The position numbers and the translations under genes were made by a program. From contig JAODTK010003777.1 of assembly GCA_026419785.1 (NCBI GenBank), positions 329,439-393,438 of the forward strand: a DNA stretch of 64,000 nucleotides. The letters are read 5' to 3'. Positions 1 to 64,000 of the stretch are shown here, piece by piece; position 1 is the stretch's first letter, and every line of letters begins with the position of its first letter. The DNA is from Sclerodactyla briareus. Its lineage: Eukaryota; Echinodermata; Holothuroidea; Dendrochirotida; Sclerodactylidae. The notes beneath the pieces were generated by a model. It was not told the origin of the DNA and ran no database searches. It saw nothing but the letters and a program-made list of their open reading frames with translations.

Positions 1-299
1 CAGAGAGGATATTGCGCTACTCGAGAATTCTCTAGAGAGCCTCCCCACACATGAAGTCGCGAAAATCTGCTCAGACAGTACACGCAGAGCCAAGGTGTGA
101 TCAACAGTGGACGGGGCGGGGGGGGGGCACGCCTCCCCCTTCCGTCGGGGAGCAGTGACCCCCCGTTAGGGAAAATTTGAGAGGGTGTCGGGGAGTGAAG
201 GAGGAAAAAATCGAGAGAATGCGCGAGAAGAGGAAAGAAAAAAAGGGAAAGGAAAAATGAAAACATGAAAAATGAAGGTTTTGGTGTATAGGGTAGGAT

Positions 300-440
300 G
301 AGGTGCACTATGGCGAACGATACTGCTGAACTTTCGTCATGAAACTCTGGCCCCCTCGTCGGGGAAATCCTGGTGCCGACTCTGTCAGGACGTTGATCAG
401 TGATGCGCAAGTACCTGAAAAACGGATTGTTTAGGCTGAT
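300..440 (-). CDS. Possible exon following the stalk exon (unrecognised)
   Basis: The stalk exon ends in phase 0. The next minus-strand acceptor with a short pyrimidine tract ends TTTTCTAG, just above base 440. Phase-0 reading from base 440 stays open to base 1 of the window. It begins ISLNNPFFRYLRITDQRPD and continues through RISPTRGPEFHDESSAVSF near base 300. Below about base 290 the frame becomes a run of Phe and Leu encoded by a pyrimidine tract, which looks more like an intron than a transmembrane segment, so the true exon end is unclear. An alternative acceptor at TTTTTCAG near base 425 opens a different frame ending at a stop near base 310. No domain is recognised. Confidence 0.22.
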
Positions 441-704
441 CTAGAAAACTTGCCAAGAGTGTAACCCCTCTATAGCTACTGCAGTCCCGGTATCTCGCTT
501 TCATTTCTAGATTAGAACAACCATTCCCCTTTTCCAGTTGGGATGACACGATTGCTCCAAACAGAGCAGTGATAAAGCATACAACAAATCGAGTGCAACC
601 TGGCTACCAGTCCAGAGCAACTCTGGATGTATGCCACGGGATTGCATGAACTTTCCCGCCCCTCAACTGCTCCACAGCTAAAAAATAAACGTTTAGGAAC
701 TCAC
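441..704. other. Probable intron between the stalk exon and the possible next exon
   Basis: This stretch begins, on the minus strand, with the GTGAGT donor of the stalk exon. A short hydrophobic minus-strand frame (FVVCFITALFGAIVSS, around 535-590) resembles part of a membrane segment, but it has only 16 apolar residues and no good splice sites. I do not call it. Confidence 0.4.
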
Positions 705-787
705 CAGATTCCCGAAGACCTCTAATTGTGAAGCTTTACTAGGTGTGGTCAGTGGTAGTGATGTCGTTGTAGGCATTTCAAAGTCAA
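705..787 (-). CDS. Stalk exon of the SRCR/WSC/CUB gene, Thr/Ser/Pro-rich
   Basis: The 83-bp exon has a strong acceptor (CCTTTTTTTGCAG) and a consensus donor (CTG then GTGAGT). Only one of the three frames is open, and it starts in phase 1, like the upstream modules. It reads DFEMPTTTSLPLTTPSKASQ, then about seven more residues, and ends in phase 0. The PTTTSLPLTTPS stretch is typical of an O-glycosylated spacer between extracellular modules and a membrane anchor. That role is an inference from composition and from its position at the 3' end of the module array. The phase-1 entry fits the CUB exon if that exon also ends in phase 1. A chance splice-site pair around 83 bp remains possible, since the exon is too short for a domain match. 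Confidence 0.5.
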
Positions 788-1143
788 CTGCAAAAAAAGG
801 TAACAAAATACGTCGATGATTCACGTGATTATATTCGTAAGTTCTGTAAGGTACCTAATGGATTAGAATATTATTTAAGGCTGAATTTTCAATTTAACCG
901 GCAGATCCCATTTGTTCTCCAATCACGTGGCAATGCAAACTTTACAAGCCTCCGTTTTATCTGACAAGGTCGCCAAGTCTAACCTATAGTCAGTACATTC
1001 TAAACTGTATTCAATTTCCAAACACAATGTCAAATTCTCGAACATACCAATGCTCAACTGCCAAACGCTCTAAAAATGTTTATTTTCTAGATATAAGAAT
1101 CAACGTGAAATGTGACGTCATAACTTAAATGTCAAATTCCTTA

Positions 1144-1230
1144 ACACTGTTTTTTGGAGTGTACCGGCGGCAGGGTGTTCCAGTTGACTCAGTCTCTTCC
1201 TTACCCCTCCCGAATAAACTAAACTTAAAC
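1144..1230 (+). mobile_element. SINE family B, 3'-end fragment
   Basis: The segment shares ACACTGTTTTTTGGAGT, a short CCGRCGG core, CTTACCC and the end AATAAACTAAACTTAAAC with the 3' end of the full-length minus-strand element at 41930-42348. In both copies a CATA-rich microsatellite follows directly. Confidence 0.7.
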
Positions 1231-1378
1231 ACACATACACGCTACCACACATACATACATTACATACATAACATACATACATAATACATACATACATACA
1301 TACATACATACAACATACATACATACATACATACTGAACCATCTGACAATACTGACATACTGACATACATACTGACAT
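1231..1378. repeat. CATA/CA-rich microsatellite
   Basis: Imperfect tandem ACAT units with short ACTG interruptions follow the tail of the SINE-B fragment. The same arrangement is seen beside the full-length copy at 41.9 kb. It is followed at about 1379-1430 by a motif containing TTCGTCAAGGAATAA(T), which recurs near 5725 and 53645. Confidence 0.85.
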
Positions 1379-1430
1379 GACTGCATAGATTCTATGACCT
1401 CGTCAAGGAATAATAACAGAACGGGAAAGT

Positions 1431-2597
1431 AATTCTGCCGGGCCCTACCTGCTGAATGTGAATCCTAGGCCCCGAGAAGGGAGGGGGTACCCAAATTGGT
1501 CAGAAATAGATATACGAGGTACCAGCTGAAACAACTGTAAATTGTACAATATGATGAACTGTTCTCCGAAATGTACATGCAATAAATGCCAGTTGCTGGA
1601 ATGGGCCCGACAGAAGAGAAAACGGGCCACAAGAAATGGTCGAAAATTAATATTAATACGTACCAGTCGGAACCAAGTTAATTTATAGACTACCCACGAA
1701 AGACCATAGAATGAGCCATGTAAGAAAAAAATTGGGTGCTGGTTTAGCCGTCCCAGAAGACTTTTATCTGGGCTCCTCTGGGACCACCCTATCATATATA
1801 GCCTGACCACAGAAACAGATACATATATATATGTAGGCCCATTGTGAACGAATTGAACGAAATAACCACATAACGATATGCATGAAATGATTTTGAAGTT
1901 ATCATGATTCCCATGATCACTATGATTCCTGCGATGGACCCACGTGGGGGAATACTCGCGGTTTTAGTGATACTATGTTAGTAAAAGAACGCACTTATAC
2001 AAGTCGTAATTCTTCGGCGCACTTTTCTGGAGCATATGCGTCTATTTGGTTATCAGAGTAGGCTACACATGGATCTCATGGGAGCGGTAGATGATAATGT
2101 AGAAAGTTACATCAATAGATATTTGCTGTACTTTTATGTTATCCGGTCTCGCTGGGATGTGCTCTTTCTACATGAGCTGGGAAAAGATTCTCAACAATCT
2201 TAAGAGATTTTCTGCCAAGGAGCTTTCCTGTGAAGAAAACATCTACGCGGTACTCAGAGCAGCGGCTGCCTACCTACGAGAGGGGGGAAATAATAACAAT
2301 GTCCACCCCCCCCCCCTTTTTTGACGAATGTGGGACATAAGTCGCATGCCTCTGGTCGCAAATCTCTACCCCAGGGAGAAACAACAGGGCAAAACCATCG
2401 TCATCTAGGGGAAAACACTACCATAGCTGAAGGCGTGAGAGATGTTTTCATATGAATACGTGTAAGCTATAGTGGGGGTCAAAAGGAACAAATGTCGTCC
2501 TGAACAAGTCATTATCTTCCCAAAAACAAATGTCCTGTTGGCAATTGTACTCTCGGAGTCGGTCTCTCATGGGGAGTGGTAAGAGCAAGCTTCTGGA
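1431..2597. other. Intronic stretch without supported gene content
   Basis: A 121-codon minus frame (1445-1810) and a 62-codon plus frame (2136-2324) are open but have no family resemblance. Nothing else is supported. Confidence 0.4.
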
Positions 2598-2805
2598 GAA
2601 CGGACGATGAACGTTCCTCGGGTCGATGTGACGATGATAGATGGTGGGTTACTTCCCCATGAGTTGCCGCTCACAATTGGTCACATGATGTTATGTGGGA
2701 GCCTGGAGAGCGAGAAACATATTGGCACATGCATGTTCCAATCGTGGAGACGAAATACATCCTATCTTCGACACATACATGCCGATGTCTTTGAGAGCTA
2801 GTCCT
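2598..2805 (-). pseudogene. Second WSC-like segment, one frame break
   Basis: After the minus-strand acceptor TTTCCCCGCAG, the frame contains MYFVSTIGTCMCQ followed by SRSPGSHITSCDQL. This parallels the intact WSC exon, which has YAALARGTDCYCS then SLSRPTSNCDQPC. A stop follows the Leu. Moving one base, the next frame reads SGNSWGSNPPSIIV, which matches the family's final C-x-G-N...GG...S-hydrophobic pattern. A single missing base at the Cys codon (TG then AGC) would restore both the cysteine and the frame. The first half of a WSC domain, with the MT-x-E-x-C-x-x-x-C segment, is not visible upstream, and no clear donor follows. This may be a partial exon with assembly errors or a decayed module. 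The assignment rests on about 40 residues. Confidence 0.35.
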
Positions 2806-3059
2806 CTGCGGGGAAATGATATCTGTTATCGATGGCCCAGCTTCAAATTAATCCTGTCAGAAATAGCTTCCCTCGTGTGGTACATGGTACCAACAAAATG
2901 AGGGAAAGTGCTCGGGTAGACGACTTTCCGTGCTTCACATGGTGACAGGTGCTTTCGTTTCACATTCAGCAGGGATATTTCAAAGATGCCCGCCAACCAA
3001 CAAGAACACTCAGGGCGTGCACGTTACGAAGGGCGAACACATCCTCACCTAATTCGTCA

Positions 3060-3960
3060 TTCGTCAAAGTACTTGCTGCTGGAAGCTATGGCCATACCCG
3101 CGGTCTATGTTTTTCGTAGTATAGTCTTCAACAATATGTCCCCCACTACCTGACTACTGAACGAAGCTAGGTCATGATGGAAGAGTTCGTCCGTGGATGA
3201 GGAAAGATACGCTAAGCTCATCCGTATGATAGGCGGAATTGACAAGGCTATCTGTCATGGTATTTTCATATTGAGTTGGAATTTTATTTATTCATTCGAA
3301 TGAAACATTCGTGATCTATTCACCAGCTGGTTGGATTGGATGCTTGGTATTCATGTTCTGGATATCTGAATTTGTTCCTTTGCGAAAATCCTTTGTAAAA
3401 TTGCGGTTTTTGAGTTTTTCATCGTTCTATTTAGGCTATAGGCAAAACAACATCCAATTCAAAATGCCTCATCTATTTCGCAGGTATAGGGCCCGACTGG
3501 AATGAATTTTCGCATTATGGGGGATACTTCCCCTCGCTGAATATTGGAACCTCCTCCAACGTCAATGATACCTGCTGATTACCTACTGGCTTGTATATAA
3601 AGACATATCTCTGCAGTGCGTCACCACTAACGATCTACTGTATCAACGCCTTGTCTATTGATTTATGAAGGTTCCGTTCAAGAGGTTATTTTCGGATGAA
3701 TCTTTGGATGAGGCCAGTTGTAACACGTTGTTACGGTGTAACCATTCTCAGCGATATGATAGACCTATTCCAATATTGAAGAGAAAGGAAATTACAATTT
3801 GAACGAGACGTTGATGCAGTAGGCAGACGGGTCATTGACGACGCACTGGGGAAATGTTGGTTGTGTATGCCGGAATAAACGTCAACAAGTAGTACCACTA
3901 ATATATCAACATAACACACGGACTACTGGCTTGAAACTACGACTGCGCGTATACTATCAG
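3060..3960 (-). other. Stretch with broken CUB-like fragments
   Basis: Two minus-strand fragments vaguely resemble CUB sequence. One, near 3720-3860, reads CVVNDPSAYCINVSFKL, a stop, FPFSSILE, a stop, then VYHIAENGYTVTTC. The other, near 3170-3280, reads VNSAYHTDELSVSFLIHG. Both are interrupted and lack complete splice sites, though CGAATTAG followed by GTGAGG (about 3050) could be a donor. They could be further decayed modules of the same gene or chance frames. Confidence 0.15.
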
Positions 3961-4149
3961 TCAGGAGGTCGAGTAATGGAAGAGTGTAACTCCGAGACAT
4001 TACTCCCTGCATAGTTTGCTAATAGCCTCGATGAAGATCGGCTTCGCATTCTCACGTTAGTTACATCCCGGCATGACGAGGTTCTTGGCGTGACATATCG
4101 AGGTCGCCATGATACCGGCTCGTTTTGCTATGAGTTAGCTCAACCTCAC

Positions 4150-4547
4150 CTTTGAAAGTCTCGAATTGATAACGAACCACTTAGCACTGCTGCTCGAAGA
4201 GAAACCGATCGTCATGTTCTTGTGAAGTACATTATAGGTGCATTTTTCTCAATCGGTTCCCTCGTCCTCCATATCACATCCCCTGCGCTGCTCTCGTCAC
4301 GTTCCAACGTAAATCTGGCTTCACCGGTCTCGAGGGTGGACCGATGACCGTCTCCGCCTCGAAGGTGACCCGAGACTACTGCTCGCTCCGAGCTCAGCGC
4401 CGATCACTTCGATATGAGTACGGTTGTAGAAGTCGGTCTCGAAGTGCCCAGGTCGCAGGATTGACGAGGGCGCGTAGCCTGGGAAACCGGGGGAAGTGAC
4501 GTAGCCGGAATTGGACGTGACGTCCCCCTCGCATGATCCAAGAATAG
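4150..4547 (-). CDS. CUB-like domain exon, with frame breaks
   Basis: The exon is bounded by a good acceptor (TTCCTATCGATATTTGTTGCAG) and a consensus donor (CAAAG then GTGAGG), 398 bp. It enters in phase 1 and reads ILGSCEGDVTSNSGYVTSPG followed by FPGYAPSS, the classic opening of a CUB domain (C...G-x-I/V-x-SP-x-FP-x-x-Y). Later frames give TGEARFTLERDESSAGDVIW, then REPIEKNAPIMYF, then NMTIGFSSSSSAKWF, which matches the family's closing P...L-x-I-x-F-S-D-x-S...GF. At least three shifts between frames are needed, and a length of 398 suggests one or more missing bases relative to a multiple of three. If the exon ends in phase 1, the last residues read RYQFETFK and join the stalk exon in phase. 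CUB domains bind protein or sugar ligands outside the cell. Whether the breaks are assembly errors or decay is unresolved. Confidence 0.62.
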
Positions 4548-4699
4548 CTGCAACAAATATCGATAGGAAAATGATGCAATCTTGAACAGGGTATAGGAAT
4601 CAATGCACTTTGAAATCTATATTATAGACGCGTTCCAAACGTGATTGCGAAATAAGGGTGGTGTTTGAGAAGTTGTAAATTACCAAACACAGTTCAGTG

Positions 4700-5655
4700 T
4701 GAGATTGGTAACCAGAAAGCCAAAAGGCTTAGTGATTCCTTGACTGTTTCTGTCAACCTATAGCCAGACACACGGACAAATGGGAGATTGTACTAGCTCA
4801 TTATGGGCAACGCAACGTCTGACCAATTTCCTATTTTTCCCAACCAACTGATCGGGTTCTGTACCCTTGTAAGAAAGCTACACCCTAATTTCAAGGTTTT
4901 CAGATTTTGAACTCTGCTAACCTCCGATGACCTCTATCATGAACCCAAAAACAATAGGGTTCTGTACTCATCATGGGGAACCCACAAACCAAGTATGAGC
5001 TTCATCCTCCCTGGTGGGGTCGAGCTATCGGTTTACCAAGCCAAAATTGGCCAAATATGACTTTTCACAAAGGGGTTTTCTGTTTTTGTAAAATTCACCC
5101 TCGACTGGCACCAAAGACAATAGGATGCCTGTACCCCCCCATAATTGAGAAACTAATAACCTAATTTCAACTTCATCGGATCAAGCATTCGGACTTATCG
5201 TGTTCCGACACTCGACCTCTGGTGACCTCAGATGACCTCTGACCTTCCCCCACAATAATTAGGGTTCAGTACTACAATGAGGAAACACATACAAAGTATG
5301 AGCTTCATCCATCAGGTGAAGATGAGTTATCGTGTTTGCAAGCCAAAATTGGCCAAAATATCGCGAATTTCACAAATTTTCTATTTTCGACCAAAATTCC
5401 AATCGACCTCAGAAACCAAAAATCAATAGGTTACCTGTAATACCACATAAGAAAGTTGTTACACGAAATTTTCACTGATCGGACCAACCACTCTGGGACT
5501 TATTGTGTTTACAAGGTTTTCCAGAACTGGGCCCTCTGGTGACTTCAGATGACGTCACTGACCTGACTAAAAAAATGGGGTTCAAGTACTCATAATGGGG
5601 GACACAATACCAAGTATGAACCTTACCTACTCAGACCTGATCGAGTTATCGTGTT
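4700..5655 (+). repeat. Dispersed repeat family E, about 310-bp tandem units
   Basis: Three successive units carry the core CAAGTATGAGCTTCATCC or a close variant (near 4990, 5296 and 5612), followed by GTTATCGTGTTTRCAAGCC and AAAATTGGCCAAAATA. TGACCTCTGGTGACC blocks lie between units. The leading edge AAAGCCAAAAGGCTTAGTGA (about 4717) recurs at 63478, where a second locus runs to the window end. A fragment lies at 53540-53600. Confidence 0.7.
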
Positions 5656-5755
5656 ACACGTGGGCGTATCACACACACACACATACACACACATACGACC
5701 GCGACTGCATAGATTCCTCTGACTTCGTCAAGAATCAATAATAATAATAGAAGAC
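5656..5755. repeat. CA microsatellite and adjoining TTCGTCAAG motif
   Basis: An ACAC run (about 5667-5695) is followed by GACTGCATAGATTCCTCTGA and CTTCGTCAAG, then an AATAATAATA tail. The same junction is present near 1379 and 53615, so the unit is probably one end of a mobile repeat. Confidence 0.5.
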
Positions 5756-7250
5756 ATGATTGGCCGAATTGAAACGTTTCCAACCAAGAATCCGCCCACT
5801 CGGGATCCAAGGCAGCGATTACCCCCCCAACTCGCACCCAGCCCCCCACACTGTCATTCATCACTGCGAGTGGCTAGTTATCACGAGAACACCTGATTAC
5901 TACTATAGCCTCCAATATACACTCGTGGTAAAAAAAAAAAAAAATTGCTGTCAGAGTTAATGGTATCAATTAGCTCGTCGAGGGGGGGGCCGAGTTCCTC
6001 TTTAAATATCTGTAGGGAGCGTTCAACAAGACACCTACGATTTTGCGTAAGAGCAGAACACCCAAAAATCAGATTCAGAATCTGAGTTAATAGTAAAAAC
6101 AATTCATGACTCCACCAGTCAGACGTTTGGTATAATCCATCCATGCAAAAACAGAATTTCAGCTGATGCGAGTCCGGGATATTTACCAAGCGACCGAGAA
6201 GCGAGTTATCACGCAGCGGCAGATGACACTTCAATTCTCAGAACTAACTCAGGAGGGATTGGGAAGGATAAGGTACAACACTATATTTGCCAAACAACAC
6301 CCCTTGTGACGCAATACAGTAATGTACTATTGAAAAACCGCAACGAACTGTAACAAAAACGGAATGTCATTATTCCTGTATGAATACCACTATTCGTCGT
6401 TTCTACTATGAAACGGGACATCAGTTAATGTGTAGAGTCAATGAGGGGTTTTGAAATTTGTACTTGATTAACACCCGTTAGAGGCTATTCACTTCTTTAT
6501 ACCTGCTATACTAGATTGCTCTGTCATATACGGAAATTGATGTTACTTAAGCAACCACTTTTTTCTCTTTGCCCTGAATTACAACAAACCGAAAAATAAT
6601 TCACGCCTACCAAACAGTAATTTCACCAATATTACATACCGCAGTGATGTTTTCATATTGAAAAACGGCCAAAAGAAATACTACTCGATATTACTACTCG
6701 ATATAATTCTTCTATTTTAATTTTGAATTTCAATACGTGAGGTTTCACGAACAATACTTTCTAAGGTCGACCAGCAGTAGTACAAAATTTTGACATTCAT
6801 AAATCGAGCCGCATACCTTGTCCAGGTGCGGATACGGGATGCGGCAGGACACCATCAAAGTCAAATTTATTTGAGCACAAATATGGAACTTTGTCCGAAT
6901 AAGTTTTAAATATTTTGCAGTTATAAACAGCCTCTATATCCTGATAACGGCTGAAATTCGAATAACATTGGAAAAGTGATAATCCACAAGACTTTGACCT
7001 TAGACATGATTTATTCAAATAGGGTCCATGTACTCAATATAGTGAACATACATACATGCCAGTACCAGCTTCACCCATCGATGTGTGCACTGTCTTGGAA
7101 TTTTAACCACATCAGGAACTGTCACTGAAAGTTCTCGCAAGGAGGAAAACATACTATGTCGCAGTTTCATGCCAATAGTTGACCTCGATGGACTTTGAAG
7201 ACATGATCTATTCTCATTAAAACTATTCTTTCCACCTTGAATGAACTTCA
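5756..7250. other. Intronic stretch without supported gene content
   Basis: A run of 15 A lies near 5930. A 117-codon minus frame at 5881-6234 runs through that A tract and matches nothing I know. Two short related minus frames near 7000 and 7210 share a GACATGATYTATTC motif, which suggests a small internal duplication. Confidence 0.4.
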
Positions 7251-7376
7251 AGGTTCAGGAAGCCAAACGAGGCTCATCAAGGAAGGAACCCTGACCGTAT
7301 TGATCGTGGATGAGCACCGGCGTAACTTCTCTTCTCGAATATTTCGAGGCAGGGGTGTATCCATCCTCAACCCGCG
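7251..7376 (-). mobile_element. SINE family A, 3'-half fragment
   Basis: Read on the minus strand, it contains CGCCGGTGCTCATCCACGATCAATACGG, given here as CGCCGGTGCTCATCC plus ACGATCAATACGG, then CAGGGTTCC, a GATGAGCC block and GGCTTCCTGAACC. These match, in order, the 3' half of the full-length copies at 42806 and 52717. It lies in the intron just downstream of the WSC exon. Confidence 0.75.
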
Positions 7377-7432
7377 TCGTTGAACCCTATTTTTGGTGTC
7401 TATTTAGGTCACCAAAGGTAAATTAGACTTAC

Positions 7433-7717
7433 TGTCATAGATCGCGCTGTGCGTCCCCGATAATCCGCCACAAGCCTGTTCACTGTCGCCCTGACAGGGT
7501 TGGTCACAGTTTGAGGTCGGGCGACTCAGGGACGACCTCGGCAGCTCGTCGGAGCAATAGCAGTCGGTACCCCGGGCGAGAGCGGCGTACCTGTACCGCA
7601 TATCATTGAAGTTCCTGCATCCTTCCAGGCACTTCTCTATAGTCATGCCACCCGTGACCGGGTATCTGGTGTATCCTGGAAACGCTGCACCGGTGTAACA
7701 CCCTTTGTACCCAGGGA
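7433..7717 (-). CDS. WSC domain exon (complete module)
   Basis: The 285-bp exon is exactly divisible by three, enters and leaves in phase 1, and has an acceptor ending TATATACAG and a perfect donor (GACA then GTAAGT). It is fully open and encodes a whole WSC domain. The opening is PGYKGCYTGAAFPG, then MTIEKCLEGCRNF, YRYAALARGTDCYCS, TSNCDQPCQGDSEQACGG and HSAIYD. The eight cysteines and the GTxCYC and CxGxxxxxCGG motifs agree with the family (yeast cell-wall stress sensors, Kremen, polycystin-1 and many invertebrate receptors). WSC domains are extracellular and are thought to bind carbohydrates. A symmetrical 1-1 exon is a typical shuffling module. This is the firmest gene evidence in the window and shows the region is, or very recently was, a real gene. 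Confidence 0.9.
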
Positions 7718-7754
7718 CTGTATATAAGGTTGAAACGAAATTATATTATGAAAT

Positions 7755-7797
7755 TAAAATTATAATATATATATATATATATATAGATATATATATA

Positions 7798-7836
<39 letters not shown>

Positions 7837-7880
7837 TATATATATATATATATAGATATATATATATATATATATTATTG
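7755..7880. repeat. TA microsatellite with GATA interruptions
   Basis: About 120 bases of AT dinucleotide repeats with three short AGATAT interruptions start about 40 bases from the WSC exon acceptor. Confidence 0.95.
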
Positions 7881-7945
7881 AGGGTACATTGAATTGTGGC
7901 GAGAGGACAATGAAGCATGCAACAGAAGAGAAAGTTCTCAGCATA

Positions 7946-7997
7946 TACCGCCGGACGTTTACTGCCGGACGTTCACTGCCGGGGCGTTCACTGCCGA
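7946..7997. repeat. Short tandem repeat, three GC-rich units
   Basis: Three imperfect copies of a 14-16 base unit, GCCGGACGTTYACT or close, are arranged head to tail. The third copy has a G insertion. Confidence 0.8.
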
Positions 7998-8134
7998 AAG
8001 ACTCATCCGCATGGTGAGTGTCATATAGGTATATAGCATTGTGGAGAGACGCACATGATAAATCCACCAAAAGACCCGTAACTGATCCGTAAAATAGTTA
8101 GAACTCAGAATTAGAGAGAGATAAACAATTCTAC

Positions 8135-8150
8135 GGGGGGGGGGGGGGGG
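8135..8150. repeat. 16-base G run
   Basis: Uninterrupted G16. A C13 run lies at 8534-8546. Between and beyond these, up to the SRCR exon at 9591, I see only AT-rich intron sequence. Confidence 0.95.
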
Positions 8151-8550
8151 ATGGCAAACCAAAGCGCAAAAACCGATCAGGAATTGAACCATTCTTAATA
8201 CTATTTTGTCATTAACTATGTCCTGAGCACCAAATTGAACGCAATGCGGCTAGCAATTGAAACACGTCATGCCCAACAATGTGAATTCTGAAACATTTTT
8301 ACGAGAGGGCAAGTTAACACCTAGCAACGTTCGACTACCAAACAGGCGCATCTGAACTGATGAAACTAGTTCTATACTAGCACAGATAATTGCGAAACCG
8401 TTATCAAGAGATGCATGTGACCCAAGCTTGCCTTAAACGATAACTGCAGTATGAATCATAAAGAGAGTAACATGAATGCGTCAGTCTAACCCCAACGTTC
8501 ATACGAGTTAGAGGCCTATGAAGTTTGTGATTGCCCCCCCCCCCCCATTG

Positions 8551-9590
8551 CTGCACGATCGACAAACACTCCAGTCTTGCAATAATAACTTATTTCATAC
8601 TTTCAAAAACGCAGTACAACCTATTAAAATTACGCAATACTTTCAATTCAAAAAATATTAGTATATGAGATAGGATTGCTGTAGAAGTGATGAGCTACTG
8701 TGGTATAGTAAATACAAAAAAAGTATGAGCATAATTATCTGTGTTCTTCAACTGTGACGTCAAGCGTTACTGCACAATAGGGCTTCTCTACATAATGGAC
8801 CTAATTTTGCAGGCCAATACTCTACAAAGAACATCGTATTGAAATGGGTTGCATAAGTGACCTCTATTATTCCCAAGACTGCAGTGTGTTTACCCACAGT
8901 GTTATGCCATCAACCTTCCCAGTAAGTATTTGAATACTAAACAGTGGGCACATCTCCTTTGCCTCTTACTACCTAGGTGCTGATGGTCGTTTAATTTTTT
9001 TAATCAAAACAGTGTTTGGGAATAGTTACACAAACACGTCCAGAACATCGTGTTCAACTGTCAAACACGTTCCAAAAGTGACGGCAGAAATGTTGTTCAG
9101 AATAGTGGTTCATTCTGTGATTCACACTGATTTAGGATGCTGGATTTAAACTCACAGCCTTTCGAATTAAAACCGTGAAAACGGGTTTACGAATTAACCC
9201 TATTCCGCTATAACTTTCAAAAGTGATTTGTTCAACTCCAAACATTTCGTGATTAGTTTGAATATTTACTAGCATGAGTATGAATACGTTACCAATGTTT
9301 TCATTTTCAAGGGTGTTAACTTGAAAAAGAGTGTTCACGAATCATCATTTAACAACACTTTCGAAGTACGATTACGATCCAACTTGTTCATAGTTGAATA
9401 TATAGTCGAACAATTAATATTGTAGCCTATACGTTCAGGAAATTCGCACGGTGTTCAGCACGTTCGTTATTGTGCATTGAAATCGGTTTTGTAAAAACCG
9501 GTTAATTCATAACCAAAATGTTTAGGGTGCATTTAGAGTCCAGACGAAGCCTACCGACTCAGCTAATTCGGTCTATTCCTGAGTTCTTAC
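8551..9590. other. Intron sequence
   Basis: This is AT-rich, with several short AACACGTTC- and GTTCAACTC-like words repeated between 9030 and 9480. No exon with matching splice sites was found. Confidence 0.4.
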
Positions 9591-9738
9591 GTTGACAAGC
9601 AGCCCAGGCTATTTGTTGGCAGTTATTATTCAGCTGGCAGGGGATATGGTCACTGAATTCAACTCGCAGTTCACGGATGGCGCCTGTTCAGGGTTCGATG
9701 GGTTATTCATGGTACGGTAAACATCGCTCCCTTGAATC
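9591..9738 (-). CDS. SRCR domain, second-half exon, with two frame breaks
   Basis: The acceptor is TTGTTTTCTTTCCCGGCAG and the donor is CAAC then GTAAGA. The 148-bp exon enters in phase 1 directly from the first SRCR exon, giving MGFKGAMFTVP. It then needs two one-base shifts: the next frame reads MNNPSNPEQAPSVNC and the last reads VEFSDHIPCQLNNNCQQIAW then AACQ. The cysteine order VxC...PC...NC...AxC is that of the C-terminal half of a scavenger receptor cysteine-rich domain. Both shifts are in the same direction, as if one base were lost each time. Restoring them conceptually would give 150 bp and phase-1 ends, in keeping with the rest of the gene. Two independent mutations leaving perfect splice sites are less likely than assembly indels, but decay cannot be excluded. 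Confidence 0.7.
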
Positions 9739-10370
9739 CTGCCGGGAAAGAAAACAAGAGGCAAATGTACACGAAAATTCTTAGAAAGGAGATACATTTC
9801 GAAATTCTACAGTTGTGTGACTTGTGTCCGTGTCTCTTTCCTTGTTTTCGGGAGTGACTGCGGGTGACACGTCCACCATTTTTTTTTTACATCAATTTAA
9901 CTCTTATATATATTTTCCTATTTCGGGCCAGCGCCTACATTTCCTTGGTTCGACCACTGAATTACCCTTGACATTTGGATCGCCTCGTTTATATGCCCTA
10001 TATCGACCTATCAGATCACATGACCATTGCCAGTCCGGGTTTTGTTTCTAATTCGGATGTTTACATACGCTCGGGACTTCTGGTTCCAATCCTTTCTGAA
10101 CCTGTGCCAAGGTAAGGTGAGGTTGCCGATCCCCTTCTTTCTTTAGCCATAACCAGGTTAGCAAATCATGGGTGGAGTGTTTGCCGTGAAAACTCATCTG
10201 ACGCAGTCTGCCAATCGCATGGCGGGGCGTCGCATGAAAGAAAGAGAGAAGAATCCGACGTTTGTGGGCCCTGTGCTGGTGGTGTCGAGGTGTCGTCCAC
10301 CCCTCCCCACCGGTTGCTTCGGTTAATTTTGAGGTGGGCGGTGCGTGGAACCTCCTCTCCTCGAGTTCCC
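9739..10370. other. Intron sequence between SRCR exons
   Basis: No exon is seen. A 136-codon minus frame (10048-10458) runs through here and into the tRNA-like segment. I treat it as chance. Confidence 0.4.
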
Positions 10371-10374
10371 CGAG

Positions 10375-10480
10375 TACGATGGCCTGCCTGTCATACCACA
10401 GGGACTTGAACCGCGGAGGATTGCATTCCGGAACACCTTGAAAGGTCGACGAGTCCACTCTTCAGCAAGACGGTGAGAAC
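10375..10480 (-). mobile_element. tRNA-like segment, possible SINE remnant
   Basis: On the minus strand a polymerase III B-box-like GCGGTTCAAGTCCC follows about 50 bases after GCTGAAGAGTGGACT, with GACCTTTCAAGGT, a possible anticodon arm, between them. No matching body was found elsewhere in the window. Confidence 0.25.
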
Positions 10481-10750
10481 ACTGAACGGATTCGACAAAC
10501 AGAACTCGATGGTTAGACTCAGCGTTCTGGGAATGCTGCTGCGCAGGTCAGGCGCTCAACTGCTCATAGTGCAAATCACGGAACATACTTTCTTTGAACT
10601 GACACATGTAAGAACATGAAAGTAGAAAACCCTCCGTACTCGGACGTCACCTGCCTTCAAAATTCACGACGTGGGTGAAATGGGGTGGTCTAGCTCTGTG
10701 GAACGATTAGGAGAGATTATGAACGGAGTTACCTTCCGATATACACTCAC

Positions 10751-10882
10751 CCATTGATTTGCATACAATATTGGCGCTGTTGAAATTCCAATTACTGTCA
10801 GCACACAGTGTCGGGTCCCCCTTAAAATGGTGGTTTACGATGGTACCTCGCCATATCGACTCGGGGTCGAAACGAAAGGAAC
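10751..10882 (-). CDS. SRCR domain, first-half exon
   Basis: The exon is 132 bp, with acceptor TTTTATCTTCTGCTCACCCCAG and donor ATGG then GTGAGT. It is fully open with phase 1 at both ends. It encodes SFRFDPESIWRGTIVNHH followed by FKGDPTLCADSNWNFNSANI and VCKSMG. This matches the SRCR opening (R-L...G-x-V/I-x-V...VC-x-D-x-W...A-x-V-x-C-x-x-L/M-G), including the usual split at the MG codon. It joins in frame to 9591-9738 downstream. Upstream, phase 1 fits the signal-peptide exon at 25.4 kb. One SRCR cysteine plus the final Cys are present in this half, as in group A domains. SRCR domains act in scavenger receptors and innate immune recognition. Confidence 0.85.
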
Positions 10883-11680
10883 CTGGGGTGAGCAGAAGAT
10901 AAAATACCTTGAAAACCTCGTGATCTATAAGTCCGCGAAATTCATCACTGTTTAATGGCTTTCAAATACAGATTAGGAGTACGGATGCCAAACCCTAACA
11001 CACAAGTTTCAAGACAAAAAACAATACACAGCTTCATTTTATATTAACTATTGATTTGCGGTCAAAGGTGGTTTCAAAACGATCACTGTTCCGAAACGCG
11101 CAAGTTTGAAAAAAAAAGTTTTGCGAGAGAAGTCGAGTAGCCACAGGGTAGGGTGTCGTGGGAAGAGGAAGAAAGGCGAAACCAGTTTCGATACGACTGC
11201 AACTTAGTCCGAAACGCGCGATTCTGTGAGGGAAAATAGTAGTCTTTAAAAAATCAAGATGGTCGCCGTTGGAGTGGTATGACGACGCTCACTTAAAAAA
11301 GTCCGACATTTCCTCATTACGAACATGGGTGCGTTCCATCGCAGGTCAAATAAATCGGACAAGTACGATTGGAGAGTCAGAGCGCTAACGCAAATATTTC
11401 CAGGCCGGACTGGCGGAGACGACCGGCTCAGTCAACAACTTAATATAACCCCCTGGGACTAGTATAGTGGTCGAGGACTATACTGAAGACCGAGCCTCAG
11501 GAACTTAACGTACATTTGGGCTACAGACTGTGACCGATAGGTGTCATACCCCAATCCAAATCAAGCATATGTTTCCCCCAAATTCCGCACATTTTATCAA
11601 ATAAATTATTGCCTCTTAATGGTGAACACAAATAAAGTGGATAAATCTCCCAAATTATACTTGAATTCGATAGATCATAC
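10883..11680. other. Intron 1, 3' part
   Basis: Two copies of TCCGAAACGCGC (about 11092 and 11209) lie 117 bases apart. AAGATGGTCGCCGTT near 11259 resembles a YY1 site. No exon is supported. Confidence 0.3.
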
Positions 11681-11689
11681 GGAGGCAGA

Positions 11690-12480
11690 GGTACTTACAG
11701 ACTGCAGACACAAATGCTCCCCCGCTTACACCCAATTCACTCATTCACTAACGTGCACCACTAACACTTTATTCAATCACTCACTTCTCTACTACCATGC
11801 TCAGTCAGTCACTCCCTTTTATGGCAAAATACTTACTACTATTCACATACTTCCCATTCTACATTTCTATTTGGTCATTCTCCATGACCAATTGACCAGT
11901 AAGTTTTTAACACAAGAAAAACACTATTTGCACTGTGCAGTAGACGGTTCACAGCTGTTGTTTCGTTTTTGCGACAGCATAGGTCCAGGGACCCATAAAT
12001 TGCATTTACTGCCAATAGAGAGGATGAGGCTATAAATGAGGGGCGCACTTCTCTTCCGACCTCACCCCTCTCCCCGGGCTCCCCAAGACAAATCTCTCGT
12101 ACGCCACTGGGTCACTCACTTCCCTTCTATTAGACCACAGTCATCCAGGCTCTTATTCATTCACCCCCCCCCCCCCCCACTCATCTCCATACAGTAATAA
12201 TTCCAACACGTTTCTACCACAGACCTCGAGCACTCACTCACCCCAATACATTTTACTCATTCATATGCTTCCCCATCTACTTTCCTACACTTTACTACTT
12301 GGTCCCACACCTAAAATGGACCACAGTCATCCAGACCCTACCCAGTTCTCTAACTCCTTCCCATTACTTCTCCCCCACTTAGCTCTATGCGTTTGATTCT
12401 AAACGTTTCTATTCGTACGTCACAGACCTCATTCCACTCATGATTCACTGAATTCCCTCCGTCTCGAGCGTAGAGTGTCG
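11690..12480. repeat. Pyrimidine-rich CACTCATTCACT repeats with an oligo-G/C insertion element
   Basis: Irregular CACTCATT and TTCACTCAC words recur through 11730-12470. At 11960-12110 the block AGGTCCAGGGACCCATAAAT, GAGGATGAGGCTATA and GGGGCGCACTTCTCTTCC is shared with 40870-40960, so a dispersed element is embedded here. A 164-codon plus frame at 11541-12035 crosses it and is considered spurious. Confidence 0.6.
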
Positions 12481-12597
12481 GCATATTATATACGTACGAC
12501 TAGTCCGCTCTATCGTCCTCGGGTCTTGCCTTTTGCTCAATTCCCTCTTGAATTACGTGCTCCTTAAACCCAGTACAGTGTTTTTATGTTTATAGTT

Positions 12598-12625
12598 GGG
12601 GGGGGGGGGGGGGGGGGGTTTTTTT
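12598..12625. repeat. G21 followed by T7
   Basis: Uninterrupted homopolymers, visible directly. A GGGGGGG-rich run also lies at 12882-12897. Confidence 0.95.
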
Positions 12626-13253
12626 CTGCCCTCTGCCCTTTCGATTCCGGAATTCCTTCTCACGTATCTGAAGAACAATTCCACTCAATCCCCTTAGTTG
12701 CTAAGAACATAGATGGGCACGCGGGTGCCACGTAAGAAGGCTTGTCCTTTGTCTAACCTGGCTGTCCACTCTGGTTTTGATAATGGTTACTGGACTCTCG
12801 GAATCACAGGGTCTTCGGCCTCGTTCTCGTCTCAGACTCAATTCATTTTTTTCGTTCGACGGTTATGGGCGAGAGGTGTGGAGGGGGGGGGGGGGGGGAG
12901 GGTCGAGACTCGAGACAGTCACTTGAAATGTCATATGCGTACTTCCTGCTGACCCGTGAGGCAGATAGTCTAGTATTCTTATTCCTAGTATATATAATAA
13001 CACAGCTAACCGGGTGTGTTTTAATTAGCCCCATTGTTCAGGTCGGTCTCATGCCAATACCAAACCTTGAGTGTAAAGACGGATAAATAACCGGTGGGTG
13101 GGGTGGTGCAGAAAGTTCTGTTGCCTATTAGTGAATGATACATACACTCGGGCTGCCACTGTAACGTAGGCTCTGGCCTACCTGTGTTTGGGTATATCAC
13201 AGTCCTCTCAGCAGATTATGTCGTCCACCGTGTTCTTGGATAGGCCTATGGGG

Positions 13254-13255
<2 letters not shown>

Positions 13256-13295
<40 letters not shown>
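13256..13295. repeat. 40-base G run
   Basis: Forty consecutive G, then TGGGTGG. This is the longest homopolymer in the window. The exact length is unlikely to be reliable. Confidence 0.9.
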
Positions 13296-13296
<1 letters not shown>

Positions 13297-13299
13297 GGG

Positions 13300-14970
13300 T
13301 GGCCGTTTGTAGGGGCGTCCTACTTTACTATAGGACTGCGTGAATAACGCCGCTTCGCGATATCTCAGGTCCTGTCTGGGAGCTTAGGTCAGACTCACGT
13401 CTTGCTTGTACTGAAAATACTGGGTGAAAGGAAGTGGGGGCCCCCCATATATATGCGGGTATGCTCTCTCATGCGGTCAATGCTCAGTTATTTTCCTACT
13501 AGACCTGCAGTCCAAGACTACGAAGTGTGTGTGAGGAGGCAAAATTGTAACCTGTTGTTCCTCATTATGGCTATGAGCCTAGGCACACACAAACTCCGGT
13601 CCTTTTGCATGCCCCCGGGGGCCCCCAAAATGAATATGGGGCATAACAGAAATGTGGACATTTCTCCCAGTGATAAGAGTAAAAAGTTTTCTGAATTGTT
13701 CAGCGTTAAATATGTTTCAGAGTGTACGTGATGTCATGCAAACGACGAGGGTAAATTGTACGAGAGGACAATATACTGTGCCTACATCCTAGTTAACTTA
13801 CAAAGGTTAACTACCGAAATTGCGGACAAGCAGTACTGTCCTAAATCCAAAATCACTTAAAGAATACCGCACACCTTCATTGTTAATATCTGGTCCGGAG
13901 GGGCAGGAGGTGATGATGGTGCCATGTACGTATTTTGCGCAAGTGGAGTTGCTTTTTCACGGAGCGAGGTTCTACGTGCTCTCGCGATCGAGCGTGGGTG
14001 GACGCCATTTGTACACAGGCTCTTTCATGCACCCCCCCCCCCACACCGCCATTCACCCACCAGTGATCCCTGACACAATTTGGCACGATAACATTGTCTT
14101 TTAGTGTCCTCAATGTTACACCACACATTCATATAACATCATATGACTTTTATCGCAACCCTGGAAATTATTGGGGTGGTATGGGTTGTGTAGAGTGCCT
14201 CAATAGGTGAATTCTCAACGGGTATCCTCTTCGCTCCCATCTTCCCGCGTTATAGTCCGTCATACCCATCGAAGCAAGCTAATGATAGGCTACCCCAGAT
14301 TCTTAGTAGTCCTCTTTGCACCAGGTCTAGAATTGGTATTATTAACTAATGACTCCGTCGTTGTAAGTGGTCCTCGGTATAGAGAAGACATACTCGTCTC
14401 CCAGAATCAATGCACTTTCACCTGGGCTAAGCAACTCCATTCCTGAGAAACCATATCATACATATCAATCATGATTTGAATTTGTAAGTTTTGAGACTGT
14501 CACTTTAAGGTCAATTCCCGAAAGAAGAGGTTGGTTGTTCATTGTTTCGCAAAGAAACACAAAGGAAGCATTTCCTAAGCTGGTATTTTTATTGCCGTGA
14601 AAGTGTCCCTTGTGGGAATGGGTATGGTAGAGTGGAATTTCAATATTATTTCGACCATTGACATTCCAGATATTGAACCAGGGAGGGTAGATGCCTTGTT
14701 CGGAGTGCCCTGGTTTACATCAGTATGCTCAGTGTCATTAGAGTCCTCGTGATAAACCGAAACAGTGACCACCATACTGGTTATTTGAGTCATTATACTC
14801 TTGAATAATCACACTAGGCTATCTCAGAACACGCTAGGCGGGCCGCACGGCAAAACGCCCCTCGCCGCATGCTTCCTGATTACCGTGAGGTGAATGCGGA
14901 TTGCGTGCATCTGCTTTTTGCTTCCTTGGCAGCCAAAGGAATCTATTCAGTCACGCGTGTGCGTGTGTTG
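13300..14970. other. Intron 1, no supported gene content
   Basis: Open frames at 13402-13731 (plus), 13883-14128 (minus), 14207-14446 (plus) and 14575-14793 (minus) look partly protein-like but show no domain and no splice pair. C10-C11 runs lie near 14032 and elsewhere. Confidence 0.35.
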
Positions 14971-14976
14971 TGTACA

Positions 14977-15010
14977 GTGTGTGTGTGTGTGTGTGTGTGT
15001 GCGTGTGTGT
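14977..15010. repeat. GT microsatellite
   Basis: About 13 uninterrupted GT units, with degenerate GTGT-rich flanks from 14955 to 15040. Confidence 0.95.
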
Positions 15011-15129
15011 ATGCGTTGTGTGTTGTGTTTGTGGTGTGACACTTCGTTTCCACGCGATATCTAACAAACCAAGCATGTATTATGTTCAGATCAGGGTAGT
15101 TAGGTGTCAACCGATGAAGGGATGACCCC

Positions 15130-16080
15130 TCTTGTTTTCGGGGTACCAATCGATGGTCTTTCAAGGTCATTAAGGTCACACTTTGAAAAAGTGTTTCCGC
15201 ACGCATTCTAATGATCGCAAGCATGTATTAAATTCATATTCGGTAGGTCGTGAAATCATGGCGGGGATACCCCTTATTTTTTTTTGGTGTGAGTCAAGGT
15301 CACATTTAGGTCATCATATGGCAATCTTATCTATCTTGCCACGAAACATTTTAGAGTGATGTTGTAATAGAAAGTTTTCTTTCTGTCTGGTTGCAATACA
15401 TCTGGTGACCGACTTTGACCCTCATTTGACTTTTTGACCTTCTGACCTCAATTTGACCTCTGACTAGTGGATTTTTACCTGCTTTTTTGTGTTGGGCGGG
15501 AGCTCTTGTTAGACAAACAAAAAAGTCAATGCCCACTACCATACTAAGATACTCGTATCCACAAGCTATCTCATGATTTGAAGAGTAGTCCCATAAGCTT
15601 AACTCGTCATATATCTCGGCAACGAACATTTTGGAGGACTGCATAATGGAAGTTTCGTTCGTCTGGGTGAAATACATCTGGTGACCAACTTTGACCTCAT
15701 TGTGTTGACGCTATTTACCTTTTGCCCTCAGTTGACCTTTTGACCTGGTGATTTTTGCATGCTTTTTTATGTGTGGGCCGGAAGCGTCTTGTTGAACAAA
15801 CGACAAATCAATGACACTACCATAACTACGATACTCTTATCACAAGCTATCTCAATGAATGTGCACGACAGCTAAAACACTGGAATGTGGATAAATTTGG
15901 ATTTGACATCTGCTCCTCAGCAATGATATCTAATGAACTGCAAGTATCTTCACTTTCAAATTAAGTGTGTGGATTGTACACATGATGGAAATACCCTATT
16001 GTTTTTTGGTATCAAGTCAAAGTCATTCCAGTACACCATAGGACAATCCTTTAATCTCTGCAACGATTCATTGTACAGAG
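15130..16080. repeat. Tandem repeat, period about 280 bp, rich in TGACCT words
   Basis: Two full units start near 15340 and 15618. Shared landmarks, about 276-281 bases apart, are ATACATCTGGTGACC, GTGATTTTTRCMTGCTTTTT, TGTTRRACAAAC and CACAAGCTATCTCA. Flanking parts at 15130-15335 and 15940-16080 share TTTTTTGGTRTSAGTCAA and a GGWCAATC block, so a third, partial unit is present. Confidence 0.75.
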
Positions 16081-16119
16081 TGAGAACAAGCATATAGCCA
16101 ACCAAACAATTATTGCCCC

Positions 16120-16920
16120 CAGTGAATACATTACAGATTCTTGATTGTCTATTTTTATTGTTATTCCTGATATGTTTTATTAATTGGACTCGCACCAAAT
16201 ATTTCCCCCTAGACAGACAGTACAAATTCTTGAATTGTCATTTTATTATTAGCCCCAGTGACCAGCCTATATTACCCCTGACCAGTAGTGGTGTTTTTGC
16301 TACGGGTGGGGGTGGCATTTTGGTCTTGCCCGCAACCCCCCCCCCCCCAGGTTTCGTAGGCACTATGAAAATTTAAAAATGTAGCCCTGTTTGGACGCCT
16401 GCATCACTGCATTTATTGACAAATTCCTAATTTGCACAGCTAAACGCCTCTTCTTGGGGCCACGGTTTCAAAAAACAATAACCCCTGGTCCCCCCCTCTC
16501 ATTTAGTGTTACATTTTCGACCACAGTGTTGTTTTGGCCCGTCTTCATAAAATCTGGTTGCTTCCATTCCCCCCTCCCCCTCTCCGCCTCCCAATACCAG
16601 TATCCCCCCAGTGAAGTCAAAGTCTTCAATTGTCATTTTATTTTATTCCTGAATATGTCTGAATATTGGACTAGCACCAGTGACCATGCCTATGTATGTT
16701 ATGTATGTACCTCCTGATCAGTATGGTCAGTGTTGCTATGGTGCGTGGGATTGCAAGGCAGATACGCTCTTTCTTAATGCACCACCCCCCCCCCCTCCCC
16801 CAGTTTTTCATATTCGCCTATGAAAATTGGAAAATGTAGCCCTATTTGAAGCCTGCATCACTGCATTTCTTGACAACTTCCTATTAGCAAGGCAGATACG
16901 TTGCTTCTTGCGTATGCCCC
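16120..16920. repeat. Two-copy tandem duplication, about 490 bp apart
   Basis: Paired words include ATTCCTGATATGTTTTATTA with ATTCCTGAATATGTCTGAAT, GACTCGCACC with GACTAGCACC, GAAAATTTAAAAATGTAGCC with GAAAATTGGAAAATGTAGCC, and CCTGCATCACTGCATTT in both. C11-C13 runs occur in each copy. Confidence 0.7.
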
Positions 16921-19250
16921 CCGTCTATACGATATTGGATTCAAATGGGAGGGTAGACAACTGGCAATATTCGTCCATAGGCGTATCTTAATTTACTCGA
17001 GGGGAGAAGGCCAAGTTTGTTGTTTAATTAATCATGAAAACGGTGATATGAGTCTTCAAATTCTTCCATTTAACTAGTTATTTTACACGCAGAAACGCAC
17101 ACCAGAAATGTCCGCTGAATTCATTTTGAACACCTATGTAGCCCCGCCATTATCCTCTTCAACGACTGTCTGCATTGTGTGTGTAATACTATAATACTCC
17201 TTCAGTTTTGACTGGTCAAATTCCCAATCCTCAAAAGGAGTTTAATCTCTCAAGCTTTGCTGTGTAGACTGCAAAGAAGTGAGAGTAAACAACACATAAA
17301 CTTAGACTGCCTGTCAGACTTCTGTGAATGGTCCAAACCCCCCCCCGGGGGGCCCCCATGGCCTGGCAAGGCTCAGAGGATTGATAGGGGGTATCAATTC
17401 TTCTCTGTGGTGCACTCATGTCTACTGATTGTCTGATTGTTTTACACTCCCTACTGGGATGCGCAAGCCCTTCCAGGTTGTGAATGGACTTGACAGGCAT
17501 GACTGACCATTGGGGTATTATTACCTGTGATCATAGACAAGCCCTAATGACGGGATTAACTGTGGTGTGTGTGAAGCAGTGAAGTTGGGAGGAAGAAGAA
17601 AGCAAGGGTCAAGGTAGCTTCTGAAAGTAGGAAGGGCACAACATTTTTGGCATTTTTTGCTATTGAAGCAAAAAGTGAGGGCATTAACCTGTACCCATGA
17701 GCAAAAAGTGAGGGCCTTACCCTGTACCCCCCCCAGGCAGAATGGGCAGGTTTAAGTCTATAAAGTAGCTCTCTTCTTCCCCCAGTGCTCTCATCTGTGT
17801 GACTGTCACACTGATTGACTATTTGGGAAAAGTGATTGCCAAGATAATAACATGTTAAACATTGGCCAGAAGTCATAATGATCAAACATTAACTGAAGCC
17901 CCACATAATTCATGAAATGTCTCAACATGGCTATATATATACTAGAAAATTACCAGATCTTGTCCTGTTTTCTATTATCTATTTGTATTATATTATCGTG
18001 CAAGCAGATATTATTTGGTTATGGGAGTGCTGCATGGGGTGAGCTATATAGAGAGGCAATTCTCAAACACAACCCATGTAGGAGAGAATTGGGATTGAAA
18101 GCCTTGTGAAAAGTTTGACCCTAAAAAGAGCAATCAAACATTTGATTGGACTGTAAAATGGCTATTGATACAAGTATTTCTGAACAGTTATGCCTTGTCA
18201 ATTGCATGACCCACCCCTGGTAACCCCAACAAGGTGTAGTCATTGCCACTTCAAACAAATGATGCACACCTCAGTCCACTTGTGCCGAAAAATAATGAAA
18301 ATTGATACACCCACATCACTTTGAAAGACACAGATACTCTGCTGTACCAATTGAAAATTGACTGCGCTCACTGACTACCCCTCGCACATTATTGAATAAC
18401 GACATCACGGTACAATGACCAACATGTGGAGCACCATGCTATTGGACAATGAAAGTACCTACAATGACTCGCCTTTTCCAGGGTCGGGAGAGATGCAATT
18501 GATAATATATAGGCCTGCATGCACTTCGCTTTCCCCACACATATACCCTAAAAAAGATATTTTTCAAATTTGGTAATGGGTTGGTGTCCGATTAATTTAA
18601 AAAACTCCACTTCATTCAATCTATTGCTTTGAACCACATAATTCACTTCATGAGTCATGAAATGTGTAAAGTTATCCTCATCATTTAGCCGTGCTGCAGT
18701 CTCCTGACTTAGTGTTACGGTCGGTGGGACTTCCCACAATGAATGGAAACATGGACTTCGCTGGTTAAAGACTCGTGACTTTACCTTGTCTCTTCAAGAT
18801 TATACTATTCCAGGTTTATATTTCAGTATTTATTTCAATTGCCATCAGATGAACTTTTGACCTTGGTCAAAAGCAGTAAGCATCTCTTGCGGTTGTAAAT
18901 ATTCCAGGTGATCGTTTTGTGTCAAGTGTTGGTTTGGGTGGCAACACACATTTGACAGGGTTTGATATAGATGAGAAAGGGGAAACATGTCAGGAAAAAA
19001 AGGGCAAGAATCACGACGCAGAGTGCGTTTCTTGTTGGTAAACGTAGGCTACACGCAACTTCAGCAAACGTGCATCTGGCACGGCAAACTCATCCTCTAA
19101 GTTTGTTTCTACCTTGAGGCACATTTGTAAGCATGACCTAGATATCTACAGTACTGCCTTTATACCCAATCGCATACGCAATAGGCCTACATCTAACCAC
19201 ACACGGCCACTCGAGGGGTTCAGCAGGCTGTAGGGGGGGGTATGATAAGG
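16921..19250. other. Intron 1, no supported gene content
   Basis: A plus-strand stretch at 18003-18060 (FGYGSAAWGELYREAIL) recalls the C-terminal region of non-LTR reverse transcriptases, but it is too short to call. A minus frame at 18548-18790 is protein-like without family or splice support. Confidence 0.3.
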
Positions 19251-19254
19251 AACA

Positions 19255-20110
19255 CATTGTATTTATATTAGTTGTATTTATATCCCCGCAAACTTTTGTT
19301 TGGGGGCGTGGTAGCCGAACGTTCGGCCGCCACCGCCGCAGCCGAAAATTTCGGCTGAACAACAGGTAGTGCATTTTGACGTCCACTAGAGGACAATGTG
19401 ATTCCTCTAAATGCGGTCCACAAAGGTTTTTTCTTCTTTTCTGCGGGGTATACTGATTTACGTCGGCGGTTTAACCCTATTCACTGCCCAGTTGGTACAA
19501 GTTGCACCTTTACAATTACATTACACCGTGACAAGGGTTAACACTTAGAAATTGTTAATCCAATGAGGGGAACTTCAGGGAAGGGACATGTCTCTTATAT
19601 ATCTTCTTATAAATTATGGTTTTGGGTGTGTAGAGCCGCCGCCGTCCCAGACCAGCCGCCGCTGCGTGAATCTTTGTGACGTTAGCGCAATAACTCTTAA
19701 ACGCTTATCGATTGATCCGAAACTTGGGACACAGTCCGCCTATGTGAAATCTCGGATGATTCAAAAGTGGGCATCACTTCAATGCTGGTAGCCTCTGATT
19801 TGCAAAATTTTACGCTAACTTTAACAGCTAAATTTCAGTCTTATTGAAACGAACTTTGTGGATAGGGACCTAGTTGATCCCAAAAAAATGTGGGGTCATT
19901 TCAAGGGTACTGGAGGTCAAATTTGCGATTTATGCGATTTCCAACTTAGTCTATTTTGAACAAAACTTGGTGGATGGGGGGTACATTTTCCCATGGAATT
20001 ACAACAACTTGGGGGGTGAATCTTTAGTTTTCTGACTAAAAGGAGGTCCTTTAGGGGGTGTTAGCGGGATATACACGTGAAGCGGTTTCCCGCCCCACAT
20101 GTCAGTTTTG
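19255..20110. repeat. Dispersed repeat family F (GGGATATACACGTG family)
   Basis: The segment 19590-20100 begins ATTATGGTTTTGGGTGTGTA and GCCGCCGCCG, passes through CAAAACTTGGTGGATGGGGG and ends GCGGGATATACACGTGAAGC followed by a CCCGCC block. The start matches 21965-22020 and, on the minus strand, 57830-57850. The end matches 61415-61445. A head-to-head partial copy lies at 19262-19345 (TATATCCCCGCAAACTTTTG, then GCCGCCACCGCCGC). Confidence 0.65.
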
Positions 20111-21950
20111 TAGGTGTTTCTGCAACCTTTTCAAAAGTTTGTTTGAACGATCTGAACCTCTGCTCTGTCCTGTAACAGCATGGAATCTTTTCCGCTTACT
20201 ATAGTACCTATTACATTTGTGTTAAGCGTCATTATTGCATTGCGTAACCCTCCACAATCTCTGCCTCACTGTAACGTTTTGGACGACGCAGCAAACAAAT
20301 CATCATAACCGCATAACGCCGGCTTAATACTGCCCCATAAACGTACTAGGTCTACAAATGCCATAGCACATGCAAACCAAATTGAACGATGCACCAATCT
20401 AGCCCGGCACCACGAATCACGCTCCAGCTGGTTAGGTACTGCTACATGTAGGATATGGAGATAAGTAATACCTCATGTTTTTTCTTTGTTTCTTTTTTTC
20501 CCTTTTTTTTTATGTCAGTGCCGCGGCAATGCACAGCCGACGTTAGGCATCAACCACTCGCCCTACCTTCCACCTAGATGAAGAAAAGGACCCTGGTACA
20601 GATGCCGTACGTCGTGGTACCCCTACATGCACCGCATACTGGCCCTTTTTTCCCCACCATGTTGGCTTCTACCTAAAATTGTCGTCTAGCAGCGATTTGA
20701 AGTAAAAGTAAAATAACTGTAATGTTTCTGATTTAATGATACACAAACTGATGCAATTTCTTGTTCTCCGGTGTAGCTCGACGGGGACATTTTCTTTCTT
20801 CAAATATCTAAATCATCAACGTTTCATACTTCCCCCGTTAATATAACCTTCCCTGTGCACAAGCATTCGTCTGAAACGGAACGTTGCTTCAGCCCACAAA
20901 CTCTGTGAAAATGCTCCATAAATAAATTTCACTGCATGTTAATCTGAGTGGAAACAACATTCGCCCCATAAGAAATTTACGCGATGTATTTATCATTTAG
21001 TTCAGTCAGCCTTTATTCAGGTCTTACTTCCAGCACCTGGCCACGAAGCTACCCATAACTAATTGTATGATCAGTTGTATTGACTGATATGTGACAAACT
21101 TACTATTGAAAAAAAAAAAGCAGTGAAACGCTAGTATTAGGTCAAAATTCGTAATTGTGGATAAGTACCTGTGGCGAAACGAATACATTCAGTACGAACC
21201 GGCCGGCTTTGTCTTTTTGAATTCGCGGGAATGATCTCATTTTCTCCAGAATAGGAATGATTTGATTGTAATTGTGAGAGATATCGAACGGATGGCATTC
21301 ATTTTCAATATCATTGATGCTTATTTTCTCGAATATTTAAGGCCGACGGAACTTTAGTACATAGCATGATATGCCAGACTGCCCAGTACTAAAATGTGGT
21401 ACGGCCGACAATGATGGATTCGACTTGACACATAGAGTCAGTTAGGGATCGGTATGTATGTTTAAAAAGTCATTATAATATCAACCACCTCGCAAAGAAT
21501 GGACGGCGCAGTTGCCTGTGGAAATTTCAAATTCACACCGAGATGCCAGCATGTTGCTCTGAAACTAACACAGATGAGGAGAGCGTATCTACAACAAAAA
21601 ATCGAATCTAGAGCTTCAAACTCTTCCGATCTTGTGTTATGTACAATGGAGAAGGTATATCATCGTGTCGCAACACCTACAGAGCAATGGACGGTTCCGT
21701 TTTACTTGAATCTACACCCCCAAAAACCGTCCACTGTCTAAACGAAAACGTTCGCGCTCACATGCATCACGACGATATAGGATATCGTTCGTTGCACGAA
21801 ATGCAATAAGGCGGTTTTTCGTCGGGACGTCGTGCGAAAGACGTCGCGTCTTGCCCGTTGCTGCTAGATGCCTACTTTAACCATGTGTGCAGAATTTCTT
21901 GACAACTTTCGACATCGACTCTCGTCGCGGAAAGGCGAGTAATTTCAGTT
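20111..21950. other. Intron 1, no supported gene content
   Basis: A strong plus-strand acceptor-like tract (TTTCTTTTTTTCCC..TATGTCAG) ends at 20518, but all three following frames close within about 20 codons. A plus frame at 21499-21741 is unassigned. Confidence 0.35.
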
Positions 21951-21957
21951 ATATCCC

Positions 21958-22165
21958 ATGGGGATATTATGGTTTTGGGTGTGTAGCCGCCGGCCGTCAA
22001 GGGCTCCGCCGCCGCCGCCGGAAACTTTAGGCGTTTAGCGCAATAACTTCTTCTAGGCCGAGGTGATTAAGGAATGCACTGACGCGAATAGGGGCATTTC
22101 ATGGCAAATTCGTCTCCCAAAATTGGCAGGATATGTACCGGCAAATGACCTAGGTATGACTATGG
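21958..22165 (+). repeat. Family F, 5'-end copy
   Basis: It begins GGGATATTATGGTTTTGGGT and GTGTAGCCGCCG, and includes GGCGTTTAGCGCAATAACTT, matching the copies at 19.6 and 57.8 kb. Confidence 0.6.
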
Positions 22166-23270
22166 ATTTTACCAGATATGGGCTTTGGCAAGGCGAGGTT
22201 AAACCTCGAATAACCAAAAAAAAGTCGTTATAGTGAAAATGATGAAACTACACTAAAAGGATCGGTCCCTGACCGTCAACGGTTTAGTGAAATTTATGAG
22301 AGTTCCGTAGTGATGGCACTCTACACGGTTCCTCTATGCCGTTGTACAGTGTGAACAGCTTAAGGCGATGAGTTTGAACCACTGCTGTGGCCATATGAGG
22401 ATGGGCAAGAAAACATGTCACGTGCCTGGCAGGATTTTGATGCACGTCGCCATGCGCGGCGGAGGCTCTCTTATAGAGATATGCCAAGACCTTGCCAACC
22501 AACCATTTAGGCTTTGACATAAACACAAAATAATTAATATACTCACTGCATTCAAGAGTAGGTCTACCTAATATCGATAGTTGCAAAAAAAGCATGGTCG
22601 CAAAAAGCTCCTTTGCGGCTTGCAGTTCTACCATATGGCGCATCAATAAAATGCTTGAGGTACATAGTGTACAAAATTGCGTCAAGCATAATAATTTCAT
22701 TTCGGAAAATAGTTCCATATGTTTTTGTAAACAACTATATATGTGTCCATGAATTGAACGAACATACCCTAAACGAAACGCTAACTGTTTCTTATGATCA
22801 GTAATTTAGATTTTTTCCTTCTTTCTTCTTTTTTCGATGCGTTAGGAAATGAAACTTTTAAACACCTATGATCTTTCCTCATAGATTATTTGGACCCAAA
22901 CCAATATTCATAATATAAAGTACGATGTAACATGTAGGCATAAATTAAGTGCGAATTCATTCAAAACTATCTTGCATATTTCACTTCCTTGGAAATTTGC
23001 GAGTTATGATGATTAGGATAATTCCTCATTAAAAAAGATTCTGATGACTGACCTAATTGCCATGCATGTTTCCAATACCATGATGTATATGATGTATGAC
23101 TAGGGTGGTTCCATATCTAATAAAAGCATGAATTTGATGAGCGCGTTTTGAAAGCAACCTTTGGAACTGATAAAATCGCATTCCATAAACCACTTATGCC
23201 TGGTCGTAAATCATGTGTAAATGTATACTAAAAAGGAATCCGGCAGTCAAAGTTAAAAAAACTATTGTCG
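22166..23270. other. Intron 1, no supported gene content
   Basis: A 144-codon minus frame at 22284-22718 has a GTGAGT donor-like site inside it (GCA then GTGAGT, near 22544) but no domain resemblance. Confidence 0.3.
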
Positions 23271-23275
23271 ACGGT

Positions 23276-23293
23276 TCCATAAACGTTTATGGA
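23276..23293. other. 18-bp perfect palindrome
   Basis: TCCATAAACGTTTATGGA reads the same on both strands. Function unknown. Confidence 0.9.
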
Positions 23294-23380
23294 GGTACGG
23301 AACGTTAAAAACCACTTGCATCGTTGTGTTCCTTTTTGTATCAGCCTGAATGAAAGTCAGGAGGAGACTTAGTGTCACTA

Positions 23381-23386
23381 TGCGTG

Positions 23387-23419
<33 letters not shown>

Positions 23420-23470
23420 TGTGTGTGTGTGCGTGTGCTGTGTATTGGTGTGTGTGTGTGATATCTTTCG
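23381..23470. repeat. TG-rich microsatellite
   Basis: Two TG runs are joined by TATGTATGTATTG and GCGTGTGCTG, with a third TG run ending near 23460. Confidence 0.95.
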
Positions 23471-23704
23471 AACGTAATGCAATTGCGACGAGCTCGGGTT
23501 GTGTGAACACGATATGATTAAATTTTGGGCACGGAAGTCACTTATTAAGTAAGTTAATTAGGCTATTTTATGTTATTTATTTAGGGCTCTTAGCCGATTA
23601 CGGATGATCCGTAGATGCTATGGTGACTCGGTTTGGCACATATATGCGGGATATCAGTATAATTAACTGAGTAATTTTCAGCGTAAATATGGTATTAAGT
23701 TCGT

Positions 23705-24035
23705 TCTAATTTGCATAATTGTAGCGGAATTCAAAGTTTGTTGGATTCCACGAAACTTGTGAATATGGTCTACTTCATCCCAAAACTTTTAAACAAAGAT
23801 TGTGGTCATGAGGTCTTTCTCAACTACCGAATGCATATTTTATGCGAAATCTTCAAGTTCCTTGGATTTTATGAAAACCTGGTGGGTATGGTTCACATTG
23901 AGTTCCATTTTTTTTTATCATGGTTCAGGTTCACTGGAGGTCATTCACGGTCTCCTTTGCATAATTTATGGGTATTTCAAAAATTCCGTATTCTCGTGAA
24001 ACTTGGTAAATTGCCTCAAATCAGCATAATTTAGG
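23705..24035 (+). repeat. Dispersed family C1 (CATGAAAATCCAACCAACTT family)
   Basis: It carries GGATTYYATGAAA, AACTTGG/GTGRRTATGGT and repeated TTTGCATAATT words also found, mostly in reverse orientation, at 37560-37990 and 61920-62130. In those copies the form is TTTTCATGAAAATCCAACCAACTT, given in two parts: TTTTCATGAAAATC and CAACCAACTT. Confidence 0.6.
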
Positions 24036-24290
24036 CAAGATTAAGCACATTTTCTACAAAACTTTTACTCCTTAGTAGACTTGTCATGATCAGTTCTTTT
24101 CGGATTTGAAATTGGTCACTGATTAGTAGGCTGTTTCTGTTAAAAACTAATACCAAATCTTTAAAGCGACACTGGAATGCCTTGTAATTGTTTGCAGGTG
24201 ACCTATAAAGTAAACACTGATTCGCGCAACCATGCAAGACACGGGGGCGATCGCCTTGTTTTTTCTTCACATGGGATACCTGGCCGAGCC
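24036..24290 (-). repeat. Dispersed family C2, minus-strand copy
   Basis: On the minus strand, ACAAGGCGATCGCCCCCGTG, GGTTGCGCGA, CTGCAAACAATTACAAGG and TTTAACAGAAACAGC correspond in order to the plus-strand block 37296-37430. The 180-codon minus frame at 24031-24573 is built from this copy plus a SINE and is not a gene. Confidence 0.7.
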
Positions 24291-24429
24291 TATGGGGGCA
24301 TACCTTTTTTGTCGCGCGATTCCTACACCTGGGTACACAGCATTTTGCAATGCTTGTTTGGCGGTACCTTTGGGTTTGTGAGGGGGAGGGGTTCACAGTT
24401 GAATTGCCTACCTCCAGTTTGTTGTTTGT

Positions 24430-24582
24430 ACCTGCTCCGGTCCCTATGCTGAGCGCTGCAGCCAATAGGCAGGTAGGCAACAGGTTACCATTCCTCAAGT
24501 CGGTGGTACTGACCCGGAACAGAGATTCGACCCACGATTCCCGGGAGGCGAACCGGACACCTAGTGACTTCAAACGCTTTTG
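24430..24582 (-). mobile_element. SINE family B, 5' (tRNA-like) part
   Basis: On the minus strand, GTCACTAGGTGTCCGGTTCG and CCTCCCGGGAAT precede a B box GGGTCGAATCTC. The following body, with ACCTGTTGCC, a GCTCAGCA block and GGACCGG..CAGGTA, aligns with the full-length copy at 41930-42348. Confidence 0.6.
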
Positions 24583-24604
24583 CAGCTTTCACAAAGTCAT
24601 CGAA

Positions 24605-24990
24605 AAGATGTATGTTACCTAAACAAACATTTTACAAAGGAAGCTAACTATGGGATTTGATTGAAAATTACAAATTTGTTCACAAGTTATGGAAGATGAT
24701 TTCATATTTCGACTATGAATATTACTAAATTTTCTGCTAATGGTGCAAAATACAGCATTTACTGGTGTAAAAGTCGTTAGGCGACCCTTCGCAATCGTTT
24801 CTCTGGTGACGTTATCAGGTACGGTGAATTTCATTCAAGTTAAATAAATAACTCATCAAGGAACATGCCAAATCGCCCCAAATTTTGTTTTATGGGGTTG
24901 ACGTTGTCCTCTTGTCATCGCGCCTTTTTTTTAAAGATGATCTGTTGTTGACCATTGTACTTTAAGTATAGGACCCACATCAGTTCGTTC
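24605..24990 (+). repeat. Dispersed family D copy
   Basis: It shares AACAAACATTTTACAAA-like, CTATGGGATTTGATTGAAAA, TTGTTCACAA, TGTCCTCTT and GACCATTG words in the same order as 26300-26660. Confidence 0.6.
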
Positions 24991-25039
24991 CGTTGACCGA
25001 GCCCTGGGGTTATTTTAGTTCATTGGATGGAGGCCCAAC

Positions 25040-25145
25040 TGAGTGGCGTACTGAAAGATTTGTCTGGGGGTGAGGTGGGACCCAAGGGGACGCGCGCCCT
25101 ATATCTTACCCCCCCCCCTCCTCCCTCTCATGGCAAAATAAATGC
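25040..25145. mobile_element. Oligo-G element beginning GAGTGGCGTA
   Basis: GAGTGGCGTACTGAAAGATT is followed by a G-rich then C-rich stretch (C9). Similar AGTGGCGT plus oligo-G starts lie near 40730, and their complement TACGCCAC near 12093 and 33338, suggesting a non-autonomous DNA transposon family. Confidence 0.4.
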
Positions 25146-25331
25146 ATTAAGGACCCCCTAGGGGTAAAGGAAGCATGCTACTGCACATATTTGATAGAAG
25201 AAAAAGCTGTGAAAGTGGTCCTGGGGTTAATTCAATAGTCTCAGGTTCACGGGGGAGGGGGTCAGACCAGACCCTCCTAACGAAGTATGATGTCCTGGGT
25301 TTAGTTTTAGAGCAGGAACGCATGTACTTAC

Positions 25332-25421
25332 TGTCATAACATGTAACAGCTCCAAGCAATTGCAAACAAATTAGAACCAATCTGAAGAGATTATCGATAT
25401 ATTTCTACGAATAAGATCCAT
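25332..25421 (-). CDS. First coding exon: signal peptide of the SRCR/WSC/CUB gene
   Basis: On the minus strand, ATG at 25421 gives MDLIRRNIS. A one-base shift then gives LFRLVLICLQLLGAVTCYD, and the exon ends GACA followed by a perfect GTAAGT donor. Basic N-terminal residues, an apolar core (LVLICLQLLGAV) and a small-residue or Cys cleavage region make a convincing secretory signal. The donor is in phase 1, the usual phase after a signal peptide, and matches the phase-1 entry of the SRCR exon at 10882. As written, the ATG frame meets a stop and the signal frame lacks an ATG. One missing base near TCGATAATC would reconcile them and make 91 coding bases, which is what a phase-1 end needs. The link to exons 14 kb away is an inference from strand, phase and order. 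Confidence 0.58.
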
Positions 25422-25474
25422 ATCCCAGAGTTGATGACACTAGGTCATAACCCCCACTGTTGAGTGTTGTCATG

Positions 25475-25482
25475 TATATAAG
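25475..25482 (-). promoter_or_regulatory. Candidate TATA box for the signal-peptide exon
   Basis: CTTATATA on the minus strand lies 54-61 bases upstream of the ATG at 25421. An initiator-like CTCAACAG follows about 25 bases downstream of it, giving a predicted leader of roughly 30-40 bases. Confidence 0.4.
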
Positions 25483-25499
25483 ATCTGTAGTCTGTATCC

Positions 25500-26299
25500 A
25501 GATCTGAGCATATACCGGAACTTTATCAAGCGACTGAGAACTATTGATATATTCGCGGGCTAGCAGTTTTCCACTGTTTTTTCCAGAGTCTATCTGGTCT
25601 ACTAACTTTGGAAAATTGGAAAGTAATTTGCGTGTTCGACTGCGGTTATCCTTTTTTTTCCTCCAAGAATAATATTAGTCCCACACACGCGGGAGGCAGC
25701 ACAAATATTTTCCCAGGTTAAGTCACGAGTATGATATGATTATGATATGTATATCCAGGAAGTAAACAGCAACTGCCCGCGATCAGCACGAGATTTAACA
25801 ATATGACCGATTCCAGTAAGTAAGCTTCAAAATGCCCTCTCCATAACTGCCATTTTTCGTCGGAGCGGGAATTTATTGAGTGAAGAGCCTAGATCTGCCG
25901 ATTTGTATGGATCCACTAGAATGGATCCGATACAGGTTGTACTGGGTCAATAAATAACCCACGCAAGACAAGTGTTTATGACGGCTTTACCTGAGTGAAT
26001 ATAGGCAATGGAGTTCATGGTGGGCTTAAAGGGGTGCTCATATATACACTAGTATTGCCACTTCGCTAATCTCTAGAACACATTCAAACTTGCTGCCCTC
26101 AAAGGCCAATGGGCATGAAAGAATTGCCTGGTATTTGCTATGTATAACATTATGACAGCCGAAATCCACACCGAATTTTAGCGGACTCTAGTGTACGGAT
26201 AAGCTCCAATCAGCTATTACACAAGTTTCCTTGTGAACATCACGGGGGAAAACACAGGGTCCCCTGTAGTACTAAGTCAATGTAAAACATTGTACTTTT
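25500..26299. other. Upstream flank of the receptor-like gene
   Basis: On the plus strand, AATATGACCGATTCCA followed by GTAAGT (25805-25825) could be a tiny first exon (MTDS), but nothing supports a gene beyond that. The rest shows nothing recognisable. Confidence 0.3.
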
Positions 26300-26665
26300 A
26301 CAAAATCTTGTTAACCAAACAAATCTATACATGGGATCCGAATGAAAACCTACAGAATTGTTCACGAAAATATTGCAGGAATCACCTCATTCATTTCTAA
26401 GTGATAATTTGTTATAGTCTTTCTGTTATCATGGCGCTGAAAATGGCTTTATTGTGTAGGGCCTATGAACGGCCTTGCCTCGTTCCCCCGTGTTGTCATA
26501 GATTCTTCAAGTTTCTCAAAAGTAAATTAAAATTTCCAACAAGGCAGCATGCTAGAACCTTGAAATTTTGGTGTGGGTTTTTGTTATGTCCTCTTTTCAC
26601 CTGTCCTATAGTTTAAAGCAAATCTGTTACATGACCATTGGCCTTCAACGCTCTTGCGGAACATA
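26300..26665 (+). repeat. Dispersed family D copy
   Basis: GTGTAGGGCCTATGAACGGC, CATAGATTCTTCAAGTTTCT, CAAAAGTAAATT, TTGAAATTTTGGTGTGGGTT, CTGTTACATGACCATTGG. The same words recur at 31370-31520 (plus) and 62590-62740 (minus). Confidence 0.7.
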
Positions 26666-27630
26666 TCTGGGCCCGTATTCAGTATCAAGTTGCTAAAACG
26701 TTGATTGACTCGGATTTGAGTACAACGCCTTATCGTCGCTATTATCACTCTGCTGATATAACAAAGCACAACGTGAATTTTCCGGACTCTTTCATGCACT
26801 GGGTGAGCTCGTCGTTGGAACTTGGACCTCAACCAGAGTTGAGATCAATTGATGAGTTGGATCCCATTTAGGGCTCACCGGCTCAGAGCGCTTTACGGCA
26901 GTGTTGTGGTGAGCATGTCTCTGCTACTGCACTCATCAATCCCACGTGAACACATACATGTGTGTAGTTGTGAGCGCCGACGGTATGAGGCAGCCATATT
27001 TAGAAGCTTCCGCGGGGACACTATATAAAGTGATAAACTGAAAGTTTGTCGAGGGTGAACAGCAAGAGTTGCGTACAATACAAAGTACAAGTTTGAAGAG
27101 TCACTAATGATTGTATAAGAGCAATAAATGCAAAGCGCCTTCAAACCATGTTTTAATGATATGTAAAAGCGAGATATTATTATGCCTCTCTCAAATGTTT
27201 GTTAAGGCCTATAAAGTAGTCCAGAAAGACTAGAACTGCATATCACTAGTTAGTTGGTTCGATACCTTTTTTCTCAACTCGAGGCGGACACTACCCTGGA
27301 AACACATGGCGCTTTGATATGAGCACATTTTTTTCGTACCTCACTTACTCACCCTGATGAGGAGGAGGGTCGATATGGCACTGTATCGGAGAAACAAATT
27401 TCTGTGTTTGGCTACACTAACCCTAATCCAATCCATCCTCTACCCTAACAAGATATAAAATACCACCAGCCAATCAGGAAACACCTTCTGAAGCAGTGTG
27501 CCCAGCTGCGCCGCATGGCAGGTACCTAGCCACATGCAACTCACCAACGGCCCTCTCCGGTATACGCGACCAGACCTGGGCTGACCAACCCGCCCCTAAC
27601 AAATCCTGAGGTAACCACAAATAATGCGCC
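26666..27630. other. No supported gene; candidate core promoter motif
   Basis: ACTATATAAAG at 27020-27030 resembles a TATA box, but no supported exon follows it. A 77-codon plus frame at 26638-26871 partly overlaps repeat D. Confidence 0.2.
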
Positions 27631-27639
27631 AACCATGCC

Positions 27640-27905
27640 GACATTACACTTCTGTACAACCACTTCTGTCACAAACATGAGCCACGAACATTACGACTGC
27701 GTTCACATATTTACGCACGCGTCATCAGATCACGCCAGGTGGATCAAACTCGTCATCAACAGTGCATGTGAACACACGCTCATCAAGATCGCTTACCGTG
27801 ATCTTGATCACGGGGCCGTCGAAATCATCAAGATCCACTCGCGTCATCAACCCGTCATCAAAGGCATGTGAACGCACTCGTTATCAAGATCACTTGTTAC
27901 CAGAC
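27640..27905. repeat. CATCAAGATC/GTCATCA-rich repeat cluster with palindrome
   Basis: Two similar units, GTCATCAACAGTGCATGTGA followed by CTCATCAAGATC (from 27752) and GTCATCAAAGGCATGTGAAC followed by GTTATCAAGATC (from 27852), lie about 100 bases apart. Between them is the hairpin CGTGATCTTGATCACG. Confidence 0.65.
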
Positions 27906-28777
27906 TAACGTGACCGCGTATGGCGTTTGTTTACAAATACCCGAATGCACCGTCAGTGGCGGTAATTTCGGGTACTAGTACAACTAATTTTGTGAGTTGC
28001 AAGTACAGTACATACGCGAGAATTGCTAGCTCTAATGCGATTGTTTCAGCATTTTTCTTTTATGATTTACAAATTACAGTTACCTTCACTCCTATTTCCA
28101 TATTCGAACTAATTCTTCTTGCCGTATTCCTTAACTTTGTTCAAGTTCTGGCCCCTCGTTAATAGTTTGGGGCTTCATCTTGGTACGCGCCGATCGGGCG
28201 GTGTCTCTTTCTTGATACAACTTCTGAGTGTTGTGCTGTGTGTTCTATAGTGCTGCATCACTCATTGAGACAGTAATCGTCTCACTTTCTGTTCCTTCCT
28301 GTGTAATCGCTCGCGTGGTAATCTGGAAGTTAACTAGTAATCTCTGAGATGTTGTGCTCTTAGTTGTAGGCAATTATTGGGCTTTCAGGAAACAGTGCGA
28401 AGTTCTGGGTGACTTTTTATCAAGTGCAATGCCTAGTTGAGGCCTTTTCATCAGTCCCTGGTTCTAATATTGGTTGTGTATTCAAGTTTTAGCTCCACCA
28501 AGGGTGGTTCTTACTTTCGTGCCGTTTGTGCAGACATTCGCATCTCGCATCCTTTAAGACCCTATAGCCATTGGACACGGGGTTTTTTCTGTGAAAAATT
28601 GTTATTTCTCGATGGAGTCTGCCCGTTTGTTGAACATAGGCGTGCATACCCTAGGACTTCCCTTTTGATAAAGCATTGAAGGTGGCTTGGGATGGGGTAT
28701 GAGCCAAGTTTTTTCGATCTAAGCATTGGTAGTTTTTCCGTAGTCTCGGAGTCCTTCTACCGCTTCGCCCGCCCTGA

Positions 28778-28887
28778 TGCGGCGCGTCATCACGTCACTC
28801 ACTCGTATCACCTGTTAACAGAATCCGCGAGTCCGCCGTAACCACAGGTGACCTCGTTAAATGGATGGGTTTGATGACGCGCGCGTT
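28778..28887. repeat. Inverted repeat GCGCGTCATCA / TGATGACGCGC
   Basis: Perfect 11-base arms flank about 75 bases. The arms also resemble ACGCGTCATCA at 27717, so these may be ends of related small elements. Confidence 0.6.
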
Positions 28888-28889
28888 AT

Positions 28890-29970
28890 CATTTGTAACG
28901 CGGGGTACGAGTAGGTATGAATAATATTACTTCAGTAATTTTATGGTTTCGTGGACAGGTGAGTGTGTGGTGACAAGAGGATGCTGTTCTGTAGAACACC
29001 CTCTCAAGTTGCTGTTTTTTTTTAAATCCTTCCAGACCTCGGAACATCTTTCTGCTGGCTCTACCCCACATTGTTATACTGGTTAATGCCACTCGAAAAC
29101 ACCGAGAACGTGAAAATTGGGTAGTACTACCGTTGCCTGTCCCATTCTTGAGACTTTTATCAAGGTACCGGTACGCATACAAGACGGATACTGTATAGAT
29201 GGATGAATTTGACCAGCACATCAGATCCAAAATGTGTTGTCATTGTTGATTTCAAGTGAGCATGACAAGTTCCTTTGATAATAACTCAGGAAATGATGAA
29301 CGCTTACCAATTAAATAGCATAATAAATGTGTGAGAGGGAAACTTAAACGGGACAACTGCAGTGTTAGGCAAAAAGGGACAGGGCGGTGCGCGTCCATCG
29401 GGGCATGTATATGACCCCTTCTAGAAAATAAAACACTAACACCGACAACCTGTTCTCAGTCAACGAATCATGGTTCGGTGTCAAAGCTGATACATTTTTC
29501 GGGTTAAATGTTTACTTAATTATCAGTTAAGTTTGCTTACATATCGGTTAAAATGTTACCCGGGGCGTCGGGCGTTTTGAAAATGGGGGGAAACACATCG
29601 AATGCAATTACCATCTAAGCGCAGCGCCACCATTGGTTGGCCGCGAAGCGAACGGGCAAGACATTTTCAGATTTTTTCATACCTCTAATCGACGGAAACT
29701 GCACTTGCCAGACACGATAGCAACCTCTAACATGTGGGATTTGAGGAAAAGACAGGGAAAAAGTTTTCATTGTGCATACTAGATCTTTACGCATATCAAC
29801 TCATGGTATTTTTTTTTTTTACCTTTTCGACTCTGGCATTGTTTGCGTGGGATCCATGGGTCTACCGAACATCTCTGGTGGGATCGAAGGGAAAGCCATA
29901 GGCGTACGGGACCACCTCCCCATTTGGGAGCATAAAATTGTCCTATGTTGACAAATCAGTCATTGGAAAC
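28890..29970. other. No supported gene content
   Basis: AT-rich sequence with T11 near 29810. No exon with splice support was found. Confidence 0.35.
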
Positions 29971-29976
29971 TAACCG

Positions 29977-29993
29977 CGCGCGCGAAGCGCGCG
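29977..29993. other. GC hairpin CGCGCGC-GAA-GCGCGCG
   Basis: A perfect 7-base-pair stem with a three-base loop, followed by A7. The combination of a CG hairpin and an A run looks like one end of a mobile repeat. Confidence 0.8.
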
Positions 29994-30464
29994 AAAAAAA
30001 TCGAGAAAGTGCTGCCAGAATTCAGGCATTTTTTTTCACTTTGCCTTTTTCCTTCCTAAATTTCCCACGAAGTTCCGTTCCGCCCACCTTTTCATCTCAG
30101 AAAATGGGTGAGGGGGGGGTGGAGCCTGCCCCCAAGGCTTCTTTCTGGAACGAATGATGCTGAAGCATTACATGCATTATTTAGCTGTATTCCTGAAGAA
30201 AAACGCCATTGCCGCGCGAAACAAGTTGAAAAATATGCCTTTTTGCTATGCGATTTAAAATTCGAGAACTCGGTAATGAACATGGGTAATCCTTCGACTT
30301 CGGCGCTAGTCGGGTACAGATCTTCACCTGGTCCGGCACCGGAATTAGTGACTTAAACGAGTTTTCCAACGCGATTATTGTTTGGTTAGACAAAAAGTGA
30401 TCATTTTAGAGTGATACAACATTGGGCATGTGCCTATTATTTTTTATTACTTCTGGAAATTGGG

Positions 30465-30530
30465 GGGGGGGACAAACGATACGATATCCCCCCCCACTTT
30501 TGAAAGTGGGGGACATGTCCCCCCCCTTCC
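30465..30530. mobile_element. Oligo-C/G hairpin element
   Basis: CCCCCACTTTTGAAAGTGGG is a 9-base-pair hairpin. It sits between G9 and C7 runs, with GGGGGACATGTCCCCC as a second perfect palindrome. I recall this arrangement from short DNA transposon ends in aquatic animals. Confidence 0.5.
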
Positions 30531-31329
30531 CCCACCTGTTGACGCCCATGAATTACTACATTATTGGTTAAAAAGTCGGTTGGCGGTGGTACATATCATT
30601 AAATTTTTTTTTTCTCTACACTCTTACATTATCGATTTTGGGGTAATATAATATCGTAGAAAAAGTTTACATAATTATCGTCAAAGTTTACTACTGTACA
30701 TTATCGGTTGGTGATCATTACGGTATCCGTCGATTACTATACATTTTCAGTATAGTGGACAAAATCACAACCGACCCATGCCCTCTACTCTGTTGGATAC
30801 TTTCTAGTCATGTGTCAATTCATTAGGTATGTTCAAGAAAGAAGAAAAGAAACCCGATTTCCTGCTATAGCTTTTTATAATCTTGTCGCTCACATCCAGT
30901 TTTTCCACAGTTGTCACTGTACAACCTATTTCATATTGGGTATAAGCTTTTCCCAAAGATATGTCCACCATGATTAAAATTTGACTGCTTGAAAGGCAAT
31001 CAGAAATACGGTGGTCGACCATTCATTGACAAAATCGGAGTAGTCTAACCCGGGTTTTTCTACCAGTGATTTGTGGACGCATCCTAACTGTAACAGGAAT
31101 GAGTCCCGAACAAGAACTTTAAACAACTTTACCAGTTGCCTATTGGTATGCTGCCCTTAAGAAATGGTGGATATGGGAACGTTTTAAAGACTAATGGTCA
31201 TTTAAATATGACTTGACTTTTGAACTTTCTATTAGTTACATTATGGCAGCCAGCCCCCAGACTGAATCAAAAACTCAAATTACAATTGAGACGTCCATGA
31301 GGGACCACGAATACCCTGTAAAACAAGCT

Positions 31330-31530
31330 AATAAATCTAAAACTTGTAACGTTTAAAACCCTGTAACCCCTGTGATGTCATAGATTCCTAAAAATGAATG
31401 AAACATTCGACAGGCCACATCATGCTGAAGCCTACAATAATGGGTTAGGGGGTGTTGATATTTCCTTCCTTATCACCTGTGCTAGTTTGAAGGAAGTCTG
31501 TCACATGACCATTGGTCTTTATTAAAACAA
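31330..31530 (+). repeat. Dispersed family D copy (partial)
   Basis: GATGTCATAGATTCCTAAAA, TCACCTGTGCTAGTTTGAAG and CTGTCACATGACCATTGGTC match the 3' half of 26300-26660. Confidence 0.6.
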
Positions 31531-32690
31531 GGCTTCCAAAATTTCAAACTTACCACAACGCCCCGTTACATTCTGCTGACGAGTTCTATTCCCTGCCTAT
31601 CCCAAACATCCCCAGCCTTATCCAAAAAATTAGGATTACCGGATGTCCCATCCGGTATAGAAGGTTTCAGCATGAAACCCACGTTGCTTACAGAACTGCT
31701 ATCAAATACATAAGAATGAGAATCCGCATATTGGAGTCTCATGAAATATAAGCACTACCGCTTGGCGACGAGTAATTTCCTTGGAGCTATTAATTTTTAG
31801 TGCTGCTGCAGTTGTCAACTGTTAGGTTTTTTTTGTTTCTTGTTTTTTTTTATTAAGCTCTTGGGCAATTATAAGGGCTTAATTTAATTGAAAATAAATC
31901 GAAGCTATAGCAGTTCCTAATAAACAGTATGTTTTTCCTTCCATACGGTACTTAAATTAACTTCAATTCACTTAGTGCAAATCAATCTTGACATACAATG
32001 TTTTTTCGAAATGAGGTTAGTAAGACGAGAAATGTTATGCTATTCATTCCGATACAGTGAATGATTCATGCAGTGAATGGCATTATATGATTAGTTGCTC
32101 TTTATATCCGTCCCTAACTGCCTAAGGAAAAACCTATCCCATTAATACGATGACTGGAGAACTCACTCGTTATATGAAGTAAACAAAGTTTTTCGTCATC
32201 AAAAATGATGGCATGAAAATAAGCTCCACCTCAAAAGATGCCAGAGTAATGCCCTTGCACTTCACGTTCAGTAGGCCCATGAAGACGACATTCCTACTAT
32301 TGCGCCTACGTTTTACCACATTTTTGCAGGCAAACAACGAAGAAAAAATGTGCACTCAGTAGGCTGATATTAAGGTACCCGTTTCACTTTGCTTTATCCA
32401 TGCTCTATTTCATATAATTTCATAGTATGTTTGAACATTTTGGTATTTCCAGGCAGCCGTTGATGCAATCTGGTTGAAAATAGCCACCCGACACACCCAT
32501 ATCCGTTCCAAAATATTTTTAATGTTCTCGGCCCATTCTTATTATGCGCCAATCTCCGAAATGTTGCCATTTGCAGGAGGACATCCGTCCGCTTCGGAAA
32601 TCATTTTTGCATTTCACCTGTATGGTCTTGGTACTTCGGAAAATTTTGGCATTTTCAGTGCAGTCGTCTATGCAATCTGGTACAACTGAC
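31531..32690. other. No supported gene content
   Basis: TGGTATTTCCAGGCAGCCGT and TTGGCATTTTCAGTGCAGTC, each followed by a short spacer and TGCAATCTGGT, form a two-copy repeat about 190 bases apart (32440-32690). Confidence 0.35.
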
Positions 32691-32699
32691 ATGGCACAC

Positions 32700-33040
32700 C
32701 AAAACCAGGGACCGCGCAGAAGGAAGACCATGCTGGGGGTTGGGGTTACGGGGCTTATTGGCATATCACGATCCACTTCCTCTTCGGTCAAATTTGGCGA
32801 AGTCTCCTTTGTCTGTTTGTTCAGCTGAAACGTAATTCACCTGGAGAATCCGCTTCCGTCAGTACCGTTGGTGCTTCACCTTCCGGTCTTCTACTGCCTA
32901 GGCTAGGCCTCCTATTCTTGGCCTCTTTCCCCTGTTCTGAATTCGTGAGTCTTATTTTTTTCTTAGATGGTTTCAAGAAATATTCGAGACGTCCTCTTTC
33001 ACTGGTTTGATGCCATTCTACATTGTAGGTCGCGCCCTAT
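32700..33040 (-). CDS. Candidate coding region, basic and Ser/Pro-rich, family unknown
   Basis: On the minus strand an open frame from about 33040 reads YNVEWHQTSERGRLEYFLKP, then EAKNRRPSLGSRRPEGEAPT and VLTEADSPGELRF. One missing T in a TTT run would join it to QLNKQTKETSPNLTEEEVDR and MPISPVTPTPSM, about 110 residues in all. The composition (charged, Ser/Pro) is that of a disordered intracellular region. No domain is recognised. The opposite strand has a competing candidate: an excellent acceptor (CTCCTTTGTCTGTTTGTTCAG) at 32824 and a GTGAGT donor at 32945 bound a 120-bp exon open only in phase 0 (LKRNSPGESASVSTVGASPS, then GLLLPRLGLLFLASF). Only one strand can be right. The plus strand has the better splice sites and the minus strand the longer frame. 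Confidence 0.3.
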
Positions 33041-33289
33041 GCGTATGCTTGTCATTTACAGACTGACAGCATCACGTGTATAGACTACCATGCTGCTCAC
33101 ATGGCAGGCAGGGGCGATTGGTATGGGGGCGAATCCCAGCTCTATACTCAGTCAAGATACGAAGTTTCCAAATGCTTAATGCTATTTTTGTACGGTCATA
33201 CATAAGTCGTGTGTGTACTTGTTCAAAATCGGATTCTTGCGGTTAATGCGTAATCTAATCCAACCAAAATTATGATATATCATCAATCG

Positions 33290-34150
33290 GGCCCACATAT
33301 TTGGTGTGCATTCGCTTCATGTTGCTGTGCCCCCGCTGATACGCCACTGTATGGGAACATGCCCTCTTGGTTCTCCTACACTGTTGAGGTTAGTTGCACT
33401 CGAGCCATGTTCAAATTGTATACTTATAAGTGTACGGGACCAGTTGGATTACCAGGATACGCCCCCCCCCCCCCGAGTCTTGGAGTTTTATCCGAGTTGA
33501 CTCGTATATGAGAGGAAGCGACTGCGCGCGGGGGGCGCTACACAAATCAGGCTGTTGGTGACCAAATATCCAGTATTTGGGGGGGGCACAAATTCCTGTC
33601 TTCTTTCCTATTTATAGTACAGTTTTCCGTCCTTTCGTTAGTCGATATTCTGCTCTCATTTCCCGGAAGTAGATACTTCCTTATTTTTGCCCACCGCCTG
33701 CCTACCGTATCTAACTAACCCAATTCCTTGATGCTCGAAATGAAAGCATGGTAGTGGGCGGTAACCAAGTCATTAATCCCTCAATCCCGCAACACACAAC
33801 GCACCTGCGCTCAGTGCACTGCATTCTGCGAACATATTCAACTCCTGTACAATCTTGGAATCTGTGCTGTCCTGGATTAATTCATATACTGAAATTTTAA
33901 GGCAGTTCCCTTTGCGAAGTTATGACTCATGAAGATACAGCGCAAAAATCAGACAGACGCCTTATTCGCGCGTAGCACGTGATTTTTCTCTTCAGAATAC
34001 TGATGATGAAAATGTCAAAATTCCCTCTTTTCGAGTTCACAGTGCAAAGCATAGCTCAAATTTTCAGTGGGGGGTGGGGGAGGTGGCGCTGAGGGGAAAC
34101 TTTTCATGGGGAGGGGGCGCCCCACCCCCGTTGATACGCCAATGATGCTT
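33290..34150. mobile_element. Cluster of oligo-G/C elements with TACGCCA ends
   Basis: TGATACGCCACTGTATG (33337), GATACGCCCC plus a C run (33457), GGGGGGGCACAAATT (about 33578), GGGGTGGGGGAGGTGGCGCT (34068) and CCCCGTTGATACGCCAATG (34124) suggest nested or broken copies of one small transposon family. Confidence 0.4.
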
Positions 34151-34960
34151 GTCAATTAGTAGAGGATAGCCCACGGTGTTGGTAACGTTAGGCCACTTAG
34201 ACTTATTGTTCATTAACCTGCTATTAAAGCAGACGATATGAGGAAGCCGCTACTAAAATTGAGGGGGCTGTCACTCTTAGTATATACCATGGTCAAATAT
34301 TACACGTATCGTCTGCATGGGACTTCGCTTGCCAATCCCAACAAGAGCACCAATGGTGCTGAGCTCAACCCGAAGAAATGCTCATAATATTTGACTTTAG
34401 AATGATCAACAAGGAGGTCATTATGACTTAGATAACTTTCATGTGAATGTTGTTTGTTTCTTCAGTTCCTTTGACCTATCCTATCATACGCACCGAGTTT
34501 AAGTTCATAAATAAAAATGTTAATAAATAAATAAATTAAAAGCCTGTACTACTTCTTCGGACCCAAATCCACTGCTTGCCCTTCTTATTAGATGGCCGTT
34601 GTATGGAGAATCTTTGAACGTTCTATGGCTGGAACAGGTCACACAGTATTGCAGTCCTCTACAATACTATCCCTCCTGTACAGTAGTGTGCGTTTACATT
34701 CAACACCAAGCTTGGCGCTTCATCAAGTTCTTTTATTCAGTTGAAAATAAAATAATGAAAAGCAAAATGCTGCATCAATGTGTTTGCCCCCCAACACAGG
34801 CTCACTCTAGCAACAATCACCTGTTTTGCTGCATTTTGAAAGAACGATCTTGTTGCTCGAATGTTTCTGAATCAGTCTCAATATAGACAAGTTTTCACAG
34901 CGCGCCGTCATAGAAATGGGCATGCAGGCATGATTGAAAAATCCGTACCCACTATGGAAT
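34151..34960. other. No supported gene content
   Basis: TAAATAAATAAATTAAAA near 34520 is the only repeat seen. A 95-codon plus frame at 34599-34886 is unassigned. Confidence 0.35.
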
Positions 34961-34963
34961 ATG

Positions 34964-35092
34964 GGGTTAGGCTAGTGTTGCCGGGATAGGGAGCAGATTA
35001 TGGGTGATTGGGTGAGTATCACTATCAGATTCGGGTTTGGGATTATAGAATTAGGGTTTTGAGGGCGTTTAGGGTTTATGGTAAGGGTTAAT
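34964..35092 (+). repeat. Degenerate telomere-like TTAGGG stretch
   Basis: GGGGTTAGG, GGGTTTGGG, TTAGGGTTTTGAGGG, TTTAGGGTTT and AAGGGTTAA recur without a regular period. It lies 390 bases before the minisatellite. Confidence 0.35.
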
Positions 35093-35482
35093 CTAAAAGG
35101 GATGGGTATGAATTATATATACTGGAATTGTACCATACAAAAGAAACGCTGCTTAAATTATCACACTGAACGAAGTCTAAGTTAGATACACTCATACATG
35201 CACTAATAGACCGCATAAGCAGGAACAATCCCGCAACAAACCAATTTGAAAGACCAACCACCTCCATTTCAACCACCTAGGACATTTCGGACAACCATAG
35301 CGACATTTCGGCCACATCGCAATTAGTCGACATTAATATGGAGATTATTTTAATAATGTCATTAAAAAAAGTTCTACGGAAAGGGAGTTTCTCAGAGGGG
35401 AAAAAAACGGCTGTGATGCTGAAAAATATAACGTGAGAAGATTTTCGGATTTGGCAAACCAGTTCAGTAGCAAATTCAGTAG

Positions 35483-36817
35483 CGCCAGGCAGGAGGTCGG
35501 TATTACGGAATGAATGAAAGGGGATAAGGATGTATGGGAACGCTAGGCAAGTGCCGGTATTACGGAATGAATATAGGGGATAGGATGTATGGGAACGCAG
35601 GCAAGTGCCGGTATACGGAATGAATAATAGGGGATAAGGATGTATGGGAACGCCAGGCAAGTGCCGGTATTACTGAATGAATAATAGGGATACGGATGTA
35701 TGGGAACGCCAGGCAAGTGCCGGTATTACGGAATGAATATTAGGGATAAGGATGTATGGGAACGCTAGGCAAGTGCCGGTATTACGGAATGAATAATAGG
35801 GGATAAGGATGTATGGGAAAGCCAGGCAAGTGCCGGTATTACGGAATGAATAATAGGGGATAAGGATGTATGGGAACGCTAGGCAAGTGCGGTATTACGG
35901 AATGAATATTGGGGATAAGGATGTATGGGAACGCCAGGCAAGTGCCGTATTACGGAATGAATAATAGGGGATAAGGATTATGGGAACGCTAGGCAAGTGG
36001 CGGTATTACGGAATGAATAATAGGGGATAGGATGTATGGGAACGCCAGGCAAGTGGCCGGTATTACGGAAAGAATAATAGGGGATAGGATGTATGGGAAC
36101 GCTAGGCAAGTGCCGGTATTACGGAATGAAAAATAGGGGATAAGGATTATGGGAACGCCAGCAAGTGCCGGTATTACGGAATGAATAATAGGGGATAAGG
36201 ATGTATGGGAACGCAGGCAAGTGCCGGTATTACTGAATGAATAATAGGGGATAGGATGTATGGGAACGCCAGGCAAGTGCCGGTATTACGGACTGAATAA
36301 TAGGGGATAAGGATGTATGGGAACGCCAGGCAGTGCCGGTATTACGGAATGAATATTAGGGATAAGGATTATGGGAACGCCAGGCAGTGCCGTATTACGG
36401 AATGAATATTAGGGATAAGGATGTATGGGAACGCTAGGCAAGTGGCGGTATTACGGAATGAATAATAGGGGAGAAGGATGTATGGGAAAGCCAGGCAAGT
36501 GCCGGTATTACTGAATGAATAATAGGGGATAAGGATGTATGGGAAAGCCAGGCAAGTGCCGGTATTAAGGAATGAATAATAGGGGAGAAGGATGTATGGG
36601 AACGCCAGGCAAGTGCCGGTATTACGGATGAATAATAGGGGATAAGGATGTATGGGAACGCTAGGCAAGTGCCGGTATTACGGAATGAATAATAGGGGAT
36701 AAGGATGTATGGGAACGCCAGGCATTGCCGGTATTACGGAATGAATAATAGGGGATAAGGATGTATGGGAACGCCAGGCAAGTGCCGGTATTACGGAATG
36801 AATAATAGGGGATAAGA
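35483..36817. repeat. Minisatellite, 57-bp unit, about 23 copies
   Basis: The unit runs AGGCAAGTGCCGGTATTACG, GAATGAATAATAGGGGATAA, GGATGTATGGGAACGCC (57 bases). Variants include GCTAGG against GCCAGG at the junction, GAAAGCC, and AATATT for AATAAT. Many units are 55 or 56 bases through loss of a single base in GG, AA or CC pairs. Because 57 is 19 codons, both strands show periodic open frames, which are not genes. Confidence 0.97.
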
Positions 36818-37269
36818 TGGTATATGTATAGATGTGTATGTTGGTTCTTATATTTTATGGGCAGGCGGGCAAAACATCCAGGGTGGTTGGCCGAAGCGTC
36901 CATGGATACAGGTTTAGCTTCAATGGTACTTGGCTGAAACGGTTGTTGGCCAAAACTTCTGGGAAGCAGTAGGGTTGAACCCTAGACATACCCTAGATGT
37001 CAACCCAAATAAATAGTTTGAGCCCTTCAGTATCCCTGGCCTATCTACTGTCACTCAACAAGGACTAATACGCCCATGTAACACTGTCTTTTATTCGAAG
37101 TGTAGATGTAAGTGAATTCGAATTCCTAATCATGTTGAGCGGCTTCTTTCCGGTTGGCAATTCCCAGACTCTGGATCGTCCCTCTGTCCCGCTTTTTGGA
37201 AAAATTCTGTATTATTTTAGTATTATTTAGACATTCTGTATTATTTTGTAAACGTTTGCTTATAGCTTG

Positions 37270-37560
37270 TTCGAAAAGATGTTTCAAGAGGTACAAGGCG
37301 ATCGCCCCCAGTGTCCCGCCTTGTTGCGCGATCGATGGTTTCCTTCCATTAGGCCACATGCAAACAATTACAAGGACATTCCATGTCTTGCTTCCAAGAT
37401 TCTTGTATTCGGATTTAACAGAAACAGCTTAATAACCAGTAAACACTGTCACAATTACTAAGAACTGATTGACCATGTCTACCGAAAGTAGTATAAGTTT
37501 TGTGGAAATATGACTGAAATTGCCTAATTATGCAATTAATACACATTTTGAAACTGTCCA
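37270..37560 (+). repeat. Dispersed family C2 copy
   Basis: ACAAGGCGATCGCCCCCAGT, TTGTTGCGCGATC, CATGCAAACAATTACAAGG, TTTAACAGAAACAGCTTAAT match the minus-strand copy at 24036-24290. Confidence 0.7.
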
Positions 37561-37990
37561 TTGCCCATTTTCCTCAGTTCACATATTCCGACCAAAGGTG
37601 GCCACACTCAACACATTTCATGGAATCCAACCAACTTGAAAATTTGCATGGATGAAGCACAATTATTTCACATTTAATAACCCCCAATGACTCGAATCAA
37701 TGTTAGAAACTTTTGAATAAACTATGCAAAATAAATAACTAAAAATGTTTGGAGGGGAAAGATTGATTCATACTACCAATTTTCATGGAATCCGGCAACC
37801 TTAGAATTACGCATAATTTGCAAATTAGACATGTTTGAATGCCTCCAGTGACCTGAATCCATGATAATACAAATTGTAACTGAAGGTTAATCATACCCAC
37901 CAGGTTTTCATGAAAATCCAACCAACTTCAAGTTTTCATAAATTATGCAAATTAGACAACCTAATTAGTATATTTCGCTGAAAAATCTAA
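37561..37990 (-). repeat. Dispersed family C1 copy
   Basis: Two or three repeats of TTTCATGRAATCCRRCMAAC, GCATAATTTGCAAATTAGAC and CTCCAGTGACCTGAATC, shared with 23705-24035 and 61920-62130. Confidence 0.6.
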
Positions 37991-40720
37991 TCAGTTTAAA
38001 ACCTTATAAGCCTCCACCTATGTGTCAAAACAAGTCACATAGGCACTTCGGTTCATACGTACATCTTGCTAACGATCCTAAAACAATGACGTCTCTCAAA
38101 TATTTAAAATGAGAGAATACAAAAGGCTCTTCCTTTTCTGGCCATAAGTCATTTTGTCGTGGATTATGCCTGTCATATACATATTGCTGAATATGGTCTT
38201 TTTTGTTTGGACTGTTTTCCGATAGAAAGATAAATAAACTAAAAAGCCACTAATCCCCTATCCTCGATAATTTACAAACTCAGACGATCAACGTGTTTTA
38301 ATTTTTACTTGGCCTTGGCTCAGTCACACTCACGTCGATCATCGTGAAATTGGAAGTTTCTAATCCCAGGCTATTTACTTGTTAGCTAAATTGAGAAGAG
38401 GGAAGTCGGAAGAATAGAGTGCAATTATTTCCTAATTTTTTGACAAGGTGGCGAGCGTCTCACATGGGAAGATCCACCCGGCCACTAATTGCAGATGGCT
38501 GACCTAGCCCTGACAGACTGATACAAGTAAAATTATTGAGGTTAGTGCAGTCCTGCTACACATTGACGGTACCGACCATTACCGACTTGTACTGACTGTA
38601 CCATCAGGTGCTATGAAGGTGCCTATGTGTGTACATGGAGGTGGGCCTACAGTGTGAAAATCTTTCTCATCTATGTATTTCAAGAATACGTTTTTCGCAT
38701 GATCGCAAAAGCACCAAGATATTTCTCTCACTATTATTTTGGATAATAAGTTTCACTGAATATTACAATTTTCCCGCTATTTGAAGATTCCACCATCGCT
38801 TTTACTTGTGAGTGAGGTCGACTTGTTTCTGGCACCATATAATAACATGATAGCACAGAAGTTTCACGTGCATATGATCATGCGTTCGCATGCCAGACAA
38901 GCGCAGCCAAAAAAGCCACTAGCCAAACCTACACAATCCGGTAACAATGAAACATCTCAACAGCCCTTGGCTAGGCCCAACTATCTTAAATCGATAGCCT
39001 AAACATGTTCAAAACTGTGAATTCAGGCACCCTCATCGTACCGGATGACTGCTGATATATCATGGTATACATTGGTCTGGTATCCTATTTGAGGTTTCCA
39101 ATGTATAACATGGATTGGTTAGAAGATTCATTCAAAATATCGACGCGGACCGTTCCGATACTCACCCTCTTCAAAGCACGCGGCTGTAGGTTGACCTATA
39201 TACTAGATACCCATAACTATTATGCTATAGGCCCGAGGCTATGGGTGTACGTCATGCTACGAGCCCCTGTGGCTCTCAAACCTTGCTGCAAAGTATGCTC
39301 CAAAATCCTTGCTTTCAAGGGTCTGTTGATCGCCGCTTTCGGCAACTTCTAGGATTTCCGATCTCTAATATATTCATTCTGCACTACACATCTCAAATTA
39401 AGAGAAGTAATTCTATGGTACAACTAGAAATACCGAGTGTCACTTTCGGCTGTCTGCGCGAATCGCTCGGTCCATATGTGGTCGGAATTGGCACTTCCGT
39501 GGGTTGCAGGTCATGTTACATAATATCCACATTAACAGCAGATGACGAGATCACATCTCCGTGATTATTAGAGAAATGAAAAGGATTCATGGAAAATGTC
39601 AACTTGTTGCATGAAATTACCTTAAACTACTCATATAACATTACATGTGAATTTTTTGAACCTGTTATGGAGAAGCCTTTTCGAGGAAACATTATAATGC
39701 AATTTGATAACATTCAATCCTCTTCATAGCAGAAATGCAATTTTGGTAGATTTGAACAAAATCGTCCCTTTATTCCTCTTAATGACCTTCGACCTTCACA
39801 AGTACATATATCCGAAGGATCAATGACATTTTTTCCAGTTTGGTCCAATCCTCAACTATGACCGTTTAGGGTCCTATAATACTTCTTTCACTAATTGTTA
39901 CTGTTTTAACTCTAATCTGACTATCACAGGGTAAGAATGTCCTAATGGTCATGATCTTTATGTCCAAGTTTTAGTCACATCAATCAAAGATTGAATCAAT
40001 TGCAGTCAAAAAAGACAATTGTGGCAGCAAAAATTCCAATTGTGGACACAACGGAAGTATTAGATAATATGGATAGATAATAGATATAATGACGGGCGAT
40101 CACAATAGCTCAGCCAGCATGAGGATCCTGCTCATGACAATTAGGTAACGTAGATGTCAATCATCTAGCAACCGGGCTGGATATGGATGACCGCAACCCT
40201 AAATGAATCGCCCCTTTTTGGTCATAAAGTATTTATAGAAACCTTTTAACTATTTTCTAACTCTAACAATACCGAATGATAATTTATTCAAGATGTTTCA
40301 TCCGAAGCCTGAAATGAACGCAAAGCCGATGTTTTAGCTCTGCGCAGGCCTATTGTTCAGCTGTTTGGTATCGCCAAAAATCGGAATCTTTCGAATTGAA
40401 AATAAAATAAGAATATCCATTCATCGTGTGTCCCAATTTGGTTGGAAGTTGTCGTAACGATTCCAGATCGATAAGTAGAGTGATTTTACTGCAGGTATGG
40501 TTGTTTCTCATAATTTTAGGGTAAAAGAAATGGAAAGATTGCGCATCATCGTGACTTCGCACCGCCCACTAGTCCCTCCCATGCTTAAGTCGACAGGCGC
40601 CGAACGAAGTCGCACAGTCGTTTGTTTTAGGCGAATCACCGCTTGGTTAGAGTTTCATCCTGCACATTATGAGTGAAAGGGGCTGATACGAGGTGAGTCA
40701 AACGACTGTTTCAACAGGCT
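37991..40720. other. No supported gene content
   Basis: Open frames at 38781-39002, 39062-39352 and 39241-39564 (plus) are unassigned and lack splice pairs. No repeats stand out apart from a TAGATAATAGATAATA-like stretch near 40055-40090. Confidence 0.35.
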
Positions 40721-40727
40721 ACAGTGG

Positions 40728-41015
40728 CGTGCCCATGGGGGGGGGGGGTGGAGGGGTAGGGGGGTGGGGTGTCATAACCTCCCCCATTACCCAAATGATC
40801 AATAAAGTTTAACACAAAACTTATTTTTGTCAGTTCATAGAGGTTTGCAGCTTCTACTTACAATATTGCAGCAGCATGTGTCTAGGGGCCCATAAATTGG
40901 ACTTATTTTTCATAGGGAGGGTGAGACTATCCATGAGGGCGCACTTCCTTTGGGTCTGAATCCCCCCCCCCCTCCAAAGAAAAAAATTCTCGTCCGCGCC
41001 TGAGGCTAAGTACTA
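40728..41015. mobile_element. Oligo-G element, CAGTGGCGTGCC start
   Basis: ACAGTGGCGTGCCCATGG then G10, GGGGTGGGGTGTCATAACCT, TTTGCAGCTTCTACTTACAA and CATAGGGAGGGTGAGACTAT, ending near C10 and CGTCCGCGCCTGAGG. The middle part matches 11960-12110. Confidence 0.5.
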
Positions 41016-41820
41016 CTGTCCAAATGTGGAGTAGGATGCTGTGTCTCCTGTATGTAGCAAAATTATTATTTCGGGACCAAGCCCTTAGGCCTAAGAAAAA
41101 AATCAAACATCTATGTATGGCGTTTAACCTTACAGTGCCCAAGATAACCATATTGTACATTGCAAACTTGATATCAGTGCAAAACGTTTACACTATAGGC
41201 CTATATCGCTAAGCGCTATACCTGTGGCAATGCTACTGACTGGTAATCAGCATGCATAGTGAACAATTTTAGCACTATCGCAATGTGTCAGGGAATCACT
41301 AGACACATTGTGTTCATGTTATACTCTCGTCCGACTCGTCACCCTGTTGTATAATCAGTGCTAGAGTGATATCTTCCAATTCAGAACCAACACATCGCAG
41401 TTTTCGTACATTGTATTGAAGCTTGTTGTGTTTGTTTTAGACTGCCTTCGTTGCCTTATCGGGTAAACAAAAAACAGTTAATCACCAATCGGAGGTCGAA
41501 CTTTGAACCAATACCATGAAAACACGAACGGAAATCTATACGAACTAGCTTGTATAATCTGCTGACCATGTAGGGAAGACGTGTGCATGGTACTTAGTTT
41601 CGGCGGCTTATTTGGTGGGCCAATTTATCATACAGTACCTACATCACCGGTGTAAAGGAACTTAGCCTACATGTGCATTTCCAGGAGAGGGGTATTCGTC
41701 CATCCTGTACCATATATTAAGTGGTGGGCCCTTTTTTTTTTTTCCCGAAAGTCGCGTTCCAGAAGTACCCCTGTACGTGCTATTCACTGTTCGTAATTTC
41801 CTATTCAGTTTTTTTATTTT
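41016..41820. other. No supported gene content
   Basis: Contains two TAGGCCTA words (about 41087 and 41199) and T12 near 41732. No exon found. Confidence 0.35.
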
Positions 41821-41929
41821 TTATGTAATGTATGTAATGTATGTAATGTATGTAATGTATGTAATGTATGTAATGTATGTATGGATGTATGTTATGTAGT
41901 GAGTCTGTATGTATGTATGCGTGTGTGTG
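41821..41929. repeat. TATGTAATG (9-bp) tandem repeat and TGTATG microsatellite
   Basis: Six units of TATGTAATG pass into TATG/GTGT repeats that abut the tail of the SINE-B element. Confidence 0.9.
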
Positions 41930-42348
41930 TTTCGTTTAGTTTAGTTTATTAGGAAAGGGTAAGGAGGTCACTGAACAACGCCGCCCGTCGGTGCAACTCC
42001 AAAAAACAGTGTTCAGTTGTTGGCAACCCCGTTGAGGTTTCCTTTCCGCTGTAATAAGAAGGTAAAACGTATGACTGTTATACTGTTCCCATAAGGAATG
42101 AAAATTAGGAGCATAGCTGTGAACAGCTCCTACTGTTCGGGGGAATGATCCCGCACCTCGCACGAACCCACCTTTGTTAAGGTCATACGAGGGGCTAGCG
42201 CTTGCCTGAACAGCAGTTTACCTCCCCGGCCCAGTTTCTGGTGCTGAGCTCCTAGCAAGAGACAACAGGTTCTTTGGTATGACCGACCTGGATTCGACCC
42301 GATCTACTGGATGGAAGGCCGACGCTCTACCACCGTCCCCCCCATTCA
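41930..42348 (-). mobile_element. SINE family B, full-length copy
   Basis: The minus-strand head resembles a tRNA: A box GGTGGTAGAGCGTCGG, then CCTTCCATCCAGTAG and B box GGGTCGAATCC (42285-42345). A body of about 330 bases follows, ending ACACTGTTTTTTGGAGTTGC, CTTACCC and AATAAACTAAACTAAACG, after which the microsatellite starts. Head and tail occur separately at 24430-24582 and 1144-1230. The tRNA acceptor stem does not pair, so it is not a functional tRNA gene. Confidence 0.8.
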
Positions 42349-42805
42349 GCAGGTTCCATTGTTGACATTAGATCTAGGCCATGAATCAATCAACATGAAT
42401 TGTCCAACTGCTAGTTTTGGTGCAAATTCCAACAACAGAAAAGAACCGCAGCAAATATTAAGGAGAAGCTGCTCGAATTCCACCCCGAGAAAAGTTACCC
42501 ATGTTATTTGACCGTTTTTTGGATCCTAATACCGGTGACATAAATAGCAATAATAAAGAGATATCGCATGTTGTGATAGATATTCTCCCTCTGTTTTAAT
42601 ATGCCCGGCCCACATAATTAAAACCACACGAATACTAAATACTAAGGAATACTAAGGCTTTAGCTCGTTAGTCATGTTGAGTACCAATAGTATAAGGCAC
42701 ATGGCTAGTAGTCCTTTAGTCTCGGTCGTTAGACGTTAATACTTAGATGCAGGCAGTCCGAATCATTCTAAGGGCAACTTACGAGGGTTGTGACGAAGAG
42801 CGAGA
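42349..42805. other. No supported gene content
   Basis: AATACTAAATACTAAGGAATACTAAGG near 42632 (given as three ATACTAA words) is a short local repeat. No exon found. Confidence 0.35.
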
Positions 42806-43242
42806 GAATGGCAGAGTGGTATCAGTTACGCTTTGCAACGAACATTCGAATTCCAACAGTCATCGGACGTTCTTCTGTAGGTGGCTGTACTTGCAGTTGC
42901 TATGCTTCATGGTTCCACAGTAATGCAGGGACTTTCTGGGCACGGTTTTTTACGGGATATTGGGAAAAGTCTCATCGGCGGCTGTGAGCAGCACGTTGAA
43001 CTTAACTTTCGCTCCTCCAGGTTCCACAAAAGTGGTCAGGTCCGGGGATGATTGACGTTCTTTCGGATTTAGAACGTGGAAATGGAGGGTTGGAGGATAC
43101 ACCCTGTCGCGATATCATCTGAACACTAGTCGAGAAGAGAAGGCGAGTTTTTCGCCGGTGCTCATCCATGATCAATACGGCCAGGATTCCATGATAAGTC
43201 TCACTTGACTTCCTGAACCCGTATCATTCAAATCAAATCAAC
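42806..43242 (+). mobile_element. SINE family A, full-length copy
   Basis: The tRNA-like head has A box GGCAGAGTGGTATCAG and B box ATTCGAATTCC (42844-42854). The body contains GGTGGCTGTACTTGCAGTTG, TTTCGCTCCTCCAGGTTCC and TTCTTTCGGATTT. The 3' end is CGCCGGTGCTCATCC, ATCAATACGGCCAGGATTCC, TGACTTCCTGAACCC, and the tail is CAAATCAAATCAA. The same order is found at 52717-53196. The minus strand carries a misleading open frame (EPGGAKVKFNVLLTAADETF) shared with the other copy, which is repeat sequence rather than a gene. Confidence 0.85.
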
Positions 43243-43300
43243 TCGAAGACTATTTCCTGGGAATCATGAGGAGTTGAACTACAGTTGTCTCTAATTTCAG

Positions 43301-43456
43301 AGGCACTTTTTTCCAGAGAATACATCGTTGTTGACCTCTTCTTCATCAGAATCAAATGTAGTACATCGAGATCCGTTCTCATCCGACACGAAGCTTGAAA
43401 AAACGCATACTTGCAATTTGACCTCGAATGACCTCAATATTTGTCCGCGAAACTAG
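43301..43456 (+). CDS. Candidate Ser-rich terminal exon, family unknown
   Basis: An acceptor with a good tract (GTTGTCTCTAATTTCAG) is followed by a phase-0 frame of 51 codons ending in TAG. It begins RHFFPENTSLLTSSSSESNV and then VHRDPFSSDTKLEKTHT. No domain or signal is recognised, and no partner exon is identified upstream. A chance open frame of this length after an acceptor is not rare, perhaps one in ten per frame, so this stays tentative. Confidence 0.28.
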   Translation, partial: RHFFPENTSLLTSSSSESNVVHRDPFSSDTKLEKTHTCNLTSNDLNICPRN

Positions 43457-43885
43457 ATATTGTAGTACCACATCCATTAAGTGAACCGAAAAACATTGGA
43501 AAATCGCAGAATTATGCGAGTCAGTGGAACCCTAGTCGACTGAGTCCGAGTGGGTACGCGCCCACTTTCGAACCTATCCGTGATTTCTCTATGGTAGGCA
43601 CATATACCAAGTGCGGTCGCGCGGTCATTGTCAGGAATGTGTTGATAGTTACAGAGTCATATTGATGGCACCTTGGCCATTATGACCACACTACACACTA
43701 CATCCACAGCTAGATGTAACCTCTCTCCGTGATGATTCCATTGCTTACAGTACCTGTTGCGTGATCCGCCGTAGTCAATCCACCATGAACGATAACCTGC
43801 TGTCACAAAAAGAGGTTGGACCGAGTTGACCCCCTCTCTACCTTATATGGCCATATCAACGTGCACGACGGACTAGTACTGAGAA

Positions 43886-44261
43886 ATGTCGAGTACAAAC
43901 GAACCGTCAGCAGAGTCTGGACCATTAGACCCTGTGTCTGATAGTGTAGTAATCGACCTTCATAATGAGAACTGCGGAGACTCCCGGAGCCAGTGGGTTA
44001 CCGACCACCGGGAGTTACCCAGTACCGCTACAAGTGGACGCTATAATCACAGAACTGGAGGTCGACGGGCAGGTGGCCCAACTCTCAGCGAATCCACAGG
44101 AAATGACGCTGATCTTTTTCATTCTCCCGACTTATGAGGAGAGTCAAAATGAGCAGATAAACATTCACGGAGAACTGCCTCCGCCATATGATGAATCGAC
44201 TGCAGCCCCGTATACTGGAGCACGGGAGGAGTAACCGAGAGAAGCAGTAGGCCAAGGAGGG
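43886..44261 (+). CDS. Candidate first exon, acidic protein with PPxY-type motifs, one frame break
   Basis: ATG at 43886 opens MSSTNEPSAESGPLDPVSDS and VVIDLHNENCG. A second, overlapping frame from 43965 reads LPTTGSYPVPLQVDAIITEL and ends LPTYEESQNEQINIHGE, LPPPYDESTAAPYTGAREE, then TAA at 44232. A perfect donor (GGAGGG then GTAAGT) follows at 44262. PPPY and LPTY motifs bind WW domains of Nedd4-type ubiquitin ligases in many membrane-adaptor proteins, for example LITAF-like, NDFIP and arrestin-domain proteins. That role is an analogy. The two frames probably belong to one product split by an indel. A LITAF-type zinc domain was looked for downstream and not seen. Confidence 0.4.
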
Positions 44262-44269
44262 GTAAGTTG

Positions 44270-45635
44270 AACAAATCTTCCCGGGCATGAGTGGTTTAAA
44301 CCAACCGGCAATTAATAGCTAACTGCTAAGAGCTAGAGTTGTAGCTCATTTTACCCTGGTACCAAAGCCTTGGATAATATATCACTGTGAAACCGGGAAA
44401 AAATTTCACCCAAACTGGCCAGATTTGACTTAATTTCACTGAAACCTAGTTGGCTTGCGTTTGATGTAGGCCCCTACTGCAATTCCGGATCTGAATGACC
44501 GAAGTGTCATAGAGTGTAGCTCAGTGTAAAATGGCTCAAAGGTCAAACTGAGAAATAGCTGTTATGATTTGCTTCTGTCCTATTTGTGGTGACCAATAAC
44601 CTTCTCTAAGAATAATCCGGAGAGGAAATGGGACCAAGATGAGGGAATATGCCTAACAGTTGATGAAGGCCCAATACTGATGATCTTGCCATTTTGTGCG
44701 CGTAGTGCGAATCGACGCCAAATTAAGCCAGTTCGTATTTCAATTGTGCGTCTGCTCACTACAGAACAAATCAGGGGAATAGACGAAATTCGGTCAGACT
44801 CCTCCCATAGCATATCGTTACGGCTTATTTTTAAACTGTCACCAATTTTTGAAAACCCAACCAATTCATCCCATGTTTTCGGATGTTATTGTTGATATGT
44901 ATGGGGGGAAATCTGTAAAGTTTTGTGATGGCCGGATTCGTAATTTTCGGCAGGGGAGTTTCGAAAGATCGTTCTGCATACTGCACATTCAACGTCGAAC
45001 TGCGGACATTCCCTGTGTACCTTTGACCACAATATCAAGTATATCTCATTAACTGTAACTCCGAACTGGCTTCTAAGATCAACATATTTCATAGAAGCAG
45101 TACCGTTCCGCTGAGCCTCTCGAACAAATTGACTGTGTCGTTTGCATGACGTCACGACCAAATCACCCAAGTACTATTTGATGTCACGGTACATCGAAGT
45201 TGCCAAACGATGAACTGTAATCAGTACCGAATGACACAATGACGATTCCAAATTAACGATCTAGTAAATTTTCTCTTCGGAATCCACCTATGGGTTGTTT
45301 GTTACAGGGAAGTACATGTTTACATTGACTTCGTAATACAGGGGATTCCGCGGTAAACCTCTCGTGACGTCAGAAGGGGATTTCGCACTAACCTATTACC
45401 TTTTATTAGCATACTCGGATCGGCTGAATTAAAGGTCTGACAGACTAAGGGGTTTGGGGATTTCATAATTATATGATTGAAACGGACCAAATGGTTCCCA
45501 GTTTACTGACCATTGTACTCAATATTTGAAGGAATCCATAGATAGATGTTACGATTTTTCTACCAACTTCTATTTGCAATTTCCACAGCAACAGAGGCAC
45601 AATCTTTATGTAACATACAGTAGCATACGACAATG
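44270..45635. other. No supported gene content
   Basis: Two TGACGTCA or near CRE-like sites lie near 45148 and 45365. Small open frames at 44580-45170 on both strands are unassigned. AACTGACCATTGTACTC near 45504 resembles the end of family D. Confidence 0.3.
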
Positions 45636-45794
45636 TCAAGGATGAATAAAAACGAACATTATTGAATGCAGAGTGTACCGTACGAAACGTGAAAGGCCCT
45701 CTTGGCTTATCTCTTGCAGTTGCTTCATGACCTTCAAAGCAAACTTTAATTTATGTAACTCAATAGTATTCGATTGCTCTTCTTTCCCCTCCTT
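45636..45794 (-). CDS. Candidate terminal exon, helical, family unknown
   Basis: The minus-strand acceptor GGAGTATTTCCCATTTTCCAG is followed by a 52-codon phase-0 frame and TGA at 45636. The frame reads KEGKEEQSNTIELHKLKFAL, KVMKQLQEISQEGLSRF, then VRYTLHSIMFVFIHP. The central part looks like an amphipathic helix. It could be the end of the gene represented by the other minus-strand exons at 46.4-49.5 kb, or of an alternative transcript. No domain is recognised. Confidence 0.35.
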   Translation of the reverse strand, partial: KEGKEEQSNTIELHKLKFALKVMKQLQEISQEGLSRFVRYTLHSIMFVFIHP

Positions 45795-45863
45795 CTGGAA
45801 AATGGGAAATACTCCAGCCGAAATTTGAAAAATTGAAAGGACGTTAAGCAATTCATTGTACCA

Positions 45864-45900
45864 CCCCCCCCCCCCCCCCCCCAAAAAAAAAAAAAAAAAA
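45864..45900. repeat. C19 directly followed by A18
   Basis: Back-to-back homopolymers 70 bases upstream, on the minus strand, of the candidate terminal exon. Lengths are probably approximate. Confidence 0.95.
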
Positions 45901-46420
45901 TACTCTCTAAAAATAAATTGTCTATTACAAGTGTAGAAACAGATAGGTGTAACGATTTTTCATTTGTATGTTATTAGGGCTTTCGGCCAATTGGATGGCA
46001 TGGGTAAAAGGTATAACACATAGGCGCATACGTTACGGCTCCAACTATTCCCTAGCTTATAGTCGGCTTTTGAAGGGATTAGATTCAGTAGACTTTGTAG
46101 AACATCGAATAACCTGCCATTAAGACAAACCAGAACTTAATCCAGTAAGAAAAGGCAGGTGATAGCACGCATACATCAATTAACCCAGTTTCCTCCTCTT
46201 AATCAGCGATAGAACAGTACTTTTTAACATACGAATTCTGTGTATTAGACATATTCATGCATCCCCGACGAATGATCGGAATCGGATAAACTGCCTGGTC
46301 CGTAGCACATGTCTATTAATAGAATAGGCCTAAGATAGTCGTATTTAACTGTTTGGTTGAACACCCTAATCTGGTATAACCGGTAACTATTTTGTACATA
46401 ATGCCAATATTTTCTCTACT
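45901..46420. other. No supported gene content
   Basis: AT-rich stretch with one TAGGCCTA word (46326). Nothing else seen. Confidence 0.35.
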
Positions 46421-46422
46421 AT

Positions 46423-46696
46423 TTATTTTTCCATAAGTATTGGTGTATGGTAAGCCTTTTTTAGGGCTTCCTGAAATGTCAGTAAGTTCAATTTTTCGAA
46501 AATATCCTCCTCTTCACAGAGCGGCCACTCAGGCCAACCTTCGGGGATTTCCCTGTCCAAGCTCACTGCAAGAGATGTAACCGTGAGGTCACTACTAACC
46601 TCCATCGTGTCCCTGGAACACTCACCTTCCTAATTATGATCGCACTGTTCTTTTTAGGGTATGTATAATTTTCGTCTTCATCTCGGCGCGCAGGGA
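46423..46696 (-). CDS. Candidate terminal coding exon with acidic C-terminus, one frame break
   Basis: The acceptor (CCATTACCTGTGCAG) leads in phase 1 to PARRDEDENYTYPKKNSAII and IRK. After a one-base shift the frame continues GECSRDTMEVSSDLTVTSLA, VSLDREIPEGWPEWPLCEEE, DIFEKLNLLTFQEALKKAYH and TPILMEK, then TAA, which lies within the AATAAA of a possible polyadenylation signal. The 274-bp length becomes consistent with phase 1 if one base is missing, as elsewhere in this window. Tyr, Trp and acidic clusters make a protein origin likely. A cytoplasmic tail is possible, but the family is not recognised. An alternative reading places an intron at the AAG-GTGAGT site near 46625, which would be only about 60 bp. 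Confidence 0.45.
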
Positions 46697-46792
46697 CTGC
46701 ACAGGTAATGGCCCAAGCCAGCCTTACAATACTAACACACTTAAATACAGGTGATACTATGTACGTGTATTAATCACACCTGATACAGACTT

Positions 46793-46995
46793 GGAGCGTG
46801 GTGGCCTAATTGGTTGAGGCGTCGAGCTTGTAAACCCAGAGGTTTGTGGGGTTCGAGCCTTCTACGGTGTACCCTTGAGCAAGGTACTCTTCGCTACTCT
46901 TCACCCAGAGTTTTCGGAACCAGAATTTAATGCCTTCATTGCGGGTTGGTCAATGGCGAGTTATATGGGTGATAAAATATATGACAGCTAGTTCC
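46793..46995 (+). mobile_element. tRNA-Thr-like SINE
   Basis: The head GGTGGCCTAATTGGTTGAGG has an A box, then GTCGAGCTTGTAAACCCAGA with a loop reading TGT at the anticodon position (Thr), then B box GGGTTCGAGCC. CCTTGAGCAAGGTACT follows about 10 bases on, a motif I recall from deuterostome SINEs. The 3' end is not defined here. Confidence 0.7.
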
Positions 46996-46999
46996 GTTT

Positions 47000-48880
47000 C
47001 TTCAGAAGGACTCCGCCGCTGTGTCTCAACAAACTGCCTGTCCTTCTGGGTGAGGAAAGGGTTCCATATGAAATGGTGGCTGCATTTCTGACTCGCCTCG
47101 TGATGAGCATCTTGTTATATTAAGTTGTGAAACAATAAGTGTGGCGAGGATTCCACCCCATGCTACTAACAACGTAACAGTAAATGGCTGTTGACGAGTG
47201 ACAATTAGTCATAATAGTTAGGCCTATAACTTGGACCATTTTACCTGCATCCATATTATTATCCCCACCAAAGTTTGGGCCCTCCCAACCTCTTCAGTGT
47301 GGCTAGTCCTGCCTCTTCACCGATGCCTTGTTGTCTGGATGGCAATTCCAGTTTTGCTTACTACAGAGATATGTCGCTGTAGCTTGCCAGTGTGAATTTC
47401 TGCTGAAGATGTTTGGTGATAGAGGATGCCTTACCCTCAAGGGAATGCATCCTCTCCCTCCTGATAGGGTTCCCATTGCGTGAATATCATATGTTGTAAT
47501 GTTAAAAAGTTAAAAAAACAAACTAAATCAGATTTGCTGTATTCAATTGTCTTAGGTGTTTTAAAAACAACCAATCAAACTTTGGGGATTTTTCTACATG
47601 GAAGGAAATGTTCGCTGACGTTACATTGGTCAGCCAAAAAACTAATTGGAGTCATAAAAAACAGAACTAAATCAGATTTGTTGTGATTTTCTCACATGTA
47701 CTGTGAAGTAATTGAAAGAAAACCTACATTTTTTTTATTGGTGCGCCACAGGAATTTGGTCCACTTCAGCGTAGACATATGCTGTACTGTAGGTTTTTAA
47801 CTTGGCAACTTATTTGACTGACATGCCACGCCTAAAATATCAGTGTGAACTGCGCCCTACATCATGTATTCCACAATGGCCAGTGTCAACATTATGTAAC
47901 AACATTATGGGCCAGTAACAACATTATACACGTACAATCCCTAGCCTATTCATTCACTCACACTCCATATTCCACTACACATTACAATAAATTGTATAGG
48001 CCTAAGTTAGAATAGATAAAACAAATTAAATTTGGGTTGACCTAGAATCCGGATAATGACCCCGGCATTTAACTAATTTAGCTCCAAATAGCCTAGTAAT
48101 TTATACTTTTATAACTTATAATTGAAACAAAGTTCTTTAAAACCCTAGTCACACTCTGCATCGTATTAAATAACCTGCATTGCAGCAACAGGTTTTGTGG
48201 GATTGTTGAAGGGACAGCGACTGTGTTTATTGTTATATAGGCCTATGCCTAATTAATTTGTGCAGGATCTAGGGCCCTACTGCCTATGCCTATGTTGCAG
48301 TACAGAGCATTACTCATGAGAAAGTCGCGAGCCTAAGTACCTAGCCCACGTTAGCCCTTGTGAAGGACGTAGCCTAAAGAAACCTTTACTTTACTCTACT
48401 ATACTATGACACTAGTACTACTTGTCCGTCACGTTACCTAACCATAACTTGTAATATTTACCGTTTCATAACTTTTGAACATTGAAATGAAAGCCCTCGT
48501 CTGACAAGGGAACGTACTTCATGCCTCTATCACCCCCACCGCATGCACGTGCGTGCAACGCGAACGACTGTGGCAACTGGCAAGTCTGGTTGGTTTGTTG
48601 TATAGTTTGTAATGTTTCCGAAACGACTCTGGAGCAAGTCGGCTCAGGTTTTTTGTTTCGTTCGTATGACCCGGGTCATTGTTTTGGTGACGTCATGAAC
48701 ATTACGTAATCGCGATAAAATCGCCCAAAATAACGCTCGTCCCTAATAATTACAAACGTTCATAGTCCTTTTGAACGATTAGGAGGTGGTATTCCACGAC
48801 GTTTAAACGCAAAGAGGGCGGCTGCATCTGCCAACACGATGAAATAGACGTCTTTCGAATCATTACTTCAAAAACACTTA
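47000..48880. other. No supported gene content
   Basis: GGATGCCTTACCCTCAAGGG followed by AATGCATCC (47426-47454) is an imperfect palindrome. AACTAAATCAGATTTG occurs twice (47518 and 47664), about 145 bases apart. A consensus CRE, TGACGTCA, lies at 48688-48695 in a locally CpG-containing stretch. Three TAGGCCTA words are present. Confidence 0.35.
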
Positions 48881-48881
48881 C

Positions 48882-49014
48882 GAAATCTATGAGGGTTCCA
48901 CCAAAGCTTTCGTCGTGCGTTGACACCTTACAGGGATTTCGGGAAATGGGGTCCAGGGTGTACAATATGCGCGAGACGTGAGGAATCAGGAACACAATTA
49001 GGCCGCTGCGCGCC
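48882..49014 (-). CDS. Candidate internal exon, family unknown
   Basis: The exon is 133 bp, entering in phase 2 and leaving in phase 0 at a consensus donor (GATTTC then GTAAGT). The frame reads ARSGLIVFLIPHVSRILYTL, DPISRNPCKVSTHDESFGGT, LIDF. The acceptor CTACAACAG is purine-rich and weak, and it immediately follows the AAATC tail of a SINE-A fragment, so the mobile element may have supplied the acceptor. The entry phase matches the exit phase of the next exon upstream (49354-49469). No domain is recognised. Confidence 0.35.
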
Positions 49015-49020
49015 CTGTTG

Positions 49021-49100
49021 TAGTTTGATTTGATTTCGACGGCCGTTAGGAAGCCAAATAAGGCTCATCTAGGAACCCTGGCCGTTTGAGCACTTCGGTG
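49021..49100 (-). mobile_element. SINE family A, 3'-end fragment
   Basis: On the minus strand, GGCCAGGGTTCCTAGATGAG, CTTATTTGGCTTCC and the tail CGAAATCAAATCAAA match the 3' end of the copies at 42.8 and 52.7 kb. Confidence 0.75.
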
Positions 49101-49353
49101 GGTGAAGACAGCCTATATTATAGCGAATTTGAATTATCATTGAATTAGTGACATGCTGATTTTTCCAGACCTCAGTACTCTAATTGAAACATAACTAACT
49201 GACTAAGTTGCGAGAATTTCGCGAAGAGACTAGATAAGATAACCCACAGTCGCAGTATAATCGTAGCATGGTCGGGTAAATTGAACGAGGTGGCCGATGT
49301 CATGCAACCTACATCCTACCGTGCCCATCGCGACTGAGAAATCGTTGACTTAC

Positions 49354-49469
49354 GTAAGCCAGCCTGTCGCGATGTCCGGTTTGGTTAGGCCTATTTTCAG
49401 ATTTTCAAAACCCCAACCCCCGTCGGGCCAAACGCTGACTCTGATCCCCACGACCTCACGAATTCTTGT
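49354..49469 (-). CDS. Candidate internal exon, family unknown
   Basis: The exon is 116 bp, with acceptor-like GGACTTCCACATAG (a TTTTTTAAC branch-site-like stretch lies upstream) and donor CTTAC then GTAAGT. The phase-0 frame reads TRIREVVGIRVSVWPDGGWG, FENLKIGLTKPDIATGWL and leaves in phase 2. It therefore splices in frame to 48882-49014, giving ...TGWL-T-ARSG. The regular alternation around VGIRVSVWPDGG suggests a beta-rich fold. The opposite strand also has an open frame here (49297-49491), so orientation is not beyond doubt. Confidence 0.38.
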
Positions 49470-49949
49470 CTATGTGGAAGTCCATCGTTAAAAAATGTTC
49501 TTCGTTGCCTTATGTCGACGAACCCTCACACCCGAAAACAGGGGAAATTAGGCCAAACAGTGATATTGTAGTAGTCTCCTCCTTAACACTGACTAGATGC
49601 GGACAGTCTCAAAGGTTTATTTGCATTTACCGATCATTGACTAAAACGGAACTCGAACGACGTGCTGATTTAGCAAATAAAGGGCATCATGTGCATGTTG
49701 ACTCATCGCCAGCAAATGCAAGACCAACCTAGCCAGATTTTACTTTATGCGACAATAGTGGCGTTCCAACCGTCAACTGTGATGTGTGTGACGTGATATA
49801 ACGTCAGTTTAAACAGTACGTGGGTAGGGCGCCGCGCTACCTACTTCAATAGTCTCAGGTGAATTTTACAGAAGTTAACTATAGAATTTACAAGTGATTT
49901 ATGATGAATTTTACAGTTCTACAGTTTGGAATTTCTCTCCTCTAATTTT

Positions 49950-50006
49950 ATTTAATTTGAATTAAACGGGTTCAGGAAGCCGAAGGCTCATCAAGAAACC
50001 CTGCAT
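49950..50006 (-). mobile_element. SINE family A, 3'-end fragment
   Basis: The minus strand reads CAGGGTTTCTTGATGAGCC, TTCGGCTTCCTGAACCCG, then an AATTCAAATTAAAT tail. Confidence 0.65.
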
Positions 50007-50009
50007 AAT

Positions 50010-51520
50010 GTTTCGTGGTGTTAACATATAGGCAGAGGTGTAACTAATCCAAAAATAACTCCCGGACTGCTTGAAGGACAATCAGTGGAACCCAGTATCC
50101 GACTACTTCCTCGGAAACTGGAGGGCGAAAAGAATCGTGTCCAGCGTGATTCGTGAATGCTCACAGCCTACCGAGATTTATTGTTATTATCCCTAAGCTC
50201 GTTTCACATTGGTTAGATAGTCAATTAGTTATGTATCAACCCGGAACACAGTGACAAAGCAACCGCAAATGACAAAATTGCCATGACTGTAAATTTTCAC
50301 GAATTTGAAAATTCCAATCCAGCTTCGTGAGAATACGTATGTGCTGTGACAATTCATCCTTGTGTAAAATTTGAACTCATGCGAATTCAAATATTGAGAG
50401 AGCCTGCGAAAACACGCCACCACACACACAATTAACGGACACCCATATAGTGCTGGACCACCTAGCACTCATGGGTACTCCTCCATAGCTAGGGTACCCA
50501 TCAAAACAGACTCTCATCCCGTTAATGTTACCATACAGCCGTCGCGAATGGCGAGCAAGCACAGCGATTAAGTCGAAATGGCAAACTGACAACAATGTTT
50601 TAACTGGGTTTCCGGGCTGCTGATGGACTAATACACCTTTTTTTTATTTACAGAGTTTCTTCTTCTGTTGTCTTATCCCGCTCTGTATACCGATGATAAA
50701 GGACGTCAAAAACACACTGTCCCAACTGCGGGGGCGTCATTGTCTATACGACAGGATAGGATGAGGCCATCGCGATCACTCTTGGAGCGCCAAATGGATC
50801 AGTAGTCTTGGTTTGTTCTGATGACTAGTCGCATTTACTCGACGATGCTCTTCATTCATGTACATGGGCCTCCCAGTTTTTGTTGTTTCTCAAAAGAGAG
50901 ATGATCTATAGGCTCATTCGTTTTTTGATACACTGTTAGAAGCCTGAGCGAGTAGGCCTATTCTAGTAGAGTATGCGACTAAATCCCATTCATTCCGTTG
51001 AGACTACCGCATTCCGCCGTTCATTTTTATTTATCATGGTGCCATTATGTATCTGCTTCCATTTGTGGTCTACCGCATCCGCCCCTGTGACGTCGCTGAT
51101 TATTTGAAATGTGAACAAAAATGAAATGGCTCACCGTGCAACATGATAAATTAAATCTCCAAATTTGGGGCATGGTGGTGCAGTACTCTTTCACCCCATT
51201 TGGTATAATATCATATGATGCTTGTCAGTTAATTTTACCCATTATCCATAGGTCTGTCCACCCCCCGGGGAAAAACAAAAAAAAAAATTGGTTCATTTGA
51301 TTTCCTGATAAGTTTCTGATACTTGTCTTAAACCAGTCTTATCTATGGGTAATATATCCATATGTTGGATGGGCCTATTCGGCCCGCCTGTTGTACGAGG
51401 TACTTACCCTGTCCTACATCTTATGCATGACACCTTAACGTTGATAAAAATACGTACCATAGACTACATAACTATACATTGCAATTTTGCCGTGAATGGA
51501 CATTGCAGTTGGCCTATTGT
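50010..51520. other. No firmly supported gene content
   Basis: A minus frame at 50400-50595 (GNINGMRVCFDGYPSYGG, then VPMSARWSST) follows an acceptor-like TTGTTGTCAG and is protein-like, but it has no good donor. A strong plus-strand acceptor (CCTTTTTTTTTATTTACAG, ending at 50653) leads to no long frame. Confidence 0.3.
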
Positions 51521-51522
51521 TT

Positions 51523-51689
51523 TCACGTGACTGTTTCAGCCTCATTAATATAACCAAACACCGATACTTTTTCAACAGGGAATCGAAAGGGGTTCTGGCT
51601 AGAAAAAAAATCCAGACAGCCATCGAATGATGCGATTTGGTAATAACAGTTTGAACGCGGCTGGTGTGCAACCAACTTGATTTTTCTGA
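51523..51689 (-). CDS. Candidate terminal exon, family unknown
   Basis: A very good acceptor (TTCTTCACCTTCCCGGCTTTCTCAG, here shortened to CCTTCCCGGCTTTCTCAG) is followed in phase 1 by 54 codons and TGA. The frame reads RKIKLVAHQPRSNCYYQIAS, FDGCLDFFSSQNPFRFPVEK, VSVFGYINEAETVT. Two cysteines, aromatic residues and an orderly mix of charges make this protein-like. The frame has no ATG. It could be the last exon of another minus-strand gene further right. No domain is recognised. Confidence 0.38.
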
Positions 51690-51699
51690 CTGAGAAAGC

Positions 51700-52710
51700 C
51701 GGGAAGGTGAAGAACTGTAAAACAAGAAAAAAATTTGCTTTTGCTTGGAAGCAACTTGGTCAGTTGGGGCGGTTCGATTCGTTTAAACTACTCATCTCAA
51801 CATTTGCAATGAATTTTGTTTGAGACGGCGCCGCCACTTCAATCAATCAGTGCGCTTTCGCTTCTCAGACTGGGCGGACATAGTCCACTATTCCTTCAGC
51901 ATCAATTTCAGCACAGTGTATAGCACGCTGGAATCCCTATACATCATTGGCGTACAACAGTACTGCGGTTTCAGTGAGGTGTTGGTACATGTAGGTGTGC
52001 ATCTAGCTACCTACATCGTCGCTGGCAGTTCGCACAATTCTAAATTACCTAACACCAGTTTCAACGAAGCCCATGAGGTGGTTACTCTTTACACAATATC
52101 ATATAACGTATCTACGGTTTTCGGCACACCCCTTAAAAACCAAACTATTTGGACTCAGTGAGAGAGCTGTGGCATGGCCACCTCAGTAGCCTAGATCGGC
52201 ATGCAACCGAATAAAACGGACAGAAATGGATCAGGGACAGTTGCGATTAGATGCCGTTTTCAATTGAAAAACAAAACGAAAAACAACACACCAAAAGAGA
52301 AAGAAGGGCAAGGATGGTTAACCCTACTCCATTGTTCATGCAGGTGGATCCCGCGCGCAATTGTTGTGATTACACTACAGACGCTGTGAACCACCCTGTT
52401 TAGTAAAGAAGAAAAGAAAAATCTGGAAAATCGTATTTCTCGATACGTAATATGACTACTCGTATTTAACAGCGTGTCTGAAAATATGTGACGGGTGTTT
52501 CTGAATAGAAAAAATTATATTATTTATTTAAACCTAGTTACATGACGAATCTGGTAATGGAGGATTTTCATTTCAAAACCATTTTCGAAACACAATACCA
52601 TGCCAATAGACACACATATAGTGATTACTATTTTTACCAGGCTTTTTCTTCTATTTCTGTCCCTTTTCGGCATTGAATTTTACAGAGAGTCCTGTGACAG
52701 ATGTGCCTTA
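51700..52710. other. No firmly supported gene content
   Basis: A 113-codon plus frame (51820-52161, SDWADIVHYSFSINFSTVYS and following) is free of repeats but lacks splice or domain support. Chance frames of this length are expected in a window this size. Confidence 0.3.
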
Positions 52711-52716
52711 CATATG

Positions 52717-53196
52717 ATTTGGCGAAGAGTGTATCATGACGCTGCCAGTAAACATTCCTGGTTCGAATTCCAGCAATCAACACAGGAAGTTTTTTTTTTT
52801 CTTTGGAGGTGGCTGGACTTACAGTTTGCGATAGGCGGGTCATGTTCTTCACTGCATGTTCCGCTGTAATGCAAGTGACTCCTGGGATCGGTAACGAAGA
52901 TATTTGCAATAATACTTCGGCTGTGTCGGCTGTGATCACAACGTGAGCTTCCGCTCCTCCAGGTTCCGAGAAATTGGTCGGTTCTGAGTTCACTGATCGT
53001 CTTTCGGGACTGAAAATGGCGGTTCCGGGAGCTGGTTGGGATGGTTCACCCCTGCCTCGATGTCATCTGAGACAGTCCGAGGAGGAGGAGCGAGTTATCG
53101 CCGGGCTCAATCCACAATCGAAAAAGGCCGGGTCCTATATAGATGAGCCTACTTGCTTCTGCACTGTAGAAATCAAATCAAATCAAATCAGAATTT
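52717..53196 (+). mobile_element. SINE family A, full-length copy
   Basis: The head TTGGCGAAGAGTGTATCATG leads to B box GGTTCGAATTCC (52760-52771). The body contains GGAGGTGGCTGGACTTACAG, TTCCGCTCCTCCAGGTTCC and CGTCTTTCGGGACTGAAAAT. The 3' end has ATCGCCGGGCTCAATCCACA, AGGCCGGGTCC and GATGAGCC, then the tail GAAATCAAATCAAATCAAAT. This is the clearest (AAATC)n tail in the window. Confidence 0.85.
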
Positions 53197-53399
53197 ATCA
53201 AAAAATACTCATTTGTACATGTAGCTCACTACGGAGTATGGCTCCACCCAAAATGTTCCCTCGTTTCTACTCTACCCAAATAACATATTTTTTCATATCC
53301 TCCGCATAACAAAAATTCCACTTAACTATTGGGTTTCTTTTGCTTTTGGTTTAACATATTTTCTTACTTTGTCCCCATTTTTACCTTTTTTGGTTTTTT

Positions 53400-53495
53400 A
53401 AAACCCCAAAAAAAAAAAAACAAAGCGCTTCGAGAGTTCTGGGAAGCGCTTGATAAATATGTATAATATTATTATCATTATTATTATGTATTATT
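53400..53495 (+). mobile_element. SINE/LINE-type 3' tail with GCGCTT pairs and ATT repeats
   Basis: AAAGCGCTTCGAGAGTTCTG and GGAAGCGCTTGATAAATATG are followed by ATTATTATCATTATTATTATG. A similar end, GGCGCTATATAGAACC then TATTATTATTAG, lies at 57030-57060. Such ends are common on retroposons of many animals. Confidence 0.55.
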
Positions 53496-53499
53496 ATTG

Positions 53500-54120
53500 A
53501 CTCAGAGTACTTTGACCTGCGCCAAAACAATCGTTATCAGTTACCCATTATGGGGAACTCACATCCCAAGTCTAGCTCCCATCCATGTGGGGTGGCGTAA
53601 CACCTACACACACAACTGTCAAAGCTGCTTATATTCCTCTGTCTTCGTCAAGGAATAAAACAAGAAGTACTATCCGTAGTGTTCCTTGGCAATCCTTCGG
53701 CTGATACTGCATCTCGTAACGAAGACAACTTCCAACAAGCCGATACACCTAAAACCTAATGTATGTCTTATGCAGAGTGCCCGGAGAGTGTTGTCAGGTT
53801 AGTTTCAATTACGATCGCCCTTTCGGTTGCAACTCACCTCAGGCAGATAATACATTGTGCCTATTATCGCTTCTTGTCCTGAATTGGTACGCTTATTTTG
53901 TTTTTCCCCCTGCCTCTCTGATGGTGAGAATCACAACACACTGTAGAGGCTGTTGTGATATTCACCAACTTGGTTCAACTCCAGATTCAAATAGATATGA
54001 CAAAGTTAAGGACTGGACTGACTCAGGCACAGTCCAACCTCAGTCTTCGCCGGGCGATTCAAAGCCATTTAACTTTAGCGCTCGCGGAAAATCATCTATT
54101 ATTAACAAGTAAATGAACAT
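53500..54120. other. Family E fragment and unassigned open frame
   Basis: CCCATTATGGGGAACTCACA, CCCAAGTCTAGCTCCCATCC (53543-53585) and TTCGTCAAGGAATAAAAC (53645) are family E words. The 117-codon plus frame at 53759-54112, cysteine-rich at its start, has no other support. Confidence 0.4.
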
Positions 54121-54125
54121 GAAAT

Positions 54126-54161
<36 letters not shown>
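54126..54161. repeat. 36-base G run
   Basis: Thirty-six consecutive G. The exact length should not be trusted. Confidence 0.92.
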
Positions 54162-54162
<1 letters not shown>

Positions 54163-54164
54163 CG

Positions 54165-56730
54165 CAAGCACCGCGACACAGAGTTTCATCTCTCCTCCTG
54201 AGAGTCCCACCGATTAACAAAGAAGCAAACTATTATACGCAATACAATTTGAATGTCATTCAGGTGAATTCAATTTTTATTTCGTTATACTAATATAGGT
54301 CGTTCACATTGTACAGTGCATAGCAATGAATATCATCAAGTTAGTTGTTCATGACCAACTACCAAATATTAAGTAAATTCCACGCATCTTATCTATAGAC
54401 GATTTTTGCATATCTTATATAGACAGCTTGAAGAGTGGCAAATAGGATTTTTGAACAAGAAATTGTGCTGATGGTTTAACAGACATCAACTCTGTCCTCT
54501 GTCCTCCCTTTGGTCACCTTAGTATACCGGTGGATACAGGTGAAACCATGGGTAAATTGTTTCGCCCCTCCCTCCAACTCACCGGATACGATATGATGCA
54601 AGGTAATTATCAATCTGGTCAATCCTTTATAGCATGGAACAAATGTGCATTTTTGGAGTTTCCACAAGACACTTCCAGATGATACTTTTCGAAAGCGTGA
54701 TTAATCGTCAAGAAAAAGGCACCGACAAATCAATGCACTTGACGATACAACTTATCAACATTATCAGTGTTATAATCAAAGCCCGGGTACTGACACTCGA
54801 TATATACAATTTACTAATTTAGTAAGTGAAAATGTCTTTTTTTTCATTTTATATGCGTATATTTCAAAGTTCCATTCAGCCTTTGAAATATTCGGAACTA
54901 AGCATTCATGATATGGGAACTAAATGACTGTCATCGGTTAGCTTGACAAAGAGAACTTCAGTCAAAATCCCAGCACTCAAATCATTGTTGTTTTGAGAAA
55001 ATTGTGATCAGTCCGCGAATGTTCCAATGAGCCGGCCGGCCGCAACAAATGTATATGTTCCTCACAGGACCTATCCCGAATTACCAATTTTGACCTAATA
55101 GGCCTACTCATCGTTTCAACAGATTTTTTCCCTTGTAGTTTTTGAAGTAGATTACTAAGAGTGTGGGTAGCTCCGTGGTGGAAAGGATAAGAAATAAAGG
55201 CTGAATGGAATGGAATTCAGTCAGCCTATACACTTACACAGGACCCAACGAGCCAGGCACACACTACGAGCACTATACCGTTGCATATATAATAAAGGCA
55301 AAGAAGAGACTGACAAAACATCACTAGGCCCCATTTCTGTCTTGCGTGCATGTGTTTTCGAAAGTCTAGTATGAAAAATGGCTCTTATAGGGCGCTTGTT
55401 AAAGCGTGTCCTTTCTTACCATGGTTTAATGCTGTAGGTGAATCGGTACGGATTTTTCCCGATAGCAATATCCACGTGGGTCTATGATCTACCGAGGCGA
55501 ATTCAGGAAGAAAGAAGAAGCCATAATCAAGTCTGTCTGAACTGATCGAATGAGGTCATAGCAATGATAGGCTGTTACAACTCTGCTACTTTTCATTCAC
55601 TTATTATTTGATTATATCACCGAACATTGATGGGTTAATGGGATATACATTCAGATTACCTTGATGATACAGATCAATGAACCAAAAAACAATAATTTGC
55701 GGCATATCCTCAATTTATTGCTGGCATCATTAGGCAATTATATAGGCAACACTAAAATATGTTGATAGTATGGTTAATATGATGAAATGAGTTAGTACGT
55801 AATCCAAAAACGAGCAATACACATAGAGTACTTGGCAATATAGTCGTACAATTTATCGCTTATAATTTTTACGGCGTGGGTTTACTATTTTACAATTTGT
55901 TAGGAATTGTACGAAGTGAAAGTACGAAGTCATTCATGTTATGGGCGTGGATTTTAAAGCTGGTTGATAATGATTCCGTCTAGATTCCGGCTAAATGAAC
56001 GGCGTGGCATGGTTGACCATTTAACAACATTTACGACATCATAGACAGGGACGCCTCTTCACAGTTTGGCGTAGGGAAGTTCTCTGAGGCATTGTCCAAC
56101 TAGCTCAGCTGCGTCTTGGGCGTAACATCCCCATGGAGCGTTACTCCCCACCGCTATACCCGTGTTGTGGACGACCTGGGGAGAGAATTGAAAGATGATA
56201 TGCCTCCGCATTAAATGAAGATTCCTACAACGTTATAGAATTATGGAAAGTATATGAACATAACTAAATAAGTCGCCCCTTTGTTGGCGGGACTGAATAC
56301 GAATCCAGTCCTCAGAGCAGTAACATCGTACTCCTACATAGAGGATTCTATTGGCTAAAAAGAATATGAATAGCCACCTAGGATTGGCTATCAACCATAT
56401 TTGTAATGAATATTCCACATAACGATATGGGGAGAAATATACATGAATATTCAACCTCATATTACATAATATGGGCTGTTATCAGAGGAGACTGCTATCT
56501 CCAGAGAAAATTCCAGAAAAGCTTTTCAGTTGCTATTTAAGCTGGTATCACTGTAACTAGCTATCCTACTGGAATTATTGGTCCTTACCGAAATCGCTGT
56601 TCCTGACTTGAACTAGACATATGCATGCGAGTAAACCGCCGACGTGGATATTCCGCAGAAATGACCTTTGTTGGCTTGAGTGTTAGGACTTGTTTGAAGC
56701 ATCACATTGAGTTTATGTCATTCCATTGAC
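54165..56730. other. No supported gene content
   Basis: GCCGGCCGGCCGC near 55031 is a short GC palindrome. GTAGCTCCGTGGTGGAAAGG near 55168, followed by GAATGGAATGGAATT, could be a truncated tRNA-like SINE. No exon with splice support was found. Confidence 0.3.
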
Positions 56731-56734
56731 CTCT

Positions 56735-57640
56735 GTGACTAGGAAATGCCCTAGTTTCGTTCAAATCACAAATTATACGTAATCTCGAATAGAGCAAATT
56801 TGACCTCTGGTGACCTTGAAATGACCGTCATGTTTTCGGGACCATCTTTCGTTTTCACCACCCAACTCCCTGTTTTCATGAAATCAGACTTATTAAGCCG
56901 TGATTTCCATGCACGCGGGCGGGCGGCAACGCGGCAACTTTCGTTTCCACATGCCACGCGGGCGGGCGGGGGCGGTGCCGCGTTTTCAACATAGCCATGC
57001 ACCTCTTCCCACTTTTAGGGTGTTAAATGGCGCTATATAGAACCGTGTATTATTATTAGTATTTACCGTTTAATTTCTGAGCAACCATTGTTCTAATGTC
57101 AACGATAGCGCCTAATATACAATTGAAACTTCACAATTGACAGGTTTTGGAGTATTTAATTAGGTCAAATACTTGACACGTTATTGGTTTAATCATGCAA
57201 ATATGGTTTCAAATATGTGTCTGGCCTTGAAAATAGAGGATTAGTAATAAGATTCTCACGAGTGTTGAAAAGTTATGAATGTTGTTTGGAACATTATTTT
57301 ACATATAACTTGTTCTCACTACTCTCCACTAATCGTGCTACAAGCCAAGTCGGATTGGCAGGAAATCCCCTGAAAATCATGACGGAATACCACGCGCGGG
57401 CACGCTGGCGGCGGCGGTAAAATCGCTACATGACCGATTCGACCGGTGTATGGAAACGGTTCCTTGAAATAATGGTGAGTTTGCGATTTTACCCGCCCAC
57501 CCGACCGCGTGCATGGAGACGCCGCTTTAACTCTTATTTTTAACAAAACCAACGAATTGACCTCCGGTGACCTTGAAATCACCGTCAATGTTTTTGACTC
57601 CCCACTCACCAAAGTTTATGTAAATCGAACCAACTCTGTT
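56735..57640. repeat. GC-rich dispersed family G, two neighbouring copies
   Basis: Copy 1 (56795-57000): TGACCTCTGGTGACCTTGAA, ATGACCGTCATGTTTT, CCATGCACGCGGGCGGGCGG. Copy 2 (57400-57610), in mixed orientation: GACCTCCGGTGACCTTGAAA, TCACCGTCAATGTTTT, GACCGCGTGCATGG. Copy 2 contains the hairpin arms GGTAAAATCGC (57415) and GCGATTTTACC (57483). A retroposon-like tail (GCGCTATATAGAACC) lies between the copies. Confidence 0.6.
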
Positions 57641-57689
57641 TTCCTTCTCCTTCCCCTCTTTTAAAACCTGCAAATATAGGGCATCAACA

Positions 57690-57885
57690 TGTCGTGACGC
57701 CCTTTCGAACTCACCCTAGATTTTGCTAGACGGACATGTGTAACTAAGTTTCGGATCGCACGGATAACGCTTTAAAGAGTTATTGCGCTAACGCCCTCAA
57801 GTTTTCCCGGCGGCGGGCTGCGTTAACGGCGGCTACACCCCCAAACCATAATATCCGCGAACACTTACGTGTTGCGGGGATATAA
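57690..57885 (-). repeat. Family F copy, minus strand
   Basis: GAGTTATTGCGCTAACGCC, GGCGGCTACACCCCCAAACC and ATAATATCC are the complement of the family F start. CCGCGAACACTTACGTGTTG followed by CGGGGATAT forms a hairpin-like junction right after it. Confidence 0.65.
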
Positions 57886-59630
57886 TTAGCTGGTTCTTCT
57901 GACTGGAATACTTGTCAGGGTTTTCTGTCTGAAACATTTCTAAAATGTTCAAATGAATTATTTTTGATCGTACCACCACTAGATTAACAGTACGTTCTCG
58001 ACAAACCTTCCAAAATTCCGTACTAAATCGTACTGAACATTTTCTGTGAGGATTTTTGGCAAATGCCTTCGATTAACTTGCTGGTGACCTATCTTTTTTG
58101 CCGGAAGTATATTCCGCGATGGTCCATGATGTTTAACTTCATTGAATCTCCATGGCTTGTGGTAGTCAATTACTCACTACGCCTGTTAACTTGGTAAATT
58201 TATTAGTAGAGGGTGCGTTCTATTCCTATATTTTTGTATGAATTAGATGAGGAAACATTTTCGCACCACATGAATAGTCTGTGTGCGCAACCATTGTTCT
58301 AAATATTTTAAGGATCTTCTGCGCCAACGGTCGGTGCTTTCATAGAAAGTACTTGCACTCACATGGACACAGTTGATCCGATCTCATCAACTCCCTCTCA
58401 AGGCGTACCTCCTTTAGATCTCCACGGCCTCAGACCTGTCCACTCCTGCAGGATCGTTGTGTCTACAACACGAGGCAGATAACAATCACATACTCAGTCT
58501 CTCAGGACAAATCGCAATATCGTCTTCCATTGAAAACCCTCAAATGGGACGAGTGGTCACTAACGGGGAGGGGGGAGAGGAACGCCACATCGGAGAGAGA
58601 CACAATATCCTGTGGTCATAGTATTACACTATCGGTTTCAAGTATGTGTGGACAAGACAAAGACCGTATACGCTTGTTTCTGCTCGAATGCACACGAATT
58701 GCCAATAGAGCAACTTATTTACATGACTCGCAATGGAAATCAATCAAGTGAACTTTCTTCACTTTCGCCCCGACAAATGTTTGCCCGACACTTGCAACCA
58801 TGCCATGCTTCAGAAGGATACTTAACCAATGCTCACAATCCCAGGACGTCTTTTGGACCTTCTCACAGTTCTTCTACATCCTTAAGTGGAATGATTTTTT
58901 TCGTTTCGTTCTTTCTTGAAAGGGTGAAATAATGAGAAATCGCTGGGCTAAGAAAAGACAACAGCCATAAAAAAAAAAAAAAAAGTTGGGTGCATCTATG
59001 TAGTGAGGGAAAATAGTCTGAAAAGAATTGTCGCAAATTTAGGCAACAAGTTTGACGACGCCACTGAATGATACCTGATGTGATCTTGCACTTGCAATTT
59101 CCCTTTGATTAATTGCACAACGGATCTCTCCATTGCTTTGCTATGTCAATTAGTGATCTAACAGTATTGAGAAGAAATCCCCAAAATTCATCAGAGTTTA
59201 TCCAATGGGGATTCCATTTTGGATTTTCCAGGGTTGACTTGAGTAGTTTACACTCCTGTCTATTCCCTCTGAACACTGTAACCCATTAATCGCAAACTTT
59301 GTACTCTATCTTTTTGTGATAGTTGTTTCCTAATACAAACCGACGACTAGCAGAAGACGTCTATGTATCTATATATGTATTACATAATGTGATTTCAATG
59401 GATATCCACAGGTTCAGAAAGTAAAATCGCGACATATGCCCGGTTTTGGAACCCTAAGCGTGTGATACCGTTTAACACTGGCGTTTAACTGTCATTTATG
59501 GCAAGGGCTAGACATCTAAACGAACCCATCCGGCTTCTTGGCGGGCCTCATTGGAAAAACCCTTCCGACGGATCTTGTATGTAAAGGGTTCATTCTTTGG
59601 CCAAGACAAGAAATCCATGCAGTCACACAC
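57886..59630. other. No supported gene content
   Basis: Plus frames at 58530-58932 are unassigned. A16 lies near 58970. Nothing else stands out. Confidence 0.35.
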
Positions 59631-59705
59631 GCATATGTATGTCTGTATGTATGTAGATTTTATGTTGTATGTATTATGTTATGTATGTAGGTATGCATGC
59701 ATATT
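59631..59705. repeat. TATG microsatellite
   Basis: Imperfect GTAT repeats (GTATGTATGTCTGTATGTAT and variants). Confidence 0.85.
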
Positions 59706-59745
59706 GCCGAGATTGCCAGATCAATAACCGTTAAGAGTTTCGCAT

Positions 59746-60054
59746 GTGAATCCAGAGTCTTCCATTGTTAAATTTGGAGACTATCAGAGGGCAAATACAG
59801 TAGGGAGTGTTGCACTATACCAATTTACACACCGAATGCATCTCCATAGAACGAATATTGTAATGAATCAATTTCGCGCCATTATACGAAACTATGTCCG
59901 CATAACGCAACCGTGGCAAGCTTTTATAGGTGTAATGGCCTTTTTGTGCAGACAATTGAAGAAACAATTGCAATCAGTGGTTACCCCGGACCGGTTTTTT
60001 AAGATGCAAATAGCGACGGAGTTATCACAGAGGCTCGAAGATATAAAGCAGTAA
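59746..60054 (+). CDS. Unassigned 102-codon open frame
   Basis: From ATT/GTG-type context the frame reads NQFRAIIRNYVRITQPWQAF, IGVMAFLCRQLKKQLQSVVT, PDRFFKMQIATELSQRLEDI, KQ, then TAA. The composition looks like a helical protein, and the region is free of repeats. There is no ATG near the start, no clear acceptor and no known family. It may equally be a chance frame. Confidence 0.2.
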   Translation: MNPESSIVKFGDYQRANTVGSVALYQFTHRMHLHRTNIVMNQFRAIIRNYVRITQPWQAFIGVMAFLCRQLKKQLQSVVTPDRFFKMQIATELSQRLEDIKQ

Positions 60055-60700
60055 TAATCCATCCGATTGCGTCTGACACGAACATCGTCGAGGCTGAAAT
60101 ACATTATCGGAGCGAACTGGAGGGTGGCTGTCGATCAAAACTTAGTAATTTTCAAATCACAAGGAGATCATTATACATCTCGACGAAACATGGCGCGGAA
60201 TCACAATCACACCTTTGAGTTCTTTTTCAGATCTTAAATTTACTCATCATTAATTTTAACGAGGAACCTGGATAATCATCACTACATTATCGCCTTCTTT
60301 CAGTCCCTGTATGTGTGAGTTGCATGGGTCCGAGGAAACAGTGCGGTAATAGCATATTACGTTTCGGATCCGTCCATCGAACCGCCACGCAACTGCCGCA
60401 TTATCGCTTTTCTTCCTCTTTAAGGACTATCTGCCACTGACTTAGCATACAACATTCCATTTCAACATGACCACTCTCGACCATCGCTCTTCATGCACGA
60501 CCGACTTATTCGCTGTCCGGTTCAAGAGGGCAGTAAGTAGCCAATTCTGATGTTGTTGATCATATTGTCTTGCACAGCAGGGTGACACAGAAATACGCTT
60601 CGGTTTCCTCTAGGGATAACCGCTATCACACTGTGATGTGGGTGGGCATGCAGACAGTCCTACAGGCAGAAGATATATAGATTGATTCAATTTGACAGCG
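60055..60700. other. No supported gene content
   Basis: Nothing recognisable on either strand. Confidence 0.35.
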
Positions 60701-60709
60701 GAAATTTAC

Positions 60710-60831
60710 CTTAGACCCGGAACAATTTTGCAGCATCGTTCTACATATTTCTCTTGTCCGTTCCAGTGCTCGTTTTTTTCCTCGCTCCACGCTCCCCTTA
60801 ACTGCCGTCCACCGATCACAAGATGTCCCTC
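60710..60831 (-). CDS. Weak exon candidate, basic, family unknown
   Basis: The 122-bp stretch lies between acceptor CTTTCATCTACAG and donor CTAAG then GTAAAT. Two frames are open: phase 0, EGHLVIGGRQLRGAWSEEKN then EHWNGQEKYVERCCK, and phase 1, GTSCDRWTAVKGSVERGKKR then ALERTREICRTMLQNC. With both open, neither can be chosen. No domain is recognised. Confidence 0.22.
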
Positions 60832-61084
60832 CTGTAGATGAAAGAGTGTGCTGAGATTAATTAATTTTATCCCACAGTGGGTTACACTGGCAGCACTGAC
60901 CACTATGATCTGTAATAAATCCCGTGTCGCACCTCATTTCCGCTGAGCAGCATTATCTCGTTAGTAGATATCATCACCAAGTGCTGCGTTGGGTCGCTAG
61001 GAAATAGATTTAGCCTAATCATGCCTCCATCTCCCTCCCTAACCGCATTTTTCAGTTAGGTGCGGATTTGAACGTAACTTAGTT

Positions 61085-61450
61085 GGGTGTGACTATAGTT
61101 TGATTTCCCGAAAAAATTATTGGGTCATTTCAAGGCATCGGAGGTAAGGTCTCGGAGTTCAAAATGTGCATATTTATGGCGATTTTTCCAAACTTCGTCA
61201 GAATTTTACTAAACTTGGTGGATGGGTGCTAAATTTGTTCCTTACAAAGTTGAAGGTCATTTCAAGTTCCTCGTGGGTCAAATTGCATGATTTATGCTAC
61301 TTTGTAACTTCCCCCCTTGGTTACACAAACCTGCTGTGGTATTGCTATCTGGTTTCCTGACAAAGTGGTCTGTTATGGGGTGTTATATCTTCTTCCCAAT
61401 GATTTGCTCAAAGGCGGGGATATACACGTGGTCGTTTTACCCGCCTACAC
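61085..61450 (+). repeat. Family F copy
   Basis: ATTATTGGGTCATTTCAAGG, AAACTTGGTGGATGGGTGCT, TTGAAGGTCATTTCAAG and GGCGGGGATATACACGTGGT followed by a CCCGCC block parallel the copy at 19860-20100 in order. Confidence 0.65.
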
Positions 61451-61915
61451 AGCCAAATTTTATTGAAATTTGTATCCGGTGTATGGCGGTTTTTATAGGT
61501 TTAATGCGACCTTCTGTATACATGGTAACACCTGCAACATTTATATCAAGTTTTTTTTTTTTCTCAAGAGTGGTGTTGTAGAAAGAAAGGAATGTTTTGG
61601 ACTATATGTGTTGTGAACAGCCCACCCGCCCGAGCCCACTGCCTGCTGTGATGTCTACGACGGCGCCAGTGCTGTCGACCTGAATCTCCTTCCTCTCCAA
61701 TCTCTTTGCTGAGCCCCAGCTGAGCGCACAGGTACCGTTCTTTGAGTCATTTGGTGTTGATGATGACATGAATAAAAACTAATCCAAAAAACCCACCTAC
61801 AACATCATTAGTGGTACTGTCCGACTGCTGTTAAATTAGTGTTACTGTCTCGGCAAAAACGACAAAGAAAACCGACTGGGCGTCAATGGGTGCAGAAGAA
61901 ACTATGGCGAAATAA
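61451..61915. other. No supported gene content
   Basis: T12 near 61551. Nothing else seen. Confidence 0.35.
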
Positions 61916-61919
61916 CACC

Positions 61920-62400
61920 CTGAATTGACCTCCAAATCTTTTTAAAACTTTTGGAGAGTAAAAGTAAGCCATAACCCACCAATTTTCATGAAATCAGGCA
62001 ATTTTGAATTAGCCCAAATTTGCAATTAGACCCTGAATGACCTCCAGTGCCCCTGAATCCTATGATGAAAAATTCCGAACCAAAGGTCACCACTCAACCA
62101 TACCCCCCGGTTTCATTAAAATCCAACCACTTTAGAGCACACACAAACATACGCTCATACACCCACAAACGCGCACGCGCACACCATAATACAAAAACGC
62201 ATACTACACACTCACACACACGCAACGTGATCGTAGCTAAGTCCCTCTTCCTGACCTTATTTCAGTGACAAAAACCCACCAAACAACAACACAACTATGC
62301 TTAGTGATTCCTTGCCATTTCTGTTGAGTAATATTCAAACCCAGTACAAAGGCGACTTTCAAGAATCACTGAAATTTAAATATTGTGTCTAAGCAGGCAG
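61920..62400. repeat. Family C1 copy, CA-rich stretch and C2-like end
   Basis: ACCCACCAATTTTCATGAAA, TTTGCAATTAGACC, AATGACCTCCAGTGCCCCTG and AAAATCCAACCACTTTAG are C1 words (61975-62135). A degenerate CACACA run (62140-62225) follows, then GCTTAGTGATTCCTTGCC and ATTTCTGTTGAGTAA, resembling the family C2/E edge. Confidence 0.55.
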
Positions 62401-62589
62401 TAGCATATGAAAAAAAAAAAGTATCCCACACACACACGTCCGGAGTTGTGCTGTCAGTGAGTTTCATTAAACGTCCCTCATTTGGCATACATACATGCAA
62501 ATAAATACCTTCGCCTATAATCACGACTTTCCGGAATTGTAGGGGTTTCTGGCTATCTGCTAAAACTGGTAATGACAAAAAGCAAAGAG

Positions 62590-62745
62590 GACATCTAAAC
62601 CCCAACACACACCCACCCCAAAGTTGAAGTTCTAAGCATGTTGCCTTCGAGATATTGAATTTACTTTTGAGAAATTTGAGGAATCGATGAATCACAGGTG
62701 GAACGATGCCGCCCATAGACCCTACACAATAGATGTCCTGACACA
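62590..62745 (-). repeat. Dispersed family D copy, minus strand
   Basis: The minus strand reads ATTGTGTAGGGTCTATGGGC, TTCCTCAAATTTCTCAAAAG, TAAATTCAATATCTCGAAGG and TTTGGGGTGGGTGTGTG, aligning with 26455-26590. Confidence 0.65.
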
Positions 62746-63028
62746 GACCATTATCCTTTTAATGGTTTCGTTGCCGATAAGAAAATTAGAAGGATTCCCA
62801 TGACCTTCAAGGGCCTTAACCTGAACAAAAAGAACGATTGAGTTCTTTCTCGCATATGTGCAAACCTACAGGCTTAATATGAACTTAATAGATACTTGCA
62901 TTCATTAGATATCGTGCTGACAAGGTTTTTGGACTTGAATGTCATGACTGACTGACACTAAAACAATAGGGCTCATTCTCAAGCACAATAGTCAACCCAC
63001 GTGCCTAATTTTACACTTGACTTGGCAT
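62746..63028. other. No supported gene content
   Basis: Nothing recognisable. Confidence 0.35.
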
Positions 63029-63150
63029 AACACACGCACACACACCACACACACACGACCACCACACCAACACACACACACACACACACACACCACACAC
63101 ACCACCACACAACACACTACACACGCACACGCACACAACCAAAAACACAC
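63029..63150. repeat. CA-rich microsatellite
   Basis: ACAC runs with CACCAC interruptions. Confidence 0.95.
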
Positions 63151-63459
63151 ATCACGCGGACAGGATAGGCTGGACAACACGCCACTGTTGTCAGGGTACA
63201 TACGGCTACTCACCAGGGTATAATGTACGTGTGTGCAGACTTACAGGGGAGAGGTCGTCTGCAAAACAAATAAGAACGTCCGGGCAGCGTGTTTGTTTTT
63301 AAACCTTAAAAAAATATCTCGTTTACCTCAGAGGGAGTTTAGAAACGTAGTTTGCAAGGTAGACGGAGATCCTAGTGGATAGGTGATGTAATGTGTGTGT
63401 TGGGGAGGGGGGGGGGGTTACCTATATTAAGGTTATAGCTGTCATACTCTCGTATGAAG

Positions 63460-64000
63460 TGACATTTTTGAAACCAGAAGCCAAAAGGCTTAGTGATTCC
63501 GACCTTGCCGTCTTCCTGACAACCCTAGCCAGACACATGACAAATGGAAGATTGTATCAGCTCGTTATGGGAACCATAACGTATGACAAATTTCCCATTT
63601 TTTTTCCCACCAACCAATAGGTTTTCTGTACTCTTGATAATGAAGCTACAGACCTAAACTTCCAAGATTTTTCAGACTATGACCTCTGGTGCCCTCAGAT
63701 GATCACCACCTGACCTGACTCGACACATAGGGTTTCATGTATCCATCACGGGGAATATCATCCAGTCTGAGCTTCATCCGTCCAGGTGGGGTCGGGTCCT
63801 CGTGTTTACAAGCCACAGGTGTCCTAAAATCTCGATTTTTCACAAAGTATTCTATTTTTCTAAAACCAAAATGTACCCGACCTAAACCCAAAATAATAGT
63901 GTTTCCTGTACTCCATTAAGAAAGTATACACCACTTTCAACGTGATCGACTAACAATTCTGGACTTCAGTTTACAAGGTTTCAAACTTTGACCTTTTGTG
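63460..64000 (+). repeat. Dispersed repeat family E, second locus (runs off the window)
   Basis: It begins AAACCAGAAGCCAAAAGGCT, followed by GCCAGACACATGACAAATGG and CAGCTCGTTATGGGAACC, matching 4710-4830. It continues through TCAGACTATGACCTCTGGTG, GAGCTTCATCCGTCCAGGTG and TTTACAAGCCACAG, as in the units at 4940-5560. Confidence 0.7.

Follow-up and report, generated by a model that had tools for sequence, protein, structure and literature searches.

A candidate Kremen-like WSC-CUB receptor gene with an SRCR-like half-exon upstream of the WSC exon in Sclerodactyla briareus

KREMEN1 and KREMEN2 are type I membrane proteins that act as Dickkopf receptors, and the WSC domain is also carried by WSCD-type and other WSC proteins. 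The domain order of Kremen is given as Kringle-WSC-CUB (PMC5014086, PMC3927609), with a membrane span beyond a linker of ~70 residues (PMC5014086). PMC5014086 also describes four disulfides in the WSC domain of KREMEN1 and contacts of its kringle and WSC domains with Dickkopf, and PMC3927609 describes a phase-0 intron within the WSC domain of Xenopus kremen 2 and the combination of kringle and SRCR in neurotrypsin. No SRCR-WSC-CUB protein came up in our search of open literature, although one may well have been published.

We analysed a window of 64,000 nucleotides (positions 329439-393438), which is the terminal part of contig C2321, together with the adjoining 30 kb to its left (L015-L017); the assembly searched comprises 319 Mb in 3171 contigs. 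A preliminary description had proposed that the window holds a single-pass receptor-like gene, with signal peptide, SRCR, WSC, CUB-like module, possible second WSC and Thr/Ser/Pro stalk in that order on one strand. Every element of the putative gene lies on the minus strand, the direction of reading being from 25.4 kb towards the left window edge and beyond it:

25332..25404, minus strand: hydrophobic stretch before a phase-1 donor, without an in-frame start codon; its membership in the gene is unproven.
10751..10882, minus strand: SRCR-like N-terminal half-exon, phase 1-1; 14.3 bits with Pfam, scan score 29.0, fitted p 0.001.
9591..9738, minus strand: weakly supported candidate, in a broken frame, for the other half of the SRCR; top of 152 AG sites, 34.0 to 33.1.
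7433..7717, minus strand: WSC domain exon, phase 1-1, with 8 cysteines and splice signals; PF01822 60 bits, KREMEN1 top in the PDB.
4150..4547, minus strand: CUB-like exon, with CUB support confined to 4410-4533 and three in-frame stops as read.
705..787, minus strand: Thr/Ser/Pro-rich exon-like stretch, a possible stalk, open and with good splice signals; phase 1 in, phase 0 out.

The WSC domain at 7433-7717 is genuine, and this module of the preliminary description is borne out. PF01822 matched the exon over its whole model (positions 1-82 of 82) with 60 bits (cut-off 27.8; E 2.7e-16), and the exon is fully open, encodes 8 cysteines and is bounded by an acceptor and a donor that are both in phase 1. 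Comparison with the PDB returned six sequences, of which four KREMEN1 chains came first (E 1.7e-5 to 3.9e-5, the match spanning 85 query residues), followed by 9n3u (0.00084) and 7pz2 (0.02). The 8 cysteines of the locus resemble KREMEN1, for whose WSC domain PMC5014086 gives four disulfides, whereas the WSC domain of Xenopus kremen 2 is split by a phase-0 intron (PMC3927609) and that of the locus lies in one exon. The WSC domain was the sole Pfam match in the three minus-strand frames of window positions 1-26004 at E up to 1, and no domain was detected in the three plus-strand frames of 11001-21001 or on the minus strand of L015; these searches used long frame translations, in which short exons can be missed. 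The possible second WSC was not found by profile: nothing exceeded background in the window and L015, and the best score in L016 and L017 was 22.4, with background elsewhere reaching up to 25.9. Searches for tRNAs and Rfam families gave no match, and neither did searches for COX1 and tektin as species markers.

The assembly contains 5 WSC matches, of which that at 7433-7717 scores highest. WSCD-type and other WSC proteins have the domain in common with the locus, whereas no CUB or SRCR score over background was obtained in the 10 to 40 kb around each of the other 4 matches. On the four contigs with a WSC match, no CUB or SRCR Pfam match was present among the matches listed. Contig C2458 carries two intact WSC domains ~30 kb apart (L018 5464-5736 and L021 4887-5144).

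The supported start of a CUB domain sits ~2.9 kb downstream of the WSC exon. The exon-like stretch 4150-4547 opens with a phase-1 acceptor, followed by ~30 residues that resemble the beginning of a CUB domain; Pfam returned nothing for this stretch, even at E up to 10. A phmmer search of the PDB with 33 CUB-like residues returned 18 sequences, including neuropilins, PCOLCE1 (0.0032), cubilin and MASPs, with three non-structural proteins closing the list at E 1.2; the best value, 0.0012 for neuropilin-1, is a sum over two weak stretches (5.7 and 29). Because the CUB-like stretch changes frame, we used a frameshift-tolerant profile scan written for this locus, with frameshift costs of 6 or 4. 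A profile of five human CUB domains, put together after the CUB site had been seen, scored 34.4 / 37.8 (cost 6 / 4) at 4410-4533, compared with 21.7 for the next best site in 26 kb of both strands, a maximum of 20.8 in 12 other regions and a maximum of 24.4 in 24 first-order Markov shuffles, giving a fitted extreme-value p of 3.5e-6 for the site. When 17 CUB sequences from the genome were added to the five human ones, the site scored 31.1 or 36.4 and the next best 19.1 or 19.5. By contrast, the profile of the 17 genome sequences alone, many of which are without the N-terminal part, scored 16.5 there, second to 18.0 elsewhere. The 3' two thirds of the domain gave no signal over shuffles or background (three frameshift costs, 60 shuffles, 60 window pieces), and the exon as read is interrupted by three stops and has a phase-0 end. 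Of the proposed CUB-like module, the N-terminal third is supported by the human profile (37.8 against 21.7) and the remainder is not; Pfam and the genome CUB profile missed the module altogether.

Evidence for an SRCR upstream of the WSC exon is suggestive. Pfam matched the half-exon at 10751-10882 with 14.3 bits (cut-off 26.1; E 0.053) over model positions 21-40 of 100, so that a complete SRCR of ~100 residues above the curated cut-off was not found, and the match is of chance size: among 10 other ORFs of the window, 3 also matched a Pfam model by chance (E 0.015, 0.043 and 0.076). In a phmmer search of the PDB, the half-exon returned 19 sequences with SRCR proteins on top (PIT54 0.00032; CD163/M130 0.0022 and up), these values being summed over repeats, with single stretches at ~9-10 at best. 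It ranked first among 3391 ORFs with a profile of 8 SRCR domains from the genome (E 0.11), and the frameshift-tolerant SRCR scan gave 27.0 or 29.0 at the half-exon against 17.2 or 17.5 for the next best site; none of 12 other regions scored above 21.3 and none of 24 shuffles above 25.2, with a fitted p of ~0.001. The second SRCR half by itself was without support (three frameshift costs, 60 shuffles, 60 window pieces). In a test that joined the first half to the sequence following every one of 152 AG sites, the top rank went, by only 34.0 to 33.1, to the site before 9738, which has the richest pyrimidine tract among the best 12 of the 152; the joining took the exon start as 10884 rather than 10882, and the scored part starts further in. 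What stands of the proposed SRCR module is the signal of an N-terminal half-exon (29.0 against 17.5), not the full domain, and we do not regard the SRCR as established. The 20-residue core match is shared with CD163/M130, DMBT1 and neurotrypsin, whereas the locus has half of one SRCR beside a WSC domain and no SRCR array. The genome is rich in SRCR, with at least 100 part-matches, many of them clustered (contigs C2769, C2936, C2854, C1081, C2159 and others), compared with the 5 WSC matches.

With KREMEN1 and KREMEN2 the locus has a WSC followed by the start of a CUB in common; it differs in that no kringle was detected, the SRCR-like half-exon occupies the place of the kringle, and no convincing membrane span was found. 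A profile built from four kringles, scanned across the full window with frameshifts allowed, scored at most 20.9, a background value, whereas the control L014 gave 39.8. In outline the locus resembles the ectodomain of a Kremen, with a WSC domain but no detectable N-terminal kringle; its assignment as Kremen proper was rejected because the scan found no kringle over background. The genome-wide kringle search yielded one match, below cut-off. On L014 (contig C2936), half-kringle matches lie at 702-782 and 1507-1563 (39.8 and 32.7), and the contig also carries SRCR and CUB matches. The preliminary description knew of no standard protein of the proposed order and overlooked that WSC-CUB is the order of Kremen; novelty would therefore be confined to an SRCR instead of the kringle.

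The outer parts of the gene model fared less well. Of the 3 hydrophobic stretches detected ahead of the 39 GTRAGT sites of the minus strand, that at 25332-25404 ranks highest, but as a signal peptide it fails as read: a TAG immediately precedes it, no ATG is in frame, and the ATG at 25421, where the proposed gene ended, opens another frame that stops after 16 codons. Nor was a single-pass protein upheld, since 4.2 kb of the window and the 30 kb downstream yielded six hydrophobic 20-mers, none of them convincing by eye as a spliced membrane exon. The stretch at 705-787, open and with good splice signals, is compatible with the proposed stalk, but the phase-0 end of the CUB exon does not fit it directly. 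The claim of one strand and compatible phases holds in part: no element lies on the plus strand, both the WSC exon and the SRCR-like one have phase 1-1, and the acceptors of the CUB and stalk exons are in phase 1, with the CUB exon end as the exception. Elsewhere in the window, a minisatellite of ~24 copies with a unit of 56-57 bases occupies 35483-36816.

Frame changes within conserved exons also occur elsewhere in this assembly, in HSP70 (L046, contig C2424) and actin (L056 and L057, contigs C2792 and C1260). Two of the 4 other WSC matches change frame as well (L011, L012), and ten pairs of adjoining SRCR part-matches lie in differing frames (for example, C2854:350339-350467 and 350460-350612). 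We read these changes as small insertion or deletion errors of the assembly, and some copies may be pseudogenes. Because actin, HSP70 and half of the other WSC matches change frame too, broken frames at the locus need not mean a pseudogene; by the same token, stops argue only weakly for decay, as do open frames and phases for a gene model. The frame changes in HSP70 and actin lower the quality of all gene calling in this genome. The assembly yielded 14 HSP70 and 16 actin pieces, and these low numbers suggest that the sequence or the initial search is incomplete, so that the failure to find another Kremen means little.

A Kremen-like WSC-CUB receptor gene is likely at this locus, judging from the sequence, because the WSC exon reaches 60 bits, KREMEN1 is its nearest solved relative and the CUB start has a fitted p of 3.5e-6. 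The explanation we tentatively prefer, although we put it slightly short of even chances, is a minus-strand receptor-like gene with WSC then CUB as in Kremen and probably a divergent SRCR in front, its frames broken by assembly indels. A single gene with the SRCR in front is favoured by the common strand, the Kremen-like order, the phase-1 acceptors and the strong splice signals, and is weakened by an SRCR below cut-off, a CUB missed by Pfam and the genome profile, the unsupported 3' part of the CUB and second half of the SRCR, and the lack of a span and a start codon. The locus might instead encode a Kremen-type WSC-CUB receptor, or a Kremen with a diverged or unseen kringle, the SRCR-like stretch being a chance match. 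The chance size of the SRCR Pfam match, the unconvincing second half and the proximity of the WSC domain to KREMEN1 agree with this, whereas the score of 29.0, above all 24 shuffles and 12 other regions, and the window's best kringle score of 20.9 argue against it, and we regard it as unlikely, if a serious contender.

A pseudogene, derived from a WSC-CUB receptor gene and now missing half the SRCR and the greater part of the CUB, would account for the three stops read within the CUB exon and for the missing profile support for the rest of both domains even at a cheap frameshift cost; given the fully open WSC exon with its 8 cysteines and the frame changes in conserved genes of the same assembly, it appears improbable. 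Less probable still is that different genes are involved, the stretch at 25.4 kb, perhaps together with the SRCR-like exon, being separate from the WSC gene. That stretch lacks its own start codon and is 14 kb from the next candidate exon, whereas no other Pfam domain was detected between them (minus strand 1-26004, plus strand 11001-21001), with the reservation that long translations can miss short exons. Of the receptor-like SRCR-WSC-CUB gene as described, the WSC domain and the CUB start are supported and the SRCR half-exon is suggestive; the full SRCR, second WSC, signal peptide with start codon and membrane span are not supported, and the complete single-pass protein as one transcript is unproven.

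On the preferred reading of a minus-strand gene with a divergent SRCR in front, the observed WSC exon and CUB start, with a putative SRCR, would be joined in one transcript and the product secreted. The Ser/Thr-rich stalk might then hold the extracellular unit at the cell surface, where its SRCR-WSC-CUB face could capture a protein or glycan ligand. We consider it doubtful that the locus encodes an intact surface receptor of this kind, that is, a Kremen relative with SRCR for kringle and a ligand other than Dickkopf, in which a Wnt-regulator scaffold would serve, for instance, as immune or glycan receptor. If the SRCR-WSC-CUB order is false, the locus would hold a WSC-CUB receptor gene of the ordinary kind, poorly assembled, and would warn that arguments from frame and phase are weak in this genome. 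If it is true, the exchanged domain would be one of the two Dickkopf contacts of KREMEN1 described in PMC5014086, and the gene would offer a test of roles of Kremen-type proteins apart from Wnt control.
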